Below are positions 1 through 64,000 of a stretch of 64,000 bases of DNA, in pieces. Each line of letters opens with the position of its first letter. The stretch's first letter is position 1. Source of the DNA: Phytohabitans maris (GTDB lineage Bacteria > Actinomycetota > Actinomycetes > Mycobacteriales > Micromonosporaceae); contig NZ_JAVHUY010000001.1 of assembly GCF_031085175.1 (NCBI RefSeq), positions 248,001-312,000 of the forward strand, given 5' to 3'. The notes under the pieces are model-generated. The model had not been told where the DNA came from, ran no database searches, and saw nothing but the letters and a program-made list of their open reading frames with translations. The translations under genes were made by a program, and so were the position numbers.

Positions 1-845
1 TGTTTCGCACCGTCCACCTCGTCGAGGAGTGCGGGAGCACGCCGGTGATCGTCGACCTGGACGAGTTCCGCAGCGAGTACTACGAACAGCTCGCGGCCAC
101 CAGCTCGAGCCCTGCCTGGCGTGCGCTCGGCCGGGTGGAGGCGGCCCGGATGCGGGCGCGCGAGGACGAGCTGGTCGCCAAGCGGGTCCCCCTCATGCTG
201 TCGGCGCCGTCGCTGACCGGTGTGGAGCGGCCCAGCACGTACGTCGTCCGGAGCCCCTGCGACTTTCCGATCCAGCGGGACCCCGGCCCGGTCGAGCCGG
301 TGGTGCTCTTCGTCGGCCGGCTCTCGTACGAGGCGAATGTGAGCGGCCTGCTCTGGTTCGTGCGCGAGTGCTGGGACGGCATCCGCGCCCTGGTGCCCGA
401 CGCGCGGCTCCGGATCGTCGGCTCGGATCCGCCCCGGTCGGTGCAGGCGCTGGCCGAGGCGGGAAACGGGATCGAGCTCTACCCGAACGCGCCGAGTGTC
501 GAGCCGCACTACGGGCAGTCCGCGGTGGCCATCGCTCCCATCTTCCGCGGCACCGGCGTGCAGATGAAGCTCATCCAGTCGCTGTCGGCGGGCGTGCCGA
601 CCGTGACGACCACCACCGTGGCCGCCCGTGCGGGGGTACAGGACCGCGTACACGTGCGGGTGGCGGACGATGGCACCGGCTGGGTCTCGGCCGTCAGTGA
701 CCTGCTCAGCCAGCCGGCGCAGGCCGAGCGGCTCGCCCACAGCGGTCGCGAGTGGGCAGTGGCCAACCACAGCTCGGCAGCGGTGGCCCGGCAGCTGAAC
801 GTGGCGTATGCCGCCGCCGTGGGCAGCGCGGCCGTCGATGTTTGA
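1..845 (+). CDS. Glycosyltransferase family 4, 5'-truncated
   Basis: The reading frame is open from the left edge (codons from base 3) to the TGA at 843-845, so the start lies outside the window. The visible ~280 residues are the C-terminal GT-B half of a family 4 glycosyltransferase: the motif VVLFVGRLSYEANVSG opens the second Rossmann domain, RLRIVGSDPP follows, and PIFRGTGVQMKLIQSLSAG is the donor-binding loop that normally carries an E or Q contact. Such enzymes add sugars from nucleotide donors to lipid-linked glycans on the cytoplasmic face. The sugar-phosphate transferase at 3455-5029 and the LCP protein at 5137-6198 suggest an envelope or exopolysaccharide locus. Acceptor and donor cannot be told from this fragment. 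An internal GTG at 45 is in frame but would leave out part of the fold. Confidence 0.85.
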   Translation, partial: FRTVHLVEECGSTPVIVDLDEFRSEYYEQLAATSSSPAWRALGRVEAARMRAREDELVAKRVPLMLSAPSLTGVERPSTYVVRSPCDFPIQRDPGPVEPVVLFVGRLSYEANVSGLLWFVRECWDGIRALVPDARLRIVGSDPPRSVQALAEAGNGIELYPNAPSVEPHYGQSAVAIAPIFRGTGVQMKLIQSLSAGVPTVTTTTVAARAGVQDRVHVRVADDGTGWVSAVSDLLSQPAQAERLAHSGREWAVANHSSAAVARQLNVAYAAAVGSAAVDV

Positions 846-903
846 GAAATAGATCATGGGGGCCTGGGCGCGCGAGCGAACACGGTCCCCTACATTGATT
901 GAC

Positions 904-2175
904 ATGGCCGACGACGTCGCATTGCTGCTGCGGCGAGCCGGCTACGGTCCGATCTCCACAGAGCTGGCCGCCGCCAGAGCCGCCGGTTACGAGGCGACCG
1001 TGGCCTCGCTGACCGCGCCCACCGGACCGGACGTGGGTGCCTCCAGCACGCCCATCCCGAGCCTGGGACCGGATCCGTTCTCCATGCTGCCGAAGAATGC
1101 CACCACCGCGCAGCGGGCCGTGGCGGCCGACAAGCGCTGGCGGCAGACGCAGACGCTGACCCAGTGGTGGCTGGACCGCCTCACCATGGCCGACCACCAG
1201 GCACGCGAAAAGTTCGTGTTCTTCTGGCACGGGCACTGGGCGACGTCGGTGCGCAAGGTGATCCGTCCAAAGTTGATGCTGCGGCAGCACCGCACGCTGC
1301 GCAGCACGTTCGACTTCTCGGCGATGGCGCACCGCATGGTTCGCGATCCCGCGCTGATCTACTGGCTCGACGGGCAGCTCAACACCCGGTCGGCGCCGAA
1401 CGAAAACCTCGGTCGCGAGCTGATGGAGCTCTTCATGCTCGGCATCGGCACGTACACCGAGCGTGACGTCAAGGAGGCTGGCCGGGCGCTGACCGGCTGG
1501 CGGCTGGACTACGACGCCGCGACGTCGTTCCTCCATCCCGCATCCGCCGATCGCGGCAGGAAGACCATCCTCGGCACGACGCGCGACTTCGACACCGACG
1601 GTCTGGTCGACTTCCTGCTGACGCAGGAGGCGTGCCCGCGTTTCCTCGCCTCCCGGCTGTGGTTCCGGTACGCGTCGGCGACCGAACCGATACCGGAGGC
1701 CACCCGGGAGCGGATGGTCGCCGCGTTCCCCGACACGATGGCGATGCTGCGCGTGCTCCTCGTCGACGAGGCGTTCCTGGCGACCGGCGGCAAGCTGGTC
1801 AAGCAGCCGGTGGAGTGGCTCGTCGGGGCGATGCGCCAGCTCGGGCTGCGGCCGGGCAGCCTCCCCCCGGACACGTTGCTGCTCGTGATCGACGGCCTCG
1901 AACGGCTGGGACAGCTGCCGTTCGCGCCGCCCAGCGTCGGCGGTTGGCCGGCGGGCACGGCGTGGCTGACCGCCGGGGCGGCGCAGGTGCGGCTCGGCCT
2001 GGCCAACCGATTCGCCAAGCAGGCGGTCACCGACCGGCTGACGCCCGAGTCGCTCGCCAACCTGCTCGCCGTCGATACCTGGACCAACCGAACGTATGCC
2101 GCGATGAAGGGTGTGTCCGATACGCCAACCCTGCTGGTCCTCGGGCTCGCCAGCCCGGAATACCTGGTGACGTGA
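904..2175 (+). CDS. DUF1800 family protein
   Basis: A 423-residue protein starting at ATG 904 with LLLRRAGYGPIS, the usual opening of DUF1800 proteins. An upstream in-frame GTG/ATG at 856 would only add 16 unconserved residues. Family features are visible: a tryptophan-rich central block around KFVFFWHGHWATS, then NENLGRELMELFMLGIG, and later GGWPAGTAWL. DUF1800 proteins have no assigned reaction. They are almost always paired with a Tat-exported DUF1501 protein, and here that partner starts one base after this stop, so the two are co-translated. No signal peptide is visible, which is unusual if the protein is exported; it may travel with its partner. The link to surface polysaccharide is suggested only by position. 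Confidence 0.88.
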   Translation: MADDVALLLRRAGYGPISTELAAARAAGYEATVASLTAPTGPDVGASSTPIPSLGPDPFSMLPKNATTAQRAVAADKRWRQTQTLTQWWLDRLTMADHQAREKFVFFWHGHWATSVRKVIRPKLMLRQHRTLRSTFDFSAMAHRMVRDPALIYWLDGQLNTRSAPNENLGRELMELFMLGIGTYTERDVKEAGRALTGWRLDYDAATSFLHPASADRGRKTILGTTRDFDTDGLVDFLLTQEACPRFLASRLWFRYASATEPIPEATRERMVAAFPDTMAMLRVLLVDEAFLATGGKLVKQPVEWLVGAMRQLGLRPGSLPPDTLLLVIDGLERLGQLPFAPPSVGGWPAGTAWLTAGAAQVRLGLANRFAKQAVTDRLTPESLANLLAVDTWTNRTYAAMKGVSDTPTLLVLGLASPEYLVT

Positions 2176-2176
2176 G

Positions 2177-3433
2177 ATGGACGCGTTGACCCGTCGCAAG
2201 TTTCTGCTCGCCTCCGGAGTCGTCGGTGGCGGTGCCATCGTGGCCGGCGCGGCCGGCTTGGGCATCGCCGAGCTGCTGGACACGGCGGCGAAGGCGCCCA
2301 AGGAGGAGACCGCGAAGACCGGCAAGCTCGTCATCGTCACGCTGTACGGCGGCAACGACGGCCTCAACACGGTCATCCCGTACGGCGACCAGAGGTACTA
2401 CGCCGCTCGGCCCGAGCTGGCGTACCAGCCGGAGAAGGTGTTGCGGCTCGACGGCGCCCTCGGGCTCAACCCGATGATGCCCGGGCTGAAGCGGCTGTGG
2501 GACGAGAAGCGGCTCGCCATCGCCCTGGGCGTCGGCTATCCCAAGCCGGATCGCAGCCACTTCCGGTCGATGGACATCTGGCAGAGCGCATCGCCGAGCG
2601 GACCCGTCGAGACGGGCTGGGTTGGCCGCTGGCTGGACGGCACGAACGCCGCCCCGGAGGCGGCGGTGAGCTTCGAGTCGGTGCTCCCACCGCTGCTCGC
2701 CGGCGAGACGCGCACCGGCGCGTGTGTGAGCACCGGTGGCCTCCGGCTGCCCGACGGCCTGACCACCGACATGCTCGCCCAGCTCGGGCGGAGCCAGCCG
2801 GAGGAATCGCCGGCCCAGGCGCGCGCCGCGGCGGCGTACGCCGACCTGATCAAGGTGGACCAGCTGGTCAAGCACGCCGAGCAGACAGCCAGTACGCCCG
2901 GCCTCGAAGACGTCATGGAGCTGCCGGCCACCGGCACCGGTGGCTCCAGCACGCTGGCGGCGGAGCTGTCCCTGATCGCCAAATGCATCGAGGTGGGCGT
3001 CCCCACCCAGGTGTACTCGGTGAGCCTCGGCGGGTTCGACACGCACGCGGAGGAGCGGGCCGGACACGAGCGCCTGCTGCGGCAGCTCGATCAGGCACTC
3101 TCCGGCTTCGCTACCCGGATGGCGCGGACGGAGGCCGGCCAGCGGGTGATGGTGGTGGTCTACAGCGAGTTCGGCCGGCGGGTACGGGCGAACGCCTCGG
3201 ACGGCACCGACCACGGCACCGCCGGACCGGTCTTCGTGCTGGGCCCGAGCGTCGCCGGTGGCTTCTACGGCGAGCAGCCGTCACTGTCCGATCTGGACGA
3301 TGGCGACCTGAAGGCCACGATGGACTTCCGTGACATCTTCGGCACCGCTCTCGCGGCCGTGCTTGACGCCGAGCCGGCGCGTTACCTGCACGGGTACGAG
3401 GCGGAGATACTGCCGCTGATCCCGCCGAGTTAG
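2177..3433 (+). CDS. DUF1501 family protein with Tat signal
   Basis: A 418-residue protein with a twin-arginine signal (TRRKFLLASG, then a hydrophobic Gly/Ala/Val stretch to about residue 30), so export in a folded state is likely. The mature part shows the DUF1501 core, related to the alkaline-phosphatase/sulfatase fold: LVIVTLYGGNDGLNTV near residue 52, DRSHFRSMDIWQS near 130, GGFDTHAEE near 280 and SEFGRRVRANASDGTDHGT near 330, where Asp and His would bind metal. The substrate is unknown. The gene is separated by one base from the DUF1800 gene. Its TAG stop lies inside a hairpin that also holds the stop of the convergent neighbour. Confidence 0.9.
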   Translation: MDALTRRKFLLASGVVGGGAIVAGAAGLGIAELLDTAAKAPKEETAKTGKLVIVTLYGGNDGLNTVIPYGDQRYYAARPELAYQPEKVLRLDGALGLNPMMPGLKRLWDEKRLAIALGVGYPKPDRSHFRSMDIWQSASPSGPVETGWVGRWLDGTNAAPEAAVSFESVLPPLLAGETRTGACVSTGGLRLPDGLTTDMLAQLGRSQPEESPAQARAAAAYADLIKVDQLVKHAEQTASTPGLEDVMELPATGTGGSSTLAAELSLIAKCIEVGVPTQVYSVSLGGFDTHAEERAGHERLLRQLDQALSGFATRMARTEAGQRVMVVVYSEFGRRVRANASDGTDHGTAGPVFVLGPSVAGGFYGEQPSLSDLDDGDLKATMDFRDIFGTALAAVLDAEPARYLHGYEAEILPLIPPS

Positions 3434-3457
3434 GCCCTGTTTCAGAGACAGGGCCTA
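3431..3457. terminator. Bidirectional terminator containing both stop codons
   Basis: A perfect 10-bp inverted repeat, TAGGCCCTGT / ACAGGGCCTA, with a 7-base loop. The TAG stop of the DUF1501 gene (3431-3433) is the first triplet of the left arm and the complement of the TAG stop of the convergent sugar transferase (3455-3457) is the last triplet of the right arm, so the hairpin spans exactly from stop to stop. No U-tract follows on either strand, as is common in actinomycetes. Confidence 0.75.
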
Positions 3458-5029
3458 ACGCCCGCCGCCCCGGAAGACCTCCGCGATCGTGCGGAGCAGC
3501 ACCTTCGCGTCCAGCCAGAGTGACCAGTTTTCGATGTAGTAATTGTCGAACCGGGCCCGATCCGAGATGGGCGTGTCGCCGCGCAGGCCGCTGACCTGTG
3601 CGAGTCCGGTCAGCCCGACCGGCACCCGGTGGCGCATCGCGTAGTCGGGGTGCTCGGCCGAAAACTTCTCGACGAAGAACGGGCGTTCCGGGCGCGGTCC
3701 GACGACGGTCATGTCGCCGCGCAGGATGTTCCACAGCTGGGGCAGTTCGTCCAGCGAGGTGCGGCGCATGAACCGGCCGATCGCGCTGACCCGCTGGTCG
3801 TCGGCGATCGACCAGTTTGTCTGCGACTCGTGGTCGTCGCGCGGCCGCATCGAGCGGAACTTGATGACCTGGAACGGCTTGCCGTAGCGACCGATCCGCT
3901 CCTGCTTGAAGAAGATCCCGCGACCTCCGTCGAGGAAGGTGGCGATGGCGCACAGCAGAAAGACCGGGCTGAGCACGGTCAGTGCGATCGACGCGAACAC
4001 GATGTCCGACGCCCGCTTCGCCCCCCAGCGCGGGCCGGACAGCGACATGTGGCGGGCCTGGACCACCGGGATCGCGCCGATGTGATCGGGCAGCCGGCCC
4101 TGGGCGTGCGAACCCCACAGCCGCGGCACCACCCACAGGTCGCAGGTGGCGCAGCCGGGTCGCCGCAGAATCTCCATCAGCGTCGACTCGGCGCACTCGG
4201 TGTCGGCGACGATGAGGACGTCGCCCTCGACCATCGTGATCGTCTTTTCGAGGTCGTCCAGGGTGCCGATCAGGGGTGGCGCCTCGGGATCGTCGCGGGT
4301 GCCGGTGTCGACCCAGCCGGCGAAGCGCAGACCGTACTGCGGGTAGCGGCGCAGCAGCCGGGCCAGCTCGACGCCGACGGGACCGGAACCGATCACGATG
4401 GCGTTGTGCTCGACCCAGCGCCGCTTGCGCGCCAGGACGGTGAAGCTCCTGGTGAGGGCACGGCCCACGATCACCAGCCCGGCGGACAGGGCGACGCCGC
4501 GCATGAAACCGGCCACGTACTCCACGGACTCGTGACGCAGCGCCGCGATGATCGCGACGATGGCGGCCGAGGCCAGCAGCCGCCCGCAGAGGCTGGGAAG
4601 CTCGTCCAGGATGCTCACGTGCCGCCGCGCATGGTAGAGGCGGCCCGCGGCGAAAATGAGGATCGTCAACCCGGCCGCGAAGAGCGTGCCCCGCCAGTAC
4701 TGGTTGGTCAGCAGCAGCGGCGCCAGGAGCGCGGCCAGGTCGACCGGTGCGGTGATCATCCAGGCCCGTAGTGGCCGGGTGCGCTTGGACGCGTCGGACC
4801 CCACGTACGGCAGGACGGCGGTCGCGGCCGGACGCGAGCGGATCGTCTCAGCCGGCGGCCGCTCCCCGGACGCGGGGCGCTGGCGCGGGACCACGGCCAG
4901 ACTGCTGTCGTCTTCGTCGCCCTCGGCCGGGTCGTCGGCCGTCACCGCCGGTGCGCGGTGACGCGGTCCGACGATCGGTAACTCCACCGTGGCCTCGTGA
5001 CCAACGGCAGAAACACTCGAACTGCTCAT
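3455..5029 (-). CDS. Polyprenyl-phosphate sugar-1-phosphate transferase (exopolysaccharide priming enzyme)
   Basis: A 524-residue WcaJ/CpsE-type priming transferase, which moves a sugar-1-phosphate from a nucleotide sugar to undecaprenyl phosphate to start a repeat unit. Residues ~80-220 hold about four membrane helices. A Rossmann-like CoA-binding-type domain follows (NAIVIGSGPVGVELARLL). The catalytic bacterial sugar transferase domain fills the last ~200 residues: KRASDIVFASIALTVLSPVF membrane helix, FFKQERIGRYGKPFQVIKFR, RTSLDELPQLWNILRGDMT and VGPRPERPFF. ATG 5029 is chosen because GGGGGA precedes it by a good distance; an ATG at 5119 would add 30 unconserved residues. It is convergent with the DUF1501 gene. 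The sugar added is unknown. Confidence 0.92.
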   Translation of the reverse strand: MSSSSVSAVGHEATVELPIVGPRHRAPAVTADDPAEGDEDDSSLAVVPRQRPASGERPPAETIRSRPAATAVLPYVGSDASKRTRPLRAWMITAPVDLAALLAPLLLTNQYWRGTLFAAGLTILIFAAGRLYHARRHVSILDELPSLCGRLLASAAIVAIIAALRHESVEYVAGFMRGVALSAGLVIVGRALTRSFTVLARKRRWVEHNAIVIGSGPVGVELARLLRRYPQYGLRFAGWVDTGTRDDPEAPPLIGTLDDLEKTITMVEGDVLIVADTECAESTLMEILRRPGCATCDLWVVPRLWGSHAQGRLPDHIGAIPVVQARHMSLSGPRWGAKRASDIVFASIALTVLSPVFLLCAIATFLDGGRGIFFKQERIGRYGKPFQVIKFRSMRPRDDHESQTNWSIADDQRVSAIGRFMRRTSLDELPQLWNILRGDMTVVGPRPERPFFVEKFSAEHPDYAMRHRVPVGLTGLAQVSGLRGDTPISDRARFDNYYIENWSLWLDAKVLLRTIAEVFRGGGR

Positions 5030-5136
5030 GACGTCCCCCGATGAAGCCTGGCAGCAGACTGCGAACCGCGAGCGGCCGTCAGCAGGATACGGCCGGACAT
5101 GTTGGTACGCCATGGCCAAGAGGACACCCTCGGCTC

Positions 5137-6198
5137 CTATTTTGCGTTGCTGAGGATTTCAGCACCCGCGTCGCGGCGCACCGCGTCGTAGAAGACCTTG
5201 GCCTTTTCCTTGTCTGGAAAGACAACGCTCTCCGAACCGACCCGACCCGTGCCCTTTGTCGGGCTAGTGATGAATGTGAGATTTTCGCTGCGTAGATGGC
5301 GAAGGTTGGTCGCAGTGTCGAAGATGTTGAGCGTCTTGTCGACAGATACGGCGTTGGCTGTCGCTTTTAGGAATGAGTTGAGCTTTGCCGGATTTGTGAG
5401 CAGGCCGCCGGATGTGGCCTTGTCCAGGATGGCCTTGATCACCTGCTGCTGGTGCCGGATCCGCGCGAAGTCACCATCGGCGAACTGCTTGCGCTGGCGG
5501 GCGTAGTCCAGCGCGGTCGCGCCGTCCATGTGGTGCTGGCCCGTGGTGAACTTCCGGTACGGCTCGTGGATGGAGGTGAAGTTTTGATCCACCTCGATGT
5601 CGATTCCGCCCAGGGCGTCGACGATCTCCTGGAAGCCGGCGAAGTCAATGATCACCAAATGGTCGATTCGTACGCCGGTGAAGCTTTCCACCGTTTGCAC
5701 CATCAGTGGAAAGCCACCCCAGGCGAACGCCGCGTTGATCTTCGCGTCGCGGTTGCCGCGCTGGCCGTCCTTTGTGGCGGGAACATGCACCCAGGTGTCG
5801 CGCGGTATCGAGATCATTTGGGCACTCGTCCGGCCCTTGGACAGGTGGGCCAGGATGATCGTGTCGCTACGGGAACCAGAGGTGTTTTCCGGGTCACGTG
5901 AATCACTACCCAGGATCAGGAGGTTTTCGGCGTCCTCGGCCACCTTCTGCGGACGTGATTCCTCAGGCACGTCGCTGAACGCCTCGACGCGCTCGATGCT
6001 GCCTTCGACCGACCGCAGGTAAAGGCCGGTCCCCAACAGGCCGCCACCGGCGAGCAGAGCCAGCACCAGCAGCGTGATGAGCGCGATGCGCTTTGTGCGG
6101 CGGCGCTTGGTCGACGTTTTCTTCGTCGGGGCGCCCTCCGTAGGAATATCCAGGGACCGGGTCGAGTCGATTTCCGCGAGGGGTGGGCGGCGAGGCAT
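5137..6198 (-). CDS. LytR-CpsA-Psr (LCP) family cell-wall glycopolymer ligase
   Basis: A 353-residue protein with a cytoplasmic basic N-terminus (KKTSTKRRRTKR), one membrane helix at about residues 38-60 and an extracellular LCP domain. LCP enzymes transfer lipid-linked glycopolymers to peptidoglycan. Conserved parts are NLLILGSDSRD, RSDTIILAHL, ISIPRDTWVHVP, KINAAFAWGG, LDYARQRKQFADGDFARIRH; the Arg and Asp residues bind the pyrophosphate lipid and metal. Start ATG 6198 gives a short leader; further starts upstream add unconserved sequence. It probably attaches the polymer begun by the neighbouring priming transferase. Its codons are clearly poorer in GC than those of its neighbours (many aag, gac, ttt, gat), hinting at separate acquisition. 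Confidence 0.92.
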   Translation of the reverse strand: MPRRPPLAEIDSTRSLDIPTEGAPTKKTSTKRRRTKRIALITLLVLALLAGGGLLGTGLYLRSVEGSIERVEAFSDVPEESRPQKVAEDAENLLILGSDSRDPENTSGSRSDTIILAHLSKGRTSAQMISIPRDTWVHVPATKDGQRGNRDAKINAAFAWGGFPLMVQTVESFTGVRIDHLVIIDFAGFQEIVDALGGIDIEVDQNFTSIHEPYRKFTTGQHHMDGATALDYARQRKQFADGDFARIRHQQQVIKAILDKATSGGLLTNPAKLNSFLKATANAVSVDKTLNIFDTATNLRHLRSENLTFITSPTKGTGRVGSESVVFPDKEKAKVFYDAVRRDAGAEILSNAK

Positions 6199-6324
6199 GG
6201 GCCTGATGGTACTGACACATCCCACTCGGCGTTTGCCCCGCATGTTAAACCGCTGCTACGACCGTCGATGATCAGTGAGCGTCGACTCCGCATGGCGACC
6301 GGTGGCACGCCTGCCAGCCGGAGG

Positions 6325-7167
6325 TCAGCCGGCGGGCAGCGCGGACAGGTGCTCGGCGAGGCTGGTCGCGGGGTGGCCGGTCAATGTGGCGACCGCGGTG
6401 GTGACGCCGTCGAGCTCGCCGGCGGCGATCGCCGTGTACGTGCTGACCCAGGCGTCCACCTGCCAGGCCGGCGCGCCGTACGCCGCGCGTGACGCGTACG
6501 CCTCGTTGAGCGACTCGTCCTGGTAGCTGACCTGGCGCCCGGTGACCTCGGTGATCGTGGCGGCCACCTCGCGCAGCGTCAGCGCGGCCGGGCCGGTGAG
6601 GTCGTACCGGGCGTTCACGTGCTCCGCCGGCTCGCGCAGTACGGCCACCGCGGCGTCGGCGATGTCGTCCTGGGTGACCGCGGCGACCCGCCCCTCGCCG
6701 GCCGGCCCGCGCAGCACGCCGTCGTCGCCGACCATCAGCGGGAAGAAGTCGATGTACAGGTTGTCGCGCAGGATCGTGGCGTCGAGCCCGCTGGCGGCGA
6801 TGTGCTGCTCGGTGGCCCAGTGGTCGCGGGCCAGCGTAAACGTGGCGTCCGGGGCGGCGCCGAAGAACGACGTGTACACCACGTGCCGGACGCCGGCCGC
6901 GACCGCCGCGTCGACGAACGTGCGGTGCGTCTCGACCCGGCCCGGCTCCTCGGCGCCGGAGACCATGAAGAGCGTGGTCACTCCCGCGAGGGCCCGCTGG
7001 GCGGCCGCGCCGTCGGCGTACTCGGCGCGGACCACCTCGGCCCCGGGCAGGCTCGGCGCCCGCTCGGGATCGCGGACCACCAGGCGCTGGGGCGTCCCCG
7101 AGGCGGACAGCCGCTCGGCGACGCGGCGGCCCAGGCGACCGGTGGCACCGGTGACGGCGAGTGTCAC
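6325..7167 (-). CDS. NmrA/QorB-type NAD(P)-binding oxidoreductase
   Basis: A 280-residue atypical short-chain dehydrogenase. The nucleotide site is the N-terminal VTGATGRLGRRVAERL, close to the GxxGxxG of the NmrA/QorB group, and LVVRDPERAP follows the second strand as in NADP-binding members. The usual catalytic Tyr-x3-Lys is absent, as expected for this group; HVVYTSFFGAAPDAT and TILRDNLYIDFFPLM are typical conserved blocks. Such proteins act as quinone reductases or as redox-sensing NADP-binding regulators; the substrate here is unknown. It is divergent from the MFS carrier at 7319, and 151 bases between them must hold both promoters. Confidence 0.85.
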   Translation of the reverse strand: MTLAVTGATGRLGRRVAERLSASGTPQRLVVRDPERAPSLPGAEVVRAEYADGAAAQRALAGVTTLFMVSGAEEPGRVETHRTFVDAAVAAGVRHVVYTSFFGAAPDATFTLARDHWATEQHIAASGLDATILRDNLYIDFFPLMVGDDGVLRGPAGEGRVAAVTQDDIADAAVAVLREPAEHVNARYDLTGPAALTLREVAATITEVTGRQVSYQDESLNEAYASRAAYGAPAWQVDAWVSTYTAIAAGELDGVTTAVATLTGHPATSLAEHLSALPAG

Positions 7168-7318
7168 GGCTGCATCGTCCTTCCCACGATCAGCAACACG
7201 CCCGCGAAACCACCACGGGCGGCGTCAAACCTGGCACGCTGTACCCTGCCGCGAAACCCCCGTCCCAGAAACACGGGGTTGCATATCTCACCCTTCCCAC
7301 CGAGCCGGAGCGCCCCAC

Positions 7319-8704
7319 TTGACCCCGCCGACCCCCGCCGCATCTACCAGCGCCGGCGCCGAGTTGCGCCGGGTGGTCGCGGCGTCCCTGGTGGGGACCG
7401 CCCTGGAATGGTACGACTTTTTCATCTACGGCCTTGCCGCGGCACTTGTCCTCGGTGACCTGTTTTTCCCCACCGCCTCCGACCCGGTGCAGGTGCTGGC
7501 GTCGTTCGCGACGTTCGGGGTGGCCTTCATCTTCCGGCCGCTCGGCGGGTTCTTCTTCGGCCGCCTCGGCGACCGGATCGGCCGCCGCTCCACGCTGGTG
7601 ATGACGACGCTGCTGATGGGCTTCGCGACCGGCATCGTGGGGCTGCTGCCGACGTACGAGACGGCTGGCGTCGCCGCCCCGATCCTGCTGGTCCTCGCCC
7701 GCGTCTGCCAGGGACTGGGCGCCGGCGCGGAGTTCGGCGGGGCTTCCACGCTGCTGGCCGAGCACGCCCCGCGCGGGCGGCGGGCGTACTACGCCTCGTT
7801 CGTGCAGACCGGCGTGCAGCTCGGCCTGCTCACCGGCACGGTGGCGTTCCTGCTGGTGCAGCTGCTCGGCACCGAGGCGGTACGGGAGTGGGGCTGGCGG
7901 CTGCCGTTCCTGGCCAGCTTCGTGCTCATCTTCGTCTCGCTGTACGTGCGGCTGCGGGTCGCCGAGTCGCCGGTCTTCCTGGCCATGGAGCGCAACCGCA
8001 CGACCGTGGCCGCGCCGGTGCAGACCACGCTGCGGCGCTACCCGCGCAGCTTCCTCGTCGGGGTGGGCGCGCATGTCTGCGACACAGCCGTCGTGTACGT
8101 CTACGGCACCTTCATGATCACCTACCTGGTCGACGAGGAGCACCAGAGCCGGGCCGTCGCGCTGACCGGCGTGATCCTCTTCAGCCTGGTCGTGATCGCC
8201 CTCCAGCCGGTGTACGGCGCGCTCGCCGACCGGATCGGCCGCCGCCCGCTCAACCTCTTCAGCGTGGTGTTCACCGCCGCGTTCGCGGTGCCGCTCTTCC
8301 TGCTGGTGGGCACCGGCCAGCCGGTGGTGATCTGGCTGGCGATGGTCACCGCGATGGCGCTCGGCTTCGCCCCGATGATCGCGGTGCAGCCCATCTTCTA
8401 CGCGGAGCTCTTCGGCGCCGGCGTCCGGTACACCGGCTTCGCCGCCTCCCGCGAGATCGGCGCCGTCGTGTCGGGCTTCTCGCCGCTGGTCGCGGCGGCG
8501 CTGCTGCGGGCCGGCGGCGGCGCGCCCTGGCTGGTGGCCGGCTGGATCATCCTGACCGCGCTGATCTCGCTGGTCGCGTTCCTCTTCTCGCGCGAGACCC
8601 GCGACATCGACATCGCCGCCCCGACGATCACCGCGCCCCGCGCCGCCCGGCGCCCCGGCCCCCCGACCCCGGCCGGCATCCCACACGAGGCCCGCGCCCA
8701 CTGA
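7319..8704 (+). CDS. MHS-family MFS transporter (metabolite:proton symporter)
   Basis: A 461-residue twelve-helix carrier. GTALEWYDFFIYGLAAALV is the helix-1 signature of the metabolite:H+ symporter group (shikimate, proline/betaine, citrate, alpha-ketoglutarate carriers). FFGRLGDRIGRRSTLV is the helix 2-3 loop and ADRIGRRPLNLF the helix 8-9 loop of the MFS. GLGAGAEFGGASTLLAEHAP marks helix 4-5. TTG 7319 is chosen as the start because it sits just ahead of the hydrophilic leader; the frame is open far upstream, but that part lies over the divergent reductase and is not conserved. Transport of a carboxylate or zwitterion is expected; the actual substrate cannot be named. Confidence 0.88.
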   Translation: MTPPTPAASTSAGAELRRVVAASLVGTALEWYDFFIYGLAAALVLGDLFFPTASDPVQVLASFATFGVAFIFRPLGGFFFGRLGDRIGRRSTLVMTTLLMGFATGIVGLLPTYETAGVAAPILLVLARVCQGLGAGAEFGGASTLLAEHAPRGRRAYYASFVQTGVQLGLLTGTVAFLLVQLLGTEAVREWGWRLPFLASFVLIFVSLYVRLRVAESPVFLAMERNRTTVAAPVQTTLRRYPRSFLVGVGAHVCDTAVVYVYGTFMITYLVDEEHQSRAVALTGVILFSLVVIALQPVYGALADRIGRRPLNLFSVVFTAAFAVPLFLLVGTGQPVVIWLAMVTAMALGFAPMIAVQPIFYAELFGAGVRYTGFAASREIGAVVSGFSPLVAAALLRAGGGAPWLVAGWIILTALISLVAFLFSRETRDIDIAAPTITAPRAARRPGPPTPAGIPHEARAH

Positions 8705-8753
8705 CCCCGCCGCCCGCGGGCGCCCCGGAAGACCAACGCCAAGAGCCATATCC

Positions 8754-8863
8754 GAGCTACCGCGATGCCCGTCGTGGTCCAGACCGTTGCGCAGGGTCCC
8801 CGGGAAACGTGGAGCGCAGCGGAGCGTTTCTTGGGGTGCGTTCCTGCGGCCCCACCCTCCGCG
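8754..8863 (+). repeat. Interspersed repeat, copy A (long form)
   Basis: A 110-bp unit: a 37-base head (GAGCTACCGCGATGCCCGTC onward), a 51-base insert centred on GGTCCCCGGGAAACGTGGAG, and a 22-base tail ending in CACCCTCCGCG. It matches copy B (13231-13341) throughout, with about 90% identity. Copies C (9246-9304) and D2 (48640-48698) have the head and tail but lack the insert. The unit lies in the 625-base gap (8705-9329) between two converging genes, and with copy C forms an inverted pair about 380 bases apart. No gene is seen in this gap. Confidence 0.85.
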
Positions 8864-9043
8864 CTTCACAACCCCGCCAGCGCAAGGCCCCAGCCAGCCC
8901 GCCCTACCCCGCACGCCGATTACACCTCGCAGAACCATGTCCGCGCTTGCGGCGGCTCCCGCCGCGACCAGACACCGTCGCGATGGGCCGCGTCCGAGAC
9001 ATCGTGAATGTCGCCGCGGCATTCCTGCGGCCGGTGGCCGTCG

Positions 9044-9093
9044 AGATCGTGGTACGCAACCGCCCCTACGCGGGCGGATTCGTACCACGATCT
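9044..9093. repeat. Nested perfect hairpin in the 8705-9329 gap
   Basis: The outer arms AGATCGTGGTACG (9044-9056) and CGTACCACGATCT (9081-9093) are perfectly complementary over 13 bp. The 24 bases between them contain a second stem, CCGCCC (9060-9065) with GGGCGG (9072-9077), and a 6-base loop. As RNA from either strand this would be a long, stable hairpin. It sits between repeat copies A and C. It could end transcription of the converging MFS and GGDEF/EAL genes, or be the core of a small mobile element; the sequence does not decide between these. Confidence 0.7.
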
Positions 9094-9245
9094 CCGTGCT
9101 TGGGCTGATCTCGGACCGCCGATCCTGGGATAGGGGGCCCGTGTCTCACCCTGAACGTCGCGATCCGCGCGGGGTCGGCCCGAGTGTGTGTCACCCCCGC
9201 TGTCGATCCAGGAGGCCACCGTCCCAGGTGGGTTGGGGTGTGGGA

Positions 9246-9304
9246 CGCGGAGGGTGAGGCCGCGGGAGCAACGGTCTGGACCGCCGCGGGCGTCGCGGTA
9301 GCTC
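9246..9304 (-). repeat. Interspersed repeat, copy C (short form)
   Basis: A 59-bp copy on the minus strand made of the 37-base head and 22-base tail of copies A and B, joined exactly where those have an extra 51-53 bases. On the minus strand it begins GAGCTACCGCG and ends CACCCTCCGCG. It is inverted relative to copy A (8754-8863) and lies just after the 3' end of the GGDEF/EAL gene. Confidence 0.82.
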
Positions 9305-9329
9305 GAATCTTTCTCTTTGAACCGGTCTT

Positions 9330-11699
9330 TCAGGTGAGGGAGGCGCGCATGGCGACCGGGGCGGAGAGGTAGTCGAGCACGTCTTCCGGCGGGCACGGCC
9401 GGGCGAAGTGGAAGCCCTGCCCCAGCGGGCAGCCCAGCTCGCGCAGCAGCGCGGCTTGGCGCGGCGTCTCGACGCCCTCGGCCACCGTCGGCACGCCGAG
9501 GCTCGCACCGAGGCCGAGGATCGCGCCGACGAACCGCACGTCGCGCTCGCCGGGCGACTCCAGCGACGCGGTGAACGTGTGGTCGATCTTCAGGATGTCG
9601 ATGGGGAGGCGCTGCAGGTAGGCCAGGGACGAGTAGCCGGTGCCGAAGTCGTCGACGGCGATCCGCACGCCGTGCTCGCGGAGCGCGGTGAGCGTCCGCT
9701 GGGTCAGCTCGCCGGCCGCCCCGGCCGCCTCCACCAGTACCGTCTCGGTGATCTCGACGATCAGTGCGGCCGGCGGCAGCCTGCGCTCAGCGAGGACCGT
9801 GAGCACGTCGCTCGCGAACGTCGGGGAGGCCAGCTGCCGCGCCGACACGTTTACGCTGACCGCCACGTCGTACCGGGCGTGCCAGAGGCTGGCCTGCGCG
9901 GTGGCGTCGCGCAGCACCTTCGAGCCGACGTCGACGACGAGGCCGATCTCCTCGGCCACCGCGATGAACCTGCTGGGCGGCACGTCGCGGCCGTCCGCGG
10001 TCCGCCACCGCAGCAGCGCCTCCAGCGCGACCGGCTGGCCCGAGGTGAGGTCGACGATCGGCTGGTACAGCACGGTGAGCGCGTCGTCGGCCAGGGCGGC
10101 CCGCAGGCTCGCGGCCAGCTCGGCGTGGCGCAGGCGAGACTCGCGCATCCGCGGCGTGAACTCGACGACCTGGTTTTTGCCGGCCTCCTTCGCGGCGTAG
10201 AGCGCGAGGTCGGCGTCGCGCAGTGCCTCGGCGGGCTCGGCGCGCGCCGGGTCGAGGATGAGCAGGCCGGCGCTGGCGGCGAGCAGGACCTGCCGCTCGG
10301 CCAGCGGGTAGGCCTCGCGGACCGCCTCGATGACCCGCCCGGCGAGAAGCCGGCAGCGCTCGGCGCCGGTCTCGGTGAGCAGCACCGCGAACTCGTCGCC
10401 GCCCAGCCGGGCCACCGTGTCGGCGCCCGCGGCGGCCACCCGCAACCGGTCCGCCACCCGGATGAGCAGCTCGTCGCCGGCCGGGTGGCCGAGCGTGTCG
10501 TTGACGTCCTTGAAGCCGTCGAGGTCGACCAGCAACAGCCCGCCCGGCCCGCGACCGGAGTCGAGCAGCACCAGCTCCAGCCGCTCGGCCAGCACGGCGC
10601 GGTTGGCCAGCCCGGTCAGCGGGTCGTGCAGCGCGCGGTGGGCCAGCTCCTTTTGCAGCGCCTCCTGGTCGTTGAGCGCCTGCTGCAGCGCGGTCGCCTG
10701 CACCATCAGCGCGGCGGACTGCACGTTCATCGCGGCGGCCCGGCGCACGGCCAGCCGGGCGAAGTTTCCCAGCCGCACCACGAGCAGCACCAGCAGCACG
10801 CAGGTGAGGGCGGCGGCGCCGACCAGGGCGGGCACCGACTCGCGGCGGACCAGGCCGGAGGCGACCAGACCGATCACCGGTACGACGGGTGCGAGCAGCG
10901 CGACGAAGACGAACGTGACGAACCGGGCCCGGGGGAGCACGTCGTCGGTGCCGCCGTCGGGCCGGCGGTAGCCGTGCCGGTACGACGGGTGCAGTGCGGC
11001 CGCCGCGACCAGTACCCCGCAGAGCTGCCAGGCGGTGAAGACCAGCCCGCCGGGCTGGAAGCCGTCCAGCGCGTGCGTGCCCACGCGGGGGATCGAGGCC
11101 AGGTCGGCGGCGAGCACCACGCCCGCGGCGGCGGCGAGCATCAGCATCGTCGGCGTACGCGACGTGGGGGTGGTGAGGATCCGCAGGGAGAGGGCGAGCA
11201 GCAGCAGGTCGAGCGCGCCGAAGCAGGCCACCACCCCGATGAACCGGGCGTCCGGCGGGTCGACGCTGAGCCACGGCTCGACCAGGAACGCCCACGCGAC
11301 GATCGCCAGGCCGGCCGCGACGATCGCGGCGTCGAGGAAGTTTTGGTCGGCGGGCTGGGCACGGCGCACGCCGAGCAGCAGCGTCAGGCCGAGCACGAAG
11401 AGGGCCGAACGGGCGGCGAGCGCGACCGGCCACGCCGTGTCGGAGATCTCGCCGGCCGGCACCACGTGCAGCGCGGCGCTCGCCAGGCCGAGGCCGCAGC
11501 TGGCCAGCAGCACCCACCAGCCGGAGCGGTGCAGTGCCTCGCGGCTCGTCAGCGCGTACGTCGCGACGGCCACCGTGACCAGCTGCGTGAGGATCCAGAT
11601 CGGGGCGGCGACCGCGGGCGGCAGGGGCCAGGCCACGAGGACCAGCGTCAGACCCCCGGCCAGAACGACAAGCCAGGCGCGGCGCGGCGCACCGATCAC
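9330..11699 (-). CDS. Membrane GGDEF-EAL cyclic-di-GMP enzyme
   Basis: A 789-residue protein. The first ~300 residues contain about nine hydrophobic segments, followed by a short coiled linker (LMVQATALQQALNDQEALQ) and a GGDEF domain that starts at HDPLTGLANRAVL. RLGGDEFAVLL is an intact diguanylate cyclase signature. The inhibitory RxxD site upstream is lost (AGAD instead). The EAL domain has ALEALLRW, NVSARQL, EITE, DDFGTGYSSLAYL, KID and AEGVET, the full set needed for c-di-GMP hydrolysis. Both activities are therefore possible and the net direction is unclear. No PAS or known sensory domain is visible; the membrane part is the likely input. It is divergent from the ROK regulator and convergent with the MFS gene. 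Confidence 0.92.
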   Translation of the reverse strand: MIGAPRRAWLVVLAGGLTLVLVAWPLPPAVAAPIWILTQLVTVAVATYALTSREALHRSGWWVLLASCGLGLASAALHVVPAGEISDTAWPVALAARSALFVLGLTLLLGVRRAQPADQNFLDAAIVAAGLAIVAWAFLVEPWLSVDPPDARFIGVVACFGALDLLLLALSLRILTTPTSRTPTMLMLAAAAGVVLAADLASIPRVGTHALDGFQPGGLVFTAWQLCGVLVAAAALHPSYRHGYRRPDGGTDDVLPRARFVTFVFVALLAPVVPVIGLVASGLVRRESVPALVGAAALTCVLLVLLVVRLGNFARLAVRRAAAMNVQSAALMVQATALQQALNDQEALQKELAHRALHDPLTGLANRAVLAERLELVLLDSGRGPGGLLLVDLDGFKDVNDTLGHPAGDELLIRVADRLRVAAAGADTVARLGGDEFAVLLTETGAERCRLLAGRVIEAVREAYPLAERQVLLAASAGLLILDPARAEPAEALRDADLALYAAKEAGKNQVVEFTPRMRESRLRHAELAASLRAALADDALTVLYQPIVDLTSGQPVALEALLRWRTADGRDVPPSRFIAVAEEIGLVVDVGSKVLRDATAQASLWHARYDVAVSVNVSARQLASPTFASDVLTVLAERRLPPAALIVEITETVLVEAAGAAGELTQRTLTALREHGVRIAVDDFGTGYSSLAYLQRLPIDILKIDHTFTASLESPGERDVRFVGAILGLGASLGVPTVAEGVETPRQAALLRELGCPLGQGFHFARPCPPEDVLDYLSAPVAMRASLT

Positions 11700-11932
11700 G
11701 GAACCCCCTGGGGGCGGCCAAGAGTGGCTGGGCAGCGCCTGAGTCTACTGCCCTCTCGCGTTCCGTACCTACGGACTAATCGGTATTTTCCGCTTCCGCC
11801 CGGCTGGGTGCCGTGTGGCCGGTCCACTCCCGCCCGGCGGCGCCACGCGGCCTCCGCCGGCGCATGCTGGCGGTGCCGGTCGGTGGCAACCTACGATCCT
11901 GGGAAAAGTCCCGCTGTACGAGGTTTCCCACG

Positions 11933-13210
11933 ATGTCGAGAGCCCCGACGACGCCGGCGATCGGGCTGCCGCAGGAGCGCATCCACCGGCACAACCTCGG
12001 CACCCTGCTGCGCCACGTGCACCTGGCCGGCTCGGTGTCGCGGGCCACGCTGGCCGAGCGCATGGGGCTCAACCGCAGCACCATCATGGCGCTCACCGCG
12101 GAGCTGAGCACCGCCGGCCTCGTACGCGAGGAGCCGCCCACCGGCGCCTTCGCCGGCGCTGGTGCCGCGGGCCCGCGGCGTGAGGACCAGCGCGGCCGTG
12201 CCGGCCGCCCGTCACTGGTGGTGCGCGTGCGCCCCGACTGGGCGTACGTGCTGGCTTTCGACGTCGCCGTGGACCGGCTGGTCGCCGCCCGGGTCGGGCT
12301 CGGCGGCGCGGTGCTCGACCGGCGCGAGGCGGTACGCCAGCGGGCCGGCGCCGACCTCGACCGCGTGGTGGACGTGCTCGCCCGGTTCGGCCGCCAGCTT
12401 TACGAGGCGGCGCCGGCGGAGTCGGTGTGCGTGGGGATCGGTGCGTCGTACTGCGGGATGATCCGGCCGGGCGACGGCATGGTGCGGTTCGGGCCGGACA
12501 TGGGCTGGGTCGACCAGGCATTCGGCGCCGAGCTGGGCCGCCGGCTGGGGCTCGGCATCCCCGTTCCGGTCGGCAACGAGGCGCACCTGGGCGCGCTCGC
12601 CGAGCAGCAGCGGGGCGCCGGCATCGGCTTCCAGAACCTGCTCTACCTGCACGGCGACGTCGGCGTGGGCGGCGGCATCATCGTCGGCGGCAAGCTGCTC
12701 GACGGCGACGGCGGGTACGGCTGCGAGCTCGGGCACATGGTGGTCAACCCGTACGACGGGCGGCCCTGCGGGTGTGGCTCGCACGGCTGCCTGGAGGCGG
12801 AGGTGGGGGAGCGGGCGCTGCTCGACGCCGCCGGCCGCCCCGCCGACCTCTGGGGCCGCGACGCGCTGCGCGCCGTGGTCGACGACGCCGACCGGGGCGA
12901 CGAGGTGGCGCGCGAGGCCCTGCGCCGCATCGGCGACTGGCTCGGCATCGGGGTCGCCAACCTCATCAACCTCTTCAACCCCGGCATGGTCATCTTCGGC
13001 GGCATGCTCCGCGACGTGTACCCGGGCGCCGCGCCCCAGGTGCGCCACCGCATCGCGACCAACGTGCTGCCGGTCGCCCGCGAGCGGGTGCGGCTGCGCA
13101 CCTCGGCCCTCGGCGACGACTCCACTTTGGTCGGTGCGGCCGAGCTCGGCTTCGCCGACCTGATGGCCGACCCGCTGGCCACGCTCGCCCGCACCCGGAC
13201 GCCCGCCTAA
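11933..13210 (+). CDS. ROK-family transcriptional regulator
   Basis: A 425-residue protein. Residues ~20-75 form a winged helix (HNLGTLLRHVHLAGSVSRAT, then LNRSTIMALTAELSTAG as recognition region). The remainder is a ROK sugar-kinase-like domain: VGNEAHLGALAEQQRGAG, GVGGGIIVGGKLLDG, and the zinc site GHMV followed by CGCGSHGCLE. In the family, sugar or amino-sugar binding to this domain releases DNA. ATG 11933 is taken because upstream codons carry no homology; no strong ribosome site is seen. The 233 bases shared with the divergent GGDEF/EAL gene should hold its promoter. No adjacent transporter reveals the inducer. Confidence 0.9.
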   Translation: MSRAPTTPAIGLPQERIHRHNLGTLLRHVHLAGSVSRATLAERMGLNRSTIMALTAELSTAGLVREEPPTGAFAGAGAAGPRREDQRGRAGRPSLVVRVRPDWAYVLAFDVAVDRLVAARVGLGGAVLDRREAVRQRAGADLDRVVDVLARFGRQLYEAAPAESVCVGIGASYCGMIRPGDGMVRFGPDMGWVDQAFGAELGRRLGLGIPVPVGNEAHLGALAEQQRGAGIGFQNLLYLHGDVGVGGGIIVGGKLLDGDGGYGCELGHMVVNPYDGRPCGCGSHGCLEAEVGERALLDAAGRPADLWGRDALRAVVDDADRGDEVAREALRRIGDWLGIGVANLINLFNPGMVIFGGMLRDVYPGAAPQVRHRIATNVLPVARERVRLRTSALGDDSTLVGAAELGFADLMADPLATLARTRTPA

Positions 13211-13230
13211 AGGATCTATTTCAAGGGATG

Positions 13231-13341
13231 GCCTGCCGCGCTGTCCGTCGTGGTCCAGACCGTTGCGCGGGGTCCCCGGGGAAACGTGGAGCGCAGCGGA
13301 GCGTTTTCTTGGGGTGCGTTCCCGCGGCCTCACCCTCCGCG
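13231..13341 (+). repeat. Interspersed repeat, copy B (long form)
   Basis: A 111-bp unit that matches copy A, including GTGGTCCAGACCGTTGCGC, the insert with GGTCCCCGGGGAAACGTGGA, and the tail CTCACCCTCCGCG. It starts 21 bases after the ROK stop and lies between that gene and a converging membrane-protein gene. About 95 bases downstream is the second conserved block (13436-13545). Confidence 0.85.
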
Positions 13342-13409
13342 GTCGGCGAACTCACCCCAGCCCCTGCGAGGAGCCGGCGGCCGTCTGGGGTCTGCGCGTC
13401 CATGACACC

Positions 13410-13871
13410 TCAGCACCTCGACGCCGGACGGACGGATGTGTGTGTGGGCAGCTCTCGAGCTGCCCCGTCTGTGCGTTCGGCCCCGGCAGCCAGCCGGCGA
13501 GCGCCGCGGTGGGCTTGTGGCGCGGACCCGGCAGCGGAGGCCGGGGATTTCGGCGAGCGCCAGCTCGCCGCCGGCCGTAGCGCCGCTTCCCGTCGCTGGC
13601 GGCGGCGCTCGCGGAGCCAGACGGCGGCGCCGGACGCGGCGAGTACCAGCGCGAGCGCGACCTTGAACCCGCCCTTGCCCAGCACCAGAGAGCCGCCGAT
13701 ATGACTGAGCACCCCCAGCCACCAGCGCGGATCGGCGATCCGGGGTCCGTCGCTCAGGGGTACCCAGCCGTGCAGCCAGAAGCCGAGCACGATCAGTGCC
13801 ACCGCGGTGACGCCCGCGATCACCGCCGCCGTCGCCAGGATGCCGGTGCTTCGCACGCTTCGATCAACCAT
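13410..13871 (-). CDS. Small two-helix membrane protein, tail encoded by repeat DNA
   Basis: A 153-residue reading frame starting MVDRSVRSTGILATAAV. Two hydrophobic segments are visible, residues ~9-32 and ~55-85, the second followed by a basic stretch (RERRRQRREAAL). No family is recognised. The last ~50 residues are Ala/Ser/Arg-rich and are encoded by the repeat block at 13436-13545, so this part is probably not an evolved domain and the original stop may have been lost. The ribosome site is weak. It lies 89 bases downstream of the response regulator gene on the same strand and may be the last gene of that operon. Confidence 0.6.
   Translation of the reverse strand: MVDRSVRSTGILATAAVIAGVTAVALIVLGFWLHGWVPLSDGPRIADPRWWLGVLSHIGGSLVLGKGGFKVALALVLAASGAAVWLRERRRQRREAALRPAASWRSPKSPASAAGSAPQAHRGARRLAAGAERTDGAARELPTHTSVRPASRC
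13436..13545 (+). repeat. Second conserved block of the interspersed repeat (B side)
   Basis: This block contains GCAGCTCTCGAGCTGCCCCG, itself a near-palindrome, then TGTGCGT and, further on, GCGGACCCGGCAGCG. The same series occurs on the minus strand at 48540-48459. In both places it lies about 95-100 bases beyond the tail of a head/tail repeat in the same relative orientation (B here, D2 there). Here the block overlaps the 3' part of the membrane-protein gene. Confidence 0.65.
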
Positions 13872-13960
13872 GAGCTGACGGTACGAACAGACGAGACGCG
13901 AATCGTCATGCCGGACAAGGAGATCGCCCTGTATCGCTGGGTAGAGGTCGGGTATACCGC

Positions 13961-14656
13961 CTAGCCCGCGGCCGGCGGGGCGGCACCGCGCGGCCGCACG
14001 AGCCCGATGTCGTACGCGAGGATGGTGGCCTGCACGCGGTCGCGCACGCCCAGCTTGGTGAGGAGCGCGTTGACGTGTGTCTTGACCGTGCCGGTCGCCA
14101 CGCCCAGGCGTGCCCCGATCTCCGCATTGGACAGTCCACTCGCGACAAGCGCGAGCACCTCGCGCTCGCGCGGGGTCAGGCCGGGCGGCGGCGCGCTCTC
14201 GGCCGGCGGGGCGACCACACCACCGGCGAACGCGGCGATCAGCCGCCGGGTGACGGCCGGCGCGAGCATGCCGTCGCCGGCCGCGACCACCCGGATCGCG
14301 GCGAGCAGGTCGTCGGGGTGGGCGTCCTTGAGCAGGAACCCGGAGGCGCCGGCGCGCAGCGCCTCGAAGACGTACGCGTCGAGGTCGAACGTGGTCAGCA
14401 CCAGCACCCGCGGCGGGTCCGGCGCACCGGTGAGCAGCCGGGTGGCGGTCAACCCGTCCATGCCCGGCATGCGGATGTCCATCACGACGACGTCGGGGCG
14501 GAGGCTGCCGGAGAGCTCCACCGCGGCCGCGCCGTCGGCGGCCATGCCCACCACGGAGAGGTCGGGCTCGGCGTCGAGGATCGCGGCGAACCCGGCGCGG
14601 ACGACCGGCTGGTCGTCGACGACGAGCACGCGGGTCAGGTCCGGGAGGGCAGCCAT
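13961..14656 (-). CDS. NarL/LuxR-type response regulator
   Basis: A 231-residue regulator. The receiver domain shows VLVVDDQPVVRAG (acidic pocket), the phospho-acceptor Asp in VVVMDIRMPGMDGLTA (about residue 55), TTFDLDAYV and the Lys of GFLLKDAHP. A LuxR-type helix-turn-helix closes the protein: LTPREREVLALVASGLSNAE, then VATGTVKTHVNALLTKLGV. The start overlaps the end of the upstream histidine kinase gene by 22 bases, so kinase and regulator are co-translated partners. The signal and target genes are unknown; the small membrane protein downstream may belong to the unit. Confidence 0.93.
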   Translation of the reverse strand: MAALPDLTRVLVVDDQPVVRAGFAAILDAEPDLSVVGMAADGAAAVELSGSLRPDVVVMDIRMPGMDGLTATRLLTGAPDPPRVLVLTTFDLDAYVFEALRAGASGFLLKDAHPDDLLAAIRVVAAGDGMLAPAVTRRLIAAFAGGVVAPPAESAPPPGLTPREREVLALVASGLSNAEIGARLGVATGTVKTHVNALLTKLGVRDRVQATILAYDIGLVRPRGAAPPAAG

Positions 14657-16911
14657 ACGTCCATCGTCCCGGTTGGATCAACCGTCATGCGCCCCCCGAT
14701 CGCCGCGACCCGCGCGTGCAGGCCGGCCGCGACCGGTCCGGCGGTCGCCGAGGGGACGCCGGTCACCGTGATGCGCAGGTCGGCCGGGCCATAGCCGAGG
14801 GTCACCCGGGCCGGGCCGTCGTCGCCCGCGCCGAGCGCGGTCTCCACCACGCGGTACGCGGACACGTCGACCGCCGGCGGCAGCACGGGTGCCGGCGCGG
14901 GCGAGTGCAGCTCCACCCGCCGTCCGGCGGCGCGCAGGTCACGGCAGAGCGCGTCGATCGCGGCGGTGGTCGGCTGCGGTGCGCGCTCGGGGTCGACCCG
15001 CAGGTCGCCGAGGAGCTCGCGCATCGCGGCCAGCGCCGCCCGGGCGGACTCCAGGACGGCGTCGAGCCGCCCCGCCTCGGCCGCCTCGGTGACCAGCGCG
15101 GCGTGCCGCAGGACCGCGGCGCGCAGGCCGGCGGCGATCCGCAGCCGCTCGGCGTACGCGAGCTCGACCGCGCCCGCCGTTGAGGCCGCCACCGCCCGCC
15201 GCTCCCGCGACACCACGCCCTCGCGCCCCACCCGGGTCAGAAACCCGGCTGTCCACACCGGAGCGACGAGCAGCAGGTACGGCGCGGCGGTCGGAGCGAG
15301 CAGGACGACCATCGGCGCGGGCGCGATCGGCTGGTCCAGCAGCCGCCCGTCGAGCGCGAACGTCAGCAGTGTGACCGCGCCGTGCACACCGGCGGCGAGC
15401 GGCATCGAGAGCCAGGTGAGGTGGCGGGGGCGGCCGTACGCGGCGACCGCGTACACGGCGACGAGGTCGGCGCAGACACCCGCGAAGAGCGCGGCCAGCG
15501 CGCCCGCCGGCAGCAGGTGGAAGCCGGCCACGACCGGCCAGAGCGCGGTGGTGGCCAGCACCGCCCCGAGTACCGCCCACGGCGCCCGCCGGCGCCACAG
15601 CAGCGGGAGCGCGTGCGCGGCCGTCAGCATGGTCGCGAGGGCCGCGGCGGCCGCGTCCACTTCGGGCATCGTCGGGTCGGGGACGAGCATCAGCGCGACC
15701 GGCAGCGCGGCGGCGGCGAGGGCGATCGCGACGTCGGCCAGCCGTGGTCCACGTACCCGGCGCAGTGGACGCGCCATCGTGGACGCCGCGGAACCGGGCA
15801 GCAGGGCCCGCACCCGCCAGCCGCCGTCCGGCTCGGGGCCCGCCTCGAGCGTGCCCCCGGTGGCAGTGGCGCGCTCCCGCATGCCCTCGACGCCCCGCCC
15901 GGAGCCCAGCCCGCTCGCGGCGCCGGGCGCGGTGGCGGCGGCGTTGGTCACCAGTACCTCGACCGTGCCGCTCCGCTGGCTCAGCGCGATCTCCACCGGG
16001 CCCCCGGGCGCGTGCCGCAGCGCGTTGGTGAGCGCCTCGCGCACGATGCCGTACGCCGCGTCGCAGACCGGGCCGGCCACCGAGTCGACGCTCAGCCGCG
16101 TGGTGACCGGCTGGCCGAGCGCGGCGAAACCGGCGGCCAGCTCCTCGATCCGGTGTCCCAGCCCGGTACCGCCCTCCAGCTCGACCCCGCGCATCACGGC
16201 CACCAGCCGGTGCAGAGCGAACTGGGTCTCCCGGCCGGTACGCGCCGCGAACTCCAGCGCCTCGCCGGCGAGCTCCGGCCGCCGGGCGGCGAGCCGCTGC
16301 GCGGCGGTCACGGTGACCACGATGGACGTCAGGTGGTGCGCGCTCACGTCGTGCAGCTCGCGGGCTAACCGCTGGCGCTCCTGCACCGACGCCTGCCGCC
16401 GGTCGGCCTCGGCCCGCGCCAGCCGGTCGGCGGCCCGCGCACGTGCCGCCCGCCACCGCCGCCGGCTCCGCCCGAGCCCGGCCGCGAGCAGGTACACGAT
16501 GACCGCGATCACCACGTTGCCGAGGTAGTCGCGCAGGTCCGGGTAGAGGAGCACGCCGACGCCGGCCTGCCAGGCGATCAGCCCGACGGTGACCGCGAAC
16601 GTGACCCGGCCCGGCCGCCGCGCGCCCACCGAGTAGAGCGCGATGACGTCGGCGAAGGTCAGCAGGATGAGGGAGTCGCGCGGGGTGGCGGCCAGTCCCA
16701 GGGTCAGCGCCGGCACGATCACGGCGAGCGCGCCGACCGGCGCCCGCAGCCGCCACCCGAGCGCGGTGGCGGCCAGCGCCGTCGCGGCCAGCGCCGCGGC
16801 CACCTCCACCCGGTCGACCGGCCGGTCGAGCAGCACCGGAAGGCCCGGCCACAGCGCCGCCTGGCCGGCGGCCAGCAGCGCGGGCAGCAGCCAGCTTCGC
16901 AGGACCCCCAT
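14635..16911 (-). CDS. Histidine kinase with duplicated, second module degenerate
   Basis: A 758-residue NarX-like sensor made of two tandem copies of membrane-plus-kinase architecture. Module 1 (residues ~1-370) has about five membrane helices, a coiled coil, an intact HisKA_3 phosphorylation site (ERQRLARELHDVSAHHLTS) and an ATPase domain with EALTNALRH and GRGVEGMRERA. Module 2 (~380-758) has another set of helices and then the matching places LRIAAGLRAAVLRHAALV and YRVVETALGAGDDG, in which the phospho-acceptor His and the N-box Asn are gone. Module 2 should therefore be unable to phosphorylate and may have a sensory or dimerising role. The gene overlaps its response regulator by 22 bases. 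Confidence 0.9.
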   Translation of the reverse strand: MGVLRSWLLPALLAAGQAALWPGLPVLLDRPVDRVEVAAALAATALAATALGWRLRAPVGALAVIVPALTLGLAATPRDSLILLTFADVIALYSVGARRPGRVTFAVTVGLIAWQAGVGVLLYPDLRDYLGNVVIAVIVYLLAAGLGRSRRRWRAARARAADRLARAEADRRQASVQERQRLARELHDVSAHHLTSIVVTVTAAQRLAARRPELAGEALEFAARTGRETQFALHRLVAVMRGVELEGGTGLGHRIEELAAGFAALGQPVTTRLSVDSVAGPVCDAAYGIVREALTNALRHAPGGPVEIALSQRSGTVEVLVTNAAATAPGAASGLGSGRGVEGMRERATATGGTLEAGPEPDGGWRVRALLPGSAASTMARPLRRVRGPRLADVAIALAAAALPVALMLVPDPTMPEVDAAAAALATMLTAAHALPLLWRRRAPWAVLGAVLATTALWPVVAGFHLLPAGALAALFAGVCADLVAVYAVAAYGRPRHLTWLSMPLAAGVHGAVTLLTFALDGRLLDQPIAPAPMVVLLAPTAAPYLLLVAPVWTAGFLTRVGREGVVSRERRAVAASTAGAVELAYAERLRIAAGLRAAVLRHAALVTEAAEAGRLDAVLESARAALAAMRELLGDLRVDPERAPQPTTAAIDALCRDLRAAGRRVELHSPAPAPVLPPAVDVSAYRVVETALGAGDDGPARVTLGYGPADLRITVTGVPSATAGPVAAGLHARVAAIGGRMTVDPTGTMDVWLPSRT

Positions 16912-17160
16912 GACGGGTACGACGATAGGGCTCGGCGGCCGCCGCGGGCATCCGACGGAGGGCGTAGGCCACCTATACCTCTGGAGGTAGAAGTTTGGCT
17001 GTTGTTAACGGCTGCGCATTGTGGACAGGGTCCGCGTGTATCGGCTCGACCGAGTGACTCTGCGTGCTTAGGTTCGCACCGGATGTGTTTCCGCTGCCCG
17101 GTCGGCTCGCCAGCCCGCGACTCGACCGGCTCTGGCATGGCTCGAGTGGGGGATTCGGTC

Positions 17161-17448
17161 ATGATCGATGAGGTCGAGGTGCGGCGCGAGCTCAACCTCG
17201 CGGCACACGCGCTGGACCAGGCGGTGGCGTTCCTGGCCGGCTACGACGAGGCACACGCGGCGCAGCTCGGCATGGCGCCCGGCTGGGAGTCGCCGCTCGC
17301 GCTGACGCTCCGGGACGGCCGCCAGGCCATCGACCGGGTCGCCGCGTACGTGCGGGCGCTCGCTGGAGAGCCGGCGGCGGGTGAGTCGCTCAACGGCGTA
17401 CCGGTGCGGCGGATGGCGCTGCTGCGCCACGGCGACCCGGGAGAGTAG
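17161..17448 (+). CDS. Conserved-looking small hypothetical protein
   Basis: A 95-residue acidic, helical protein beginning MIDEVEVRRELNLAAHALDQ. ATG 17161 is selected; upstream codons in frame look non-coding, although a start at 17137 (MARVGDSVMIDE) cannot be excluded. The body (QAVAFLAGYDEAHAAQLG, LTLRDGRQAIDRVAAYVRAL) has strong third-position GC bias and looks like a two-helix bundle. No family is recognised and no membrane segment is present. The 249 bases upstream, shared with the divergent histidine kinase, contain no other feature I can support. Confidence 0.65.
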   Translation: MIDEVEVRRELNLAAHALDQAVAFLAGYDEAHAAQLGMAPGWESPLALTLRDGRQAIDRVAAYVRALAGEPAAGESLNGVPVRRMALLRHGDPGE

Positions 17449-17458
17449 CCCCGGGCCT

Positions 17459-17487
17459 GCCCGGACCGCGCGGGGTGCGGCCCGGGC
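17459..17487. terminator. Hairpin between converging genes
   Basis: Arms GCCCGGACCGC (17459-17469) and GCGGCCCGGGC (17477-17487) pair with one A/C mismatch around a 7-base loop. The hairpin sits in the 43-base gap between the small hypothetical gene and the converging AraC-type gene, suiting a two-way terminator. Confidence 0.55.
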
Positions 17488-17491
17488 GTGG

Positions 17492-18220
17492 CTATCCGGC
17501 TGGGCGGTCGTGCAGGGTGTCGGCCGGCGCCCGGCCGTACTCGGCGCGGTAGGCCGCGGCGAACCGGCCGAGGTGTGCGAAGCCCCACCGGTGCGCGACG
17601 CTGGCCACCGTCTCCCGGCCGGGCTCGGCGACCTGCAGGTCGGCGTGCGCCCGGGTCAGCCGTAACCGGCGCAGGTAGGCCATCGGCGGCATGCCCACGT
17701 GCTGCCGGAAACCCTCCTGCAGCGTGCGCACGCTGGTGCCGGCGGCCGCGGCGAGCGAGGTGGCGGTGAAGGCCCGGTCCGGCTCGGCCTCCATCGCGTC
17801 GATCGCCCGCTTGACGGCCCGCGGCCGGCTGGCCGGCTCCCGCCGGGCGCGGTCCTCGCGGAGCCGGTCGGCGGTCGCGGCCAGCAGCCCGCTGAGCACC
17901 GCCTGCCAGAGCTGCCCGGCGAGGACCGGCTGGTAGACGAGGCCGTCGGGGTCGTCCATCTCCGCGCGGACGAGGGCGGCCAGCCGGGCCAGGCTCCGCT
18001 CGCCGCCGGTGCTGAGGTCGGCCACCGCCGGGAGTGGCGCCGCCGGGGGCGGCTCTGCCGGGGGCGGGTCCGAGCGGGCGACCTGCCGTGGCAACGGGAG
18101 CACGGGGCCGAAGTGGACGGCCGGCAGGCGGGGGGCGGGCGCTGCCGCTGCCACGCAAGGCGCCACAGGCGGTGCGCAATATGTAATCTCCCGCATACCG
18201 GGAGTATTTTCCTGCCTCAT
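17492..18220 (-). CDS. AraC-type regulator with short, proline-rich N-terminus
   Basis: A 242-residue protein. The last ~100 residues are a full AraC double helix-turn-helix: FTATSLAAAAGTSVRTLQEG for the first, then RLRLTRAHADLQ and VASVAHRWGFAHLGRFAAAY for the second. The N-terminal part is unlike the ~200-residue ligand domain of related proteins: a Pro/Ala-rich stretch (residues ~10-55) leads directly into helices (GERSLARLAALVRAEMDDPD). It looks as if most of the cupin-like sensor has been lost or replaced. ATG 18220 is used; ATG 18196 is also possible and neither has a strong ribosome site. It converges on the 95-residue gene. Confidence 0.8.
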   Translation of the reverse strand: MRQENTPGMREITYCAPPVAPCVAAAAPAPRLPAVHFGPVLPLPRQVARSDPPPAEPPPAAPLPAVADLSTGGERSLARLAALVRAEMDDPDGLVYQPVLAGQLWQAVLSGLLAATADRLREDRARREPASRPRAVKRAIDAMEAEPDRAFTATSLAAAAGTSVRTLQEGFRQHVGMPPMAYLRRLRLTRAHADLQVAEPGRETVASVAHRWGFAHLGRFAAAYRAEYGRAPADTLHDRPAG

Positions 18221-18596
18221 CGGCCGGTCAACAGAAACCTGCAACTTTCATCAATGGCAGTACCTTATCCTGCGCGTTGCACGTGCAGATGGTGATCAGC
18301 GCAACCCCGATCTTGGCACGAACCGGGTTTACGGCCTCAAGCTGCGACGATCAACTCAATTCGCGACACTCGACCGGCGATTCCAGTGGCGCGCACCGGT
18401 ACCCTGGTGGGTAGTTTGCGTGCGTGGGGCCGTGGGTAAGAATGATACTGACTGTCCGGGTTGGCCGCTTTTGTCCCGGGAGACCGGAAACATTGCCGGC
18501 ACCGGGGTCTGGCGGCTGGCCGGGCGGAGGAATACGCTCGGTCGCGGCCCGCGTACTGACGAGGCGCCTGGGTTCCGGGCGGGTGGAGGTGTTCGC
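18221..18596. other. Intergenic region between AraC-type and STAS genes
   Basis: These 376 bases separate two divergent genes. I see no convincing coding sequence. The first ~130 bases are less GC-rich than the surroundings and could carry the AraC-type promoter. A candidate stress-sigma promoter for the STAS gene lies at 18414-18439. GGAGG at 18585-18589 is the STAS ribosome site. Confidence 0.5.
18414..18439 (+). promoter_or_regulatory. Candidate SigB/SigF-type promoter
   Basis: GTTT (18414-18417), a 16-base spacer and GGGTAA (18434-18439) resemble the GTTT/GGGTA pattern used by actinobacterial SigB/SigF/SigH-type factors. It would give a leader of about 150 bases before the STAS gene, a class of gene often controlled by such factors. 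This is pattern matching only. Confidence 0.35.
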
Positions 18597-18965
18597 GTGA
18601 GCCTGTCGATCGTGACGTCGGTTTCCCCCGACGGTGTTGTGGAGATTGCTCCGCGCGGAGAGATCGATGTCGACACGGCGCACGAGGTGCGTGAGGCGGT
18701 GGCGGCGGTGCTCACAAAGAGCCGGCCGGGCCGCATCGAGCTCAACATGAGACTTGTCACCTTCATCGACTCGGTGGGCATCAGCGCGATGGTCGCCGGG
18801 TTCCAGACGGCCGAGGTGAGCGGTGTCAAGCTGCTGGTGACCGAGCCGAGCCGGTTCGTGCACCGCCAGCTCTGGGTCACCGGGTTGCTCGGCCTCTTCG
18901 GCGCGCCCGAGCCCTATTTCGCGGGCAGTGCGCAGGCTCCCGAGGTGCCCTCTCCCGGCGTCTGA
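18597..18965 (+). CDS. STAS-domain anti-anti-sigma factor
   Basis: A 122-residue single STAS domain of the SpoIIAA/RsbV type. GEIDVDTAHEVREAVAAVL is the first half and FIDSVGISAMVAG carries the Ser in the D-S-x-G motif, the place where a partner anti-sigma kinase phosphorylates and inactivates the family. GTG 18597 is chosen because GGAGG stands eight bases upstream. In the family, the unphosphorylated protein binds the anti-sigma kinase and frees a stress sigma factor. No kinase or sigma gene adjoins it, so its partners must be elsewhere. The Ser/Thr kinase next door is unlike an RsbW-type kinase. Confidence 0.88.
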   Translation: MSLSIVTSVSPDGVVEIAPRGEIDVDTAHEVREAVAAVLTKSRPGRIELNMRLVTFIDSVGISAMVAGFQTAEVSGVKLLVTEPSRFVHRQLWVTGLLGLFGAPEPYFAGSAQAPEVPSPGV

Positions 18966-19089
18966 TCCGGCCCTCCGTCGCCCGGCGCGTGACCGGCTAA
19001 TCGCGCAGCGTGCGAGACGTTCGTCGATGTCGTGTGACACGCAACTGGGCCTTGTAATTGATCCAGCATGTACGGAATAGTCCGGTGGC

Positions 19090-19983
19090 GTGACGCTGCT
19101 GCGGATGGGCACCGCCATCGTCGGGCGATACATCGTCTTGCGGCCGATCGGGCGCGGGGGCGTGTCGGTCGTGTACGAGGCAGTGGACGCGGTGTCGCCG
19201 CGCCCGCTCGCCGTAAAGGTGCTGTCGCCGGCGCTGGCCGATGACGCCCGCGCGCAGGACAGCGTGCGGCGCGAGGCGCTCATCACGCAGCGCCTGCGGC
19301 ATCCGAGCGTGCCGCGGATCTACGACTTCGGCGACATGCGGCTGCCCGATGGCGGTTCCGCGCCGTACATGGTGATGGAGCTGCTCAGCGGCGTCTCGCT
19401 GGCCGACCGGCTCGCCGACGGCCCGATGCCGTGGGAGGAGGCGTTGCGGGTCGCCGCGACGGTCGCCGACGTGCTGGCGGTGGCGCACCGGCGGGGCTTC
19501 GTGCACCGCGACCTCACGATCGAAAACATCATGCTCACCCGCGACGGCGTGAAGATCATCGACTTCGGGCTGGCGACCACTGTGGACCGCCCGCGAAACG
19601 ACCGCCCGCGGGTGACCCGCACCACCGTGCCGCGCCGGCCGGCCGTGCCCGCGCACCCGGTCACGAGCGCTGCCCAGCCGGCCGACGACGTGTACTCGCT
19701 GGGCGTGCTCCTCTACCAGATGCTGACCGGCCGCTCGCCGTACCCGGGGTCGCTGGAGTCGCCGCACGTGCGCCGCCTGGCGCCGACGCCCGTGCTGGCG
19801 ATCGCCGGCCTGCCCCGCGAGGTCGCCGACATGTGCCGCTCGTGCATGGCCAAGCGCCCCGCCGACCGGCCGAGCAGCCGCGACCTCGCGTTCGCGCTCT
19901 GGGCGATGCTGCCCGCCCCGTCCATCCCCACCCGTGATCAAAGCTCCCTCGAAGTCGCTAGAACGACGTCAAGGGAGCTTTGA
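19090..19983 (+). CDS. Soluble Ser/Thr protein kinase with atypical activation segment
   Basis: A 297-residue kinase domain with no membrane or sensor part. Visible are the glycine loop PIGRGGVSVVYEA, the ATP lysine in LAVKVLSP, the hinge MVMELLSG, HRDLTIENIML and IIDFGLA. Two points are odd. The lysine that normally follows HRD-L is Thr. The activation segment after DFG is Pro/Arg-rich and lacks a recognisable APE motif before DDVYSLGVLLYQML. Catalysis may be weak or regulated differently. The last ~16 codons lie within a 60-bp palindrome and its TGA directly abuts the stop of the convergent surE. GTG 19090 is used; ATG 19105 is an equally good start. Confidence 0.85.
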   Translation: MTLLRMGTAIVGRYIVLRPIGRGGVSVVYEAVDAVSPRPLAVKVLSPALADDARAQDSVRREALITQRLRHPSVPRIYDFGDMRLPDGGSAPYMVMELLSGVSLADRLADGPMPWEEALRVAATVADVLAVAHRRGFVHRDLTIENIMLTRDGVKIIDFGLATTVDRPRNDRPRVTRTTVPRRPAVPAHPVTSAAQPADDVYSLGVLLYQMLTGRSPYPGSLESPHVRRLAPTPVLAIAGLPREVADMCRSCMAKRPADRPSSRDLAFALWAMLPAPSIPTRDQSSLEVARTTSREL

Positions 19984-19990
19984 TCACGGG
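19931..19990. terminator. Palindromic repeat terminator, copy 1
   Basis: Arms of 27 bases (CCCGTGATCAAAGCTCCCTC onward) pair across a 6-base centre with two mismatches. It is one of three related palindromes; the others are at 36891-36952 and 60373-60428. Here it overlaps the last codons and stop of the kinase gene, and the surE stop lies in the outer right arm (19984-19986). It is well placed to end both transcripts. Confidence 0.85.
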
Positions 19991-20790
19991 CCGTCGGGCA
20001 GGTCGACGTCGACCTCGCTTACCGCGCGTACTGCCGTGAGCGTGGCGTACCCCTCGGCCAGCAGCGCCAGGTCGGTACCCTCCTCCAGCCGCGCGCTGGA
20101 CTCCTCGAGCGCCGTCCGCACGTACCCCCGGCCGGTCTCCGCCACCGCCATCTGCACCTGGCCGAAGCGGGCCAGCCGGGCCCGGCGTACCCCCTTGACG
20201 TGGTCGCGGGGGAGGTCCGGGACGTTGAGGTTGAGGACGGTGCCCTCCGGGAGGTCTTTGACCGTGGGGAGCAGGTCGGCGGCGATGGCCGCCGCGGTCT
20301 CCCAGTGCCGCCCCGCGTCGGTGTGCCCCGGCCGCAGCCCGGCCGCGCCGCCGCTCGCCGCGGAGGCCGCGCTGGCGGTGAGCACGTCCAGCGAGACGGC
20401 GAGCGCCCGCGAGCCGTTGTCGGCGGCGGTGAACGCGGCGCCGACCGTACCCGAGTGGAGCACCGCGAGGCCGGCGTTGGCGCCCCGGTTGATGCCGGAG
20501 TAGACCAGGTCGGGCGCCGGGCCGAAGGCGCCCCGGCTGGCGATCAGCACGATGAACGCGGGCGAGCCGGCCACCCCGTACGCCTCGACGCCGTCGAGAC
20601 CGTCGATCGTGTGGGTCACCACCACGATCCGCCCGTCCTCCTCCACGGCCGTCATCGCCGCGCTCATGCCGCTCGCCTCCTGGCTGGGCGCGGCGACCAC
20701 CACGTCGTGCCCCGCGCTCGCCAGCGCCCGTGCCAGGACCCGGATGCCCGGCGCCTGGATCCCGTCGTCGTTCGTGACAAGTATCCTCAT
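19984..20790 (-). CDS. surE: 5'/3'-nucleotidase SurE
   Basis: A 268-residue SurE phosphatase, which removes phosphate from nucleoside monophosphates and is linked to stationary-phase survival. The metal site is visible in MRILVTNDDGIQAPG (adjacent Asp residues), APSQEASGMSAAMT (Ser ligand) and SGINRGANAG (Asn ligand). Length is normal. Its start overlaps the stop of the upstream pfkB-type gene by four bases (ATGA), so the two are translationally coupled. Its stop immediately abuts that of the converging Ser/Thr kinase, both within a palindromic terminator. Confidence 0.93.
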   Translation of the reverse strand: MRILVTNDDGIQAPGIRVLARALASAGHDVVVAAPSQEASGMSAAMTAVEEDGRIVVVTHTIDGLDGVEAYGVAGSPAFIVLIASRGAFGPAPDLVYSGINRGANAGLAVLHSGTVGAAFTAADNGSRALAVSLDVLTASAASAASGGAAGLRPGHTDAGRHWETAAAIAADLLPTVKDLPEGTVLNLNVPDLPRDHVKGVRRARLARFGQVQMAVAETGRGYVRTALEESSARLEEGTDLALLAEGYATLTAVRAVSEVDVDLPDGP

Positions 20791-21710
20791 GCGTCAAGTC
20801 TCTTCAGGTTTACCCGCTCGACAAGGCTCCGCACCGCGTCGGCCCGGCCGCTGCCGAGCCCGTGGCGGGTGACGTTGAGGGCGCCCGCCGCCGCGCCGGT
20901 GCGCACCGCGGTGCCCGCGTCGCCGCCCTGGGCCAGCACGGCCGCCACCCCGGCGGTCATCGAGTCGCCGGCCCCGCGCGCGTCGGCCACCTCCAGGCGG
21001 GGCGACTCCACCCGGTACGCCTCGCCGTCCAGCAGCGCCAGCGCCCCCTCGCCGGCCCGGCTGACGAGCACCGTGGTGGCGCCGTCGGCGTGCAGCCCGT
21101 GCAGCGCGCCGATCAGCTCGGCCTCGCTGTCGTCCTTGGCCCGCCCGTCGGTGATCAGCTCCTCGTGGCTGGCCTTGACCAGATACGGCTGCCCTTGGAG
21201 CACCGCCGACAGGTAGTCGCCGGAGAGGTCGGCCACCACCTTGACACCGTTGCGGCCGAGGTCCGCGGCGAGCCGCCGGTACGTGTCGGCGGGCAGCATC
21301 GACGGCTCCGCCGGCCCGCTGAGCACCGCGACCTGCGCCCGCATGGCGGCAGCGAGCGTGAGGCTGTAGAGCTCGTCCAGCTCGTGGCGGTTCAGCGGCT
21401 CGCCAGGCACGTCGGCGATCTCGGTGCGGGTGCCGCCGCGCCGGTCGTGCACGTACCCTCCGCTGGTCGCCTCGCGGGTGACCGCCCGCAGCTCGATCCC
21501 TTCGGCGGAGAGCAGCGCCTGGAGCACCTGGCCGATCTCGCCGCCGACCGCCGCGCACATGACGACCGGCGGGCCCAGCTCGATGATCATGCGGGCCTGC
21601 CACACGCCCTGGCCGCCTGGGTGTACGTGGATCTCCACCGCCTCGGCCGGCTGCTCGACGGTCACGGTGAGCTGCGGCGCCGGCGCGAACACCAGGACGT
21701 GGTTGGCCAT
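20787..21710 (-). CDS. PfkB-family carbohydrate kinase
   Basis: A 307-residue ribokinase-superfamily enzyme. The C-terminal signature ADARGAGDSMTAGVAAVL contains the catalytic Asp and anion hole of PfkB kinases. HPGGQGVWQARM near residue 32 resembles the N-terminal substrate motif, and LVKASHEELITDGR and TTVLVSRAGEGAL are conserved core blocks. The overall look is near 1-phosphofructokinase and tagatose-6-phosphate kinase (VLVFAPAPQLTVTVE start), but the substrate is uncertain. ATG 21710 is used since longer forms run into the promoter region. It is coupled to surE by a four-base overlap. Confidence 0.85.
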   Translation of the reverse strand: MANHVLVFAPAPQLTVTVEQPAEAVEIHVHPGGQGVWQARMIIELGPPVVMCAAVGGEIGQVLQALLSAEGIELRAVTREATSGGYVHDRRGGTRTEIADVPGEPLNRHELDELYSLTLAAAMRAQVAVLSGPAEPSMLPADTYRRLAADLGRNGVKVVADLSGDYLSAVLQGQPYLVKASHEELITDGRAKDDSEAELIGALHGLHADGATTVLVSRAGEGALALLDGEAYRVESPRLEVADARGAGDSMTAGVAAVLAQGGDAGTAVRTGAAAGALNVTRHGLGSGRADAVRSLVERVNLKRLDA

Positions 21711-21952
21711 ACCCCCTAGTTCCCCGCCCGGGCGGTTGATACGCGCGCCCGCCCGCCGGTGCGGCGGGTCCTGCCCCACGGCTTGTAGGCGGAAATGGCG
21801 GTTAGCGCGGTCAGCGCCACGAACGACACGCGTTCGCGGGAAGGGTCGGCGCCGCCGTCGGTCCGGCAGCGGCGATCCGGGTACGCCCGGGAGGCACACG
21901 AAAGCCATTGACGTTTATGATTAACGAACATCATCAATGGAAGGGTTGCTTC

Positions 21953-23128
21953 ATGAGAGTGCGTGCACGGGTCGCCGTCGCCGGGGCGGCCGCGCTGCTG
22001 GTCAGCGCCGCGGTCGCGGTGAGCCCGACCCTGGTACCAGCGGCCGGGGCGGCCGCCGGCTGCCTCGTCGACTACCGGGTCAACCAGTGGGCCGGCGGGT
22101 TCACCGCGACGGTACGGGTGACCGCGGGCGACGCCGCCGCCAACGGCTGGACGGTCACCTGGACGTACGGCGGCGACCAGCGCATCACGAACGGCTGGAG
22201 CGCCACCGTGACCCAGTCCGGTGCCGCGGTCACCGCGACCAACGCGGCGTGGAACGGCTCGCTGCCGGCCGGTGGCTGGACCGAGTTCGGCGTGCAGGGC
22301 ACGTACGCGGCGAGCAACGCCGCGCCGTCGGGCTTCACGCTGAACGGCGAGGCCTGCAACGGTGCGGCCCCCACCTCGCCTCCCGCCACCTCCGCTCCGC
22401 CGACCTCCGCTCCGCCCACGTCGCCGCCTCCGCCCACCGGGTGCGGGACGGCCGCCTTCTGCGACGGCTTCGAGAGCCAGGCGGGCGGTGCCCCGTCCGG
22501 CGCGTGGAGCGTGTCCTATCCGGACTGCCAGGGCACCGGGACGGCCACAGTGGACACCGGGGTCGCGCACAGCAGCGCCAAGTCGGTACGCGTGAACGGC
22601 GCCACCGGCTACTGCAACCACGTCTTCGTGGGTACGACGAGCGGAGTGAGCGGCCTGGGCGCCGTGCGGTACGCCCGCTTCTGGGTACGCCACACGACCG
22701 CGCTTCCGGCCCAGCACGTCACGTTCCTGGCCATGCGCGACGCCGCCGACGGCAACCGCGACCTGCGCATGGGCGGCCAGAACGGTGCCCTGCAATGGAA
22801 CCGTGCCTCCGACGACGCCACGCTGCCCGAGCAGAGCCCGGCCGGGGTCGCGCTGAGCCTGCCGCTGGCGACGAACCGGTGGACCTGCGTCGAGTTCACT
22901 GTGGACGGCACACAGGGCCACCTGCGTACCTGGGTGGACGGCGGTGAGGTGGCCGGCCTGGTCGCCGACGGCACCCCCACGCCGGACGTCGACCGCCAGT
23001 GGTCGTCCCGCGCCAACTGGCGCCCCAACCTCACGGACCTGCGGCTGGGCTGGGAGAGCTACGGCGAGGGCGCCGACACCCTCTGGTTCGACGACGTAGC
23101 CCTGAGCACCACCCGCATCGGCTGCTAG
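21953..23128 (+). CDS. Secreted CBM2 protein with C-terminal Cip1-like domain
   Basis: A 391-residue secreted protein. Residues 1-32 are a Sec signal ending in PAAGAAA. Residues ~34-132 are a family 2 carbohydrate-binding module (CLVDYRVNQWAGGFTATV, NGWTVTWTY, AWNGSLPAGGW and a closing Cys), which binds cellulose or chitin. A Pro/Ser/Thr linker follows (~135-158). The last ~230 residues begin CGTAAFCDGFES, end LWFDDVALSTTRIGC and contain RFWVRHTTALPAQHV; this resembles the jelly-roll of fungal/actinobacterial Cip1-type proteins, but I recognise it by look only and assign no activity. AAGGG precedes ATG 21953. A TATGAT element at 21916-21921 may be part of its promoter. No CebR-type operator was found. 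Confidence 0.82.
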   Translation: MRVRARVAVAGAAALLVSAAVAVSPTLVPAAGAAAGCLVDYRVNQWAGGFTATVRVTAGDAAANGWTVTWTYGGDQRITNGWSATVTQSGAAVTATNAAWNGSLPAGGWTEFGVQGTYAASNAAPSGFTLNGEACNGAAPTSPPATSAPPTSAPPTSPPPPTGCGTAAFCDGFESQAGGAPSGAWSVSYPDCQGTGTATVDTGVAHSSAKSVRVNGATGYCNHVFVGTTSGVSGLGAVRYARFWVRHTTALPAQHVTFLAMRDAADGNRDLRMGGQNGALQWNRASDDATLPEQSPAGVALSLPLATNRWTCVEFTVDGTQGHLRTWVDGGEVAGLVADGTPTPDVDRQWSSRANWRPNLTDLRLGWESYGEGADTLWFDDVALSTTRIGC

Positions 23129-23137
23129 CACAAGCGA

Positions 23138-23169
23138 TCCGGGAGGGAGCGACCCCGCTCCCTCCCGGA
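23138..23169. terminator. Strong hairpin between converging CBM2 and GH3 genes
   Basis: A perfect 14-bp stem, TCCGGGAGGGAGCG / CGCTCCCTCCCGGA, with the loop ACCC. It lies 9 bases after the CBM2 stop and 20 bases from the end of the converging GH3 gene, so it can serve both. Confidence 0.8.
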
Positions 23170-23189
23170 CGGTGGCGGGCGCAACCTGC

Positions 23190-24899
23190 TCAGCCGGCCT
23201 GGGCGGTGCAGGACGATCGCGGGAGGCCGGTGACCGGGACGGGGGAGCGGCCCTTCGCCGGGGTCTTGCCGGCCAGTACGGCGGCCAGGGCGGCCATCGA
23301 CGGCTGGCTGGACGAGTACGTGGCGAGCAGCACCGGCGAGTCGGACTTGGCCAGCAGGTACGGGGTGTCCATCGCGACCGTGACGGCCGCGCCCTTGCGG
23401 AGGTCGCCCTGCCCGTCGCCGTACCCGACCAGGTGGACCACCGTACCGCCGCTCGTGACGACCTGGACGCCGGCGGCGCGCAGGGCTTCGACGAGCCAGC
23501 CGCGCGCGGTGTCGCGGCCGCCCGCGGCGGTGACCTGGACCGGGCCGCGCAGTGCGGTGCCGCAGGCGCCGCGGAGCTGGGTGACCGCGGCGGCGGCGAG
23601 CTTGGCGGCGGCCTCGCGGTGGGCGGCGCTGCCCACAGTGGACATCTCCGGCGCGGCGCCGCCGGCCAGCTCGAACCTCAGCGTCAGCACCCGGGTGACC
23701 GCCTCGACCAGGCGGGCGCGGCTCAGGTCGCCGACCCGCAGGCCGGACAGCAGGCCGTTGTACGCCTCGGGCAGCTTGTCGGGCATCAGCAGGAGGTCGT
23801 TGCCGGCGTTGAGGGCGCGCACCGCCGCCTCGCCGGCGGGCCAGCGCTTGGCCGGGGCCATGTTCATGCCGTCGGTGACGACCACGCCCTGGAAGCCGAG
23901 CTGGCCGCGGAGCAGGTCGGTGAGGACCTTGCGGGAGAACGTCGCGGGCGTGCCCGGGTCGATCGCCTTCACGTCGAGGTGGCCGGACATCACGAGCTTG
24001 GCACCGGCGCCGATGCCCGCCACGAACGGGGGCAGGTCGCCGCGGTCGAGGCTGGCCCGGCTCTGCCCGAGACCGGGCAGCGCGTCGTGCGAGTCGCCGG
24101 CGGTGTGGCCGTGGCCCGGAAAGTGCTTGAGCGTGGCCGCGACGCCGCTCGCCTGCAGGCCGCGTACGGCGCCGGCGACCTGCGCGGAGACCTGGGTCGG
24201 GTCGGCGCCGAACGAGCGGGAGCCGATCACCGAGCTGCCCGCGTTGCCGAGCACGTCGGCGACCGGGGCGAAGTCGACGTTGACGCCCAGCGCGGCGAGC
24301 TCGTCGCCGGCCGCGCGCCAGGCGGCCTCGGTGAGGCGGGGATCACCGGCCGCGCCGGCACCCATCGCGCTCGGCAGCGCGGTCACGCCGGTCTTGATCC
24401 GGGTGACCACGCCGTACTCCTGGTCGGTGCCGATGAGCAGCGGCGCGGAGCCGGCGGCGAGCTTGGCGCTGGCGGCCTGCAGCCCAGTGGTGAGCCCGCG
24501 CACCTGCTGGGGGCTGTCCACATTGGTCGTGCCCTGGTTTTGCGAGGTGGGGTCGTCCGCGGAGAAGCCGACCAGGATCAGGCCGCCGAGGCGGTACCGG
24601 GCGACCATCTCGGCCGGGGTGTCGACGCCGGCCAGCTGCTGGTTGCCCGCCTTGTTGCCGGGCGTGACGTCGGTGGCCGAGGAGCCGTACGCGTACGGCA
24701 TCAGCACCTGCCCCACGAGGTCTTCGTCGGAGAGCGTGCCGGCGAGGGCGGCGGCCCGCTGCGCCGGGCTTGAGCCGGCCGGCGGCGTCGGTCTGGCGGA
24801 CGCGGGTGCGGACGTGGTGGGGGCCGGCGCCGGAGGGGAAGACTGGCAGCCGGCCGCGAGCAGGAGCACGGCCAGGAGCGCGCGGGTTCGCAGACGCAC
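23190..24899 (-). CDS. Glycoside hydrolase family 3 lipoprotein (NagZ-like)
   Basis: A 569-residue lipoprotein. The signal ends in the lipobox LLAAGC, and a Pro/Ser/Ala linker follows. The GH3 catalytic domain shows GTDQEYGVVTRI, NVDFAPVADVL, KHFPGHGHTAGDSH and VVVTDGMNMAPA. The last contains the Asp nucleophile. The His of DSH in the preceding motif forms the general acid/base dyad of beta-N-acetylhexosaminidases of the NagZ type. A C-terminal ~150-residue GH3 accessory domain follows. Removal of N-acetylglucosamine from cell-wall or chitin fragments outside the membrane is likely. GTG 24899 is preferred over an upstream TTG at 24935 because it gives a compact signal peptide. Confidence 0.9.
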   Translation of the reverse strand: MRLRTRALLAVLLLAAGCQSSPPAPAPTTSAPASARPTPPAGSSPAQRAAALAGTLSDEDLVGQVLMPYAYGSSATDVTPGNKAGNQQLAGVDTPAEMVARYRLGGLILVGFSADDPTSQNQGTTNVDSPQQVRGLTTGLQAASAKLAAGSAPLLIGTDQEYGVVTRIKTGVTALPSAMGAGAAGDPRLTEAAWRAAGDELAALGVNVDFAPVADVLGNAGSSVIGSRSFGADPTQVSAQVAGAVRGLQASGVAATLKHFPGHGHTAGDSHDALPGLGQSRASLDRGDLPPFVAGIGAGAKLVMSGHLDVKAIDPGTPATFSRKVLTDLLRGQLGFQGVVVTDGMNMAPAKRWPAGEAAVRALNAGNDLLLMPDKLPEAYNGLLSGLRVGDLSRARLVEAVTRVLTLRFELAGGAAPEMSTVGSAAHREAAAKLAAAAVTQLRGACGTALRGPVQVTAAGGRDTARGWLVEALRAAGVQVVTSGGTVVHLVGYGDGQGDLRKGAAVTVAMDTPYLLAKSDSPVLLATYSSSQPSMAALAAVLAGKTPAKGRSPVPVTGLPRSSCTAQAG

Positions 24900-24946
24900 G
24901 CCAGCTATCAGAACAGCCTGGGCGAGCCGGGGCAAATGGACGACCG

Positions 24947-25438
24947 TCAGCCGACCCGGGTGAGCAGCGTGACGGGGGCGCCGTCGCCGGCGTACCGGTA
25001 GGGCTCGAGCTCGGCGTCCCAGGCCGTCCCGAGGGCCCGCTCGAGGGCGTGGGCGAGGGCCTCCGGCGCGCGGGCGCTCTCCATGATGCTGCGCAGCCGG
25101 TCCTCGCCGAGCTGGATGTCACCGGCCGCGCCGGCGGTGGCGCGGAAGAGGCCGCGGCCGGGCACGTACATGAAGCGCTCGCCGTCGGCGCCTGGGCTGG
25201 GCTCCTCGGTGACCTCGAAACGGATCATCGGCCACTGCCGGAGGGCAGCAGCCAGCTCCGCGCCGGTCCCCGGGCGTCCGGTCCAACTGCACTCGGCCCG
25301 GCGAGCGCCGGATTCGACCGGCTGGCTGGTCCAGTGCAGGTTGACCGGCGCGGTGAGGACGCGCGCGATCGCCCACTCGACGTGCGCACACACGGCGAGC
25401 GGGGTCGAGTGGACGTATACGACGCCACGCGTTGGCAC
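24947..25438 (-). CDS. DUF3145 family protein
   Basis: A 163-residue protein with the DUF3145 start PTRGVVYVHSTPLAVCAHVE and later LRQWPMIRFEVTEEPS, FMYVPGRGLFRA and LGTAWDAELEPYRYAGDG. This family is restricted to actinobacteria and has no assigned function. It is cytoplasmic, with no signal or membrane helix. GTG 25438 has GGGAGG upstream. It is followed after 47 bases by the GH3 gene on the same strand, so they may share a transcript, and it is divergent from the 108-residue gene at 25692. Confidence 0.9.
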   Translation of the reverse strand: MPTRGVVYVHSTPLAVCAHVEWAIARVLTAPVNLHWTSQPVESGARRAECSWTGRPGTGAELAAALRQWPMIRFEVTEEPSPGADGERFMYVPGRGLFRATAGAAGDIQLGEDRLRSIMESARAPEALAHALERALGTAWDAELEPYRYAGDGAPVTLLTRVG

Positions 25439-25691
25439 TGTGACCTCCCGGAGAGCGAGGTGCGTCTTCCCCTACGACCTCGATCAACGGGCGGTTGAAT
25501 CACATGATGACTGGTGTGACGGATGGTGCGCCAGAGAATCGGAAAACTCGGCCGAGAATTCCCCTTGGTCGTAACGCATTTCCGCCGGCGTTGTGACGGA
25601 GAGCGCTGGCCACCGCACGAGCGGTGCGGCCGGTGCATCGGGTAAAGTTCTCTGGTCTGTTTACTCTGTCCTCCCTGCAAGGAGTGCCTCC

Positions 25692-26018
25692 GTGGCGAGC
25701 AACACCTCCAAGACCGCGCGCGCATCCGTCCGCGCCGGCCAGGGCGCGGGTGGCGCCCTGAGCGTGCTCGGCGAGTACAAGTACCTGATCCCTCTCAACA
25801 AGGGCAAGCACGCCTACGTGCGCAACCTGACCAACGGCAAGACCGTCCACCTGCGCACCGACTCCGACGCGTTCGTGGAGGAGATCCGGTCGCTGGCGGG
25901 TGCCGGCCACGGCGCCAAGATCCGTGCGGAGATCGTCGCCCTCGCCGCCGCGTCTCCCGGCGATGGCTGGGACGCGACCGAAAAGCGCCTGGTCGACGCC
26001 GGCGTCTTCGAGGCCTGA
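25692..26018 (+). CDS. Small basic hypothetical protein
   Basis: A 108-residue protein beginning with a Ser/Thr/Ala/Arg-rich leader, then YKYLIPLNKGKHAYVRNLTN and GKTVHLRTDSDAFVEEIRSL and a C-terminal helix with DATEKRLVDAGVFEA. AAGGAG precedes GTG 25692 at a good distance, and a strong terminator follows, so it is very likely a real, separately transcribed gene. No family is recognised. The charge pattern would suit a nucleic-acid- or protein-binding role, but this is only a guess. The 253 bases shared with the divergent DUF3145 gene hold its promoter. Confidence 0.82.
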   Translation: MASNTSKTARASVRAGQGAGGALSVLGEYKYLIPLNKGKHAYVRNLTNGKTVHLRTDSDAFVEEIRSLAGAGHGAKIRAEIVALAAASPGDGWDATEKRLVDAGVFEA

Positions 26019-26031
26019 GCCCAACATCTGA

Positions 26032-26063
26032 CAGAGGCCCCGCCCATTTGGGCGGGGCCTCTG
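26032..26063 (+). terminator. Strong hairpin terminator after the 108-residue gene
   Basis: A perfect 15-bp stem, CAGAGGCCCCGCCCA / TGGGCGGGGCCTCTG, with a two-base core loop, 13 bases after the stop codon. The next gene begins 138 bases later on the same strand. Confidence 0.85.
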
Positions 26064-26200
26064 GGCTCTGTATCAGATTCCTTTGCCGGGCCGCGCCGCG
26101 CCCAGACGCCGCCATGCGCAAGCCCGCATACAGACCCCAACTGTTCGCCGGGGCGTTTCCGAGGCATGATTGTTACCCGTGGGTACTTACGGAGGCGCCC

Positions 26201-27106
26201 ATGACAACAGTCGAGCAGGCCGAGATCCGGCTTTCGGACGGCCCCCGACTGCACCTGCGCACCGCCGGCCCGCCCGGCGCCCCGGTCACCGTGGTGCTGC
26301 TGCACGGCTGGGTGCTCGACGGTCGCACGTGGCATCGCCAGGTGCTGCCGCTGGCCGAGGAGGCCCGCGTCGTCACGTACGACGCGCGCGGCCACGGCCG
26401 CTCCAGCAGCGTCGAGCGGGGTTCGGCCACGCTCGACCAGCTCGGTGACGACCTGGCCGAGGTGCTGCGCGCGGTCGCGCCCAGCGGGCCGGTCGTGCTC
26501 GCCGGCCACTCGCTCGGCGGCATGACGATCATGGAGTACGCCCACCGGCACCCCGCGGACTTCGCCGCCCGGGTCGGCGGCCTCTTCTTCCTCAGCACCA
26601 CCGCCGAGGGACACACCCATACCGTGTACGGGCTGCCGCCGCGGGTCGCCCATCTGATCCGGGCGGCCGAGATGACCGGCGCCCAGCTGCTCGCCCGGCT
26701 CGGTGGCTGGCGGCCGCACCGGGCGCTCACGCTGGCGCTCCGCCCGAGCCTGCGGTGGCTGCTCTTCGGGCACCCGTGCGACCCGGCCGACGTACACCTC
26801 ACGACGAAGGCGGTCGCCCGCGCCTCACTCGGTTCGATCGGCGGCTTCCGCCCCTCGGTGGGCGCCCAGGCCCGCCTGGAGACGCTCGCCGCGCTGCCGA
26901 CCGTGCCGGCCGCCGTCCTGGTCGGGGAGCGCGACCGGCTCACCCCGCCGGTCTGCGCGGTGTCGATCGCCCAGGCACTGCCCGGGGCCGCGCTCACGAT
27001 CTGCCCGGGCGCCGGGCACATGCTCATGCTGGAACGCCCGGACGTGGTCACCGCCGCGCTGCTGGGCGTCGTCCGGGCCGCCGCCGATCGGCACCGGAGG
27101 GCATGA
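26201..27106 (+). CDS. Alpha/beta hydrolase
   Basis: A 301-residue alpha/beta-hydrolase. VVLLHGWVLDGRTW carries the oxyanion-hole HG, VVLAGHSLGGMTIME the Ser nucleophile elbow, VGERDRLTP the acid and GAGHMLMLE the catalytic His. A ~90-residue cap, rich in Arg and Leu, lies between strands 6 and 7. GGAGG stands just upstream of ATG 26201. Family members include esterases, lipases, haloperoxidase-like enzymes and epoxide hydrolases; the substrate cannot be predicted. It ends 73 bases before the HelD gene and may be cotranscribed with it. Confidence 0.88.
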   Translation: MTTVEQAEIRLSDGPRLHLRTAGPPGAPVTVVLLHGWVLDGRTWHRQVLPLAEEARVVTYDARGHGRSSSVERGSATLDQLGDDLAEVLRAVAPSGPVVLAGHSLGGMTIMEYAHRHPADFAARVGGLFFLSTTAEGHTHTVYGLPPRVAHLIRAAEMTGAQLLARLGGWRPHRALTLALRPSLRWLLFGHPCDPADVHLTTKAVARASLGSIGGFRPSVGAQARLETLAALPTVPAAVLVGERDRLTPPVCAVSIAQALPGAALTICPGAGHMLMLERPDVVTAALLGVVRAAADRHRRA

Positions 27107-27179
27107 CGAGCGCCGGACGCGTACCCTTGTCTGGCCTTGTCACACAGGCGCCGCACCTTCTCCTGGGAGCCCCGAAAAC

Positions 27180-29279
27180 TTGACCGACGCCGCCACCACC
27201 CTTCAGCAGGAGATCGCCGCCGAACAGCGTCACGTCGACCGGGTCTACGCCCGGCTGGCGGTGCTGCGGCAGGCTGCGGCCCGGGCGGAGAAGGAGGGGT
27301 ACCGCCTCGCCCGGGTGGGCAACTTCGGCGCGCTGGTCGAGCGGGATGCGATGGTCTTCCACGCGGCGCGGCGCCGGCACGCCCTGGACGCCGAGCACGA
27401 GGGCCTGGTCTTCGGCCGCCTCGACCTGCGCGAGGGCCAGGTGCTGCACGTGGGGCGGCTGGGGGTGCGCGGCGAGGACGCCGAGCCGCTGGTGGTCGAC
27501 TGGCGGGCGCCCGCCGCGGCGGCGTTCTACCAGGCCACGGCCGCCGACCCGCGGGGCGTCGTGCGCCGCCGCATGATCCAGTCGAGCGGCGAAAAGGTCA
27601 CCAACATCGAGGACGACCTGCTCGACCCGGCCGCCGCGCCCGAGGGCATGCGGGTGGTCGGCGACGGCGCGCTGCTGGCCACGCTCGCCCGCGCCACCGG
27701 CCGGGGGATGCGCGACATCGTCGCCACCATCCAGCGCGAGCAGGACCAGGCGATCCGCTCACCCGCCTCGGGCGTCACGATCGTCTCGGGCGGCCCGGGC
27801 ACCGGCAAGACCGCGGTGGCGCTGCACCGCGCGGCCTACCTGCTCTACTCCGACCGCTCCCGGTTCGCCGGCGGCGGCATCCTGGTGGCCGGCCCCTCGT
27901 CGGTCTTCGTCGACTACATCGCCTCGGTGCTTCCCTCGCTCGGCGAGGAGGCGGCCACCCTGCAGTCGCTCGGCTCGATCGTGGAGGGCGTGAGCGCCAC
28001 CCGTACCGACCCGACCGCGGTCGCCGCGATCAAGGGTTCGCTGCGCATGCGCCGGGTGCTGGAGCGGGCGGTCCGCGACGCGGTGCCGGGCGGCCCGACC
28101 GAGCTGCGCCTGCTCTACCACGGCGACCTGCTCCGCCTCACCCGCCCCGAGCTCGACGCGATCCGGGCCCGCGCGCTGCCCCGCGGCGCCCGCCGCAACG
28201 AGGTGCGCCGGGCCGGCATCGACGGGCTCTTCGACGCGCTCTGGGCGCAGGCCCGGCGCAACCGCGTACGCGGGCTGCCGGAGCAGGTCGACTTCGAGGA
28301 CGAGCTGGCCGAGCACCCCGACTTCCGCGAGTTCCTCAAGGCGTGGTGGCCCCGGCTGGCGCCCCGGCACGTGCTGGCCTGGCTGGCCGACCCGGGGCGG
28401 CTGCGGTCGTACACCGGTGGGATCCTCAGCGGCGCGGAGACCGCGCTGCTCCGCGGCGCCTTCACCCCCGGCGACCCGACCGTCGCGGACGTGGCGCTGC
28501 TGGACGAGTTGGACGAGATGCTCGGCCGCCCGCCGCAGCCGGCCAAGCGCCAGCGCGACCCGTTCCACGTGGTCGACGGCGTGCGCGAGGTGAGCACGTA
28601 CGCGGACCGGCAGCGGGCCGCCCGCGCCGCCGCGGTGCGCCGCCCCGACGACTACCGCGAGTACGCGCACGTGGTGGTCGACGAGTCGCAGGACGTCTCG
28701 CCGATGCAGTGGCGGATGCTCGGCCGGCGCGGGCGGCTCGCCTCGTGGACCGTGGTCGGCGACCCGGCGCAGAGCGCCTGGACCGGCGACCCGGCCGAGC
28801 TGGCCCGGGCCCGCGACAAGGCGCTGGGCGGCCGGCGCCGGCACGAGTTCACGCTCACCACCAACTACCGCAACTCGGCGGAGATCTTCGCGGTGGCGGC
28901 CAAGGTGATCCGGGAGGTCTCGCCGGACATCGCGCTGCCGCGCGCGGTGCGCTCGACCGGGGTGCCGCCGGAGGAGCTCACCGTCGCCGCGGCGGCCCTG
29001 CCGGACGCGACCCGCGAGGCCGCGGAGCGCCTGCTCGCGGACGTCGAGGGCACGGTCGGCGTGATCACGCCGGTGCCCCGCCGCGACGAGGTCGCCGGGT
29101 GGGTGGCCGGCCTGCCCACCGACCGCCTCCAGGTGGTGACGAGCCTGCAGGCCAAGGGCATGGAGTACGACGGCGTGGTCCTCATCTCGCCCGAGGAGAT
29201 AAGGACCGACGCCGGCGCACGGACGCTCTACGTGGCCCTGTCGCGGGCCACCCAGCGCCTGGTGACTCTCAGCGCTTGA
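27180..29279 (+). CDS. HelD/HelR-type RNA polymerase-recycling ATPase
   Basis: A 699-residue superfamily 1 ATPase of the HelD type. Residues 1-60 are a charged coiled coil (LQQEIAAEQRHVDRVYARL), the arm that enters the RNA polymerase channel. VVDWRAPAAAAFYQ is a HelD signature. Walker A is GGPGTGKTAVALHRAAYLLY, Walker B VVVDESQDVSPMQ, and TTNYRNSAEI, SLQAKGMEYDGVVLI and LYVALSRATQRL are UvrD-like motifs IV-VI. HelD proteins free stalled RNA polymerase from DNA, and some actinobacterial ones protect against rifampicin. TTG 27180 is used as the start, with GGGAG upstream. The 3' end overlaps the converging propeller gene by 11 bases. Confidence 0.9.
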   Translation: MTDAATTLQQEIAAEQRHVDRVYARLAVLRQAAARAEKEGYRLARVGNFGALVERDAMVFHAARRRHALDAEHEGLVFGRLDLREGQVLHVGRLGVRGEDAEPLVVDWRAPAAAAFYQATAADPRGVVRRRMIQSSGEKVTNIEDDLLDPAAAPEGMRVVGDGALLATLARATGRGMRDIVATIQREQDQAIRSPASGVTIVSGGPGTGKTAVALHRAAYLLYSDRSRFAGGGILVAGPSSVFVDYIASVLPSLGEEAATLQSLGSIVEGVSATRTDPTAVAAIKGSLRMRRVLERAVRDAVPGGPTELRLLYHGDLLRLTRPELDAIRARALPRGARRNEVRRAGIDGLFDALWAQARRNRVRGLPEQVDFEDELAEHPDFREFLKAWWPRLAPRHVLAWLADPGRLRSYTGGILSGAETALLRGAFTPGDPTVADVALLDELDEMLGRPPQPAKRQRDPFHVVDGVREVSTYADRQRAARAAAVRRPDDYREYAHVVVDESQDVSPMQWRMLGRRGRLASWTVVGDPAQSAWTGDPAELARARDKALGGRRRHEFTLTTNYRNSAEIFAVAAKVIREVSPDIALPRAVRSTGVPPEELTVAAAALPDATREAAERLLADVEGTVGVITPVPRRDEVAGWVAGLPTDRLQVVTSLQAKGMEYDGVVLISPEEIRTDAGARTLYVALSRATQRLVTLSA

Positions 29280-30192
29280 CGGAGTTCGCGCTGTACGTGG
29301 TCTCCGGGGTGACCGTGATGCCGAAGCGGGCGTTCGGCAGGTAGAGGCGGTCGCCGAAGGCGGCCACGGTGGTGGGCACGTCGAAGTTGGGGTTGGTCCG
29401 GGTGCCGGTGAGGCGCCCGCTCAGGCCCCGCTTGTCGAGCGCGAAGACGGACACCAGGTTGCTGCGGTTCTGCACCACGTACAGCGTGCGGCCGATGGTC
29501 AGCAGCCCGTCGCCGTTGGTCAGCGGGTACCCGCCGAGGTCGACCGCCTTGGTGACGCCGGTGTCCGGGTCCACCCGGAAGAGGCTCGCGGTGTTGGACT
29601 GCACGACCAGCAGGCCGCGGCCGTCCGGCGTACGGGCGATGCCGTTGACGTTGAAGCCGGTGCCGTAGACGAGGTCGCCGGTGAGCGGGAGCGCGACCGG
29701 TTCGCCGCGCAGGCTCAGCGGCACCTTGTAGAGGAACGGCTGGTTGGAGTCGGTGAAGAACGCGCCCTTGGGGGTGAGCACCACGTCGTTGACGAACGTG
29801 GGAGCGCTTGCGAACGTCCACGACTTCAGGATCCGGCCGCTGTGCGTGTCGACCACCCGGCCGTTTCCGGCGGCCCCGCCGGCGACGAAGAGCCGGCCGT
29901 GGTCGTCGATCTTCAGGCCCACCGACGGGGTGCCGGGGCCCGTGGAGATGATCTCGCCCCGGCCGGTAGCGAGGCTGGCGCGGTAGATGTCGCCGTTGGC
30001 GAGGGAGCCGAAGTACGCGAACGCGCGGCCGATCGCGATCCCCTCGGGCTGGAACGCGTTCGGCAGCGGGATCGTGTCGGGGAAGCGTCGATGGCGGGAG
30101 CCGTGGGCGCCGGCGGCGCCCGGGACGGTCAGCGTGGCCGCGGTGAGGGCCGCGGCGGCGGATGAGGTGATCAGGGCTCGTCTGGTCAGCAC
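29269..30192 (-). CDS. Exported SMP-30-like beta-propeller protein
   Basis: A 307-residue protein with a twin-arginine-like signal (LTRRALITSSAAAALTAA ending PGAAGAHG). The mature part has repeated strands typical of a six-bladed propeller of the SMP-30/gluconolactonase/LRE group: NAFQPEGIAIG, VGLKIDDHGRLFVAGG, NDVVLTPKGAFFTDS, NVNGIARTPDGRGLLVVQSN, LTNGDGLLTIGRTLYVVQN. In the family a divalent metal sits in the central tunnel. Hydrolytic activity and substrate are unknown. GTG 30192 follows AGGGAG. It is divergent from the CDF exporter and overlaps the end of the HelD gene by 11 bases with no hairpin between. Confidence 0.83.
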   Translation of the reverse strand: MLTRRALITSSAAAALTAATLTVPGAAGAHGSRHRRFPDTIPLPNAFQPEGIAIGRAFAYFGSLANGDIYRASLATGRGEIISTGPGTPSVGLKIDDHGRLFVAGGAAGNGRVVDTHSGRILKSWTFASAPTFVNDVVLTPKGAFFTDSNQPFLYKVPLSLRGEPVALPLTGDLVYGTGFNVNGIARTPDGRGLLVVQSNTASLFRVDPDTGVTKAVDLGGYPLTNGDGLLTIGRTLYVVQNRSNLVSVFALDKRGLSGRLTGTRTNPNFDVPTTVAAFGDRLYLPNARFGITVTPETTYSANSVKR

Positions 30193-30349
30193 GATGGGTA
30201 CTCCCTGTGATCGGTCCACATCAGAATCCACGCACATCTTTCCCGACCGGTTCGACTTCGCGCGGGTGCGGCCGACGAGGGTGCCGGCGGCGGGTCGGCC
30301 GTCACGAGCGCGCGGGCCAGGCGACATTGAATGCCAGTCTCAGGTTTGC

Positions 30350-30373
30350 ATACATAGCAATGTCAGCATGTAT
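30350..30373. promoter_or_regulatory. Candidate operator of the CDF exporter
   Basis: ATACAT (30350-30355) and ATGTAT (30368-30373) form an inverted repeat with a 12-base gap, ending ten bases before the CDF start, in an unusually AT-rich patch. The form is like sites of ArsR/SmtB-type metal sensors. No such regulator is adjacent, so the identification is weak. Confidence 0.3.
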
Positions 30374-30382
30374 CCTGGGCCG

Positions 30383-31291
30383 ATGGGTGCGGAACACGAT
30401 CACGGCGCCACCGCTGTGCGCGCGGGGGAGCGCCACCGCGCGCGGCTGTGGGGCGCGTTCGTCCTGCTCGCCGTCTTCATGCTGGTCGAGGCCGTGGCCG
30501 CGCTGCTCACCGGCTCGCTGGCGCTGCTCTCCGACGCCGGCCACATGTTCACCGACGTGCTCGGCATCGGGATGGCGCTCGCCGCGATCTACGCCGCCTC
30601 CCGGGCGGCCAGTGACCCGCAGCGCACCTTCGGGCTGTACCGGCTGGAGGTCCTCGCCGCCCTCGCCAACGCGGTCCTGCTCTTCGGCGTGACGATCTAC
30701 GTGCTGGTCGAGGCCGTCCGCCGGTTTGGCGACCCGCCCGACGTGCCCGCCGGCCCGATGCTGGTGGTCGCCGTCGCCGGCCTGGTCGCCAACCTCGTCG
30801 CGTTCGGGCTGCTCCGCTCCGGCGCGCGGGAGAGCCTCAACGTGCGCGGCGCCTACCTGGAGGTCCTCGGCGACCTGCTCGGCTCGGTCGGCGTGATCGT
30901 CGCCGCGGCCGTGATCGGGCTGACCGGCTGGGCGTACGCGGATCCGATCATCGCGGTCGCGGTCGGCCTGTTCATCCTGCCGCGCACCTGGCGGCTGGCC
31001 CGCGCTGCCGTGCGCATCCTGGTCCAGGCCGCGCCCGAGCACCTCGACGTGACCGCGGTGCAGCGGCGGCTGGCGGCCGTTCCCGGCGTCTGCGACGTGC
31101 ACGACCTGCACGTGTGGACGCTGACCTCGGGCATGGAGGTCGCCTCGGCACACCTCACGCTGGACGAGTCCGCACAGGTGGGGCCGGTGCTGGTGGCCGC
31201 CCGCGAGGCGCTGCACGACGACTTCGACATCGGGCACGCGACCCTCCAGGTGGAGCCGCGGGCCGGCGACTGCCATCCCGCCGGCTGGTGA
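30383..31291 (+). CDS. Cation diffusion facilitator metal exporter
   Basis: A 302-residue CDF (ZitB/CzcD-like) proton-driven exporter with six membrane helices. The helix-2 metal site LLSDAGHMFTDVLG has the usual HxxxD. The helix-5 site reads GAYLEVLGDLLGS, that is ExxxD where zinc exporters mostly have HxxxD, which may shift metal choice. A C-terminal ferredoxin-like dimer domain follows (VQAAPEHLDVTAVQRRLAAV, VHDLHVWTLTSGMEVASAHL). The N-terminus has a short His-containing segment (AEHDHG). ATG 30383 is used; ATG 30368 adds five residues and overlaps the putative operator. It is divergent from the beta-propeller gene. Confidence 0.9.
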   Translation: MGAEHDHGATAVRAGERHRARLWGAFVLLAVFMLVEAVAALLTGSLALLSDAGHMFTDVLGIGMALAAIYAASRAASDPQRTFGLYRLEVLAALANAVLLFGVTIYVLVEAVRRFGDPPDVPAGPMLVVAVAGLVANLVAFGLLRSGARESLNVRGAYLEVLGDLLGSVGVIVAAAVIGLTGWAYADPIIAVAVGLFILPRTWRLARAAVRILVQAAPEHLDVTAVQRRLAAVPGVCDVHDLHVWTLTSGMEVASAHLTLDESAQVGPVLVAAREALHDDFDIGHATLQVEPRAGDCHPAGW

Positions 31292-31411
31292 AAGTGGCCC
31301 TGAGCAGGGCGTACTTGATTCGTCACGATCAGTGCAACAGTGGGCACATCGATGGAAAGCCGCTATTCTCGGCTCCGGTCGACGCCCGGTGGCGCCCCCC
31401 GGCGCCGGTGT

Positions 31412-31540
31412 TGACCGCCGCCGAGTCGCCCTCGGGCGAGCCGGGGAACCACCGATCCACTGGGGTGAATCCGCGACAGCGGTAGGGGTACTTCCGTCCC
31501 GAACCCGTCAGCTAACTCGGTAGGCGGCTGACTGGAAGGA
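31412..31540 (+). ncRNA. Cyclic-di-AMP riboswitch (ydaO-yuaA type)
   Basis: The leader of the peptidoglycan hydrolase gene contains the actinobacterial ydaO consensus in order: CGCCGAGTC, GAGCCGGGGAACCA, TGGGGTGAATCCGC, a short variable stem, TAGGGGTACTTCCGTCCCG, AACCCGTCAGCTAACTCGGT and AGGCGGCTGACTGGAAGGA. This class binds cyclic-di-AMP and usually turns off expression of cell-wall hydrolases, resuscitation factors and ion/osmolyte transporters. The 3' end of the motif overlaps the GGAAGGA ribosome site of the gene, so control of translation or termination just before the start is likely. Confidence 0.93.
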
Positions 31541-31546
31541 TGGTTG

Positions 31547-32554
31547 ATGGCTCATGCCCGCAGCCGGGTCAGCCTTGTCGTGGTGCTGCTCGCCGCGGCG
31601 TTCGCGCTGATCGGCTTACCCGCGGAGCCGGCGGCCGCCGCACCCACCGACGACGAGGGCGGCACCGCCACCCTGCGCAAACAGCTCGACGCGGCCACCA
31701 AGGGCTTTCTCGCGGCGCAAAACACGCTGAACGCGTCCAAGAAGCGCCAGCAGGAGCTGACCAGCCAGCTGGCCCAGTTGGAGCGCGACCTGGTGGTCAA
31801 GACCGCGGTGATCGGCGAGGTGGCCAACGTCGCGTACCAGCGCGGCCGGCTCGGCCCGGTCTCCGCGCTGCTCAACAGCTCCTCCCCGGAGGGCTTCGTC
31901 GACCGGGCCGCGGCACTCGACGCGGTGGCGGCCACCGAAGACAAGAAGCTCCGTGACCTGCTCGACACCAAGGACCAGGCGACCCGCGCCAAGCTCGCGA
32001 TCGACAACGAGATCCGCGAGCAGCAGAAGCAGGTGCAGGTCATGGCGGCCCGCAAGAAGCAGGCGGAGACCGCGCTGAAGGAGGCCGGCGGCGGCGAGAA
32101 CGCGAGCGGCCCGCCCGTCGGCAGCGGCGCCACCGCGGTGGCGGCACGCTTCAGCGGAGGCTCCGGCTGCACGATCCGCCCCGACCCGACGTCGGGCAAC
32201 GGGTGTATCACGCCACGTACGTCCCACGCGTACAAGCAGGCCAAGGCGGCGGGCTTCGGCATCTTCGTCTCCTGCTACCGCGACGGCTCGTCCGGTGAGC
32301 ATCCGGAAGGCAAGGCCTGCGACTTCGCCGTCGACAAGGACGACATCTTCGGCAGTACGGCCAGCGGTGCGGCGAAGACGTATGGCAACAACCTGGCCAG
32401 GTTCTTCGTCAACAACGCGAGCCGGCTGGGCGTGCTGTACGTGATCTGGTTCCGCCAGATCTGGCTGCCGAGCAGCGGCTGGAAGTCGTACAGCGGCTGC
32501 TGCGGACCCAGCGAGCTACACACGAACCACGTACACCTTTCGGTCATCGACTGA
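31547..32554 (+). CDS. Secreted coiled-coil peptidoglycan hydrolase-like protein
   Basis: A 335-residue exported protein: signal peptide (to about residue 32, PAAAA), a long coiled coil of ~130 residues (LRKQLDAATKGFLAAQNTLN ... RKKQAETALKEAG) like those of PcsB/NlpC-P60 secreted hydrolases, a Gly/Ala linker, and a ~130-residue C-terminal domain. In the latter, EHPEGKACDFAVD (His-x6-Asp) and HTNHVHLSV (HxH) resemble the zinc ligands of M15 D,D-peptidases, as in ARB_07466-like domains. Cleavage of cell-wall peptides is the likely role. ATG 31547 is chosen over the adjoining TTG 31544; GGAAGGA precedes it. A c-di-AMP riboswitch controls it, which fits wall remodelling. Confidence 0.88.
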   Translation: MAHARSRVSLVVVLLAAAFALIGLPAEPAAAAPTDDEGGTATLRKQLDAATKGFLAAQNTLNASKKRQQELTSQLAQLERDLVVKTAVIGEVANVAYQRGRLGPVSALLNSSSPEGFVDRAAALDAVAATEDKKLRDLLDTKDQATRAKLAIDNEIREQQKQVQVMAARKKQAETALKEAGGGENASGPPVGSGATAVAARFSGGSGCTIRPDPTSGNGCITPRTSHAYKQAKAAGFGIFVSCYRDGSSGEHPEGKACDFAVDKDDIFGSTASGAAKTYGNNLARFFVNNASRLGVLYVIWFRQIWLPSSGWKSYSGCCGPSELHTNHVHLSVID

Positions 32555-32573
32555 GGCGTTGCCGGGGCTCGAT

Positions 32574-32598
32574 CATGGGGTGACACCGTCACCCCATG
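32574..32598 (+). terminator. Hairpin terminator
   Basis: A perfect 11-bp stem, CATGGGGTGAC / GTCACCCCATG, with a three-base loop, 20 bases after the hydrolase stop. The GT2 gene begins 57 bases later. Confidence 0.75.
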
Positions 32599-32654
32599 GT
32601 CTGAGCCGTCGATGGCTACCGACCGCGCACAGGTCATCCTGATAGCGTGCGGGC

Positions 32655-33634
32655 GTGGTCGCCTCCGAGCCGGCATTGTCAGTCGTCGTGCCGATATACA
32701 ACGAGCAGTCGGTGTTACCGCTGCTCGTGGCCCGGTTGCGCGGGGTCCTCGACGCGCTCGGCGAGCCGTACGAAGTGGTGGCCGTCGATGACGGCAGCAC
32801 CGACAACACCCCGGCCGCGCTGCTCGCCGCCCGCCGGGAGTGGCCGCAGCTGCGGGTGATCCGGCTGCGCCGCAACAGCGGCCACCAGCCGGCCCTGCTG
32901 GCCGGGCTCATGCGCGCCCGCGGCGACTACGTGGTCAGCATCGACGCCGACCTGCAAGACCCGCCCGAGACCATCGCCGCCATGTTGCGGCTCGCCCAGG
33001 ACCAAAACCTGGACATCGTGTACGGGGTCCGGGCCGACCGCAGCACTGACACCGCGTTCAAGCGCTGGACCGCCAGCGTCTACTACCGGCTGATGCGGCG
33101 CATCGTCGGCAACCACGTGCCCGCCCATGCCGGCGACTTTCGCCTGCTCAGCCGCGCCGCCGTCGAAGCCCTCCGCGAACTGCCCGAGCGCACCCCGGTG
33201 CTCCGGCTCGTGGTGCCCTGGCTCGGCTTTCCCAGCGGCGAGGTGACCTTCGAGCGGGAAAAGCGGGCGGCCGGGCACACCAAATACCCCCTGTCCCGGA
33301 TGGTGGCGCTCGCCGCCGACAGCATCACCAGCTTCTCCGCCGCGCCGCTGCGCGTGGCCACCTGGCTCGGGCTGGCCGGGGTCGCGGTCTGCGGGCTGCT
33401 CGTCGCGGTCACCATCGTCGCGTACCTGCTCGGTGCCACCGTCTCCGGCTGGCCCTCCCTCTACCTGGCGATCCTCTTCCTCGGCGCCGTCCAGCTGCTC
33501 TGCCTCGGCCTCCTCGGCGAGTACGTCGCCCGCATCTACACGGCCGTGCAAGCGCGACCGGCCTATTACATCGCCGACGACACCCGGGCCACCGCACCGG
33601 CGCCGGCACAGGTGTCCATGGTGGACAGCCTCGA

Positions 33635-33638
<4 letters not shown>
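32655..33638 (+). CDS. Family 2 glycosyltransferase, polyprenyl-phosphate sugar synthase type (GtrB/DPM1-like)
   Basis: A 327-residue GT2 enzyme. LSVVVPIYNEQSVLPLLVAR opens the fold, VVAVDDGSTDNTP binds UDP/GDP, SIDADLQDPPE is the DXD metal motif, and GDFRLLSRAAVEAL and YPLSRMVALAADSITSFSAA are typical of polyprenyl-phosphate transferases. Two C-terminal membrane helices follow. Such enzymes make a polyprenyl-phosphate sugar on the cytoplasmic side for use by GT-C enzymes outside. The next gene, a large membrane protein, starts within the stop codon of this one (GTGA overlap), which supports that partnership. GTG 32655 is the start. Confidence 0.9.
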
Positions 33639-36026
<2,388 letters not shown>

Positions 36027-36066
36027 GGCTGTGGGGCCCGTGCCCGGTGGGCGGTGATCAGGTCGC

Positions 36067-36888
36067 ATGCCGGCACCACCTAGGGTGTACGGGGTGGAGG
36101 CGACCGAGATCCGCAAGCTGGCCGCGCTCGAGGACACCCACTGGTGGTACCGGGAGCGCCGCGTGCTGCTCGACCGGGCGTTGCGCCGCCTCCCTCGTCC
36201 GGTCGCTCCGGTCGCCCGTGTCGCTGCCCCTTCCGGCGGCGGTTTCGGCGCTCGTGGTGTCTTTGGGGCGCCTGGTGCAGGCGGTGGCCGCTGGGCTCTG
36301 GACATCGGGGCGGCCGGCGGCGGCAACACGCGGGTGCTCAAGCGCCGAGGATGGTCGCCGGTCGCGCTGGAGTACGGCCCGGAGGGGGCCGAGGTGGCCG
36401 CCGAGCGGGGGCTCGACGTGATCCGGGCCGACGCCCGCGCGCTGCCGCTGCCGAACGCGAGCCTGGACCTGGTCGTCGCGTTCGACGTGCTGGAGCACAT
36501 CGACGAGGACCACGCCGCGGCCGGCGAGATCCACCGCACCCTGCGGCCGGGTGGCAGCGCGCTGATCGCCGTACCCTGCGACATGCGGCTCTGGTCCGCC
36601 CACGACGTCGCGGTCGGCCACGTGCGGCGGTACACCCGGGAGTCGCTGGCCGCCGTCGTGGAGAAGGCCGGGCTGGTCATCGACGAGATGTGGAGCTGGA
36701 ACGTCCTGCTCCGCCCGATCGCAGCCTGGCGCCGCCGCAAGTCCACCGGCAGCGACCTCGACGACCTGCCGGCCGTGGTCAACCTCGGGCTGACCGCGAT
36801 CATCGCCGCCGAGCGGTACCTGCCGGTCAAGTCGCTCCCCGGCGTCTCCCTGATGCTCCGCGCCCACCGCCGTACCGAGTCGGGGTGA
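36067..36888 (+). CDS. Class I SAM-dependent methyltransferase
   Basis: A 273-residue methyltransferase. WALDIGAAGGGNTRVL is motif I (SAM binding), VALEYGPEG motif II, IRADARALPLPNASLDLVVA motif III/IV, and DVLEHIDEDHAAAGEIHRTL the post-motif helix with GGSALIAVP. A Gly/Ala/Pro-rich insert (residues ~48-75) precedes motif I. HWWYRERRVLLDRAL at the N-terminus is typical of methyltransferases near lipid-linked glycan genes. It follows the GT-C-like gene by 40 bases in the same direction and probably modifies the same glycan or lipid. A GTG at 36091 is an alternative start. It ends two bases before palindromic terminator copy 2. Confidence 0.87.
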   Translation: MPAPPRVYGVEATEIRKLAALEDTHWWYRERRVLLDRALRRLPRPVAPVARVAAPSGGGFGARGVFGAPGAGGGRWALDIGAAGGGNTRVLKRRGWSPVALEYGPEGAEVAAERGLDVIRADARALPLPNASLDLVVAFDVLEHIDEDHAAAGEIHRTLRPGGSALIAVPCDMRLWSAHDVAVGHVRRYTRESLAAVVEKAGLVIDEMWSWNVLLRPIAAWRRRKSTGSDLDDLPAVVNLGLTAIIAAERYLPVKSLPGVSLMLRAHRRTESG

Positions 36889-36890
36889 TG

Positions 36891-36952
36891 GGCTGTGATC
36901 AAAGCTCCCCTCAAGTCGTTCTAACGACTTGAGGGGAGCTTTGATCACAGCC
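36891..36952. terminator. Palindromic repeat terminator, copy 2
   Basis: A perfect 30-bp inverted repeat with a two-base centre (CT). The left arm starts GGCTGTGATCAAAGCTCCCC. Compared with copies 1 and 3 it carries C-G in place of T-A at the base pair inside GCTCCC, changed in both arms. It lies between the converging methyltransferase and accD genes, two and 15 bases from their stops. Confidence 0.9.
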
Positions 36953-36967
36953 GTGGGGAGTGCGGCG

Positions 36968-38395
36968 CTAGAGGGGGATGTTGCCGTGGGCGCCGCGGGC
37001 GGCGGGTGCGCCGGCGAGCGCCTCGGCGATGCGGCGTCGCGTCTCGTCCGGCTTGATGACGTCATCGACCACGCCGATCTCCAGCGCTCGCCCGACGCCG
37101 CCGGCCACGCGGGTCTGCTCCTCGACGAGCTGGGTGCGCAGCGCCTCGCGCTCCTCGATCGGGGCGGCGGCGAGCTTCTTGCGGTGCAGGATGTTGACCG
37201 CCGCGGAGGCGCCCATGACCGCGAGCTCCGCGTTGGGCCAGGCGAAGACCGCGGTCGCCCCGAGGGAGCGGGAGTTCATCGCGATGTACGCGCCGCCGTA
37301 GGCCTTGCGGGTCACCAGCGTCACCCGCGGCACCACCGCCTCGGCGAAGGCGTGCAGCAGCTTGGCGCCGCGCCGCACCACGCCGTCCCACTCCTGGCCC
37401 AGGCCGGGCAGGTAGCCGGGCACGTCGACCAGCACGACCAGCGGTACCCCGAGCGCGTCGCACATCCGCACGAAGCGGGCCGCCTTCTCGGCGCTGGCCG
37501 AGTCGAGGCAGCCGCCCAGGCGCAGCGGGTTGTTGGCGATGACCCCGACGGTACGGCCGGCGAAGCGGCCCAGCGTCGTCACGATGTTGGGCGCCCAGCG
37601 GGCGTGCAGCTCCACCGCCTCGCCGTCGAGCAGCGCCTTGACCACCGGCTTGACGTCGTACGCGCGGTTTGCCTCGGCCGGCATCGCGGCGGCCATGTCG
37701 TGCCCGTCGACGTCGCCGACCGGCACGTCCGCCGGGCTGAGGCGGCCCTGGCGACCCAGCAGGTGGGCCAGCTTGCGCGCCTCGGCCAGCGCCGACTCGT
37801 CGTCCTTGGTGGTCACGTGCACCACGCCGGAACGCCGGCCGTGCGGCTCGGGGCCGCCCAGCCGCTCCATGTCGACCTGCTCGCCGGTGACCGAGCGGAC
37901 CACCTCCGGGCCGGTGACGAAGATCCGGCCGGCGCCGGCCATCACGACGATGTCGGTGAGCGCCGGGCCGTACGCCGCGCCGCCCGCCGCCGGACCGAGC
38001 ACCACGGAGATCTGCGGCACCCGCCCGGAGGCCCGCACCATCGCGGCGAAGACCTGGCCGACCGCGTCGAGCGCGACCACGCCCTCGGCGAGCCGGGCGC
38101 CGCCGGAGTGCCACAGGCCGAGTACCGGCACCCGCTCGCGGACGGCCTCGTCGATCGCGTCGACGATGTGGCGGCAGCCCTCGGCGCCCATCGCGCCACC
38201 CATCCTGGTGCCGTCGCTGGCGTACGCGATGGCGGGTGTGCCCTCGATCTCGCCGCGGGCCCACAGGACGCCGGAGTCGTCGCGCGACATCATCAGCCGC
38301 AGCGAGCCGGCGTCGAAGAGGGCACGCAGCCGTACCTCGGGGTCGCGATGGTCCACAGTGGACGAATCGGCGACGGCGGACGTGGTGGTGGTCAC
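36968..38395 (-). CDS. accD: Acyl-CoA carboxylase carboxyltransferase (beta) subunit
   Basis: A 475-residue biotin-dependent carboxyltransferase subunit, of the acetyl/propionyl-CoA carboxylase type common in actinobacteria. The N-terminal half has GAMGAEGCRHIVDAIDEAV, LWHSGGARLAEGVVAL and GPAAGGAAYGPALTDIVVM (acyl-CoA oxyanion pocket); the C-terminal half has GRTVGVIANNP, LVDVPGYLPGLGQEWDGVV (biotin side) and YGGAYIAMNSRSLGA. Transfer of carboxyl from biotin to acetyl-CoA gives the malonyl-CoA used by FabD. It is the last gene of the fab operon, 13 bases after fabF. The alpha (biotin) subunit is not in the window. Confidence 0.92.
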   Translation of the reverse strand: MTTTTSAVADSSTVDHRDPEVRLRALFDAGSLRLMMSRDDSGVLWARGEIEGTPAIAYASDGTRMGGAMGAEGCRHIVDAIDEAVRERVPVLGLWHSGGARLAEGVVALDAVGQVFAAMVRASGRVPQISVVLGPAAGGAAYGPALTDIVVMAGAGRIFVTGPEVVRSVTGEQVDMERLGGPEPHGRRSGVVHVTTKDDESALAEARKLAHLLGRQGRLSPADVPVGDVDGHDMAAAMPAEANRAYDVKPVVKALLDGEAVELHARWAPNIVTTLGRFAGRTVGVIANNPLRLGGCLDSASAEKAARFVRMCDALGVPLVVLVDVPGYLPGLGQEWDGVVRRGAKLLHAFAEAVVPRVTLVTRKAYGGAYIAMNSRSLGATAVFAWPNAELAVMGASAAVNILHRKKLAAAPIEEREALRTQLVEEQTRVAGGVGRALEIGVVDDVIKPDETRRRIAEALAGAPAARGAHGNIPL

Positions 38396-38408
38396 GACGG
38401 GCCTCCCT

Positions 38409-39632
38409 TTAAGGGCGGGTGAACAGCAGCGCGACGTTGTGCCCGCCGAAGCCGAACGAGTTGTTCAGCGCGACCGGCACGTCGACGTGCCGGGCCTTGT
38501 GCGCGGCCACGTCGAGCAGGCCGTCTTCGGGGTCGTCGAGGTTGACCGTGGGCGGGATGACCCCGTCGCGGATGGCCAGGATCGTGGCGATCGTCTCCAC
38601 CGCGCCGGCCGCGCCCAGCAGGTGGCCGGTCATCGACTTGGTGGAGGTCAGCACCACGTGGTCGCCGATCGCGGCGCGCAGGCCGGCGACCTCGACCATG
38701 TCACCGGTGGGCGTCGAGGTGGCGTGCGCGTTGACGTGTACCACGTCCGAGCCGGCCAGGTCGGCCTCGGCGAGCGCCTTGCGGACGGCCCGGACGAAGC
38801 CGCGGCCCTCCGGGTCGGGCTGCACGATGTCGAACCCGTCCGAGGTGATGCCGGTGCCGGCGAGGCGCGCGTACACCCGGGCGCCGCGAGCCTTGGCGTG
38901 CTCGGCCCGCTCCAGGACGACGACGCCGGCGCCCTCGCCGAGGACGAAGCCGTCGCGCCCCTTGTCCCACGGGCGGGAGGCCCGCTCGGGCTCGTCGTTG
39001 CGCACCGACATAGCGCGCATGGAGGCGAACCCGGCGATCGGCAGCGGGTGTACGACCGCCTCGGTGCCGCCGGCCACGACCACGTCGGCGCGGCCGGAGC
39101 GGATGATGTCGAGCCCCTGCGCGATCGCCTCGGCGCCGGTGGCGCAGGCGCTGGCGACCGAGTGCACCCCGGCCTTTGCGCCGAGCTCCAGGCCGACCCA
39201 GGCGGCCGGGCCGTTGGGCATCAGCATCGGCACGGTGTGCGGCGACACCTTGCGCGGGCCGGAGGCCTCCAGGATGTCGTCCTGGGCGAGCAGCGTCATC
39301 GCACCGCCGATACCGGTGCCGACGCTGACCGCGAGCCGCTCGGTATCCAGCCCGGAGTCGGCGAGGCCGGCGTCGGCCCACGCCTCGTGCGCGGCGATCA
39401 GGGCGACCGCCTCGGACCGGTCGAGCCGGCGCAGCTTGACCCGCTCGATCTTCTCGGACGGCTCGACGGCGAGCTGCGCCGCGATCCGTACCGGGAGGTT
39501 TTGCGCCCACTCCTGGGTGAGCGGACCCACCCCGGAGCGGCCGGCGAGCATTGCGTCCCAGGTGGACGCGACGTCCCCGCCCAACGGGGTGGTCGCGCCG
39601 AGCCCGGTGACGACGACGTCTGTGTGTGGCAT
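38409..39632 (-). CDS. fabF: Beta-ketoacyl-ACP synthase II
   Basis: A 407-residue elongating condensing enzyme. The Cys-His-His triad is visible: VASACATGAEAIAQGL (Cys), NAHATSTPTGDMVE (His) and NNSFGFGGHNVALLF (His). GPRKVSPHTVPMLMPN is the family dimer region. It condenses acyl-ACP with malonyl-ACP in fatty-acid chain growth. It starts two bases after acpP, with its ribosome site inside the acpP end, and is followed by accD. The start codon is ATG 39632 (MPHTDVVVTGLG). Length is normal. Confidence 0.96.
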   Translation of the reverse strand: MPHTDVVVTGLGATTPLGGDVASTWDAMLAGRSGVGPLTQEWAQNLPVRIAAQLAVEPSEKIERVKLRRLDRSEAVALIAAHEAWADAGLADSGLDTERLAVSVGTGIGGAMTLLAQDDILEASGPRKVSPHTVPMLMPNGPAAWVGLELGAKAGVHSVASACATGAEAIAQGLDIIRSGRADVVVAGGTEAVVHPLPIAGFASMRAMSVRNDEPERASRPWDKGRDGFVLGEGAGVVVLERAEHAKARGARVYARLAGTGITSDGFDIVQPDPEGRGFVRAVRKALAEADLAGSDVVHVNAHATSTPTGDMVEVAGLRAAIGDHVVLTSTKSMTGHLLGAAGAVETIATILAIRDGVIPPTVNLDDPEDGLLDVAAHKARHVDVPVALNNSFGFGGHNVALLFTRP

Positions 39633-39634
39633 GG

Positions 39635-39874
39635 TCAGGCGTTGCTCTCGATGTAGGAGACCGCGTCACCCACGGTCTTCAGGTTCTGTACCTCGTTGTC
39701 GGGGATCTTGACCCCGAACTTCTCCTCGGCCGCGACCACGACCTCGACCATCGAGAGCGAGTCCACGTCGAGCTCGTCGGTGAACGACTTCTCCTCGGCC
39801 ACGTCGTCCGGGTTCACCCCGGCCACCTCTTCGAGGATCTCGGCGAGGCCGGCGATGATCTCGTCACGGGTCAT
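39635..39874 (-). CDS. acpP: Acyl carrier protein
   Basis: A 79-residue acidic four-helix carrier. TDELDVDSLSMVEVVVAAEE contains the DSL serine that receives 4'-phosphopantetheine. It shuttles acyl chains among FabD, FabH, FabF and the reductases. ATG 39874 follows AGAGGAA. The gene lies between fabH (122 bases upstream) and fabF (2 bases downstream). The unusually long fabH-acpP gap holds a 19-bp tandem repeat and a GC-rich hairpin-forming stretch, which could allow separate, stronger acpP expression. Confidence 0.97.
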   Translation of the reverse strand: MTRDEIIAGLAEILEEVAGVNPDDVAEEKSFTDELDVDSLSMVEVVVAAEEKFGVKIPDNEVQNLKTVGDAVSYIESNA

Positions 39875-39892
39875 GGGGATTGTTTCCTCTCG

Positions 39893-39930
39893 TGCAATGG
39901 GATCGTCTGGATGCAATCGGATCGTCTGGA
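39893..39930. repeat. 19-bp tandem repeat in the fabH-acpP gap
   Basis: TGCAATGGGATCGTCTGGA (39893-39911) and TGCAATCGGATCGTCTGGA (39912-39930) are head-to-tail copies differing at one base. They lie directly upstream of the acpP ribosome site. Next to them (about 39945-39995) GCCGCCGCCGC and GCGGGCGGCGGC could pair. The repeat may be a regulator site or a leftover of duplication. Confidence 0.6.
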
Positions 39931-39996
39931 ACTGTGGCGCCTTGCCGCCGCCGCTTCGCTCGCGCCGCTTGGCGGGGTCCGCGGGCGGCGGCGCGC

Positions 39997-40941
39997 TCAC
40001 GGGCAGCGGATGACCTGCCCGGCGTAGGTGAGGCCGCCGCCGAAGCCGAAGAGCAGCACCGGGGCGCCCGAAGGCACCTCGCGCCGCTCGACCAGCTTGG
40101 AGAGGGCCAGCGGCACACTGGCCGCCGAGGTGTTGCCGGACTCGACGATGTCCTTCGCGATCACGGCGTTGGGGATGCCGAGGCGCTTGACGATACCGTC
40201 GATGATCCGGGCGTTGGCCTGGTGCGGCACGAAGGCCGCCAGGTCTTCCAGCGCGACGCCGGCCCGCTCGCAGGCCTGGCGCGCGAGCGGCGCGAGCATC
40301 GTGGTGGCCCAGCGAAAGACCGTCTGGCCCTCCTGCTGGATGTACGGCTGCCAGCCCTCGATCTTGAGCACGTCGCCCTTTTCCGGCGCCGAGCCCCACA
40401 CGACCGGCCCGATGCCCGGCTCCTCGCCGTCGGGCGCCGCCGTCACCACGGCCGCGCCGGCCGCGTCGCCGAAGAGCACGCAGGTGGAACGGTCGCTCCA
40501 GTCGGTGATGTCGGAGAGCTTCTCCGCGCCGATCACGATCGCGTTGTGCGCGGCACCGGCCCGGATCGCGTGGTCGGCGGTGCTGAGCGCGTACGAGAAG
40601 CCGGAGCAGGCGGTGTTGACGTCCATGGCCGCGGGGGCGGCGATGCCGAGCTTGCTGGCGACCCGGCTGGCTACGTTGGGGCAGCGGTCGATCGAGGAGC
40701 AGGTGGCCACCACGACCATGTCGATGTCGGCGGCGGTGAGCCCGGACGCGGCCAGCGCCTTACCCGCGGCGGACGCGGCCATGTCGGCGACCGTCTCGCC
40801 CTCCGCGATCCGGCGGGTCACGATGCCCACCCGGTCCCGGATCCACTCGTCGTTGGTGTCGACGATGGCGGCGAGGTCGTCGTTGGTGACGAGGCGGGAA
40901 GGCTGGTAGTGACCCATCGAAAGGATGCGCGAACCGGCCAT
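39997..40941 (-). CDS. fabH: Beta-ketoacyl-ACP synthase III
   Basis: A 314-residue initiating condensing enzyme. Cys in VNTACSGFSYALSTADHAIR, His in AAFVPHQANARIIDGI and Asn in VESGNTSAASVPLALS make the catalytic triad. FabH condenses an acyl-CoA primer with malonyl-ACP; in actinomycetes it takes branched primers such as isobutyryl- and 2-methylbutyryl-CoA, which is likely but not provable here. ATG 40941 overlaps the fabD TAA by one base (TAATG), so it is translated by coupling. The stop is TGA at 39997-39999. Confidence 0.95.
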   Translation of the reverse strand: MAGSRILSMGHYQPSRLVTNDDLAAIVDTNDEWIRDRVGIVTRRIAEGETVADMAASAAGKALAASGLTAADIDMVVVATCSSIDRCPNVASRVASKLGIAAPAAMDVNTACSGFSYALSTADHAIRAGAAHNAIVIGAEKLSDITDWSDRSTCVLFGDAAGAAVVTAAPDGEEPGIGPVVWGSAPEKGDVLKIEGWQPYIQQEGQTVFRWATTMLAPLARQACERAGVALEDLAAFVPHQANARIIDGIVKRLGIPNAVIAKDIVESGNTSAASVPLALSKLVERREVPSGAPVLLFGFGGGLTYAGQVIRCP

Positions 40942-42110
40942 TAGAGATGTCCTCCGATGCGGGCGAGGGGCTGGCCCGGGGCGACCGGGTCGTCGTGGTG
41001 CGCGAGCCACTCCGTCAGTACGCCACCGTCGTGGGCGGCGACCTCGACCGGACCCTGGCGGGTGGCGACGTGGCCGATCACCTGGCCGGCGGAGATGTCG
41101 TCGCCCTCGGCGAGGCCGGCGGCGGGCTCGAAGGTGCCGGCGTTCGCCGCGACCACGACCCGAAACTGGGGGGTCGGCTCGTGGTCGGGCGCGGCGCCGT
41201 GGCGGGCGATCAGGTCGCGCGCCTTGGGCAGGTCGTCGGGGGTGTTGAGGGTGACGATCTCGGGTACGCCGGTGGCGGCGAGCTCCCGCTTGACCAGCCC
41301 GGCGAGCGTGCCGGCCGGGGCGAGCTCGATCACCGCGGTGACGCCGAGGTCGGCGAGAGTACGCATGCACAGGTCCCACCGCACCGGTGCGGTGACCTGG
41401 CGGACCAGCCGCTGCAGCAGCTCGCGGCCGTGGTTGACGGCGGCACCGTCCAGGTTGGACAGTACGATCTTGCTCGGGTCGGCGGGCGTGATGCCGGCGG
41501 CCACGGTGGCGAGCGCCTTCTCGGCCGGCGCCATGTAGGGCGTGTGGAACGCCCCGGCCACCTGCAGCGTCCGGACCCGGGCCCCGCCCGGGCGGTCGGC
41601 GGCCAGCTTTTCCAGCTTGTCGACCGCGCCGGCGGCGACGATCTGACCGGCGCCGTTGCGGTTGGCCGGGTACAGCCCGTACGCCTCGATCGCGGCGACG
41701 ACCTCCTCGGCCTCCCCGCCGAGCAGGGCGGCCATGCTGGTCGGCTCCAGCGCGCAGGCGGCGGCCATCTCGCGCCCGCGCACGCCGGCCAGCGTGATCG
41801 CCGCCTCCGGCGAGAGCACCCCGCCCAGCGCGGCCGCGCCCAGCTCGCCGACGCTGTGGCCGGCGACCACGGCCACGTCGTACATCGGGAGCTGCTCGGC
41901 CGTGAGGAGGGCGGCGGCGACCAGGAGCGGCTGGGTGCGCGCGGTGTCCCTGATCGCGTCGGCGTCGGCGTCGGTGCCCAGGTGCACGAGATCGACGCCC
42001 GCGAGCGCGGACCACCACCGCAGGCGCGCCTCGGCGCCGGGCAGCTCCAGCCATGGGGTCAGGAATCCGGGCTTCTGGGAGCCCTGTCCGGGCGAGAGTA
42101 CGGCGAGCAC
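40941..42110 (-). CDS. fabD: Malonyl-CoA:ACP transacylase with C-terminal lipoyl-like domain
   Basis: A 389-residue protein, about 75 longer than usual FabD. Residues 1-~305 are FabD: LSPGQGSQKPGFL, VVAGHSVGELGAAALGG (nucleophilic Ser), GVRGREMAAAC (Arg), QVAGAFHTPYM (His) and LQRLVRQVTAPVRW (Gln). Residues ~318-389 look like a biotinyl/lipoyl fold: FRVVVAANAGTFEP, EGDDISAGQVIGHVATRQ, VEVAAHDGGVLTEWLAHHDD and VAPGQPLARIG. At the hairpin tip where carriers have a Lys (usually in MKM) the sequence is TRQGP, so no cofactor can be attached. GTG 42110 follows AGGAAAG. It is the first gene of the operon, downstream of the divergent-site region and the regulator gene. Confidence 0.93.
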   Translation of the reverse strand: MLAVLSPGQGSQKPGFLTPWLELPGAEARLRWWSALAGVDLVHLGTDADADAIRDTARTQPLLVAAALLTAEQLPMYDVAVVAGHSVGELGAAALGGVLSPEAAITLAGVRGREMAAACALEPTSMAALLGGEAEEVVAAIEAYGLYPANRNGAGQIVAAGAVDKLEKLAADRPGGARVRTLQVAGAFHTPYMAPAEKALATVAAGITPADPSKIVLSNLDGAAVNHGRELLQRLVRQVTAPVRWDLCMRTLADLGVTAVIELAPAGTLAGLVKRELAATGVPEIVTLNTPDDLPKARDLIARHGAAPDHEPTPQFRVVVAANAGTFEPAAGLAEGDDISAGQVIGHVATRQGPVEVAAHDGGVLTEWLAHHDDPVAPGQPLARIGGHL

Positions 42111-42176
42111 GACTAAGACTTTCCTTGATACTGGCGGGTCAGGTGGGTGCTGGCATGCACCAAACCGCACTACAGA

Positions 42177-42197
42177 CTTTGTGGAGACCCTACAAAG
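42177..42197. promoter_or_regulatory. Candidate FasR operator upstream of fabD
   Basis: CTTTGT (42177-42182) and ACAAAG (42192-42197) form an inverted repeat with a nine-base gap, 67-87 bases before the fabD start. It is in the 113-base gap between fabD and its presumed activator gene, the place where FasR acts on fabD in Streptomyces. I cannot confirm the match to the known site. Confidence 0.45.
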
Positions 42198-42223
42198 ATC
42201 GCAGGTTACACCCAAAGGTTCGT

Positions 42224-43423
42224 TCAGGTTATGGCCGGTGTCACAGGCGCTTGCGGGTCGAGCCGCCCGATCGTGAGCGCCACACGCAGCGCGAACGCGT
42301 CCCGCGGGGTCAACGGCGACAGGCCGGTGACGTCGGCGACCCGGCGGAGCCGGTAACGCACGGTGTTCGGGTGGACGAAGAGTGCCCGGGCCGCGCCCTC
42401 CAAAACCCCGCCCGCCGCGAAGAAGGCGTCGAGGGTCTCCAGCAGCTCGCCGCTGGCCCGCACCAGGCCGCCGTACACGTCCTGCCGCAGCCGCCGCCGG
42501 GCCTCGACGTCGCCGGCCAGGGCGCGCTCGGGGAGCAGGTCGCGCGCGGCGACGGGGCGCGGGGCGTCCGGCCACCCGGGCGCCGCGCGGAAGCCGGCCA
42601 GCGCGGCCCGGGCCGACTCGGTCGCCTCGTCGAGCGTGGCCACGACCGGTCCGACCACGACCGGGCCGGCGCCGAAGCCGGCCAGCAACTTGGCGGTGGC
42701 GTCCAGCGGATCGCTCGCCCCGCCGAGCACGAGCACCAGCCGGTCGCCGTGCACGCCGCCGATGATCTCCACACCGATCCGCCGCGCCGCCCGGTACACC
42801 GTGTGCAGCACCGCGGCCGCCTCACCCCCCGGCGAGCGCCCGACCGCGACCGCCACCGGCGGGGCGTCCGCCCAGCCCAGCGCCGCCGCCCGGCTGGCCA
42901 GCACGTCCGAGGAGTCGCCGCGCAGCAGCGCGTCGACCAGCAGGGCCTGCAGCCGCGCGTCCCAGGCGCCGCGCGACTCCGCCGCCCGGGCGTAGACCCG
43001 CGCGGCCGAAAACGCCACCTCGCGCGAGAAGCGCAGCACGGCTTCGCGGAGGGCGGCCTCTTCACCGGGTACGGCGAGGTGCGGCACCTGCTCCTCGGCC
43101 ACGTCGATGGTCACCTTGACCAGGGCCACCGTCTGCTGCAACGAGATCGAGCGGGCCAGTGCGGTGGGCGCCGCGTCGAAGATCTCGTCGGCCAGATCCT
43201 GCCCGGGCCGGCGCCCGTCCCGGCGCAGCCACTCGACCAGGGAGCGCACGCCCGCCTGGGCGACCAGCATGACCCAGGCCCGCTGGTCGGCCGGAAGCTC
43301 GCGGAACCAGGGGAGCGTCTCGTCCATCCGGGACACGCTCGCGGTCGCCAGGGCGCCGGCCGATCGCTCGATCCGCCGTACGGTCTCGCTCAGCGCTGCG
43401 CCGTCATCGCTGCCCGGTGGCAC
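42224..43423 (-). CDS. fasR: PucR/CdaR-type regulator of fatty-acid synthesis (FasR-like)
   Basis: A 399-residue regulator. The N-terminal ~170 residues are helical (LPWFRELPADQRAWVMLVAQ is typical of FasR), the centre is a GGDEF-like CdaR domain without catalytic motif, and the C-terminus is a PucR helix-turn-helix (LEGAARALFVHPNTVRYRLR then RVADVTGL). In Streptomyces the protein at this position, FasR, binds the fabD promoter and activates fabD-fabH-acpP-fabF. The same gene order here supports the name. It is transcribed toward fabD. GTG 43423 leaves only 34 bases to the divergent PAP2 gene. Confidence 0.88.
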   Translation of the reverse strand: MPPGSDDGAALSETVRRIERSAGALATASVSRMDETLPWFRELPADQRAWVMLVAQAGVRSLVEWLRRDGRRPGQDLADEIFDAAPTALARSISLQQTVALVKVTIDVAEEQVPHLAVPGEEAALREAVLRFSREVAFSAARVYARAAESRGAWDARLQALLVDALLRGDSSDVLASRAAALGWADAPPVAVAVGRSPGGEAAAVLHTVYRAARRIGVEIIGGVHGDRLVLVLGGASDPLDATAKLLAGFGAGPVVVGPVVATLDEATESARAALAGFRAAPGWPDAPRPVAARDLLPERALAGDVEARRRLRQDVYGGLVRASGELLETLDAFFAAGGVLEGAARALFVHPNTVRYRLRRVADVTGLSPLTPRDAFALRVALTIGRLDPQAPVTPAIT

Positions 43424-43457
43424 GACACCAGCCTGTCATGCCCGGGTCCATGCCACT

Positions 43458-44093
43458 ATGGCCGGGATGATCGCCCGCCCTCCGCTGGTCGTGCCGCTCG
43501 TGGCGCTGGCCGCGTTTCTCGCGCTGATGGCCGTCGTGGTCGGCGACTGGTCCCCGGTCGAGCGGCTGGACACGGCGCTGAGCGAAGACCTGCGGGAGTA
43601 CGGCGTGGACCACCCGGACCTGGTCGACGTGCTCCGCGTCGCCACCGACGTCGCCGCGACGCTCTCCTACGTGGCCGCCGGCGTGGTCGCGATGGCTGCT
43701 TTCCTGCTGCGCCGCCACCGCCGCGAGGCGTACCTGTGCGCCTGGGTCACCGTGCTCGTGCCGGCGCTGTGGGGCCTCATGCACTGGGCACTGCACCGGC
43801 CGCGCCCGCCAGACGGCTTCGTCTTCGTGGACAGCAACGGCTTTCCCAGCGGCCACACCTCGCACGCCGCCGCGGCCGCGCTGGTCGCCGTGCTGCTCCT
43901 GTGGCCACGCCTGGCCCGACGGGGTCGGACGCTGGTGGTGGCGGGAGCGGCGGCGGTCGCCCTTTTCATCGGCGCGACGCGGGTGCTGCTGCTGGCCCAC
44001 TGGCCGACGGACGTGCTGGGCGGGTGGCTGCTCGCCCTGACGGTGGTCCCGCTGGCCGCGAGAGCCGCCACCGCCCGTCATGGCCGCGAATAG
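43458..44093 (+). CDS. PAP2-family membrane phosphatase
   Basis: A 211-residue protein with about six membrane helices and the phosphatidic-acid-phosphatase motifs: HWALHRPRPPDGF (a His where the first motif usually has Lys), GFPSGHTSHAAAAAL (His acid) and TRVLLLAHWPTDVLGG (Arg and His nucleophile). Members dephosphorylate phosphatidate, phosphatidylglycerol phosphate or undecaprenyl diphosphate at the outer membrane face; which applies is unknown. ATG 43458 (MAGMIARPP) is used. Its end overlaps that of the converging NYN gene by 16 bases. Confidence 0.87.
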   Translation: MAGMIARPPLVVPLVALAAFLALMAVVVGDWSPVERLDTALSEDLREYGVDHPDLVDVLRVATDVAATLSYVAAGVVAMAAFLLRRHRREAYLCAWVTVLVPALWGLMHWALHRPRPPDGFVFVDSNGFPSGHTSHAAAAALVAVLLLWPRLARRGRTLVVAGAAAVALFIGATRVLLLAHWPTDVLGGWLLALTVVPLAARAATARHGRE

Positions 44094-44695
44094 TCGGTCG
44101 TGTCGCAAACCTCGTCGTAATTCTTCTGGTCGAGCCAATGACACCAGAGCCGCACATCATCAATGGAGAGCCGTTTGCTGTGCCGGCGATGGCCACTCCA
44201 AGCGGCGACCTCTACCCGTTTGTCGGTGAACTTTGCCACGGTCTCAAGGGCGGGCTTGAGGTCCGTGTCTGTCGACATCAGCACGCCGACGTCATATTGG
44301 TCCTCTAATGCCAGCCGCACGAAGTCGACCGCCAACGCGACGTCTACGCCTTTCTCCTGCGGTTTTTCGCCAGGTTGGGCTCGGTCTGGCCATCCTCGTG
44401 GGTAGCGGAGCGGTCGGGTGATCACAGCGACTCGCGGATCAGCGGACCAGTCCTCGATCTGCCGGGTGCAAGCGGCGTTTCCCCGGCTGTCACGGGTGGC
44501 GTCAGGCAGGCCACGGTAGATCCGAACGCCGGAGAGCTCTCGGGCGAACGCGTCTCTCTCGACGATGTGCTCGCCGATCAGAACAGGCGTGATCTGTCCG
44601 GCGACGTTGGGGACGCCTGTTTCAGGATGGAAGCAGTCTCGCGCGCCTCGGTAGACGTTTTGGTAATCCACGAAGAGCATCAGGCGATCCGTCAC
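44078..44695 (-). CDS. NYN-domain (PIN-like nuclease) protein
   Basis: A 205-residue NYN-domain protein. LMLFVDYQNVYRGARD carries the first Asp, EKGVDVALAVDFVRLAL the second acidic site and LMSTDTDLKPALETVAKF the last; these form the metal-binding pocket of PIN-like RNases. RNA cleavage is plausible; the substrate is unknown and no antitoxin gene adjoins. GTG 44695 is preferred to an upstream start at 44731, because the conserved strand follows at once. The coding sequence is visibly poorer in GC than everything around it, and it ends inside the neighbouring PAP2 gene (16-base overlap). These points suggest later insertion, possibly by transfer. Confidence 0.85.
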   Translation of the reverse strand: MTDRLMLFVDYQNVYRGARDCFHPETGVPNVAGQITPVLIGEHIVERDAFARELSGVRIYRGLPDATRDSRGNAACTRQIEDWSADPRVAVITRPLRYPRGWPDRAQPGEKPQEKGVDVALAVDFVRLALEDQYDVGVLMSTDTDLKPALETVAKFTDKRVEVAAWSGHRRHSKRLSIDDVRLWCHWLDQKNYDEVCDTTDYSRP

Positions 44696-44869
44696 GGGAC
44701 CGCTCCGTCGGCAAAGAACAATCCCCGCCAATCCAGGCCGAGGCCAAGATGGCGGGGAACATTGAGTCCTTTATAGCGTGCACACGGGCGGCTGTCAACT
44801 CGGGTCTCCCCGGGGAATGTCTGCATGCCGGGAAGATTTCAGTTCAGTCCATTGGGGGACATGGGCCGA

Positions 44870-45535
44870 TCATCCATCAAATCCCTTGATCGATAGGTTT
44901 AGGTCCTGGGCGAGAATGGCGGCCTGGACTCGGCTGCGAAGCCCCAGTTTGGTGAGAATGCGGCTGACGTGTGTCTTGGTGGTCGACTCGGCCATCTCCA
45001 GGCGGCCGGCGATCTCCAGGTTGGACAGGCCCTGTCCCAGGCAGGCGAGCACATCCCGTTCGCGCGGTGTCAGGCCCTCCACGGCCGCGCGCAGGGCGGC
45101 CGGGGCGCCGGGCGCGGTGGCGGCGAACGCGGCGATCAGCCGCCGGGTCACGGCCGGGGCGATGATGCCGTCGCCGCGGGCGACCGTGCGCACGGCGGCG
45201 ACCAGGCCGTCCGCGTCGGTGTCCTTGAGCAGGAAGCCGGCGGCGCCGGCGCGGAGGGCACCGAAGACGTACTCGTCGAGGTCGAACGTGGTCAGCACCA
45301 GCACGTCCGCCAGCCCCTCGGCGACGATCTCGCGGGTGGCGGAGATGCCGTCCAGGCGGGGCATGCGCACGTCGAGCACGGCCACGTCCGGGTGGAGGCG
45401 GCGGCAGAGGGCGAGCGCCTCGGCGCCGTCGGCGGCCTGGCCGACCACCTCGACGTCCGGCGCGCCGTTCAGGATCATGGCCAGGCCGGCGCGGACCGCG
45501 TCCTGGTCGTCGGCGATGACGACGCGCACGCTCAT
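44870..45535 (-). CDS. NarL/LuxR-type response regulator
   Basis: A 221-residue regulator with receiver motifs VRVVIADDQDAVRAGLAMIL, VAVLDVRMPRLDGISA (phospho-acceptor Asp), TTFDLDEYVFGALRAGAAG and FLLKDTD, then a LuxR helix-turn-helix, LTPRERDVLACLGQGLSNLE with MAESTTKTHVSRILTKLGL. Its ATG overlaps the stop of the upstream kinase by four bases (ATGA). It closely resembles the other regulator in the window (13961-14656), so the two systems are paralogues. Targets are unknown. Confidence 0.94.
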   Translation of the reverse strand: MSVRVVIADDQDAVRAGLAMILNGAPDVEVVGQAADGAEALALCRRLHPDVAVLDVRMPRLDGISATREIVAEGLADVLVLTTFDLDEYVFGALRAGAAGFLLKDTDADGLVAAVRTVARGDGIIAPAVTRRLIAAFAATAPGAPAALRAAVEGLTPRERDVLACLGQGLSNLEIAGRLEMAESTTKTHVSRILTKLGLRSRVQAAILAQDLNLSIKGFDG

Positions 45536-46668
45536 GTCGGCAGCTCCGCGTGCACCCGCCAGCGGGTGCCGTCGCCGCCCGCGTCGAAGCGGCCGTGCAG
45601 CAGCGCCGCCCGTTCGCGCATGCCGATCAGTCCGGCACCCGCACCGGGTACGGCCGCCGCGCCGTTGATCGGGTTTTCGACGGTGAGCGAGACGATCCCG
45701 GCGCCGTACGCGACCGCCACGTCCGCCCGGCCGGTCCCGTGCTTGAGCGCGTTGGTCAGCGACTCCTGCACGATCCGGTACGCCGCGAGATCCACCCCGA
45801 CCGGCAGCGGGCGCGGCTCGCCGCTGGTCTCCAGCCGTACCGTGAGCCCGGCGCCGCGCGCCTGCGCGACGAGCTGGTCGAGCTCGGCCAGCCGTACCCG
45901 GGTGGGCTCGTCGTCGCCGGCGTCTTCGCGGAGCAGCTCGATCATCTGGCGCATCTCGGCCAGCCCCTGCACGCTGTTCTCCCGGATCACCTTCAGCGCC
46001 TGCTCGACGGCGTCCGGGTCGCGCTCGCGCACGGACAGGGCGGCGGTCGCGTGGATGGCCGCCGCGCTGAGGTGGTTGGCGATCACGTCGTGCAGTTCGC
46101 GGGCCATCCGGGTGCGCTCGGCGGTGACGGCCTGCCGGCGGTCGAGCTCGACGAGGCGGGCGGTCTGCTCGGCGCGGGCCCGCTCGGCGGCGGCCTGGTC
46201 CCGGTACTGCCGCACGCTGATCGCGGTCACCACCGGCAGGACCAGGATCAGTACCGCGGGGATGGCCAGCTGCAGGCCGCGCCACGAACCGGCGAGGATC
46301 GGCCCGGCGATCGCGCAGGCCGCGCTCACCCCGATGCCGACCCGCAGCAGGATCCGCCACATCCGGGCCGAGCCGTACAGGCAGGTGTCGTAGAGGATCT
46401 GCGTGTAGACCAGCAGGGTGCCGAGCGAGGCGCCCATCGCGAGGTCGGGGACGAGCGCGACCGTGCCGAGGGCGAGGCCGGCGCGGGTGGCGACGCGGCG
46501 CAGGGCGAGCGCGACGCAGGCGAGCACGAGCGGCGGTACGAAGAACGCGATCGGCAGCCGCGACGGCCACGGCTGGATCGTGTGCGCGACGCCGAGCGCG
46601 AGCATGGCGAGGCCACCGGCGAGCGAGAGGCCCGCCAGGGTCAGGTCCCGCCGCAGTGCCCTGGACAC
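45532..46668 (-). CDS. NarX-like sensor histidine kinase
   Basis: A 378-residue kinase of standard form: five or so membrane helices (residues ~8-165), a coiled coil (RDQAAAERARAEQTARLVEL), a HisKA_3 domain with RMARELHDVIANHLSAAAIH (phospho-acceptor His) and an ATPase domain with VQESLTNALKHG and GLIGMRERAALLHG. No extracellular sensor domain is seen, so the membrane part probably senses. GTG 46668 is the start; it is followed with a four-base overlap by its response regulator. Unlike the kinase at 14635-16911 it has only one module. Confidence 0.93.
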   Translation of the reverse strand: MSRALRRDLTLAGLSLAGGLAMLALGVAHTIQPWPSRLPIAFFVPPLVLACVALALRRVATRAGLALGTVALVPDLAMGASLGTLLVYTQILYDTCLYGSARMWRILLRVGIGVSAACAIAGPILAGSWRGLQLAIPAVLILVLPVVTAISVRQYRDQAAAERARAEQTARLVELDRRQAVTAERTRMARELHDVIANHLSAAAIHATAALSVRERDPDAVEQALKVIRENSVQGLAEMRQMIELLREDAGDDEPTRVRLAELDQLVAQARGAGLTVRLETSGEPRPLPVGVDLAAYRIVQESLTNALKHGTGRADVAVAYGAGIVSLTVENPINGAAAVPGAGAGLIGMRERAALLHGRFDAGGDGTRWRVHAELPT

Positions 46669-46747
46669 GTTTCGATCACATCACACGTATCGGTGCCGGG
46701 CCTCCGACCGGACGACGAGCCGGCGGGGGCGCGGGATCCGTCGAAGG

Positions 46748-47350
46748 ATGTATCCGGATCCCCTCACCGCCGCCGAGGCCCGGAGCCGGCCGCGCGGCGA
46801 GGCTGAAGGCATGGTTCTCGCGGTCATCGCCGCGTGCGAGATCGGGTTCTGGGTGATCCTGGGCGCCGGCCTCGTCGCGCGGTACCTGCTGCGGATGCGC
46901 CGCCTCGGTGGCGTACTCCTGCTTTGTGTGCCCCTCGTCGACGTGGTGCTGCTGGTCGCGACGATGATCGACCTGCGGCGTGGCGCGGAGGCGAACTTCA
47001 CCCACGGCCTCGCCGCCGCGTACATCGGATTCTCCATCGCGTTCGGACACTCTATGGTGCGGTGGGCGGACCAACGGTTCGCCCACCGCTTCGCCGGCGG
47101 ACCGCCGCCGTGGAAGCCGCCGAAAGGCGGATGGGAGCGCGCCCGGTACGAGTGGCGGGAGTGGTTCAAGGGCCTGGCCGGCTGGTCGGTCGCGTGTGGC
47201 CTGCTGGCGGGTGGCATCCTCCTGGTCGGCGACTCGAGTCGGACCGAAGAGTTGTTTGCGTGGATTGGTCGGCTCACCGGGGCACTCGTCATCTGGTTGA
47301 TCGCTTTTCCATTGTGGGCCACGTTATTTCCCGCACGGGCCAAGGAGTGA
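46748..47350 (+). CDS. Multi-pass membrane protein of unknown function
   Basis: A 200-residue protein with about five hydrophobic segments: VLAVIAACEIGFWVILGAGL, LGGVLLLCVPLVDVVLLVAT, LAAAYIGFSIAFGHSM, GWSVACGLLAGGILLVG and ALVIWLIAFPLWATLF. Between the third and fourth is a conserved-looking cytoplasmic stretch, PPPWKPPKGGWERARYEWRE. I recognise no named family. ATG 46748 is used; ATG 46811 (MVLAVIAACEIG) starts right at the first helix and is also plausible. It is divergent from the histidine kinase with an 79-base gap. Confidence 0.75.
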   Translation: MYPDPLTAAEARSRPRGEAEGMVLAVIAACEIGFWVILGAGLVARYLLRMRRLGGVLLLCVPLVDVVLLVATMIDLRRGAEANFTHGLAAAYIGFSIAFGHSMVRWADQRFAHRFAGGPPPWKPPKGGWERARYEWREWFKGLAGWSVACGLLAGGILLVGDSSRTEELFAWIGRLTGALVIWLIAFPLWATLFPARAKE

Positions 47351-47412
47351 TGTAGTAGGCACCGGGGGTGCCTGGTACAGGGCGGTTGTCCCGCCGGTGA
47401 GGAGAACGAAAT

Positions 47413-47778
47413 ATGGCGCACGGGGAGGCCGAGCACGGCAGCGCCGAGAGCGAGCAGCACTACCTGCTGGGCGAGCACGGCGTGCCCAGCAGGCACCTTC
47501 GGTGGGTCTGCGGGGCCGGTCCGCAGCCTGTCGAGGAGGCGGTGCCGCAGGTCGCTCCCGGTGCGGCAGGCGTTGCGTCTGGCGCCCCGATGGAGGCGTC
47601 AGACGCTCCGGTTGGCGAGCTGTCGCCGGACGAGGGGCGGACGCTCGTACCCGAGCGGCGCGGCCCGGCGGTGTGCCGGTCCAGCCATCCCGGGTGGGCG
47701 GGCGCCCATCGGCATGGCGCGGTCCGGCCGCGGGCCCGCGCGACCCGCCGCGAACGTCCACCGGACCGGTGGTGCTGA
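47413..47778 (+). CDS. Hypothetical protein, weakly supported
   Basis: A 121-residue frame, MAHGEAEHGSAESEQHYLLG onward, with GAGGAG eight bases before the ATG, one of the better ribosome sites in this region. The first ~60 residues are acidic and look composed; the last ~50 are Arg/Pro/Gly-rich and could be chance reading of GC-rich DNA. There is no similarity I recognise and no membrane segment. It ends 22 bases before the TetR gene in the same direction. Confidence 0.45.
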   Translation: MAHGEAEHGSAESEQHYLLGEHGVPSRHLRWVCGAGPQPVEEAVPQVAPGAAGVASGAPMEASDAPVGELSPDEGRTLVPERRGPAVCRSSHPGWAGAHRHGAVRPRARATRRERPPDRWC

Positions 47779-47800
47779 GGGGCTTCACTAGGCTGTAAGA

Positions 47801-48448
47801 GTGCGGGCAAAACAGCAGATTCTGGACGAAGCGCTAGCCCTGGCCGACGAGCACGGCCTCGGGGCGATCTCGATGCGCGCTGTCGCCCGGCGGATGGGGC
47901 TGACCTCGATGGCGCTGTACCCGTACGTCGGCACGAAGGACGACCTGCTCGACGGCCTGGTGGGCCGGCTGCTGGCCGACCTGCTCCCGGCCCAGGACAC
48001 CGCCACCGCCGGCTGGCGCGAGCGGCTGCGGGCCGTCGCCCGAGCCGCCCGGGCCCTGGCTAGCGCCCACCCCGGGGCGTACCCCCTGCTGATGGCCCGC
48101 CCCTCCGCCGCGCCGGACGCCTTACGCGTGGTCGACCTGATCTACGCCGCGCTGCTCGACGCCGGCGTGCCCGAGCCGGAGGTGCCCCGCCTGGAGCGGA
48201 TGCTCTCCACGTTCGTGCTCGGCTACGCGACGTCCGAGGTCAACGGTCGCTTCGCGGCCGGCCGGAGCGGTGCCGAGGCCGCCCCCGCGCCGCACGCGCT
48301 GCCCGCGCACGACCGCCTGTCCCGGTGGCTGGGCGGCGAGGTCGACTGGGACGCCGAGTTCGAGGCCGACCTGCGCGACCTGATCCACCTCGTCGAGTCG
48401 GCCGCGAAAGACCGATCGCATGCGCGGGGTCCCCGGGGAAACGTGTAG
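47801..48448 (+). CDS. TetR-family transcriptional regulator
   Basis: A 215-residue repressor. The N-terminal helix-turn-helix reads ILDEALALADEHGLGAISMR, AVARRMGLTSMALYPYVGTK, the usual TetR form, followed by a mainly helical ligand domain (RLRAVARAARALASAHPGAY, RLERMLSTFVLGYATSEVNG). Ligand and targets are unknown. GTG 47801 is the start. The last ten or so residues (RSHARGPRGNV) and the TAG stop come from repeat D1, so an insertion of repeat DNA seems to have replaced the natural end of the gene. Confidence 0.88.
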   Translation: MRAKQQILDEALALADEHGLGAISMRAVARRMGLTSMALYPYVGTKDDLLDGLVGRLLADLLPAQDTATAGWRERLRAVARAARALASAHPGAYPLLMARPSAAPDALRVVDLIYAALLDAGVPEPEVPRLERMLSTFVLGYATSEVNGRFAAGRSGAEAAPAPHALPAHDRLSRWLGGEVDWDAEFEADLRDLIHLVESAAKDRSHARGPRGNV

Positions 48449-48458
48449 CGCAGCGCCG
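48422..48458 (+). repeat. Interspersed repeat, fragment D1
   Basis: GCGCGGGGTCCCCGGGGAAA and the next bases match the insert part of copies A and B and then diverge. It contains the TAG stop of the TetR gene. It is inverted relative to copy D2 about 180 bases away. Confidence 0.7.
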
Positions 48459-48540
48459 GGTCCGCCGGGTGCGGCGTGTGCGCGGAGCGGTCGGGCTGCA
48501 CGCACAAACGGGGCAGCTCGAGAGCTTCCCGCGCGCGCAT
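48459..48540 (-). repeat. Second conserved block of the interspersed repeat (D side)
   Basis: On the minus strand this reads AAGCTCTCGAGCTGCCCCGT, then TGTGCGT, matching the block at 13436-13545. It lies about 100 bases beyond D2, the same spacing and orientation as in the B element. Confidence 0.65.
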
Positions 48541-48639
48541 CCAGCGGCGCCGCGCGGGGTCCGCGTCGGGCGGGCCCCTGGCTCCGGCGCGATCCCGATG
48601 GTCTGGAGCGCCCCTGCCGGCGGGGTGGCCGCGACCAGG

Positions 48640-48698
48640 CGCGGAGGGTGAGGCCGCGGGAGCAACGGTCCGGACCGCGACGGACATCGCGGTAGCTC
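48640..48698 (-). repeat. Interspersed repeat, copy D2 (short form)
   Basis: A 59-bp head-plus-tail copy on the minus strand, with GAGCTACCGCGATGTCCGTC at one end and CACCCTCCGCG at the other, lacking the 51-53 base insert exactly as copy C does. It lies 34 bases from the end of the converging membrane-anchored protein gene. Confidence 0.82.
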
Positions 48699-48732
48699 GA
48701 TGCCTCTTTGTCTCTGGGGTTTGGCCGCCGCG

Positions 48733-49383
48733 TCAGCGGGTGCGGCGGCGCACCAGCAGTGAGATGCCGGCGAGTCCCAGCGTGATGACGACGACCACCG
48801 CGCCGTTGAGCAGCAGCACCTCGCGCAGGTCGGCCAGCAGCTTGTCGAGGTCGCGGCCGGGGTTGAGCGTGTTTTCGTCGAAGACGCGCTCGCCGCCGCC
48901 GATGCCGCCGTGCAGCGTCTCCGGCTTTTCCGGCAGCGGCACGCCGGCCGCGCGCAGGGTCTCGGACATGTTGAGCCGCCCGTAGAACCACGCGTTGGTG
49001 GTCTTGCGCTTGTCGGGCTGCTTGGCCGGCCGGTAGGCGCGGGGGCCGCCGGCGGCGAGCGGGTAGAGGTCGTAGGTCTGCTTGGCCTGCTCGCCGACGT
49101 GCACGACGACCGTGAACTTGGGGCCGAGGTTTTCCGCCTTGGGCGAGCTGGTCTGGCCCTTGGTGCTGGCCAACCAGTTGACCTGGCTCAGCACCGCCTC
49201 GAAGAGCTCCGGGCTGCTCTTGGCGTGGACCGTGATGGCTTTTGCCAGCTCGGCGCCGTCGATCGTGATCGTGTCAGGCTTGGCCGGCGCGGCGAGGGCG
49301 GGCGACGGGGCGAGCAGCGGAGCGGCGACGGCGACCAACACGGCGCCGCTCATGAACCATCGGCGGCTCACCCCTGCGACCAT
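48733..49383 (-). CDS. Exported, C-terminally membrane-anchored protein of unknown function
   Basis: A 216-residue protein with a twin-arginine-like signal (VSRRWFMSGAVLVAVAAPLL, ending SPALA), an extracytoplasmic domain of about 145 residues (ITIDGAELAKAITVHAKSSP, FTVVVHVGEQAKQTYDLYPL, PETLHGGIGGGERVFDENTL) and a C-terminal membrane helix with a basic tail (VVVVITLGLAGISLLVRRRT). There is no LPXTG motif. The domain is not one I can name. ATG 49383 is the start. The gene converges on the TetR gene across the D repeat element. Confidence 0.78.
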   Translation of the reverse strand: MVAGVSRRWFMSGAVLVAVAAPLLAPSPALAAPAKPDTITIDGAELAKAITVHAKSSPELFEAVLSQVNWLASTKGQTSSPKAENLGPKFTVVVHVGEQAKQTYDLYPLAAGGPRAYRPAKQPDKRKTTNAWFYGRLNMSETLRAAGVPLPEKPETLHGGIGGGERVFDENTLNPGRDLDKLLADLREVLLLNGAVVVVITLGLAGISLLVRRRTR

Positions 49384-49699
49384 GACCGACCTCCCGCCCC
49401 GATGGATGGTCCCGCCCCGTGGCGCGGCCGACGATCCGCTTTAAACCAAAGACTCCGCCATGCCACGCCCGGTTGCATGCGCAGCCCAGGTTTTTCGAAC
49501 TATCTGCGATCGTCGCCGCCGATGACAACATGCCCAATCGTTCGGCCGCCGAATCGTAACCGGCCGCCGCCGATCGTGGTGTCCGGGGCTCGACACGATC
49601 GCACCCTTCCGGCGCCCCGCCGCCGGGAGCCGGCTCAGCCGCGAGTACCCGTCGACGGCGGTCGTGGAGGTCCGCCGTCCTTGTCCGCGTCGAGCGCCC
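49384..49699. other. Intergenic region with no recognised gene
   Basis: These 316 bases lie between the start of the exported protein gene (minus strand) and the tandem terminators of gltX. The first half, nearest 49384, is less GC-rich and should hold the promoter of the exported protein gene. I found no convincing coding sequence and no tRNA, although actinomycete gltX genes are often near tRNA-Glu/Gln. Confidence 0.5.
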
Positions 49700-49783
49700 G
49701 ATCCCGCTCTTGTGGGCCGGGACTTTCTTGTCCCGGGGTCAGATCCCGCTCTTGTGGGCCGGGACTTTCTTGTCCCGGGGTCA
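49700..49783. terminator. Tandem 42-bp terminator repeat after gltX
   Basis: Two identical 42-bp units, 49700-49741 and 49742-49783, each start GATCCCGCTCTTGTGGGCCG. Each contains a hairpin with arms CCGGGAC / GTCCCGG and loop TTTCTT (49717-49736 and 49759-49778). The second unit includes the gltX stop codon, so the gene ends within the repeat. Two hairpins in a row would make a fail-safe terminator. Confidence 0.85.
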
Positions 49784-51190
49784 GATCAGGCGGGCGCGGG
49801 CGGCCTCGATCCGGGCCAGTGTGCGCTCCTTGCCCAGCACCACCAGCGACTCGAAGAGTGGCAGCCCCACGCTGCGGCCGGTGACCGCCACCCGCACCGG
49901 GGCCTGGGCCTTGCCGAGCTTCAGGTCGCGGGCGGCGCCCACCGCCTCCAGCGCCCCCTTCAGCGACTCGGCGTCCCACGACGGCAGGGCGCCGAAGGCG
50001 GCGGCGGCCGCGTCCAGGAGGTCGGCGGCGCCGTCCTTCATCGCCTTCGACCAGGATGCCTCGTCGATCTCGGGGGAGGGTACGAACAGGAAGTCGACGT
50101 TCGGCACGATCTCGCTCAGTACCGCGATCCGAGTCTGGGCCAGCGGCGCCACCGCGGCGAAGGCGGCCGGGTCGAAGTCTTCCGGGCGCCACGGCGGCGG
50201 CGGGATCGTCTCGGTGCCGGTGAGCCAGGGCTGGCAGGCGGCCGAAAAGGCGGCGGCGTCAAGCGCCCGGATGTACTCGCCGTTGAAGGCGCGCAGCTTC
50301 TTCTCGTCGAAGAACGCGGGCGACGGGTTGACCTCCTCGAGGCGAAACTCCTCCTCGATCACCGACCACGGCACGATCTCCCGGTTGCCGCTGGGGGCCC
50401 AGCCGAGCAGCATCAGGTAGTTGCGCATGGTGTCGGCGAGGTAGCCCTCGTCGCGGTACGCCTCCAGCGCCACCTTGTCGCGCCGCTTGGAGAGCTTCTG
50501 CCGCTTTTCGTTGACGACCACCGGCACGTGCGCCCAGATCGGCGGCTTCACGCCCAGCGCGTCCCAGAGCAGCTGCTGCTTCGGCGTGTTGGGCAGGTGC
50601 TCCTCGGCGCGGATCACGTGCGTGATGCCCTGGGTCATGTCGTCGACGACGTTGGCCAGCAGGAACACCGGCGAACCGTCACCGCGGGCGATCACGAAGT
50701 CTTCCAGCAGCTTGTTTTCCCAGGTGGGCTCGCCGCGGATGAGGTCGACCACGACGGTCAGACCCTCGTCCGGGGTGCGGAAGCGCAGCGCCCGGCCGGG
50801 GCCGGCGGTCAGGCCGCGGTCGCGGCAGAAGCCGTCATATCCCTGGTACTGCGAGCCGGTGCGGGCCTGCACGTCCTCGCGGGTGCAGTCGCAGTAGTAC
50901 GCCCGGCCGGCCGCGTACAGCTTTTCGGCGGCGGCGCGGTGCTCACCCGCGTTGGCGGACTGGAAGTACGGACCCTCGTAGGTGCCGCGTGCGATGCCGA
51001 TCCAGTCGAGCGCGTTGAGGATGCCCTCGGTCCACTCCGGCCGGTTGCGGGCGGCGTCGGTGTCTTCGATCCGCAGGACGAAGGCGCCGCTGTGCTGCTT
51101 CGCGTAGATCCAGTTTTGCAGCGCCGAACGGGCACCGCCGACGTGGAACATACCGGTGGGAGACGGGGCGAAGCGCACGCGTACGGTCAC
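49781..51190 (-). CDS. gltX: Glutamyl-tRNA synthetase
   Basis: A 469-residue class I synthetase that charges tRNA-Glu. [20 protein letters not shown] carries the HIGH-like signature, KLSKR the KMSKS-like loop, and [10 protein letters not shown] the Glu site. CDC with a later Cys in the inserted zinc region ([11 protein letters not shown] ... DGFCRDRG) is as in other actinobacterial GluRS. GTG 51190 is used; the sequence homologous to other GluRS begins at once. Its start overlaps the stop of an MFS sugar-carrier gene by four bases (GTGA), which is itself coupled to a beta-glucosidase gene; this context is unusual. A duplicated terminator follows. Confidence 0.95.
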
Positions 51191-52446
51191 GGCACCGAGC
51201 GTATCCGCACCACGAAGACGCTGCCGAGGAGGGTGACGACGGCGGTGAGCGCGTACAGGGTGGGGTAGCCGCCCAGGTGCACCACGATCGGCGCGGACAT
51301 GGCCGGGCCGAGCACCTGCGGCGCCGAGTTGGCGATGTTGATGACGCCCAGGTCCTTGCCCCGGTCGGTGGCCCGGGGGAGCACCTGCGTGATCAGCGCC
51401 GCGTCGACGGCCAGGTAGACGCCGTAGCCGGCGCCGAGCAGCACCGCCGCCACGATGGCCATCGCCCACAGCGGCCAGACCGCGAGCAGGACCGCGGCCA
51501 CCGCCATGATCACGCCGGACCAGATCACGAAGACCTTGCGCCGGCCGGAACGGTCGGAGAGCCGGCCGGCCACGACCGCGGTGGCCATCATGCCCGCCGT
51601 GTAGATCAGGATCAGCACGAGCAGGCCGCCCTCGGGATCGGGGTAGTTCACCCCGTCCTGCAGGAAGTAGAGCAGGTAGAGCGTGCCGAGCGCGTTGCCG
51701 ACCTGTACCAGGAAGCGGGTGCCCCAGGCCCACGCGAAGTCCGGGTGCCGGCGCGGGTCGATCCAGATGCCGGAGAGCAGCGGCACGCGCGGCCGGTGCG
51801 CGCGGGGGAGCGGGTCGTCCGGGGTGAGCAGGGCGAACGGCAGCGCCAGGATCAGCACGGCCACCGCCACCGCGTAGTACCCCGCCTTGTTCTCGGTGAA
51901 GATCGCGGTCACCAGCACCGCGCCCAGGACCAGGCCGAGCGACTGCGGGATGCCCACCCAGCCGGAGACGCCGCCGCGCTGCGCCACCGGTACCCGGTCG
52001 GGGATGGCCGCGGTGAGCGTCGCGAGCGCGGCGTTGAAGCAGACCTGGGCGGCCACCCAGCAGACCGCGACGCCGGCGATCGAGCGCTGCTGGCCGAGGA
52101 GCGCCAGCGACGCGGCGCCGAGGAGCGCACTGGAGAGTGTCCAGACGTGCCGCCGGCCGTACTCCCGGGTGCCGATCCGCGGCGACGTACGGTCCGAGAG
52201 CGCGCCGGCGAGCGGGTTGGCGATCACCGCCGCGAGCGCGCCGAGCGCGGTCACCCAGCCAAACATGGCCTCCTTGTTGGCCGGGTCGATCAGCTCCACC
52301 TGGTTGGGCAGGAGCACCTGGATCGGCGTGAAGAACGCCATCCACACGCCGAGGTTGGCGCTGAAGATGAGCGCGATCCAGCCGCGCCGCACCGGTACGG
52401 TCGGCTCGGCGAGCGCGGCGGGCAGCGGCGCGACCCCGGCGGTCAT
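51187..52446 (-). CDS. MFS transporter, probable glucoside/sugar carrier
   Basis: A 419-residue carrier with about twelve membrane helices. The first cytoplasmic loop, [20 protein letters not shown], and the matching [17 protein letters not shown] at the middle are MFS signatures; the form resembles the sucrose/glycoside-pentoside-hexuronide type. It begins inside the stop of the GH1 beta-glucosidase (ATGA overlap) and its own stop overlaps the gltX start (GTGA). Import of a beta-glucoside for the GH1 enzyme is therefore likely. ATG 52446 is the start. Confidence 0.87.
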
Positions 52447-53720
52447 CGGGAGGCTCTGACGAGGTCCCGGTACCAGGCGTACGACGTCTTCGGCGTGCGC
52501 ACCTGCGTGTCGTAGTCGACGTGCACCAGGCCGAAGCGCTTCGTGTACCCCTCGGCCCACTCGAAGTTGTCCAGAAGGGACCAGACGAAGTAGCCGCGTA
52601 CGTCCACACCGGACGCCATGGCGGCGCGCATCGCTCCGATGTGGCCGTCCAGATAGGACACCCGCTCCGGGTCGTCGATCCCGTCGTACGCGCAGCCGCT
52701 CTCGGTGATGTGGATCGGCGGGAGCGCCTCGCCGTACTCCTCCTTGAGCCACACGAGGAGCTGGCGCAGCCCGTCCGGGACCACCGGCCAGCCGAACGCC
52801 GTCGTCGGGTAGCCCTCGACGGGCGCGAACTCGAACGGCAGCGGGCTGTCCGGAGTGGACGGTGCCCGGATCCCGGTCGGGTTGTAGTAGTTGACGCCGA
52901 GCGCGTCGAGCGGAGCGGCGATCGTGTCGAGGTCGCCGTCGTGCACGACCGCCGGGTCCAGGCCCAGCTCCGGATAGCCCCGCCCGAAGAGCGGGTCGGT
53001 GAAGAGGCGGTTGTGCAAGGCGTGGTAGGCCGCTGCCGCCTCCGCGTCCCCCTCGCCTGCGGGCCAGACGGGGGAGTAGTTGTTGGTGATGGCCACCGCG
53101 CCGGCGCCCTGGGCGCGCAGCGCCGCCACCGCGAGACCGTGCCCGAGCAGCTGGTGGTGGGCCACCGGCAGCGCGCCGAAGAGGAGGGTCTGGCCGGGCG
53201 CGTGCTCACCGGTCGCGTACCCGAGTGTCATGTGGATGAACGGCTCGTTGAGCGTGATCCAGAGCCGTACCCGGTCGCCGAGCGCCCCGGCGACCAGCCC
53301 GGCGTAGTCGGCGAAGCGGAATGCCGTGTCGCGGCTCAGCCAGCCACCTTTGTCTTCCAGCGCCTGCGGGAGGTCCCAGTGGAAGAGCGTGACCACGGGG
53401 TCGATCCCCTTGGCCAGCAAGGCGTCGACGAGGCGGTCGTAGAAGTCGACCCCGGCCGGATTGGCCGGGCCGGTGCCGTCCGGCTGGATCCGCGGCCAGG
53501 CCACCGAGAAGCGGTACGCGTCGATGCCGAGCCCGGCCATCAGGTCGACGTCCTCGGGGTACCGGTGGAAGTGGTCGCAGGCGACGTCGCCGGTGCCGCC
53601 GTCGGCGATCCGCCCGGGCTCGTGGCTGAACGTGTCCCAAATGGACAGCCCGCGCCCACCCTCGCTGGCGGCACCCTCGATCTGGTACGCCGCCGTCGAC
53701 ACACCCCAGGTGAAGGCCAT
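52443..53720 (-). CDS. GH1 family beta-glucosidase
   Basis: A 425-residue family 1 glycosidase acting in the cytoplasm (no signal). The N-terminal signature [42 protein letters not shown] (acid/base Glu) and [12 protein letters not shown] (nucleophile Glu) are intact, as is [20 protein letters not shown] near the end. It hydrolyses cellobiose or aryl/alkyl beta-glucosides. ATG 53720 is used; upstream codons to 53753 add 11 unconserved residues. First gene of a three-gene unit (GH1, MFS, gltX) with four-base overlaps at both junctions. No LacI- or CebR-type repressor adjoins it. Confidence 0.94.
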
Positions 53721-53754
53721 CCGCCGCCCCCTAAATGCGAAAGATCCTCGCACT

Positions 53755-54798
53755 CTAGTCCGCGACGCTGACCTCCGGGAACCCCTTGGCCAAGGCGGAA
53801 CGGACCGACCTGCCCAACGGTACGAACGGGGTCACGGTCCCGCTGTCCCAAACGCCGTCGATCCGCCCGTCGACCACCAGCACGGGCGAGATCCACCCTT
53901 GCGGGCGGGACACCTTGGCCTTGTGCGGACCGCTCACCACCCGGTCGAGCTGGCGCAGGCTGCCCACCGTGTACGGGTCGAACGCGGGCAGCAGGTGCAC
54001 GGTGGTGGGCCGTTCGCGCGCCACCTCGCCGGCCAGCTCGGCCGGCAGCGCGCCGCCCTCCACCTCGACCAGCTGGCCGGCGAGCCGGGCGAACGACCGC
54101 TTCGCCAGCGCCGGCTTCAGGTCGAACCACCGGCTGAACTCGTCCGCCGTCGACGGCCCGTACGTGCCCAGGTAGGCCAGAGCGAGCGTGTCGATGGCCG
54201 GCTCGGTCGCCACCTCGACCCACCCCTCAAGCCAGCGGCGCGGCGCGACGAACGTGACGTTTCGCCCGCGCGGCGGCCCCGAGCAGAGCAGCCCGCGGAA
54301 CGCGAGCGGCTTGAGCACCGCCCCGAAGCCCTGCGTGAGCGGCTCGCGCAGATCCTCGTGCCCGGTCGCCTCGATGATCGCGCCGGCGAGCTCCTCACGG
54401 GTGAGCGGCTCGGCGCCGAGCACGTCGGGTACGGCCGCGATGATGTCGGCCATCTGCTCGGCGGTCACCCCGTGGTAGCGCAGCCAGGAGCCGGTCGTCT
54501 CGCGGCCGCGCGTGGACATCGCGGCGACCCAGGTCGGCAGGTCGGCGGCGGGCAACAGGTGCAGCGTGCCCCGGGCGGCCCAGGTCTTCACCAGCCGCCG
54601 CCTTCGCCAAAGCTCCTCGTCGACGCTCTCCGCGCTGGTGCCGCCGGCCACCCGCAGGTCGAGCGCGGTCACCGCCGACGCGGCGAGCTGGGCGTGGACT
54701 CCGCTCAGCCGCCGGGCCGCCGCGACCGCGTCGGGAGCCCGCTCGGCGCCGAGGAACTGCCGCTCGATCCGCCAGCGAAGAATCTGGTCCCACGTCAC
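53755..54798 (-). CDS. Winged-helix DNA-binding protein (HTH_42, YcaQ/AlkX-related)
   Basis: A 347-residue protein of the HTH_42 superfamily. RLSGVHAQLAASAVTALDLR matches the N-terminal core, RRRLVKTWAARGTLHLLPAA the first winged helix and YLGTYGPSTADEFSRWFDLK another; LLPAFDPYTVGSLRQLDRVV and WISPVLVVDGRIDGVW are the C-terminal family blocks. Relatives include DNA glycosylases that remove alkylated or crosslinked bases, but the QxQ/QxD catalytic motif is not clearly present, so only DNA binding is claimed. GTG 54798 is the start. It follows the 154-residue gene by three bases, an operon. Confidence 0.85.
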   Translation of the reverse strand: MTWDQILRWRIERQFLGAERAPDAVAAARRLSGVHAQLAASAVTALDLRVAGGTSAESVDEELWRRRRLVKTWAARGTLHLLPAADLPTWVAAMSTRGRETTGSWLRYHGVTAEQMADIIAAVPDVLGAEPLTREELAGAIIEATGHEDLREPLTQGFGAVLKPLAFRGLLCSGPPRGRNVTFVAPRRWLEGWVEVATEPAIDTLALAYLGTYGPSTADEFSRWFDLKPALAKRSFARLAGQLVEVEGGALPAELAGEVARERPTTVHLLPAFDPYTVGSLRQLDRVVSGPHKAKVSRPQGWISPVLVVDGRIDGVWDSGTVTPFVPLGRSVRSALAKGFPEVSVAD

Positions 54799-54801
54799 GA
54801 T

Positions 54802-55266
54802 TCATCCCCAATGGGCCCGAAATACTGTCCGATCCACCGCCGCCCGCCAGCCGGAGTCGCCGGCGTCGGTCCGCAGCGCGGTGAGCGCGGCGATCGCGCC
54901 CTTGACAAGATCGGCCCAGTCGTACGGGGCGCCCGCCACGCCCTTCTGCATGAGGAATGCGAGACCGGCCGAGTTGCTGATCGCCCAGCCGCCGCGGCGG
55001 GGCGCGCGCCGCGCGGCGTCGCCGCCCTGGTCGCTGACCAACCGCACATGGAACGGGTAGCCGACCTCGCCACCCGGCTTGGTGACCGCGATGTGGGCGC
55101 TGGCCGGCTCGGCGCCGAAGACGTCGCGCAGGAACGAGGGCGCCGGCGCCTCGACGACGACCTCGACGCCGTCGCCGTACTCCCCGGGGTCACCGGCGGT
55201 GGCGACCCCGCGGATGAGCTCGACCACGACCGACGGATCCCGCCGGTCGAAGATCACCCAGTCCAC
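54802..55266 (-). CDS. Hypothetical protein
   Basis: A 154-residue cytoplasmic protein, starting at GTG 55266 with DWVIFDRRDPSVVVELIRG. It has alternating strands and helices (GDGVEVVVEAPAPSFLRDVF, GWAISNSAGLAFLMQKGVAG, DWADLVKGAIAALTALRTDA) and no membrane segment. No family is recognised. Three bases separate it from the winged-helix gene, so they are surely cotranscribed. The aceE terminator lies just upstream. Confidence 0.75.
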   Translation of the reverse strand: MDWVIFDRRDPSVVVELIRGVATAGDPGEYGDGVEVVVEAPAPSFLRDVFGAEPASAHIAVTKPGGEVGYPFHVRLVSDQGGDAARRAPRRGGWAISNSAGLAFLMQKGVAGAPYDWADLVKGAIAALTALRTDAGDSGWRAAVDRTVFRAHWG

Positions 55267-55284
55267 GCCGACACCCTGCCACGA

Positions 55285-55311
55285 CGAGGGCGCCCGCGTG
55301 GGGCGCCCTCG
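55285..55311 (-). terminator. aceE terminator
   Basis: A perfect 11-bp stem, CGAGGGCGCCC / GGGCGCCCTCG, with loop GCGTG, starting ten bases after the aceE stop on the minus strand and ending before the next gene. Confidence 0.75.
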
Positions 55312-55321
55312 CCAGCGGGGA

Positions 55322-58066
55322 TCAGCTGTCGCCGCCGGTCTCGCCGACCGGAGCGGCGTTGACGTCGTCGATCGCGTACTTCTTGGCCGCCTCGGCCGGC
55401 ACCGCGGCCGGGATCTCGCCGCGGACCGCGAGCTGGCGCAGCGCCGCCACGGCGACCGACTCGGCGTCGACGTGGAAGTGCCGGCGCAGCGCGTGCCGGG
55501 TGTCGGAGAGGCCGAAGCCGTCCGTACCGAGCGAGGTGTAGTCGCTCGGCACCCAGCGGGCGATCAGGTCCGGCACCGCCCGCATCCAGTCGCTGACCGC
55601 CACCACCGGGCCGGGCGCCTCGGCCAGCTTGGCCTTGACGTACGGCGTGCGCGCCGGGCTGCCCGGGTGCAGCAGGTTGTACTCCTCGGCCTGCACGGCG
55701 TCGCGGCGCAGCTCGGTCCAGGAGGTCACCGACCACACGTCGGCCGCCACGCCCCAGTCCTGGGCGAGCAGCTGCTGGGCCTTGAGCGCCCACTGCATGC
55801 CGGTGCCGGAGGCGAGGATCTGCGCCTTCGGGCCGTCGACCTTGGGCGCCGGCGAGTACCGGTAGATCCCCCGCTTGACGCCCTCGACGTCGAGGTCGTC
55901 CGGCTCGGCCGGCTGCAGGATCGGCTCGTTGTAGACGGTCAGGTAGTAGAAGACCGGCTCGGACTGCTCGCCGTACATGCGGTGCAGGCCGTCCTCGACG
56001 ATGTGCGCGATCTCGAACGCGAACGCCGGGTCGTACGCCACCACGGCCGGGTTGGTCGCCGCGATCAGGTGCGAGTGGCCGTCTTCGTGCTGCAGGCCCT
56101 CGCCGTTGAGCGTGGTGCGGCCGGCCGTGGCGCCGAGCACGAAGCCGCGCGCCATCTGGTCGGCGGCCGCCCAGAACCCGTCGCCGGTGCGCTGGAAGCC
56201 GAACATCGAGTAGAAGATGTACAGCGGGATCATCGGCTCGCCGTGCGTCGCGTACGCGGTGCCGGCGGCGGTGAACGAGGCGACCGAGCCGGCCTCGTTG
56301 ATGCCCTCGTGCAGGATCTGCCCGGCCGTCGCCTCCTTGTACGACAGGAAGAGCTCCCGGTCGACGGACGTGTACTTCTGCCCGTGCGGCGAGTAGATCT
56401 TCTGCGTCGGGAAGAGCGAGTCCATGCCGAACGTGCGCGCCTCGTCCGGGATGATCGGCACCCACCGCCGGCCGAAGTCCTTGTCCTTCATCAGGTCTTT
56501 GAGCAGCCGGACGAAGGCCATGGTGGTGGCCACCTTCTGCTTGCCCGAGCCGCGCTTGACGTCGGCGAAGCGCTCGGTGCCCGGGATCTGCAGCGGGATC
56601 GTGGTGGTGCGCCGGGTCGGCAGGTAGCCGCCGAGGTGCTCGCGCCGCTCGCGCAGGTACTGCATCTCGTCCGACTTCTCACCGGGGTGGAAGTACGGGG
56701 GCAGGTAGGGGTTGGACTCCAGCGCGGAGTCGGGGATGTCGAGGTAGAGCCGGTCGCGGAACGACTTGAGGTCGTCGAGCGTCAGCTTCTTCATCTGGTG
56801 GGTCGCGTTGCGCCCCTCGAAGTGCGAGCCGAGCGTCCAGCCCTTGATCGTCTTGGCGAGGATCACGGTCGGCTGGCCGGTGTGCTCGACCGCCGCCTTG
56901 TACGCCGCGTAGAGCTTGCGGTAGTCGTGGCCGCCGCGCTTGAGGTTCCAGATCTCCTCGTCGCTCATGTGCTCGACCATCTTGCGGGTGCGCGGGTCGC
57001 GCCCGAAGAAGTGCTCGCGGACGAAGGCGCCGGACTCGGCCTTGTAGGTCTGGTAGTCGCCGTCGGGCGTGGTGTTCATGAGGTTGACCAGCGCGCCATC
57101 GGTGTCGGCGGCGAGCAGCGGGTCCCACTCGCGGCCCCAGATCACCTTGATCACGTTCCACCCGGCGCCGCGGAAGAACGCCTCCAGCTCCTGGATGATC
57201 TTGCCGTTGCCGCGTACCGGGCCGTCGAGGCGCTGCAGGTTGCAGTTGATCACGAAGGTGAGGTTGTCGAGCTCCTCGCGGGCGGCCAGCCCGATCGCGC
57301 CGAGCGACTCGACCTCGTCCATCTCACCGTCGCCGAGGAACGCCCATACGTGCTGGTCGGACGTGTCCTTGATGCCCCGGTGGTGCAGGTACCGGTTGAA
57401 TCGGGCCTGGTAGATCGCGTTGAGCGGGCCGAGACCCATCGAGACGGTCGGAAACTCCCAGAAGTCCGGCATCAGCCGGGGGTGCGGGTAGCTGGGCAGC
57501 CCGCGGCCCGGTCCGGCGTGCGAGAGCTCCTGGCGGAACCCGTCGAGCCGGTCCTCGGTCAGCCGCCCCTCCAGGAATGCCCGCGCGTACATGCCGGGGG
57601 AGGCGTGGCCCTGGAAGAAGATGTGGTCGCCGCCACCCGGGTGGCTCTTGCCGCGGAAGAAGTGGTTCATGCCGACCTCGTAGAGGGAGGCGGCACTCGC
57701 GTACGTCGATATGTGCCCGCCGACGCCGATCTCGGGGCGCTGGGCGCGGTGCACGAGCATCGCCGCGTTCCACCGGATGTACGCCCGGATGCGCCGCTCG
57801 ACGAACTCGTCGCCGGGGAACCAGGGCTCCTGCTCGGGCGGGATGGTGTTGATGTAGTCGGTCGTGGTCAGGGGCGGGACCCCGACCTGGCGCTCGCGGG
57901 CCCGTTCGAGCAGGCTCAGCATGACGTAGCGGGCGCGTTTGGCGCCACGCTCGTCGATGACCGCGTCGAGCGACTCGATCCACTCGCGGGTCTCCTCGGG
58001 ATCGATGTCGAGAAGCTGGCTCGGCAGGCCATCGCTGATCACCGGGCGCTTGCGTTCGGTAGCCAC
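55322..58066 (-). CDS. aceE: Pyruvate dehydrogenase E1 component, homodimeric type
   Basis: A 914-residue thiamine-diphosphate enzyme that decarboxylates pyruvate and passes the acetyl group to the E2 lipoyl domain. [20 protein letters not shown] and [20 protein letters not shown] hold the conserved His residues; [20 protein letters not shown] through [20 protein letters not shown] is the thiamine-diphosphate/Mg motif (GDG to NCNLQ); [11 protein letters not shown] lies in the pyrimidine domain. Length is normal for actinobacteria. GTG 58066 follows GAGGGAG. No E2 or E3 gene is adjacent, as is common for aceE in actinomycetes. A terminator follows. Confidence 0.96.
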
Positions 58067-58167
58067 CAGCGCTCCCTCTGCTTTGTGTGATGGGTCTCTG
58101 TAGCCTCCATCCTGCCTTGTGCTCCGGCCTCCGTCACGCCTGGTCGACCCGTACGCGACGCTCGACA

Positions 58168-58195
58168 CATGTACCAGTTGGTAACAAAGCGTCAA
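58168..58195 (-). promoter_or_regulatory. Candidate housekeeping promoter of aceE
   Basis: On the minus strand TTGACG (58195-58190) and TACATG (58173-58168) are 16 bases apart, about 100 bases before the aceE start. The -35 match is good and the -10 match only fair. Confidence 0.35.
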
Positions 58196-58204
58196 CCTGG
58201 ACCG

Positions 58205-58609
58205 TCAGCCGGGGAGGAAGGAAAAGCGGACCTCTCGGGTGGGGTTGTCGCCGTTCGTGTCGACCAGGCAGATCGACTGCCAGGTGCCGAGCGCGACCCG
58301 CCCGTCGACCACCGGGAGCGACGCGTACGGCGCGACGAAGGCGGGCACCACGTGGTCCCGCCCGTGCCCCCGGGCGCCGTGCCGGTGCCGCCAGCGGTCG
58401 TCGGCCGGCAGCACGGCGTCGAGCGCGGTCAGCAGGTCGTCGTCCGAGCCGGCGCCGGTCTCGATGATCGCCACGCCGGCGGTCGCGTGCGGCACGAAGA
58501 CGTGCAGCAGCCCGTCGCCCTGGCCGTCGACGAACGCGGCCGCCTCGCTCGTGATGTCGTGTACGGTGGCCCGCCCGCCGGTCCGCACCGTGATCACCTT
58601 TGTGTGCAT
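58205..58609 (-). CDS. yjbQ: YjbQ family protein (UPF0047)
   Basis: A 134-residue YjbQ/UPF0047 protein. HVFVPHATAGVAIIETGAGS and later HGRDHVVPAFVAPYASLPVV with LGTWQSICLVDTNG are the family signature, holding the conserved His residues and metal/phosphate site. E. coli YjbQ has weak thiamine-phosphate synthase activity; the true role is unknown. ATG 58609 is the start, leaving only 21 bases to the divergent DUF4139 gene, so their promoters overlap. Confidence 0.92.
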   Translation of the reverse strand: MHTKVITVRTGGRATVHDITSEAAAFVDGQGDGLLHVFVPHATAGVAIIETGAGSDDDLLTALDAVLPADDRWRHRHGARGHGRDHVVPAFVAPYASLPVVDGRVALGTWQSICLVDTNGDNPTREVRFSFLPG

Positions 58610-58630
58610 CCCGCCAGTATGGTTTGACCC

Positions 58631-60370
58631 GTGGAATCCGTGAGGGAGCGGGGCGGTGCGGACGCCGCCCACGGCGGCGGTGAGGGACCGACCAGTGCGG
58701 GCGCGGTGCGGGAGCCGGGCGGCCCGGACGCCGTCCACGGCGGCGGTGAGCGACCGGCCAGCGCCGGCCCGGTCGTGCTCGACGCCCCCATCGTGGCGGT
58801 CACGGTCTATCCGGACCGGGCCCGGGTGACCCGCCGCGGCAAGCTGCGGCCGCCTGCCGGCCTGAGCACGGTCCACATCGGACCCCTGCCGCTCGGGCTG
58901 CACCGCGACTCGGTGCGGGTCGGCGGCCACGGCCCGGCCACCGTGCTCGGCGTCGACGTGGTCGTCCGCCACCATCCCCGCCCCACCGACGAGACCGTCG
59001 CGCGGGTCGAGGAGGCCCGCCGGGCGGTCACCGCCGAGCTGGCCGAGCTCGCCGACGACGAGGCGGTCGAGGCGCAGCGGGCCGAGTTCCTCGCCACGCT
59101 CGCCCAGCGGGCCGGCTCGACGTACGCGCGGGCGGTGGCGGCCGGCGAGGCCGACCCGGCGGCCGTGGCCACGTTCGCCGACTCGATCGCCGACCAGCTC
59201 GCCGCCGGCAAGGCCCGCCAGCGCGACCTCGCCCGCCGCGCGGAGGAAGCCCGCGACCGCAAGGACGCGCTCGACCGCCGGCTCAAGGAGGTCTCCGGCA
59301 AGCGCGGGCCGGACCAGCTGGCCGCCGCGGTCAGCCTCCAGGTGACCGCCGCCGAGGGGGTCGAGCTGGAGCTGTCGTACGTGGTGGAGGGCGCCGGCTG
59401 GGAGTCCACGTACGACGTGCGCCTCGCCGACGACCGGCTGGCCGTCACCTGGTTCGGGCTGGTCACCCAGCACACCGGCGAAGACTGGCCGGAGTGCGAG
59501 CTCGTGCTCTCGACCGCCCGCCCGGCGACTACCACGACCGTTCCCGACCTCGACCCGTGGTACCTCGACCGCATCCGCCCGCTCCCGGTCGCGCGGGCCG
59601 TGGCGGCGTCCCGGAGCAGGGAGATGCTGCGCGCCGGCGGCCCGCCGGTCCCGCCGCCCGCGGCCATGCCGGCCGGGTTCGGTGGCGACGCGTTCGCGGG
59701 CGACGCCGAGGTGGCGATGCTGGCCGAGAGCACGGGCGTGGTCGAGCAGGGCGTCGCCGCCGCGACGTACCGGCCGGAGCACCCCGTGGCCGTGCCCGCC
59801 GACGGCACCGCCCACCGGGCCACCGTCGCCGTGCTCGACCTCGGCGCCGAGCTCGACTACGTGACCGCGCCGGCCCAGTCGCCCGACGCCCACCTGCGGG
59901 CCACCGCGGTCAACACGTCGGCGCACACGCTGCTGCCCGGACCGGCCTCGGTCTTCCACGACGCCGACTTCGTCGGCACCACGCGGCTGGAGACCTGGGC
60001 GCCGGGCGAGGAGGTGGAGCTCGCCCTCGGCCTCGACGACCGGATCCGGGTGGAGCGCAAGCTGACCCGGCGTACGGCGACTAAGGCGGCGCTCGGCTCG
60101 ACCCGGCGCCGCGAGGTGGAGTACCGGACCACGGTCGCCAACCACACGCCCCGCCCGGCCAAGGTCACCGTGCTGGACCAGATCCCGGTCTCCCGGGACG
60201 AGGGGATCACGGTGCGGGCGTTCAAGGTCGATCCCAACCCGGTCGACCGCACCGACCTGGGCGTGCTGAGCTGGAAGCTGGAGCTGGCCCCGGGCGAGAC
60301 CAAGGAGGTCAACATGGGCCTGCGCGTGGAACTCGCGAGGGGCGTGGAGATGTCCGGCTGGCGGGAGTAG
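58631..60370 (+). CDS. DUF4139 (MuiA-like) protein with N-terminal tandem repeat
   Basis: A 579-residue protein. Residues ~50-150 form the N-terminal DUF4140-like domain (APIVAVTVYPDRARVTRRGK), followed by a charged helical region (~120-225) and the DUF4139 beta domain (ELSYVVEGAGWESTYDVRLA, NTSAHTLLPGPASVFHDADF, TTVANHTPRPAKVTVLDQIP). Function is unknown; a related E. coli-group gene was named for inhibiting mucoidy. Residues ~5-48 are two imperfect 22-residue copies (RERGGADAAHGGGEGPTSAG / REPGGPDAVHGGGERPASAG). GTG 58631 is used, but a GTG at 58775, after the repeats and directly before the domain, may be the true start. It converges on phoD. Confidence 0.85.
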   Translation: MESVRERGGADAAHGGGEGPTSAGAVREPGGPDAVHGGGERPASAGPVVLDAPIVAVTVYPDRARVTRRGKLRPPAGLSTVHIGPLPLGLHRDSVRVGGHGPATVLGVDVVVRHHPRPTDETVARVEEARRAVTAELAELADDEAVEAQRAEFLATLAQRAGSTYARAVAAGEADPAAVATFADSIADQLAAGKARQRDLARRAEEARDRKDALDRRLKEVSGKRGPDQLAAAVSLQVTAAEGVELELSYVVEGAGWESTYDVRLADDRLAVTWFGLVTQHTGEDWPECELVLSTARPATTTTVPDLDPWYLDRIRPLPVARAVAASRSREMLRAGGPPVPPPAAMPAGFGGDAFAGDAEVAMLAESTGVVEQGVAAATYRPEHPVAVPADGTAHRATVAVLDLGAELDYVTAPAQSPDAHLRATAVNTSAHTLLPGPASVFHDADFVGTTRLETWAPGEEVELALGLDDRIRVERKLTRRTATKAALGSTRRREVEYRTTVANHTPRPAKVTVLDQIPVSRDEGITVRAFKVDPNPVDRTDLGVLSWKLELAPGETKEVNMGLRVELARGVEMSGWRE

Positions 60371-60372
60371 CC

Positions 60373-60428
60373 CGTGATCAAAGCTCCCTTCAAGTCGTTA
60401 GAACGACTTGAAGGGAGCTTTGATCACG
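60373..60428. terminator. Palindromic repeat terminator, copy 3
   Basis: A perfect 27-bp inverted repeat with a two-base centre (AG) starting CGTGATCAAAGCTCCCTTCA. It begins two bases after the DUF4139 stop and ends 18 bases before the converging phoD stop. It has T-A where copy 2 has C-G, changed in both arms. Confidence 0.9.
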
Positions 60429-60446
60429 ATCGGCCGAGCGGAGTGA

Positions 60447-62018
60447 TCAGCCGAGCGGCCGCAGGTACGTCTGGTGCAGGCCCGGCACCCGGTCCTCGAT
60501 CGTGTACGACGCGCGCGTGTACACCGGCGCGCCGGGCGTGGTCACGTACGGCACGACCTTGAAGTCCGCGTCCAGGCGGTCCGCCCTGATCTTGGTGGAG
60601 ACGTACCCGCGCTGGTTGTTGTAGAAGCGCAGGTGCGGGTTGATCGCCAGGAACGGGTGGGTGGCCGGGTCGGAGTCGACCCCGTCACCGGTCGAGGTGA
60701 TCGAGCTGCAGACCAGCTCGGCGCCGACCGTGCGCGAGGTCGGGTCGGCGTAGTCGAGCTTGAGGTCGCCGGCCCAGTGCGCGTGCACGTCGCCGGTGAG
60801 CACCACCGGGTTGCGCACGCCGGCGGCAAGCCACCCGCGGGTGATGCGGTCGCGCGAGGCCACGTACCCGTCCCAGGCGTCCTGGCTGGTCACCGTCGTG
60901 GGGCCGGCGTTGTTGTCCCGCTGGGCGAAGAAGACCTGCTGGCCGAGGACGTCCCAGCGGGCCGACGAGCGGCGGAACCCGTCCAGCAGCCACGCCTCCT
61001 GCTCCGCACCGGTGATCGAGCGGGCCGGGTCGTACGCGGCCGGGCAGTCCTTGTAACCGTCGCCGCAGCCCTGGTCGCTGCGGTACTGGCGGGTGTCGAG
61101 CATGTGGAACGTCGCCAGCCGGCCCCAGTGGATCCGCCGGTACAGCTGCATGTCGATGCCGCGCGGGATCGATGTGCGGCGCAGCGGCATGTTCTCCCAG
61201 TACGCCTGGAACGCCGCCGCGCGCCGGGCGAGGAAGTCCGGCTGCTCGTTCTCCGGCACCTCGTCGGCCCAGTTGTTGTCGATCTCGTGGTCGTCCCACA
61301 CCACCAGCCACGGTGCCGCCGCGTGCGCGGCCTGCAGGTCGGCGTCCGCCTTGTACTGCGCGTGGCGCTGCCGGTAGTTGGCCAGCGTCTCGGTCTCCGG
61401 GCCCTCGTGGTCGCGCGGGTTGCCGCCCGGGATCGTGTACGTGTCCTTTGTGTACTCGTACTGGTAGTCGCCCAGGTGCAGCACCAGGTCCGGCTCCTCC
61501 TCGGCGAGCCGGCGGTACGCGGTGAAGTAGCCGTGCTCGAACTGCGAGCAGGAGACGAACGCCATCGCCAGCGCGCCGCCCAGCGCCCACGGCGCCGGCG
61601 CGGTGCGGGTGCGGCCGACCGGTGAGAGGTAGCGGTCGGCCTTGAAGCGGTAGAAGAACTCGCGGCCGGGCGGCAGCCCGTCCAGCTCGACGTGGACACT
61701 GTGCGCGGTCTGCGGGCGGGCCAGTGCGACGCCGCGCCGCACCACATGCCGGAAGCGCTCGTCGGCGGCGAGTTCCCAGTGCACCGCGACCGGGTGGTCG
61801 GGCATGCCGCCGAGGCCATCCTCGGCCAGCGGCCGCGGGGCGAGGCGGGTCCAGAGCACGACGCCGTCGTGGTCCGGGTCGCCGGAGGCCACCCCGAGCG
61901 TGAACGGGTCCGTCCGGAGCGGCGCGCCAGAAGCCGAAGCGGCGGCGCCGGGCAGCGTCGCGGCGGCCGCACCGGCCGCGACACCCCCGATGATCAAGGT
62001 ACGCCGGGATACGGGCAT
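60447..62018 (-). CDS. phoD: Alkaline phosphatase D (PhoD) family, Tat-exported
   Basis: A 523-residue PhoD-type phosphodiesterase/phosphatase. VSRRTLIIGGVAAGAAAATL is a twin-arginine signal. After an N-terminal beta domain (TLGVASGDPDHDGVVLWTRL), the metal site appears as AFVSCSQFEHGYFTAYR, LVLHLGDYQYEYT (Asp, Tyr ligands), WDDHEIDNNW and LTGDVHAHW with a His pair. The family binds Fe/Ca and releases phosphate from mono- and diesters including teichoic acids. ATG 62018 is used. No Pho-box was identified in the 114 bases before the divergent DUF6766 gene, though low phosphate control is usual in the family. Confidence 0.94.
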   Translation of the reverse strand: MPVSRRTLIIGGVAAGAAAATLPGAAASASGAPLRTDPFTLGVASGDPDHDGVVLWTRLAPRPLAEDGLGGMPDHPVAVHWELAADERFRHVVRRGVALARPQTAHSVHVELDGLPPGREFFYRFKADRYLSPVGRTRTAPAPWALGGALAMAFVSCSQFEHGYFTAYRRLAEEEPDLVLHLGDYQYEYTKDTYTIPGGNPRDHEGPETETLANYRQRHAQYKADADLQAAHAAAPWLVVWDDHEIDNNWADEVPENEQPDFLARRAAAFQAYWENMPLRRTSIPRGIDMQLYRRIHWGRLATFHMLDTRQYRSDQGCGDGYKDCPAAYDPARSITGAEQEAWLLDGFRRSSARWDVLGQQVFFAQRDNNAGPTTVTSQDAWDGYVASRDRITRGWLAAGVRNPVVLTGDVHAHWAGDLKLDYADPTSRTVGAELVCSSITSTGDGVDSDPATHPFLAINPHLRFYNNQRGYVSTKIRADRLDADFKVVPYVTTPGAPVYTRASYTIEDRVPGLHQTYLRPLG

Positions 62019-62132
62019 CGTTTCCTCCCCAGGGATCGATGGATGCCGACTCCCGCAGCCTTGCTGTTGATGTTGAACCGGCCGCGAACAGGGCGTGTAT
62101 TCGACTCACCCGGATCTGGGTAGAAGTCGTTC

Positions 62133-62792
62133 ATGCGCCGATGGATCTGGTTCAACGCCTTGGCTCTGGTGATGTTTGGCGCTTTCCTCCTGTTCATCCT
62201 GTTACAGAGCATCTTCGGCTGGCAGGTACGCAACGAGGAGCTGGCCCAGTACGGCCACCCCGCCGACAGCTACTGGACGTACCTCGGCACCGGCCACTTC
62301 GTCGAAGCCGTGTTTGAGAACTGGGAGTCCGAGTTCCTGCAGATGGGCTCGTACGTGCTGCTTACCGCGTACCTCGTGCAGCGCGGCTCGCCGGAGTCCA
62401 AGCCGCTGAACCAGGTGGACCGCGCCGAGGACTACCGGGAGAAGGCCGGACCCGACGCGCCCGGGCCGGTGAAGAGCGGCGGGCTGGCGCTGCTGCTGTA
62501 CCGCAACAGCCTGTCGATCGCCCTGCTCGGGCTTTTCGTGATCTCGTTCGTCATCCACCTGCTCGGCGGCACCGCGGAGTACAACGAGCAGCAGGCGGTG
62601 CAGAGCGGCGCGCCCCCGATCAGCGCGGCGAAGTTCCTCGCGACCAGCGACTTCTGGTTTCAGTCGATGCAGAACTGGCAGAGCGAGTTCCTCGCCGTCG
62701 GCAGCCTGATCGTGCTGAGCATCGTCCTGCGCCAGCACGGGTCGCCGCAGTCGAAGCCGGTGGTCAAGCCACACGCGCACACCGGCGAGTAG
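62133..62792 (+). CDS. DUF6766 membrane protein with internal duplication
   Basis: A 219-residue protein with about four membrane helices: IWFNALALVMFGAFLLFILL, a second around MGSYVLLTAYLV, LSIALLGLFVISFVIHLL, and SLIVLSIVL. The two halves match each other: ENWESEFLQMGSYV with QRGSPESKP, and QNWQSEFLAVGSLI with RQHGSPQSKP. It is thus an ancient tandem duplication of a two-helix unit. The family has no known function. ATG 62133 is the start. It is divergent from phoD. Confidence 0.85.
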   Translation: MRRWIWFNALALVMFGAFLLFILLQSIFGWQVRNEELAQYGHPADSYWTYLGTGHFVEAVFENWESEFLQMGSYVLLTAYLVQRGSPESKPLNQVDRAEDYREKAGPDAPGPVKSGGLALLLYRNSLSIALLGLFVISFVIHLLGGTAEYNEQQAVQSGAPPISAAKFLATSDFWFQSMQNWQSEFLAVGSLIVLSIVLRQHGSPQSKPVVKPHAHTGE

Positions 62793-62899
62793 CCGCGCCG
62801 GTCTCGTAGCCTGCGGGTGGCGGTGTCCGGTACCGGGCGGTGGCTCCGACGTCTCCGGTGAGGGCGCCACCGGGGCGCCGGAATCGAGAGGAGCGCGTC

Positions 62900-63325
62900 G
62901 TGAAGTACATGATCATGATCATGGGGTCGCAGCGGGACTACGACATGATCACCGGCAAGCCGGTCGATGACAGCCCGGCCTGGACGCCCGACGAGATCGC
63001 CACGATGCACGAGTTCATGGCCAAGTGGAACAACGACCTGGTCGCGTCGGGTGAGCTGGTCGACGCCCGGGGCCTCACCGCGCCCGTGCACGCGCGCCGG
63101 GTGCGGCTGCGGGACGGCGTGCCGGTGGTGACCGACGGGCCGTACGCGGAGACGCAGGAGGTCCTGGCCGGCTACACGATCGTCGAGTGCGAGAGCTTCG
63201 ACCGGGCCACCGAGATCGCGGCCAAGCTCGCGCACACGCCGCACCCGGAGCACGCCCAGCTCAGCAACGACTGGTACGTCGACATCCGCCCGGTCGTAGA
63301 CGGCCGCGACGAGCTGGAGCTCTGA
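62900..63325 (+). CDS. YCII (DGPF-domain) protein
   Basis: A 141-residue YCII-related protein: KYMIMIMGSQRDYDMITGKP, then LVDARGLTAPVHARRVRLRD and VVTDGPYAETQEVLAGYTIV, the DGPF/DGPYAE motif that names the family, and a ferredoxin-like fold ending in DWYVDIRPV. Members are small cytoplasmic proteins of uncertain activity. They are habitually encoded next to ECF42 sigma factors, and the next gene here is one. GTG 62900 follows GAGAGGAG. The sigma factor gene starts nine bases after its stop. Confidence 0.92.
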   Translation: MKYMIMIMGSQRDYDMITGKPVDDSPAWTPDEIATMHEFMAKWNNDLVASGELVDARGLTAPVHARRVRLRDGVPVVTDGPYAETQEVLAGYTIVECESFDRATEIAAKLAHTPHPEHAQLSNDWYVDIRPVVDGRDELEL

Positions 63326-63333
63326 GCGGCGCC

Positions 63334-64000
63334 GTGCCGGACGCCGAGGTCGAGGGCCTGCTGCGCACGCTGGCGCCGCAGGTCCTCGGCGCGGTCGTGC
63401 GGCGGTACGGGCACTTCGACACCGCCGAGGACGCCGTGCAGGAGGCGCTGCTAGCGGCCGCGTTGCGGTGGCCCAAGGAGGGGGTGCCGGACAGCCCGCG
63501 CGGCTGGCTGGTCACCGTCGCCGCGCGGCGCCTGACCGACCTGCTCCGCAGCGAGCAGGCCCGCCGGCGGCGCGAAGACGAGGTCGCCCAGTGGGTGCTG
63601 CCCGAGCAGTGGCTGGCGCCCGCGGCGGACCGGCCCGCGTCCGACTCCGACGACACGCTGATCCTGCTCTTCATGTGCTGCCACCCGGCGCTCACCCCGG
63701 CCGGCCAGATCGCGCTTACGCTGCGCGCGGTCGGCGGCCTGACGACCGCCGAGATCGCGCGGGCGTTCCTGGTGCCGGAAGGCACGATGACCCGGCGGAT
63801 CACCCGCGCCAAGCAGAGCATCCAGCACAGCGGCATCCCCTTCGGGATGCCGAAACCCGAGGACCGCGCCGCCCGCTCGGCCGCCGTCCTCCACACCCTC
63901 TATTTGATTTTCAACGAGGGGTACGCGAGCACGTCCGGCCCGGCACTTCACCGTGGGGAGCTCGCCACCGAGGCGATCCGGCTGACCCGCATGGTGCACC
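63334..64000 (+). CDS. ECF42-type RNA polymerase sigma factor, 3'-truncated by window edge
   Basis: The first 222 residues of a sigma factor whose frame runs off the window. Sigma region 2 is APQVLGAVVRRYGHFDTAED with AVQEALLAAALRWP and GWLVTVAARRLTDLLRSEQA; region 4 is CCHPALTPAGQIALTLRAVG, TTAEIARAFLVPEGTMTRRI. The large C-terminal extension begins after it (YLIFNEGYASTSGPALHRGE), as in the ECF42 group, which lacks an anti-sigma partner and is regulated through this extension. Pairing with a DGPF/YCII gene, as here, is characteristic. GTG 63334 is the likely start. Confidence 0.9.
   Translation, partial: MPDAEVEGLLRTLAPQVLGAVVRRYGHFDTAEDAVQEALLAAALRWPKEGVPDSPRGWLVTVAARRLTDLLRSEQARRRREDEVAQWVLPEQWLAPAADRPASDSDDTLILLFMCCHPALTPAGQIALTLRAVGGLTTAEIARAFLVPEGTMTRRITRAKQSIQHSGIPFGMPKPEDRAARSAAVLHTLYLIFNEGYASTSGPALHRGELATEAIRLTRMVH

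What the first reader, a model, noticed from the sequence alone, without database searches (positions are those of the whole stretch)
19931..60428. Three dispersed copies of a 56-62 bp palindrome, each between converging genes, with compensatory changes
Copies at 19931-19990, 36891-36952 and 60373-60428 share GTGATCAAAGCTCCC, CAAGTCGTT and their complements but not their flanks. Where copy 2 has C in the left arm opposite G, copy 3 has T opposite A, so pairing is conserved while sequence is not. The perfect stems are 30 and 27 bp with two-base centres, far longer than needed for a terminator. All three lie at 3'-3' gene junctions. Either a mobile palindrome has been chosen as a two-way terminator, or it has a further role such as RNase III processing or DNA-strand crossing.
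Basis: partly seen in the sequence, partly recalled or inferred. Interest (0 to 1): 0.85.

Follow-up and report, generated by a model that had tools for sequence, protein, structure and literature searches.

The report
Repeated hairpins capping gene ends
A soil bacterium carries a few hundred copies of one 54-letter palindrome, nearly all placed just after genes, where it probably stops transcription in both directions and sometimes supplies the gene's stop codon; a close relative has almost none, so the copies look recently gained.

Summary
The window lies in a genome of the same genus as Phytohabitans flavus. The three palindromes sit at convergent gene ends and belong to a family with 232 strict copies in this genome; the five other genomes of the genus have 57, 36, 3, 2 and 1, reversed-pattern controls 0.

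Of 88 full copies placed against my gene calls, 56 are convergent, 28 co-directional, 3 divergent, 1 intragenic; 52 of 324 junctions on contig C1 are convergent. Median distance to the nearest stop codon is 6 nt (84 copies); 27 of 28 co-directional copies lie nearer the upstream stop. Arms co-vary. No U-tract follows.

None of 15 sites mapped to P. flavus has the palindrome; 3 of 15 mapped to G032 do, with other arm letters. Copies were gained, and arm sequence is lineage-specific.

Best reading: a REP/BIME-like dispersed palindrome used as a U-less two-way terminator and 3'-end cap. It fails the RAYT-type REP tests: no Y1 transposase in six genomes, no GTAG tag. Termination and mobility are inferred, not measured.

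The parts
19931..19990 (.). palindrome copy 1 (core 19934-19987), imperfect inner arm; holds the stop codons of both convergent genes (19981-19983 and 19984-19986)
36891..36952 (.). palindrome copy 2 (core 36895-36948), perfect 30-bp arms; flanks shared with other copies in the genome
60373..60428 (.). palindrome copy 3 (core 60374-60427), perfect 27-bp arms; P. flavus has the two stop codons overlapping in one TGATCA here and no palindrome
19090..19983 (+). protein kinase gene (PF00069); its last 16 residues RDQSSLEVARTTSREL are encoded by the palindrome
19984..20790 (-). SurE-family gene (PF01975), converging on copy 1
36085..36888 (+). methyltransferase gene (PF08241), upstream of copy 2
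36968..38395 (-). carboxyl transferase gene (PF01039), converging on copy 2
58631..60370 (+). DUF4139/DUF4140 gene, upstream of copy 3
60447..62018 (-). PhoD-like phosphatase gene (PF09423), converging on copy 3

Best explanation
The palindrome is one member of a dispersed family, amplified in this lineage, whose copies sit just after stop codons. Shown: copy number, placement, arm covariation, gain at sites that two relatives lack, and stop codons inside some copies. Inferred: transcribed from either side it folds into a hairpin of about -40 kcal/mol that halts or releases RNA polymerase (or Rho-ended transcripts) without a U-tract and shields the mRNA 3' end; between convergent genes one copy serves both strands. 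Inferred: it spread as a non-autonomous element, and copies that landed at gene ends were kept because they bring a stop codon (TGA in GTGATC, sometimes CTAG in the flank) and a terminator, while insertions elsewhere were lost.
For: 232 strict copies, controls 0. 56 of 88 full copies convergent against 52 of 324 C1 junctions, p 1e-23, or against 22% of intergenic bases, p 3e-17. Median 6 nt from the nearest stop (84 copies), 27 of 28 co-directional copies nearer the upstream stop. 26 of 122 nearby gene ends have their stop codon wholly inside the palindrome (22 at GTGA), 2 more overlap by one base. Cores of 73 copies fold at mean -41.7 kcal/mol; window copies z -8.7 to -13.6. Arms co-vary: 602 of 730 variable cells pair against 535.6 +/- 7.7 with arms shuffled. 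10 of 12 sites mapped in both relatives lack the palindrome in both. Copy 1 adds a 16-residue tail where P. flavus ends otherwise. In Streptomyces clavuligerus 353 of 535 structured transcript 3' ends lack a U-tract (PMC8269248, passages).
Against: No RNA data. No U-tract: 111 of 121 gene ends have at most 2 T in the 10 nt after the hairpin, and the consensus terminator scan finds none round copy 2. No transposase found, and outer inverted repeats are not general. Exact sequence conservation of the outer GTGATC (73 of 73 on both arms) is more than pairing alone needs. 3 divergent and 1 intragenic copies.
Confidence: 0.68

Rival explanations
1. It is mainly an mRNA 3'-end stabiliser or RNase III site: transcription ends elsewhere (Rho or read-through) and the hairpin marks and protects the trimmed 3' end.
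For: Long U-less stems right after stop codons; REPs are held to stabilise mRNA (PMC3733652, abstract); Rho-ended transcripts in other bacteria carry such stems at their 3' ends (PMC8269248, passages).
Against: Does not by itself explain the 8.5-fold per-junction preference for convergent pairs. Not separable from termination by sequence.
Confidence: 0.35
2. It is a purely selfish element whose enzyme targets gene ends (CTAG or TGATCA near stops); position reflects target choice, not function.
For: CTAG within 20 nt outward is 5 to 9 times as dense as at stops without a copy; TAG stops 54 of 122 near copies against 80 of 325, p 8e-5; a few copies have outer inverted repeats and short target duplications (L280, L298, C1:378878); CTTTCGGRGTCRGG occurs 61 times genome-wide against 9 reversed.
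Against: Outer inverted repeats are not general: mean score 7.99 against 7.80 for mismatched flanks, 3 of 88 at 14 or more; CTAG on both sides in 4 of 88, 5.8 expected; cores are conserved where flanks are not.
Confidence: 0.25
3. The palindromes are old vertical terminators homogenised in each genome by gene conversion; P. flavus lost them.
For: Three junctions carry a palindrome in both G000 (AGCTCC type) and G032 (GGCGTCC type), plus one matched on one flank; the copies listed are of one type within each of these two genomes.
Against: 10 of 12 doubly mapped sites lack it in both relatives, several with almost gapless neighbours; at two shared sites P. flavus has unrelated hairpins. The own DNA compared on C12 was chosen round own copies, so the shared fraction is biased upward.
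Confidence: 0.15
4. It is a DNA-level site (gyrase, nucleoid protein or cruciform) that relieves supercoiling between converging genes.
For: Perfect duplex palindromes and invariant outer GTGATC; a similar idea is discussed for REPs between convergent genes (PMC1525189, passages).
Against: 28 of 88 copies are at co-directional ends hugging the upstream stop, which tracks transcript ends rather than convergence.
Confidence: 0.1

Closest known systems
REP / BIME elements (E. coli, Pseudomonas; GTAG and CGTC super-families, PMC3733652, PMC2817692)
   Same: Short palindromes in high copy number, outside genes, mostly downstream of coding regions between convergent or co-directional genes, species-specific sequence
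   Different: 54 bp with long near-perfect arms and a fixed core, mostly single copies, no unpaired GTAG tag, no RAYT (Y1) transposase in the six genomes
U-less ('I-shaped') terminators and structured U-lacking 3' ends of high-GC actinobacteria (PMC8269248)
   Same: Strong hairpin right after the stop codon without a U-tract; can serve both strands
   Different: There each terminator is a different sequence; here one sequence family is repeated by the hundred
Terminators built from paired DNA uptake sequences (Haemophilus, Neisseria; PMC1852404, search listing only, PMC1590033, passages)
   Same: A repeated motif in inverted pairs serving as hairpin at gene ends
   Different: No free-standing motif population seen: in the loci shown only L028 had an arm without a partner; competence was not examined
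MITEs
   Same: Non-autonomous dispersed units; a few copies carry outer inverted repeats and short target duplications
   Different: These ends are absent from most copies and no autonomous partner was found

Membership tests
REP/BIME (RAYT-associated, GTAG) | more than 100 copies of a short palindrome per genome, extragenic | tested here: met
   232 strict copies; 1 of 88 full copies intragenic. Length 54 nt exceeds the 20-40 bp given in PMC3733652 but is within the 21-65 given in PMC1525189
REP/BIME (RAYT-associated, GTAG) | located downstream of genes, convergent or co-directional | tested here: met
   84 of 88 convergent or co-directional
REP/BIME (RAYT-associated, GTAG) | unpaired GTAG (or CGTC) tag at one end | tested here: not met
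   within 8 nt 5' of the foot: GTAG 2 of 176, GGAG 0 of 176, CGTC 13 of 176
REP/BIME (RAYT-associated, GTAG) | RAYT/Y1 transposase (PF01797) in the genome | tested here: not met
   0 of 6 genomes; control rings in 5 of 14 known genomes
REP/BIME (RAYT-associated, GTAG) | inverted pairs or clusters of units | tested here: not met
   copies are mostly single; the closest strong copies on C1 are about 7 kb apart, and few of the fetched loci hold two within 1.3 kb
canonical intrinsic terminator | GC-rich hairpin followed by a U-tract | tested here: not met
   hairpin yes, U-tract no
U-less hairpin terminator | transcript 3' ends at the hairpin | not testable with these tools
   no RNA data held; position after stop codons fits
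MITE | terminal inverted repeats and target-site duplication | tested here: inconclusive
   seen in a few copies, not general
MITE | related autonomous element | tested here: inconclusive
   30 of the 61 sites of the end motif were read for an inverted partner within 2.5 kb; only weak partners seen and no transposase search was run on them
paired uptake-sequence terminator | the same motif abundant as free single copies | tested here: inconclusive
   only L028 lacked a partner arm among loci shown with a + strand match

The most novel reading that the evidence does not exclude
A domesticated gene-end cassette: a family of palindromes capped by invariant GTGATC, recurring in Micromonosporaceae with lineage-specific inner arms, spreads without a RAYT and equips genes with stop codon and two-way terminator in one piece; arms change in step across all copies of a genome, so a sequence-specific factor reading the GTGATC foot or the inner arm may be involved in movement or termination.
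Probability: 0.3. Interest if true: 0.75.

Novelty: new variant of a known kind. Interest (0 to 1): 0.52.

Why it matters
It gives a clear case in high-GC actinobacteria, which rarely use U-tract terminators, of a repeated element that seems to have become the transcription-end signal for many genes at once. Occupied and empty orthologous junctions in close relatives make it testable whether mobile palindromes supply terminators, how quickly terminators turn over, and how arms change in step across a genome. I found no paper describing this family in the searches, which cover open-licence PMC papers only.

Tried and rejected
RAYT/REP membership: looked for Y1 transposase in six genomes, none; looked for GTAG/CGTC tags, not general.

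A general MITE structure with outer inverted repeats: three striking copies suggested it, but over 88 copies the outer flanks are no more inverted-repeated than mismatched flanks, and CTAG on both sides is not above chance. Kept only as a lead.

An autonomous element sharing the end motif CTTTCGGRGTCRGG: 61 sites, 9 in the reversed control; 30 loci read, no convincing partner.

Shared family with the Micromonospora-type 58-bp palindromes (GTGATCAAGAGGTTTGCGTCA): same first letters, but the few loci seen are not tight to stop codons; relation left open. The 25 of 150 genomes include single matches that look like chance, two of them intragenic.

A check of another hairpin family used arms in the wrong order, so its zeros mean nothing. 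Rfam gave no family for the palindromes. The covariance-model counts are capped at 150 scored candidates per genome and were not used as copy numbers. The pattern count (236 + 240, control 3 + 1) counts symmetric-centred copies on both strands, so it is not a copy number either.

Limits: gene calls are from my own codon-usage caller, not a published annotation. The 88 copies come from 927,592 bases: contig C1 whole plus stretches round exact matches listed (88 of the 100 listed places lie in the sequence examined), so highly diverged copies are under-sampled and part of one arm was fixed by that pattern. A copy whose centre lies within 60 nt of a gene's 3' end was counted as at the end.
Full report
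What is there. The three palindromes are present as described; copy 1 has an interrupted inner arm. The half-site occurs 6 times in the window against 0.81 expected. My gene caller, trained on contig C1, puts all three at convergent junctions. Pfam names for the six genes: protein kinase and SurE, methyltransferase and carboxyl transferase, DUF4139 protein and PhoD-like phosphatase.

Where it comes from. The PhoD-like gene is 95% identical to one in Phytohabitans flavus NZ_AP022870.1. That chromosome has the same length and the same matches as G092, which the tool places in the window's genus. Aligned stretches average 87% identity to P. flavus and 82% to G032, another genome of the genus.

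How many. GTGATCAAAGCTCCC occurs 48 + 47 times in the genome, reversed control 0. A pattern for whole palindromes, open to both arm types, finds 232 in this genome, 57 in G032, 36 in G078, 3 in G058, 2 in G104 and 1 in G092, controls 0. Among the copies that call lists, those of G000 have GCTCC-type arms and those of G032 GCGTCC-type arms, so pairs differ between species while pairing is kept. Across 150 Micromonosporaceae genomes, GTGATCAA...TTGATCAC is found in 25, control 0; some are single matches, and the Micromonospora-type ones may be a different family.

Where the copies sit. In 927,592 bases I found 92 copies, 88 full-length: 56 convergent, 28 co-directional, 3 divergent, 1 intragenic. 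On C1 junctions are 52 convergent, 220 co-directional, 52 divergent. The excess of convergent sites has p 1e-23 by junction count and 3e-17 by intergenic bases; per junction it is 8.5-fold over co-directional sites. Distance to the nearest stop has median 6 nt in 84 copies; 27 of 28 co-directional copies are nearer the upstream stop than the next start. Of 122 gene ends within 60 nt, 26 have the stop codon wholly inside the palindrome, 22 of them as the TGA of GTGATC. The kinase gene at copy 1 ends in RDQSSLEVARTTSREL, encoded by the palindrome, where P. flavus ends in SPTRA. In 42 loci from other genomes, chosen by pattern or model, 24 were convergent, 11 co-directional, 4 divergent and 3 intragenic.

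Structure. Copies 1-3 with flanks fold at -45.6 to -59.9 kcal/mol, z -8.7 to -13.6; 73 cores average -41.7. On 16 distinct aligned copies the covariation score is 0.114 against 0.064 +/- 0.010 shuffled, 0 of 500. On 73 copies 602 of 730 cells at variable pairs are Watson-Crick against 535.6 +/- 7.7 with arms dealt anew. At pair 7, G-C occurs 48 times, A-T 16, mixed 9. The outer GTGATC is invariant on both arms in all 73. No U-tract follows: 111 of 121 gene ends have at most 2 T in 10 nt.

Gain of copies. Of 18 sites that mapped to at least one relative, 15 mapped to P. flavus and none has the palindrome; 15 mapped to G032 and 3 do; 12 mapped to both and 10 lack it in both. At copy 3, P. flavus has the two genes ending in one overlapping TGATCA. 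At the shared sites the two species carry different arm types, and P. flavus has unrelated hairpins at two of them. A fourth shared site matches on one flank only. The DNA compared on contig C12 was fetched round own copies, so the shared fraction is biased upward.

Flanks. 45 pairs of 14-nt flanks agree within 2 mismatches against 1.75 in shuffles, so some copies moved with neighbouring DNA. Three copies (in L280, L298 and at C1:378878) have outer inverted repeats, and for the last two short target duplications can be read by eye, but this is not general. CTAG is dense within 20 nt of the copies (0.0085 and 0.0142 per base against 0.0016 at other stops), and TAG stops are over-used near them (54 of 122 against 80 of 325, p 8e-5). 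CTAG lies within 35 nt of 41 of 88 copies, on both sides in 4, with 5.8 expected.

Comparison with what is known. REPs lie downstream of genes and carry GTAG or CGTC tags (PMC3733652: abstract and passages); RAYTs go with many of them (PMC2817692: passages). The placement here is the same; the tag and the transposase are not found. Stem-loops at gene 3' ends that belong to repeat families are known in other bacteria (PMC1590033: passages). In Streptomyces clavuligerus 353 structured transcript ends lack a U-tract and 182 have one (PMC8269248: passages). So it works like a U-less terminator inside a REP-like family, but is not a member of the RAYT-type REPs as tested.

Verdict. An amplified, lineage-specific palindrome family acting most likely as a two-way 3'-end signal. 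Copy number, placement, pairing and gain of copies are shown; termination, protection and the means of spread are inferred.

Noticed in passing
31409-31542 (+): c-di-AMP (ydaO/yuaA) riboswitch, 86.9 bits in Rfam.
   Followed up: no
35211-35302: A run of about 36 G followed by about 36 C inside a predicted gene. Similar G/C runs lie beside palindromes at C1:378770-378877 and in L291, L292 and L342; possibly assembly or sequencing artefacts.
   Followed up: no
L302 7406-7525 and 7739-7862: A dispersed repeat of about 120 bp, present in inverted orientation, with dozens of matches in P. flavus and in G032.
   Followed up: no
G032 C1, e.g. stretch 5990001-6390000 offset 294792-294855: Another repeated long palindrome, TGCAAGGAAGGGCCCCTTGTTA with its complement, three copies in the 600 kb read, at convergent gene ends.
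   Followed up: no
G000 C1:47203, C1:257043, C1:350710 and P. flavus stretches: A further repeated hairpin, GATCGTGGTA with its complement, lying farther from stop codons. My count of it in whole genomes used a wrong pattern.
   Followed up: partly
G004 and other genomes (L134-L141): 58-bp palindromes GTGATCAAGAGGTTTGCGTCA or similar, up to 74 per genome by strict ends, not tight to stop codons in the few loci seen.
   Followed up: partly
G032 C1: Listed palindrome copies are sparse in the first 2 Mb (3) and dense from 2.1 to 3.6 Mb (about 20); the list stops there.
   Followed up: no
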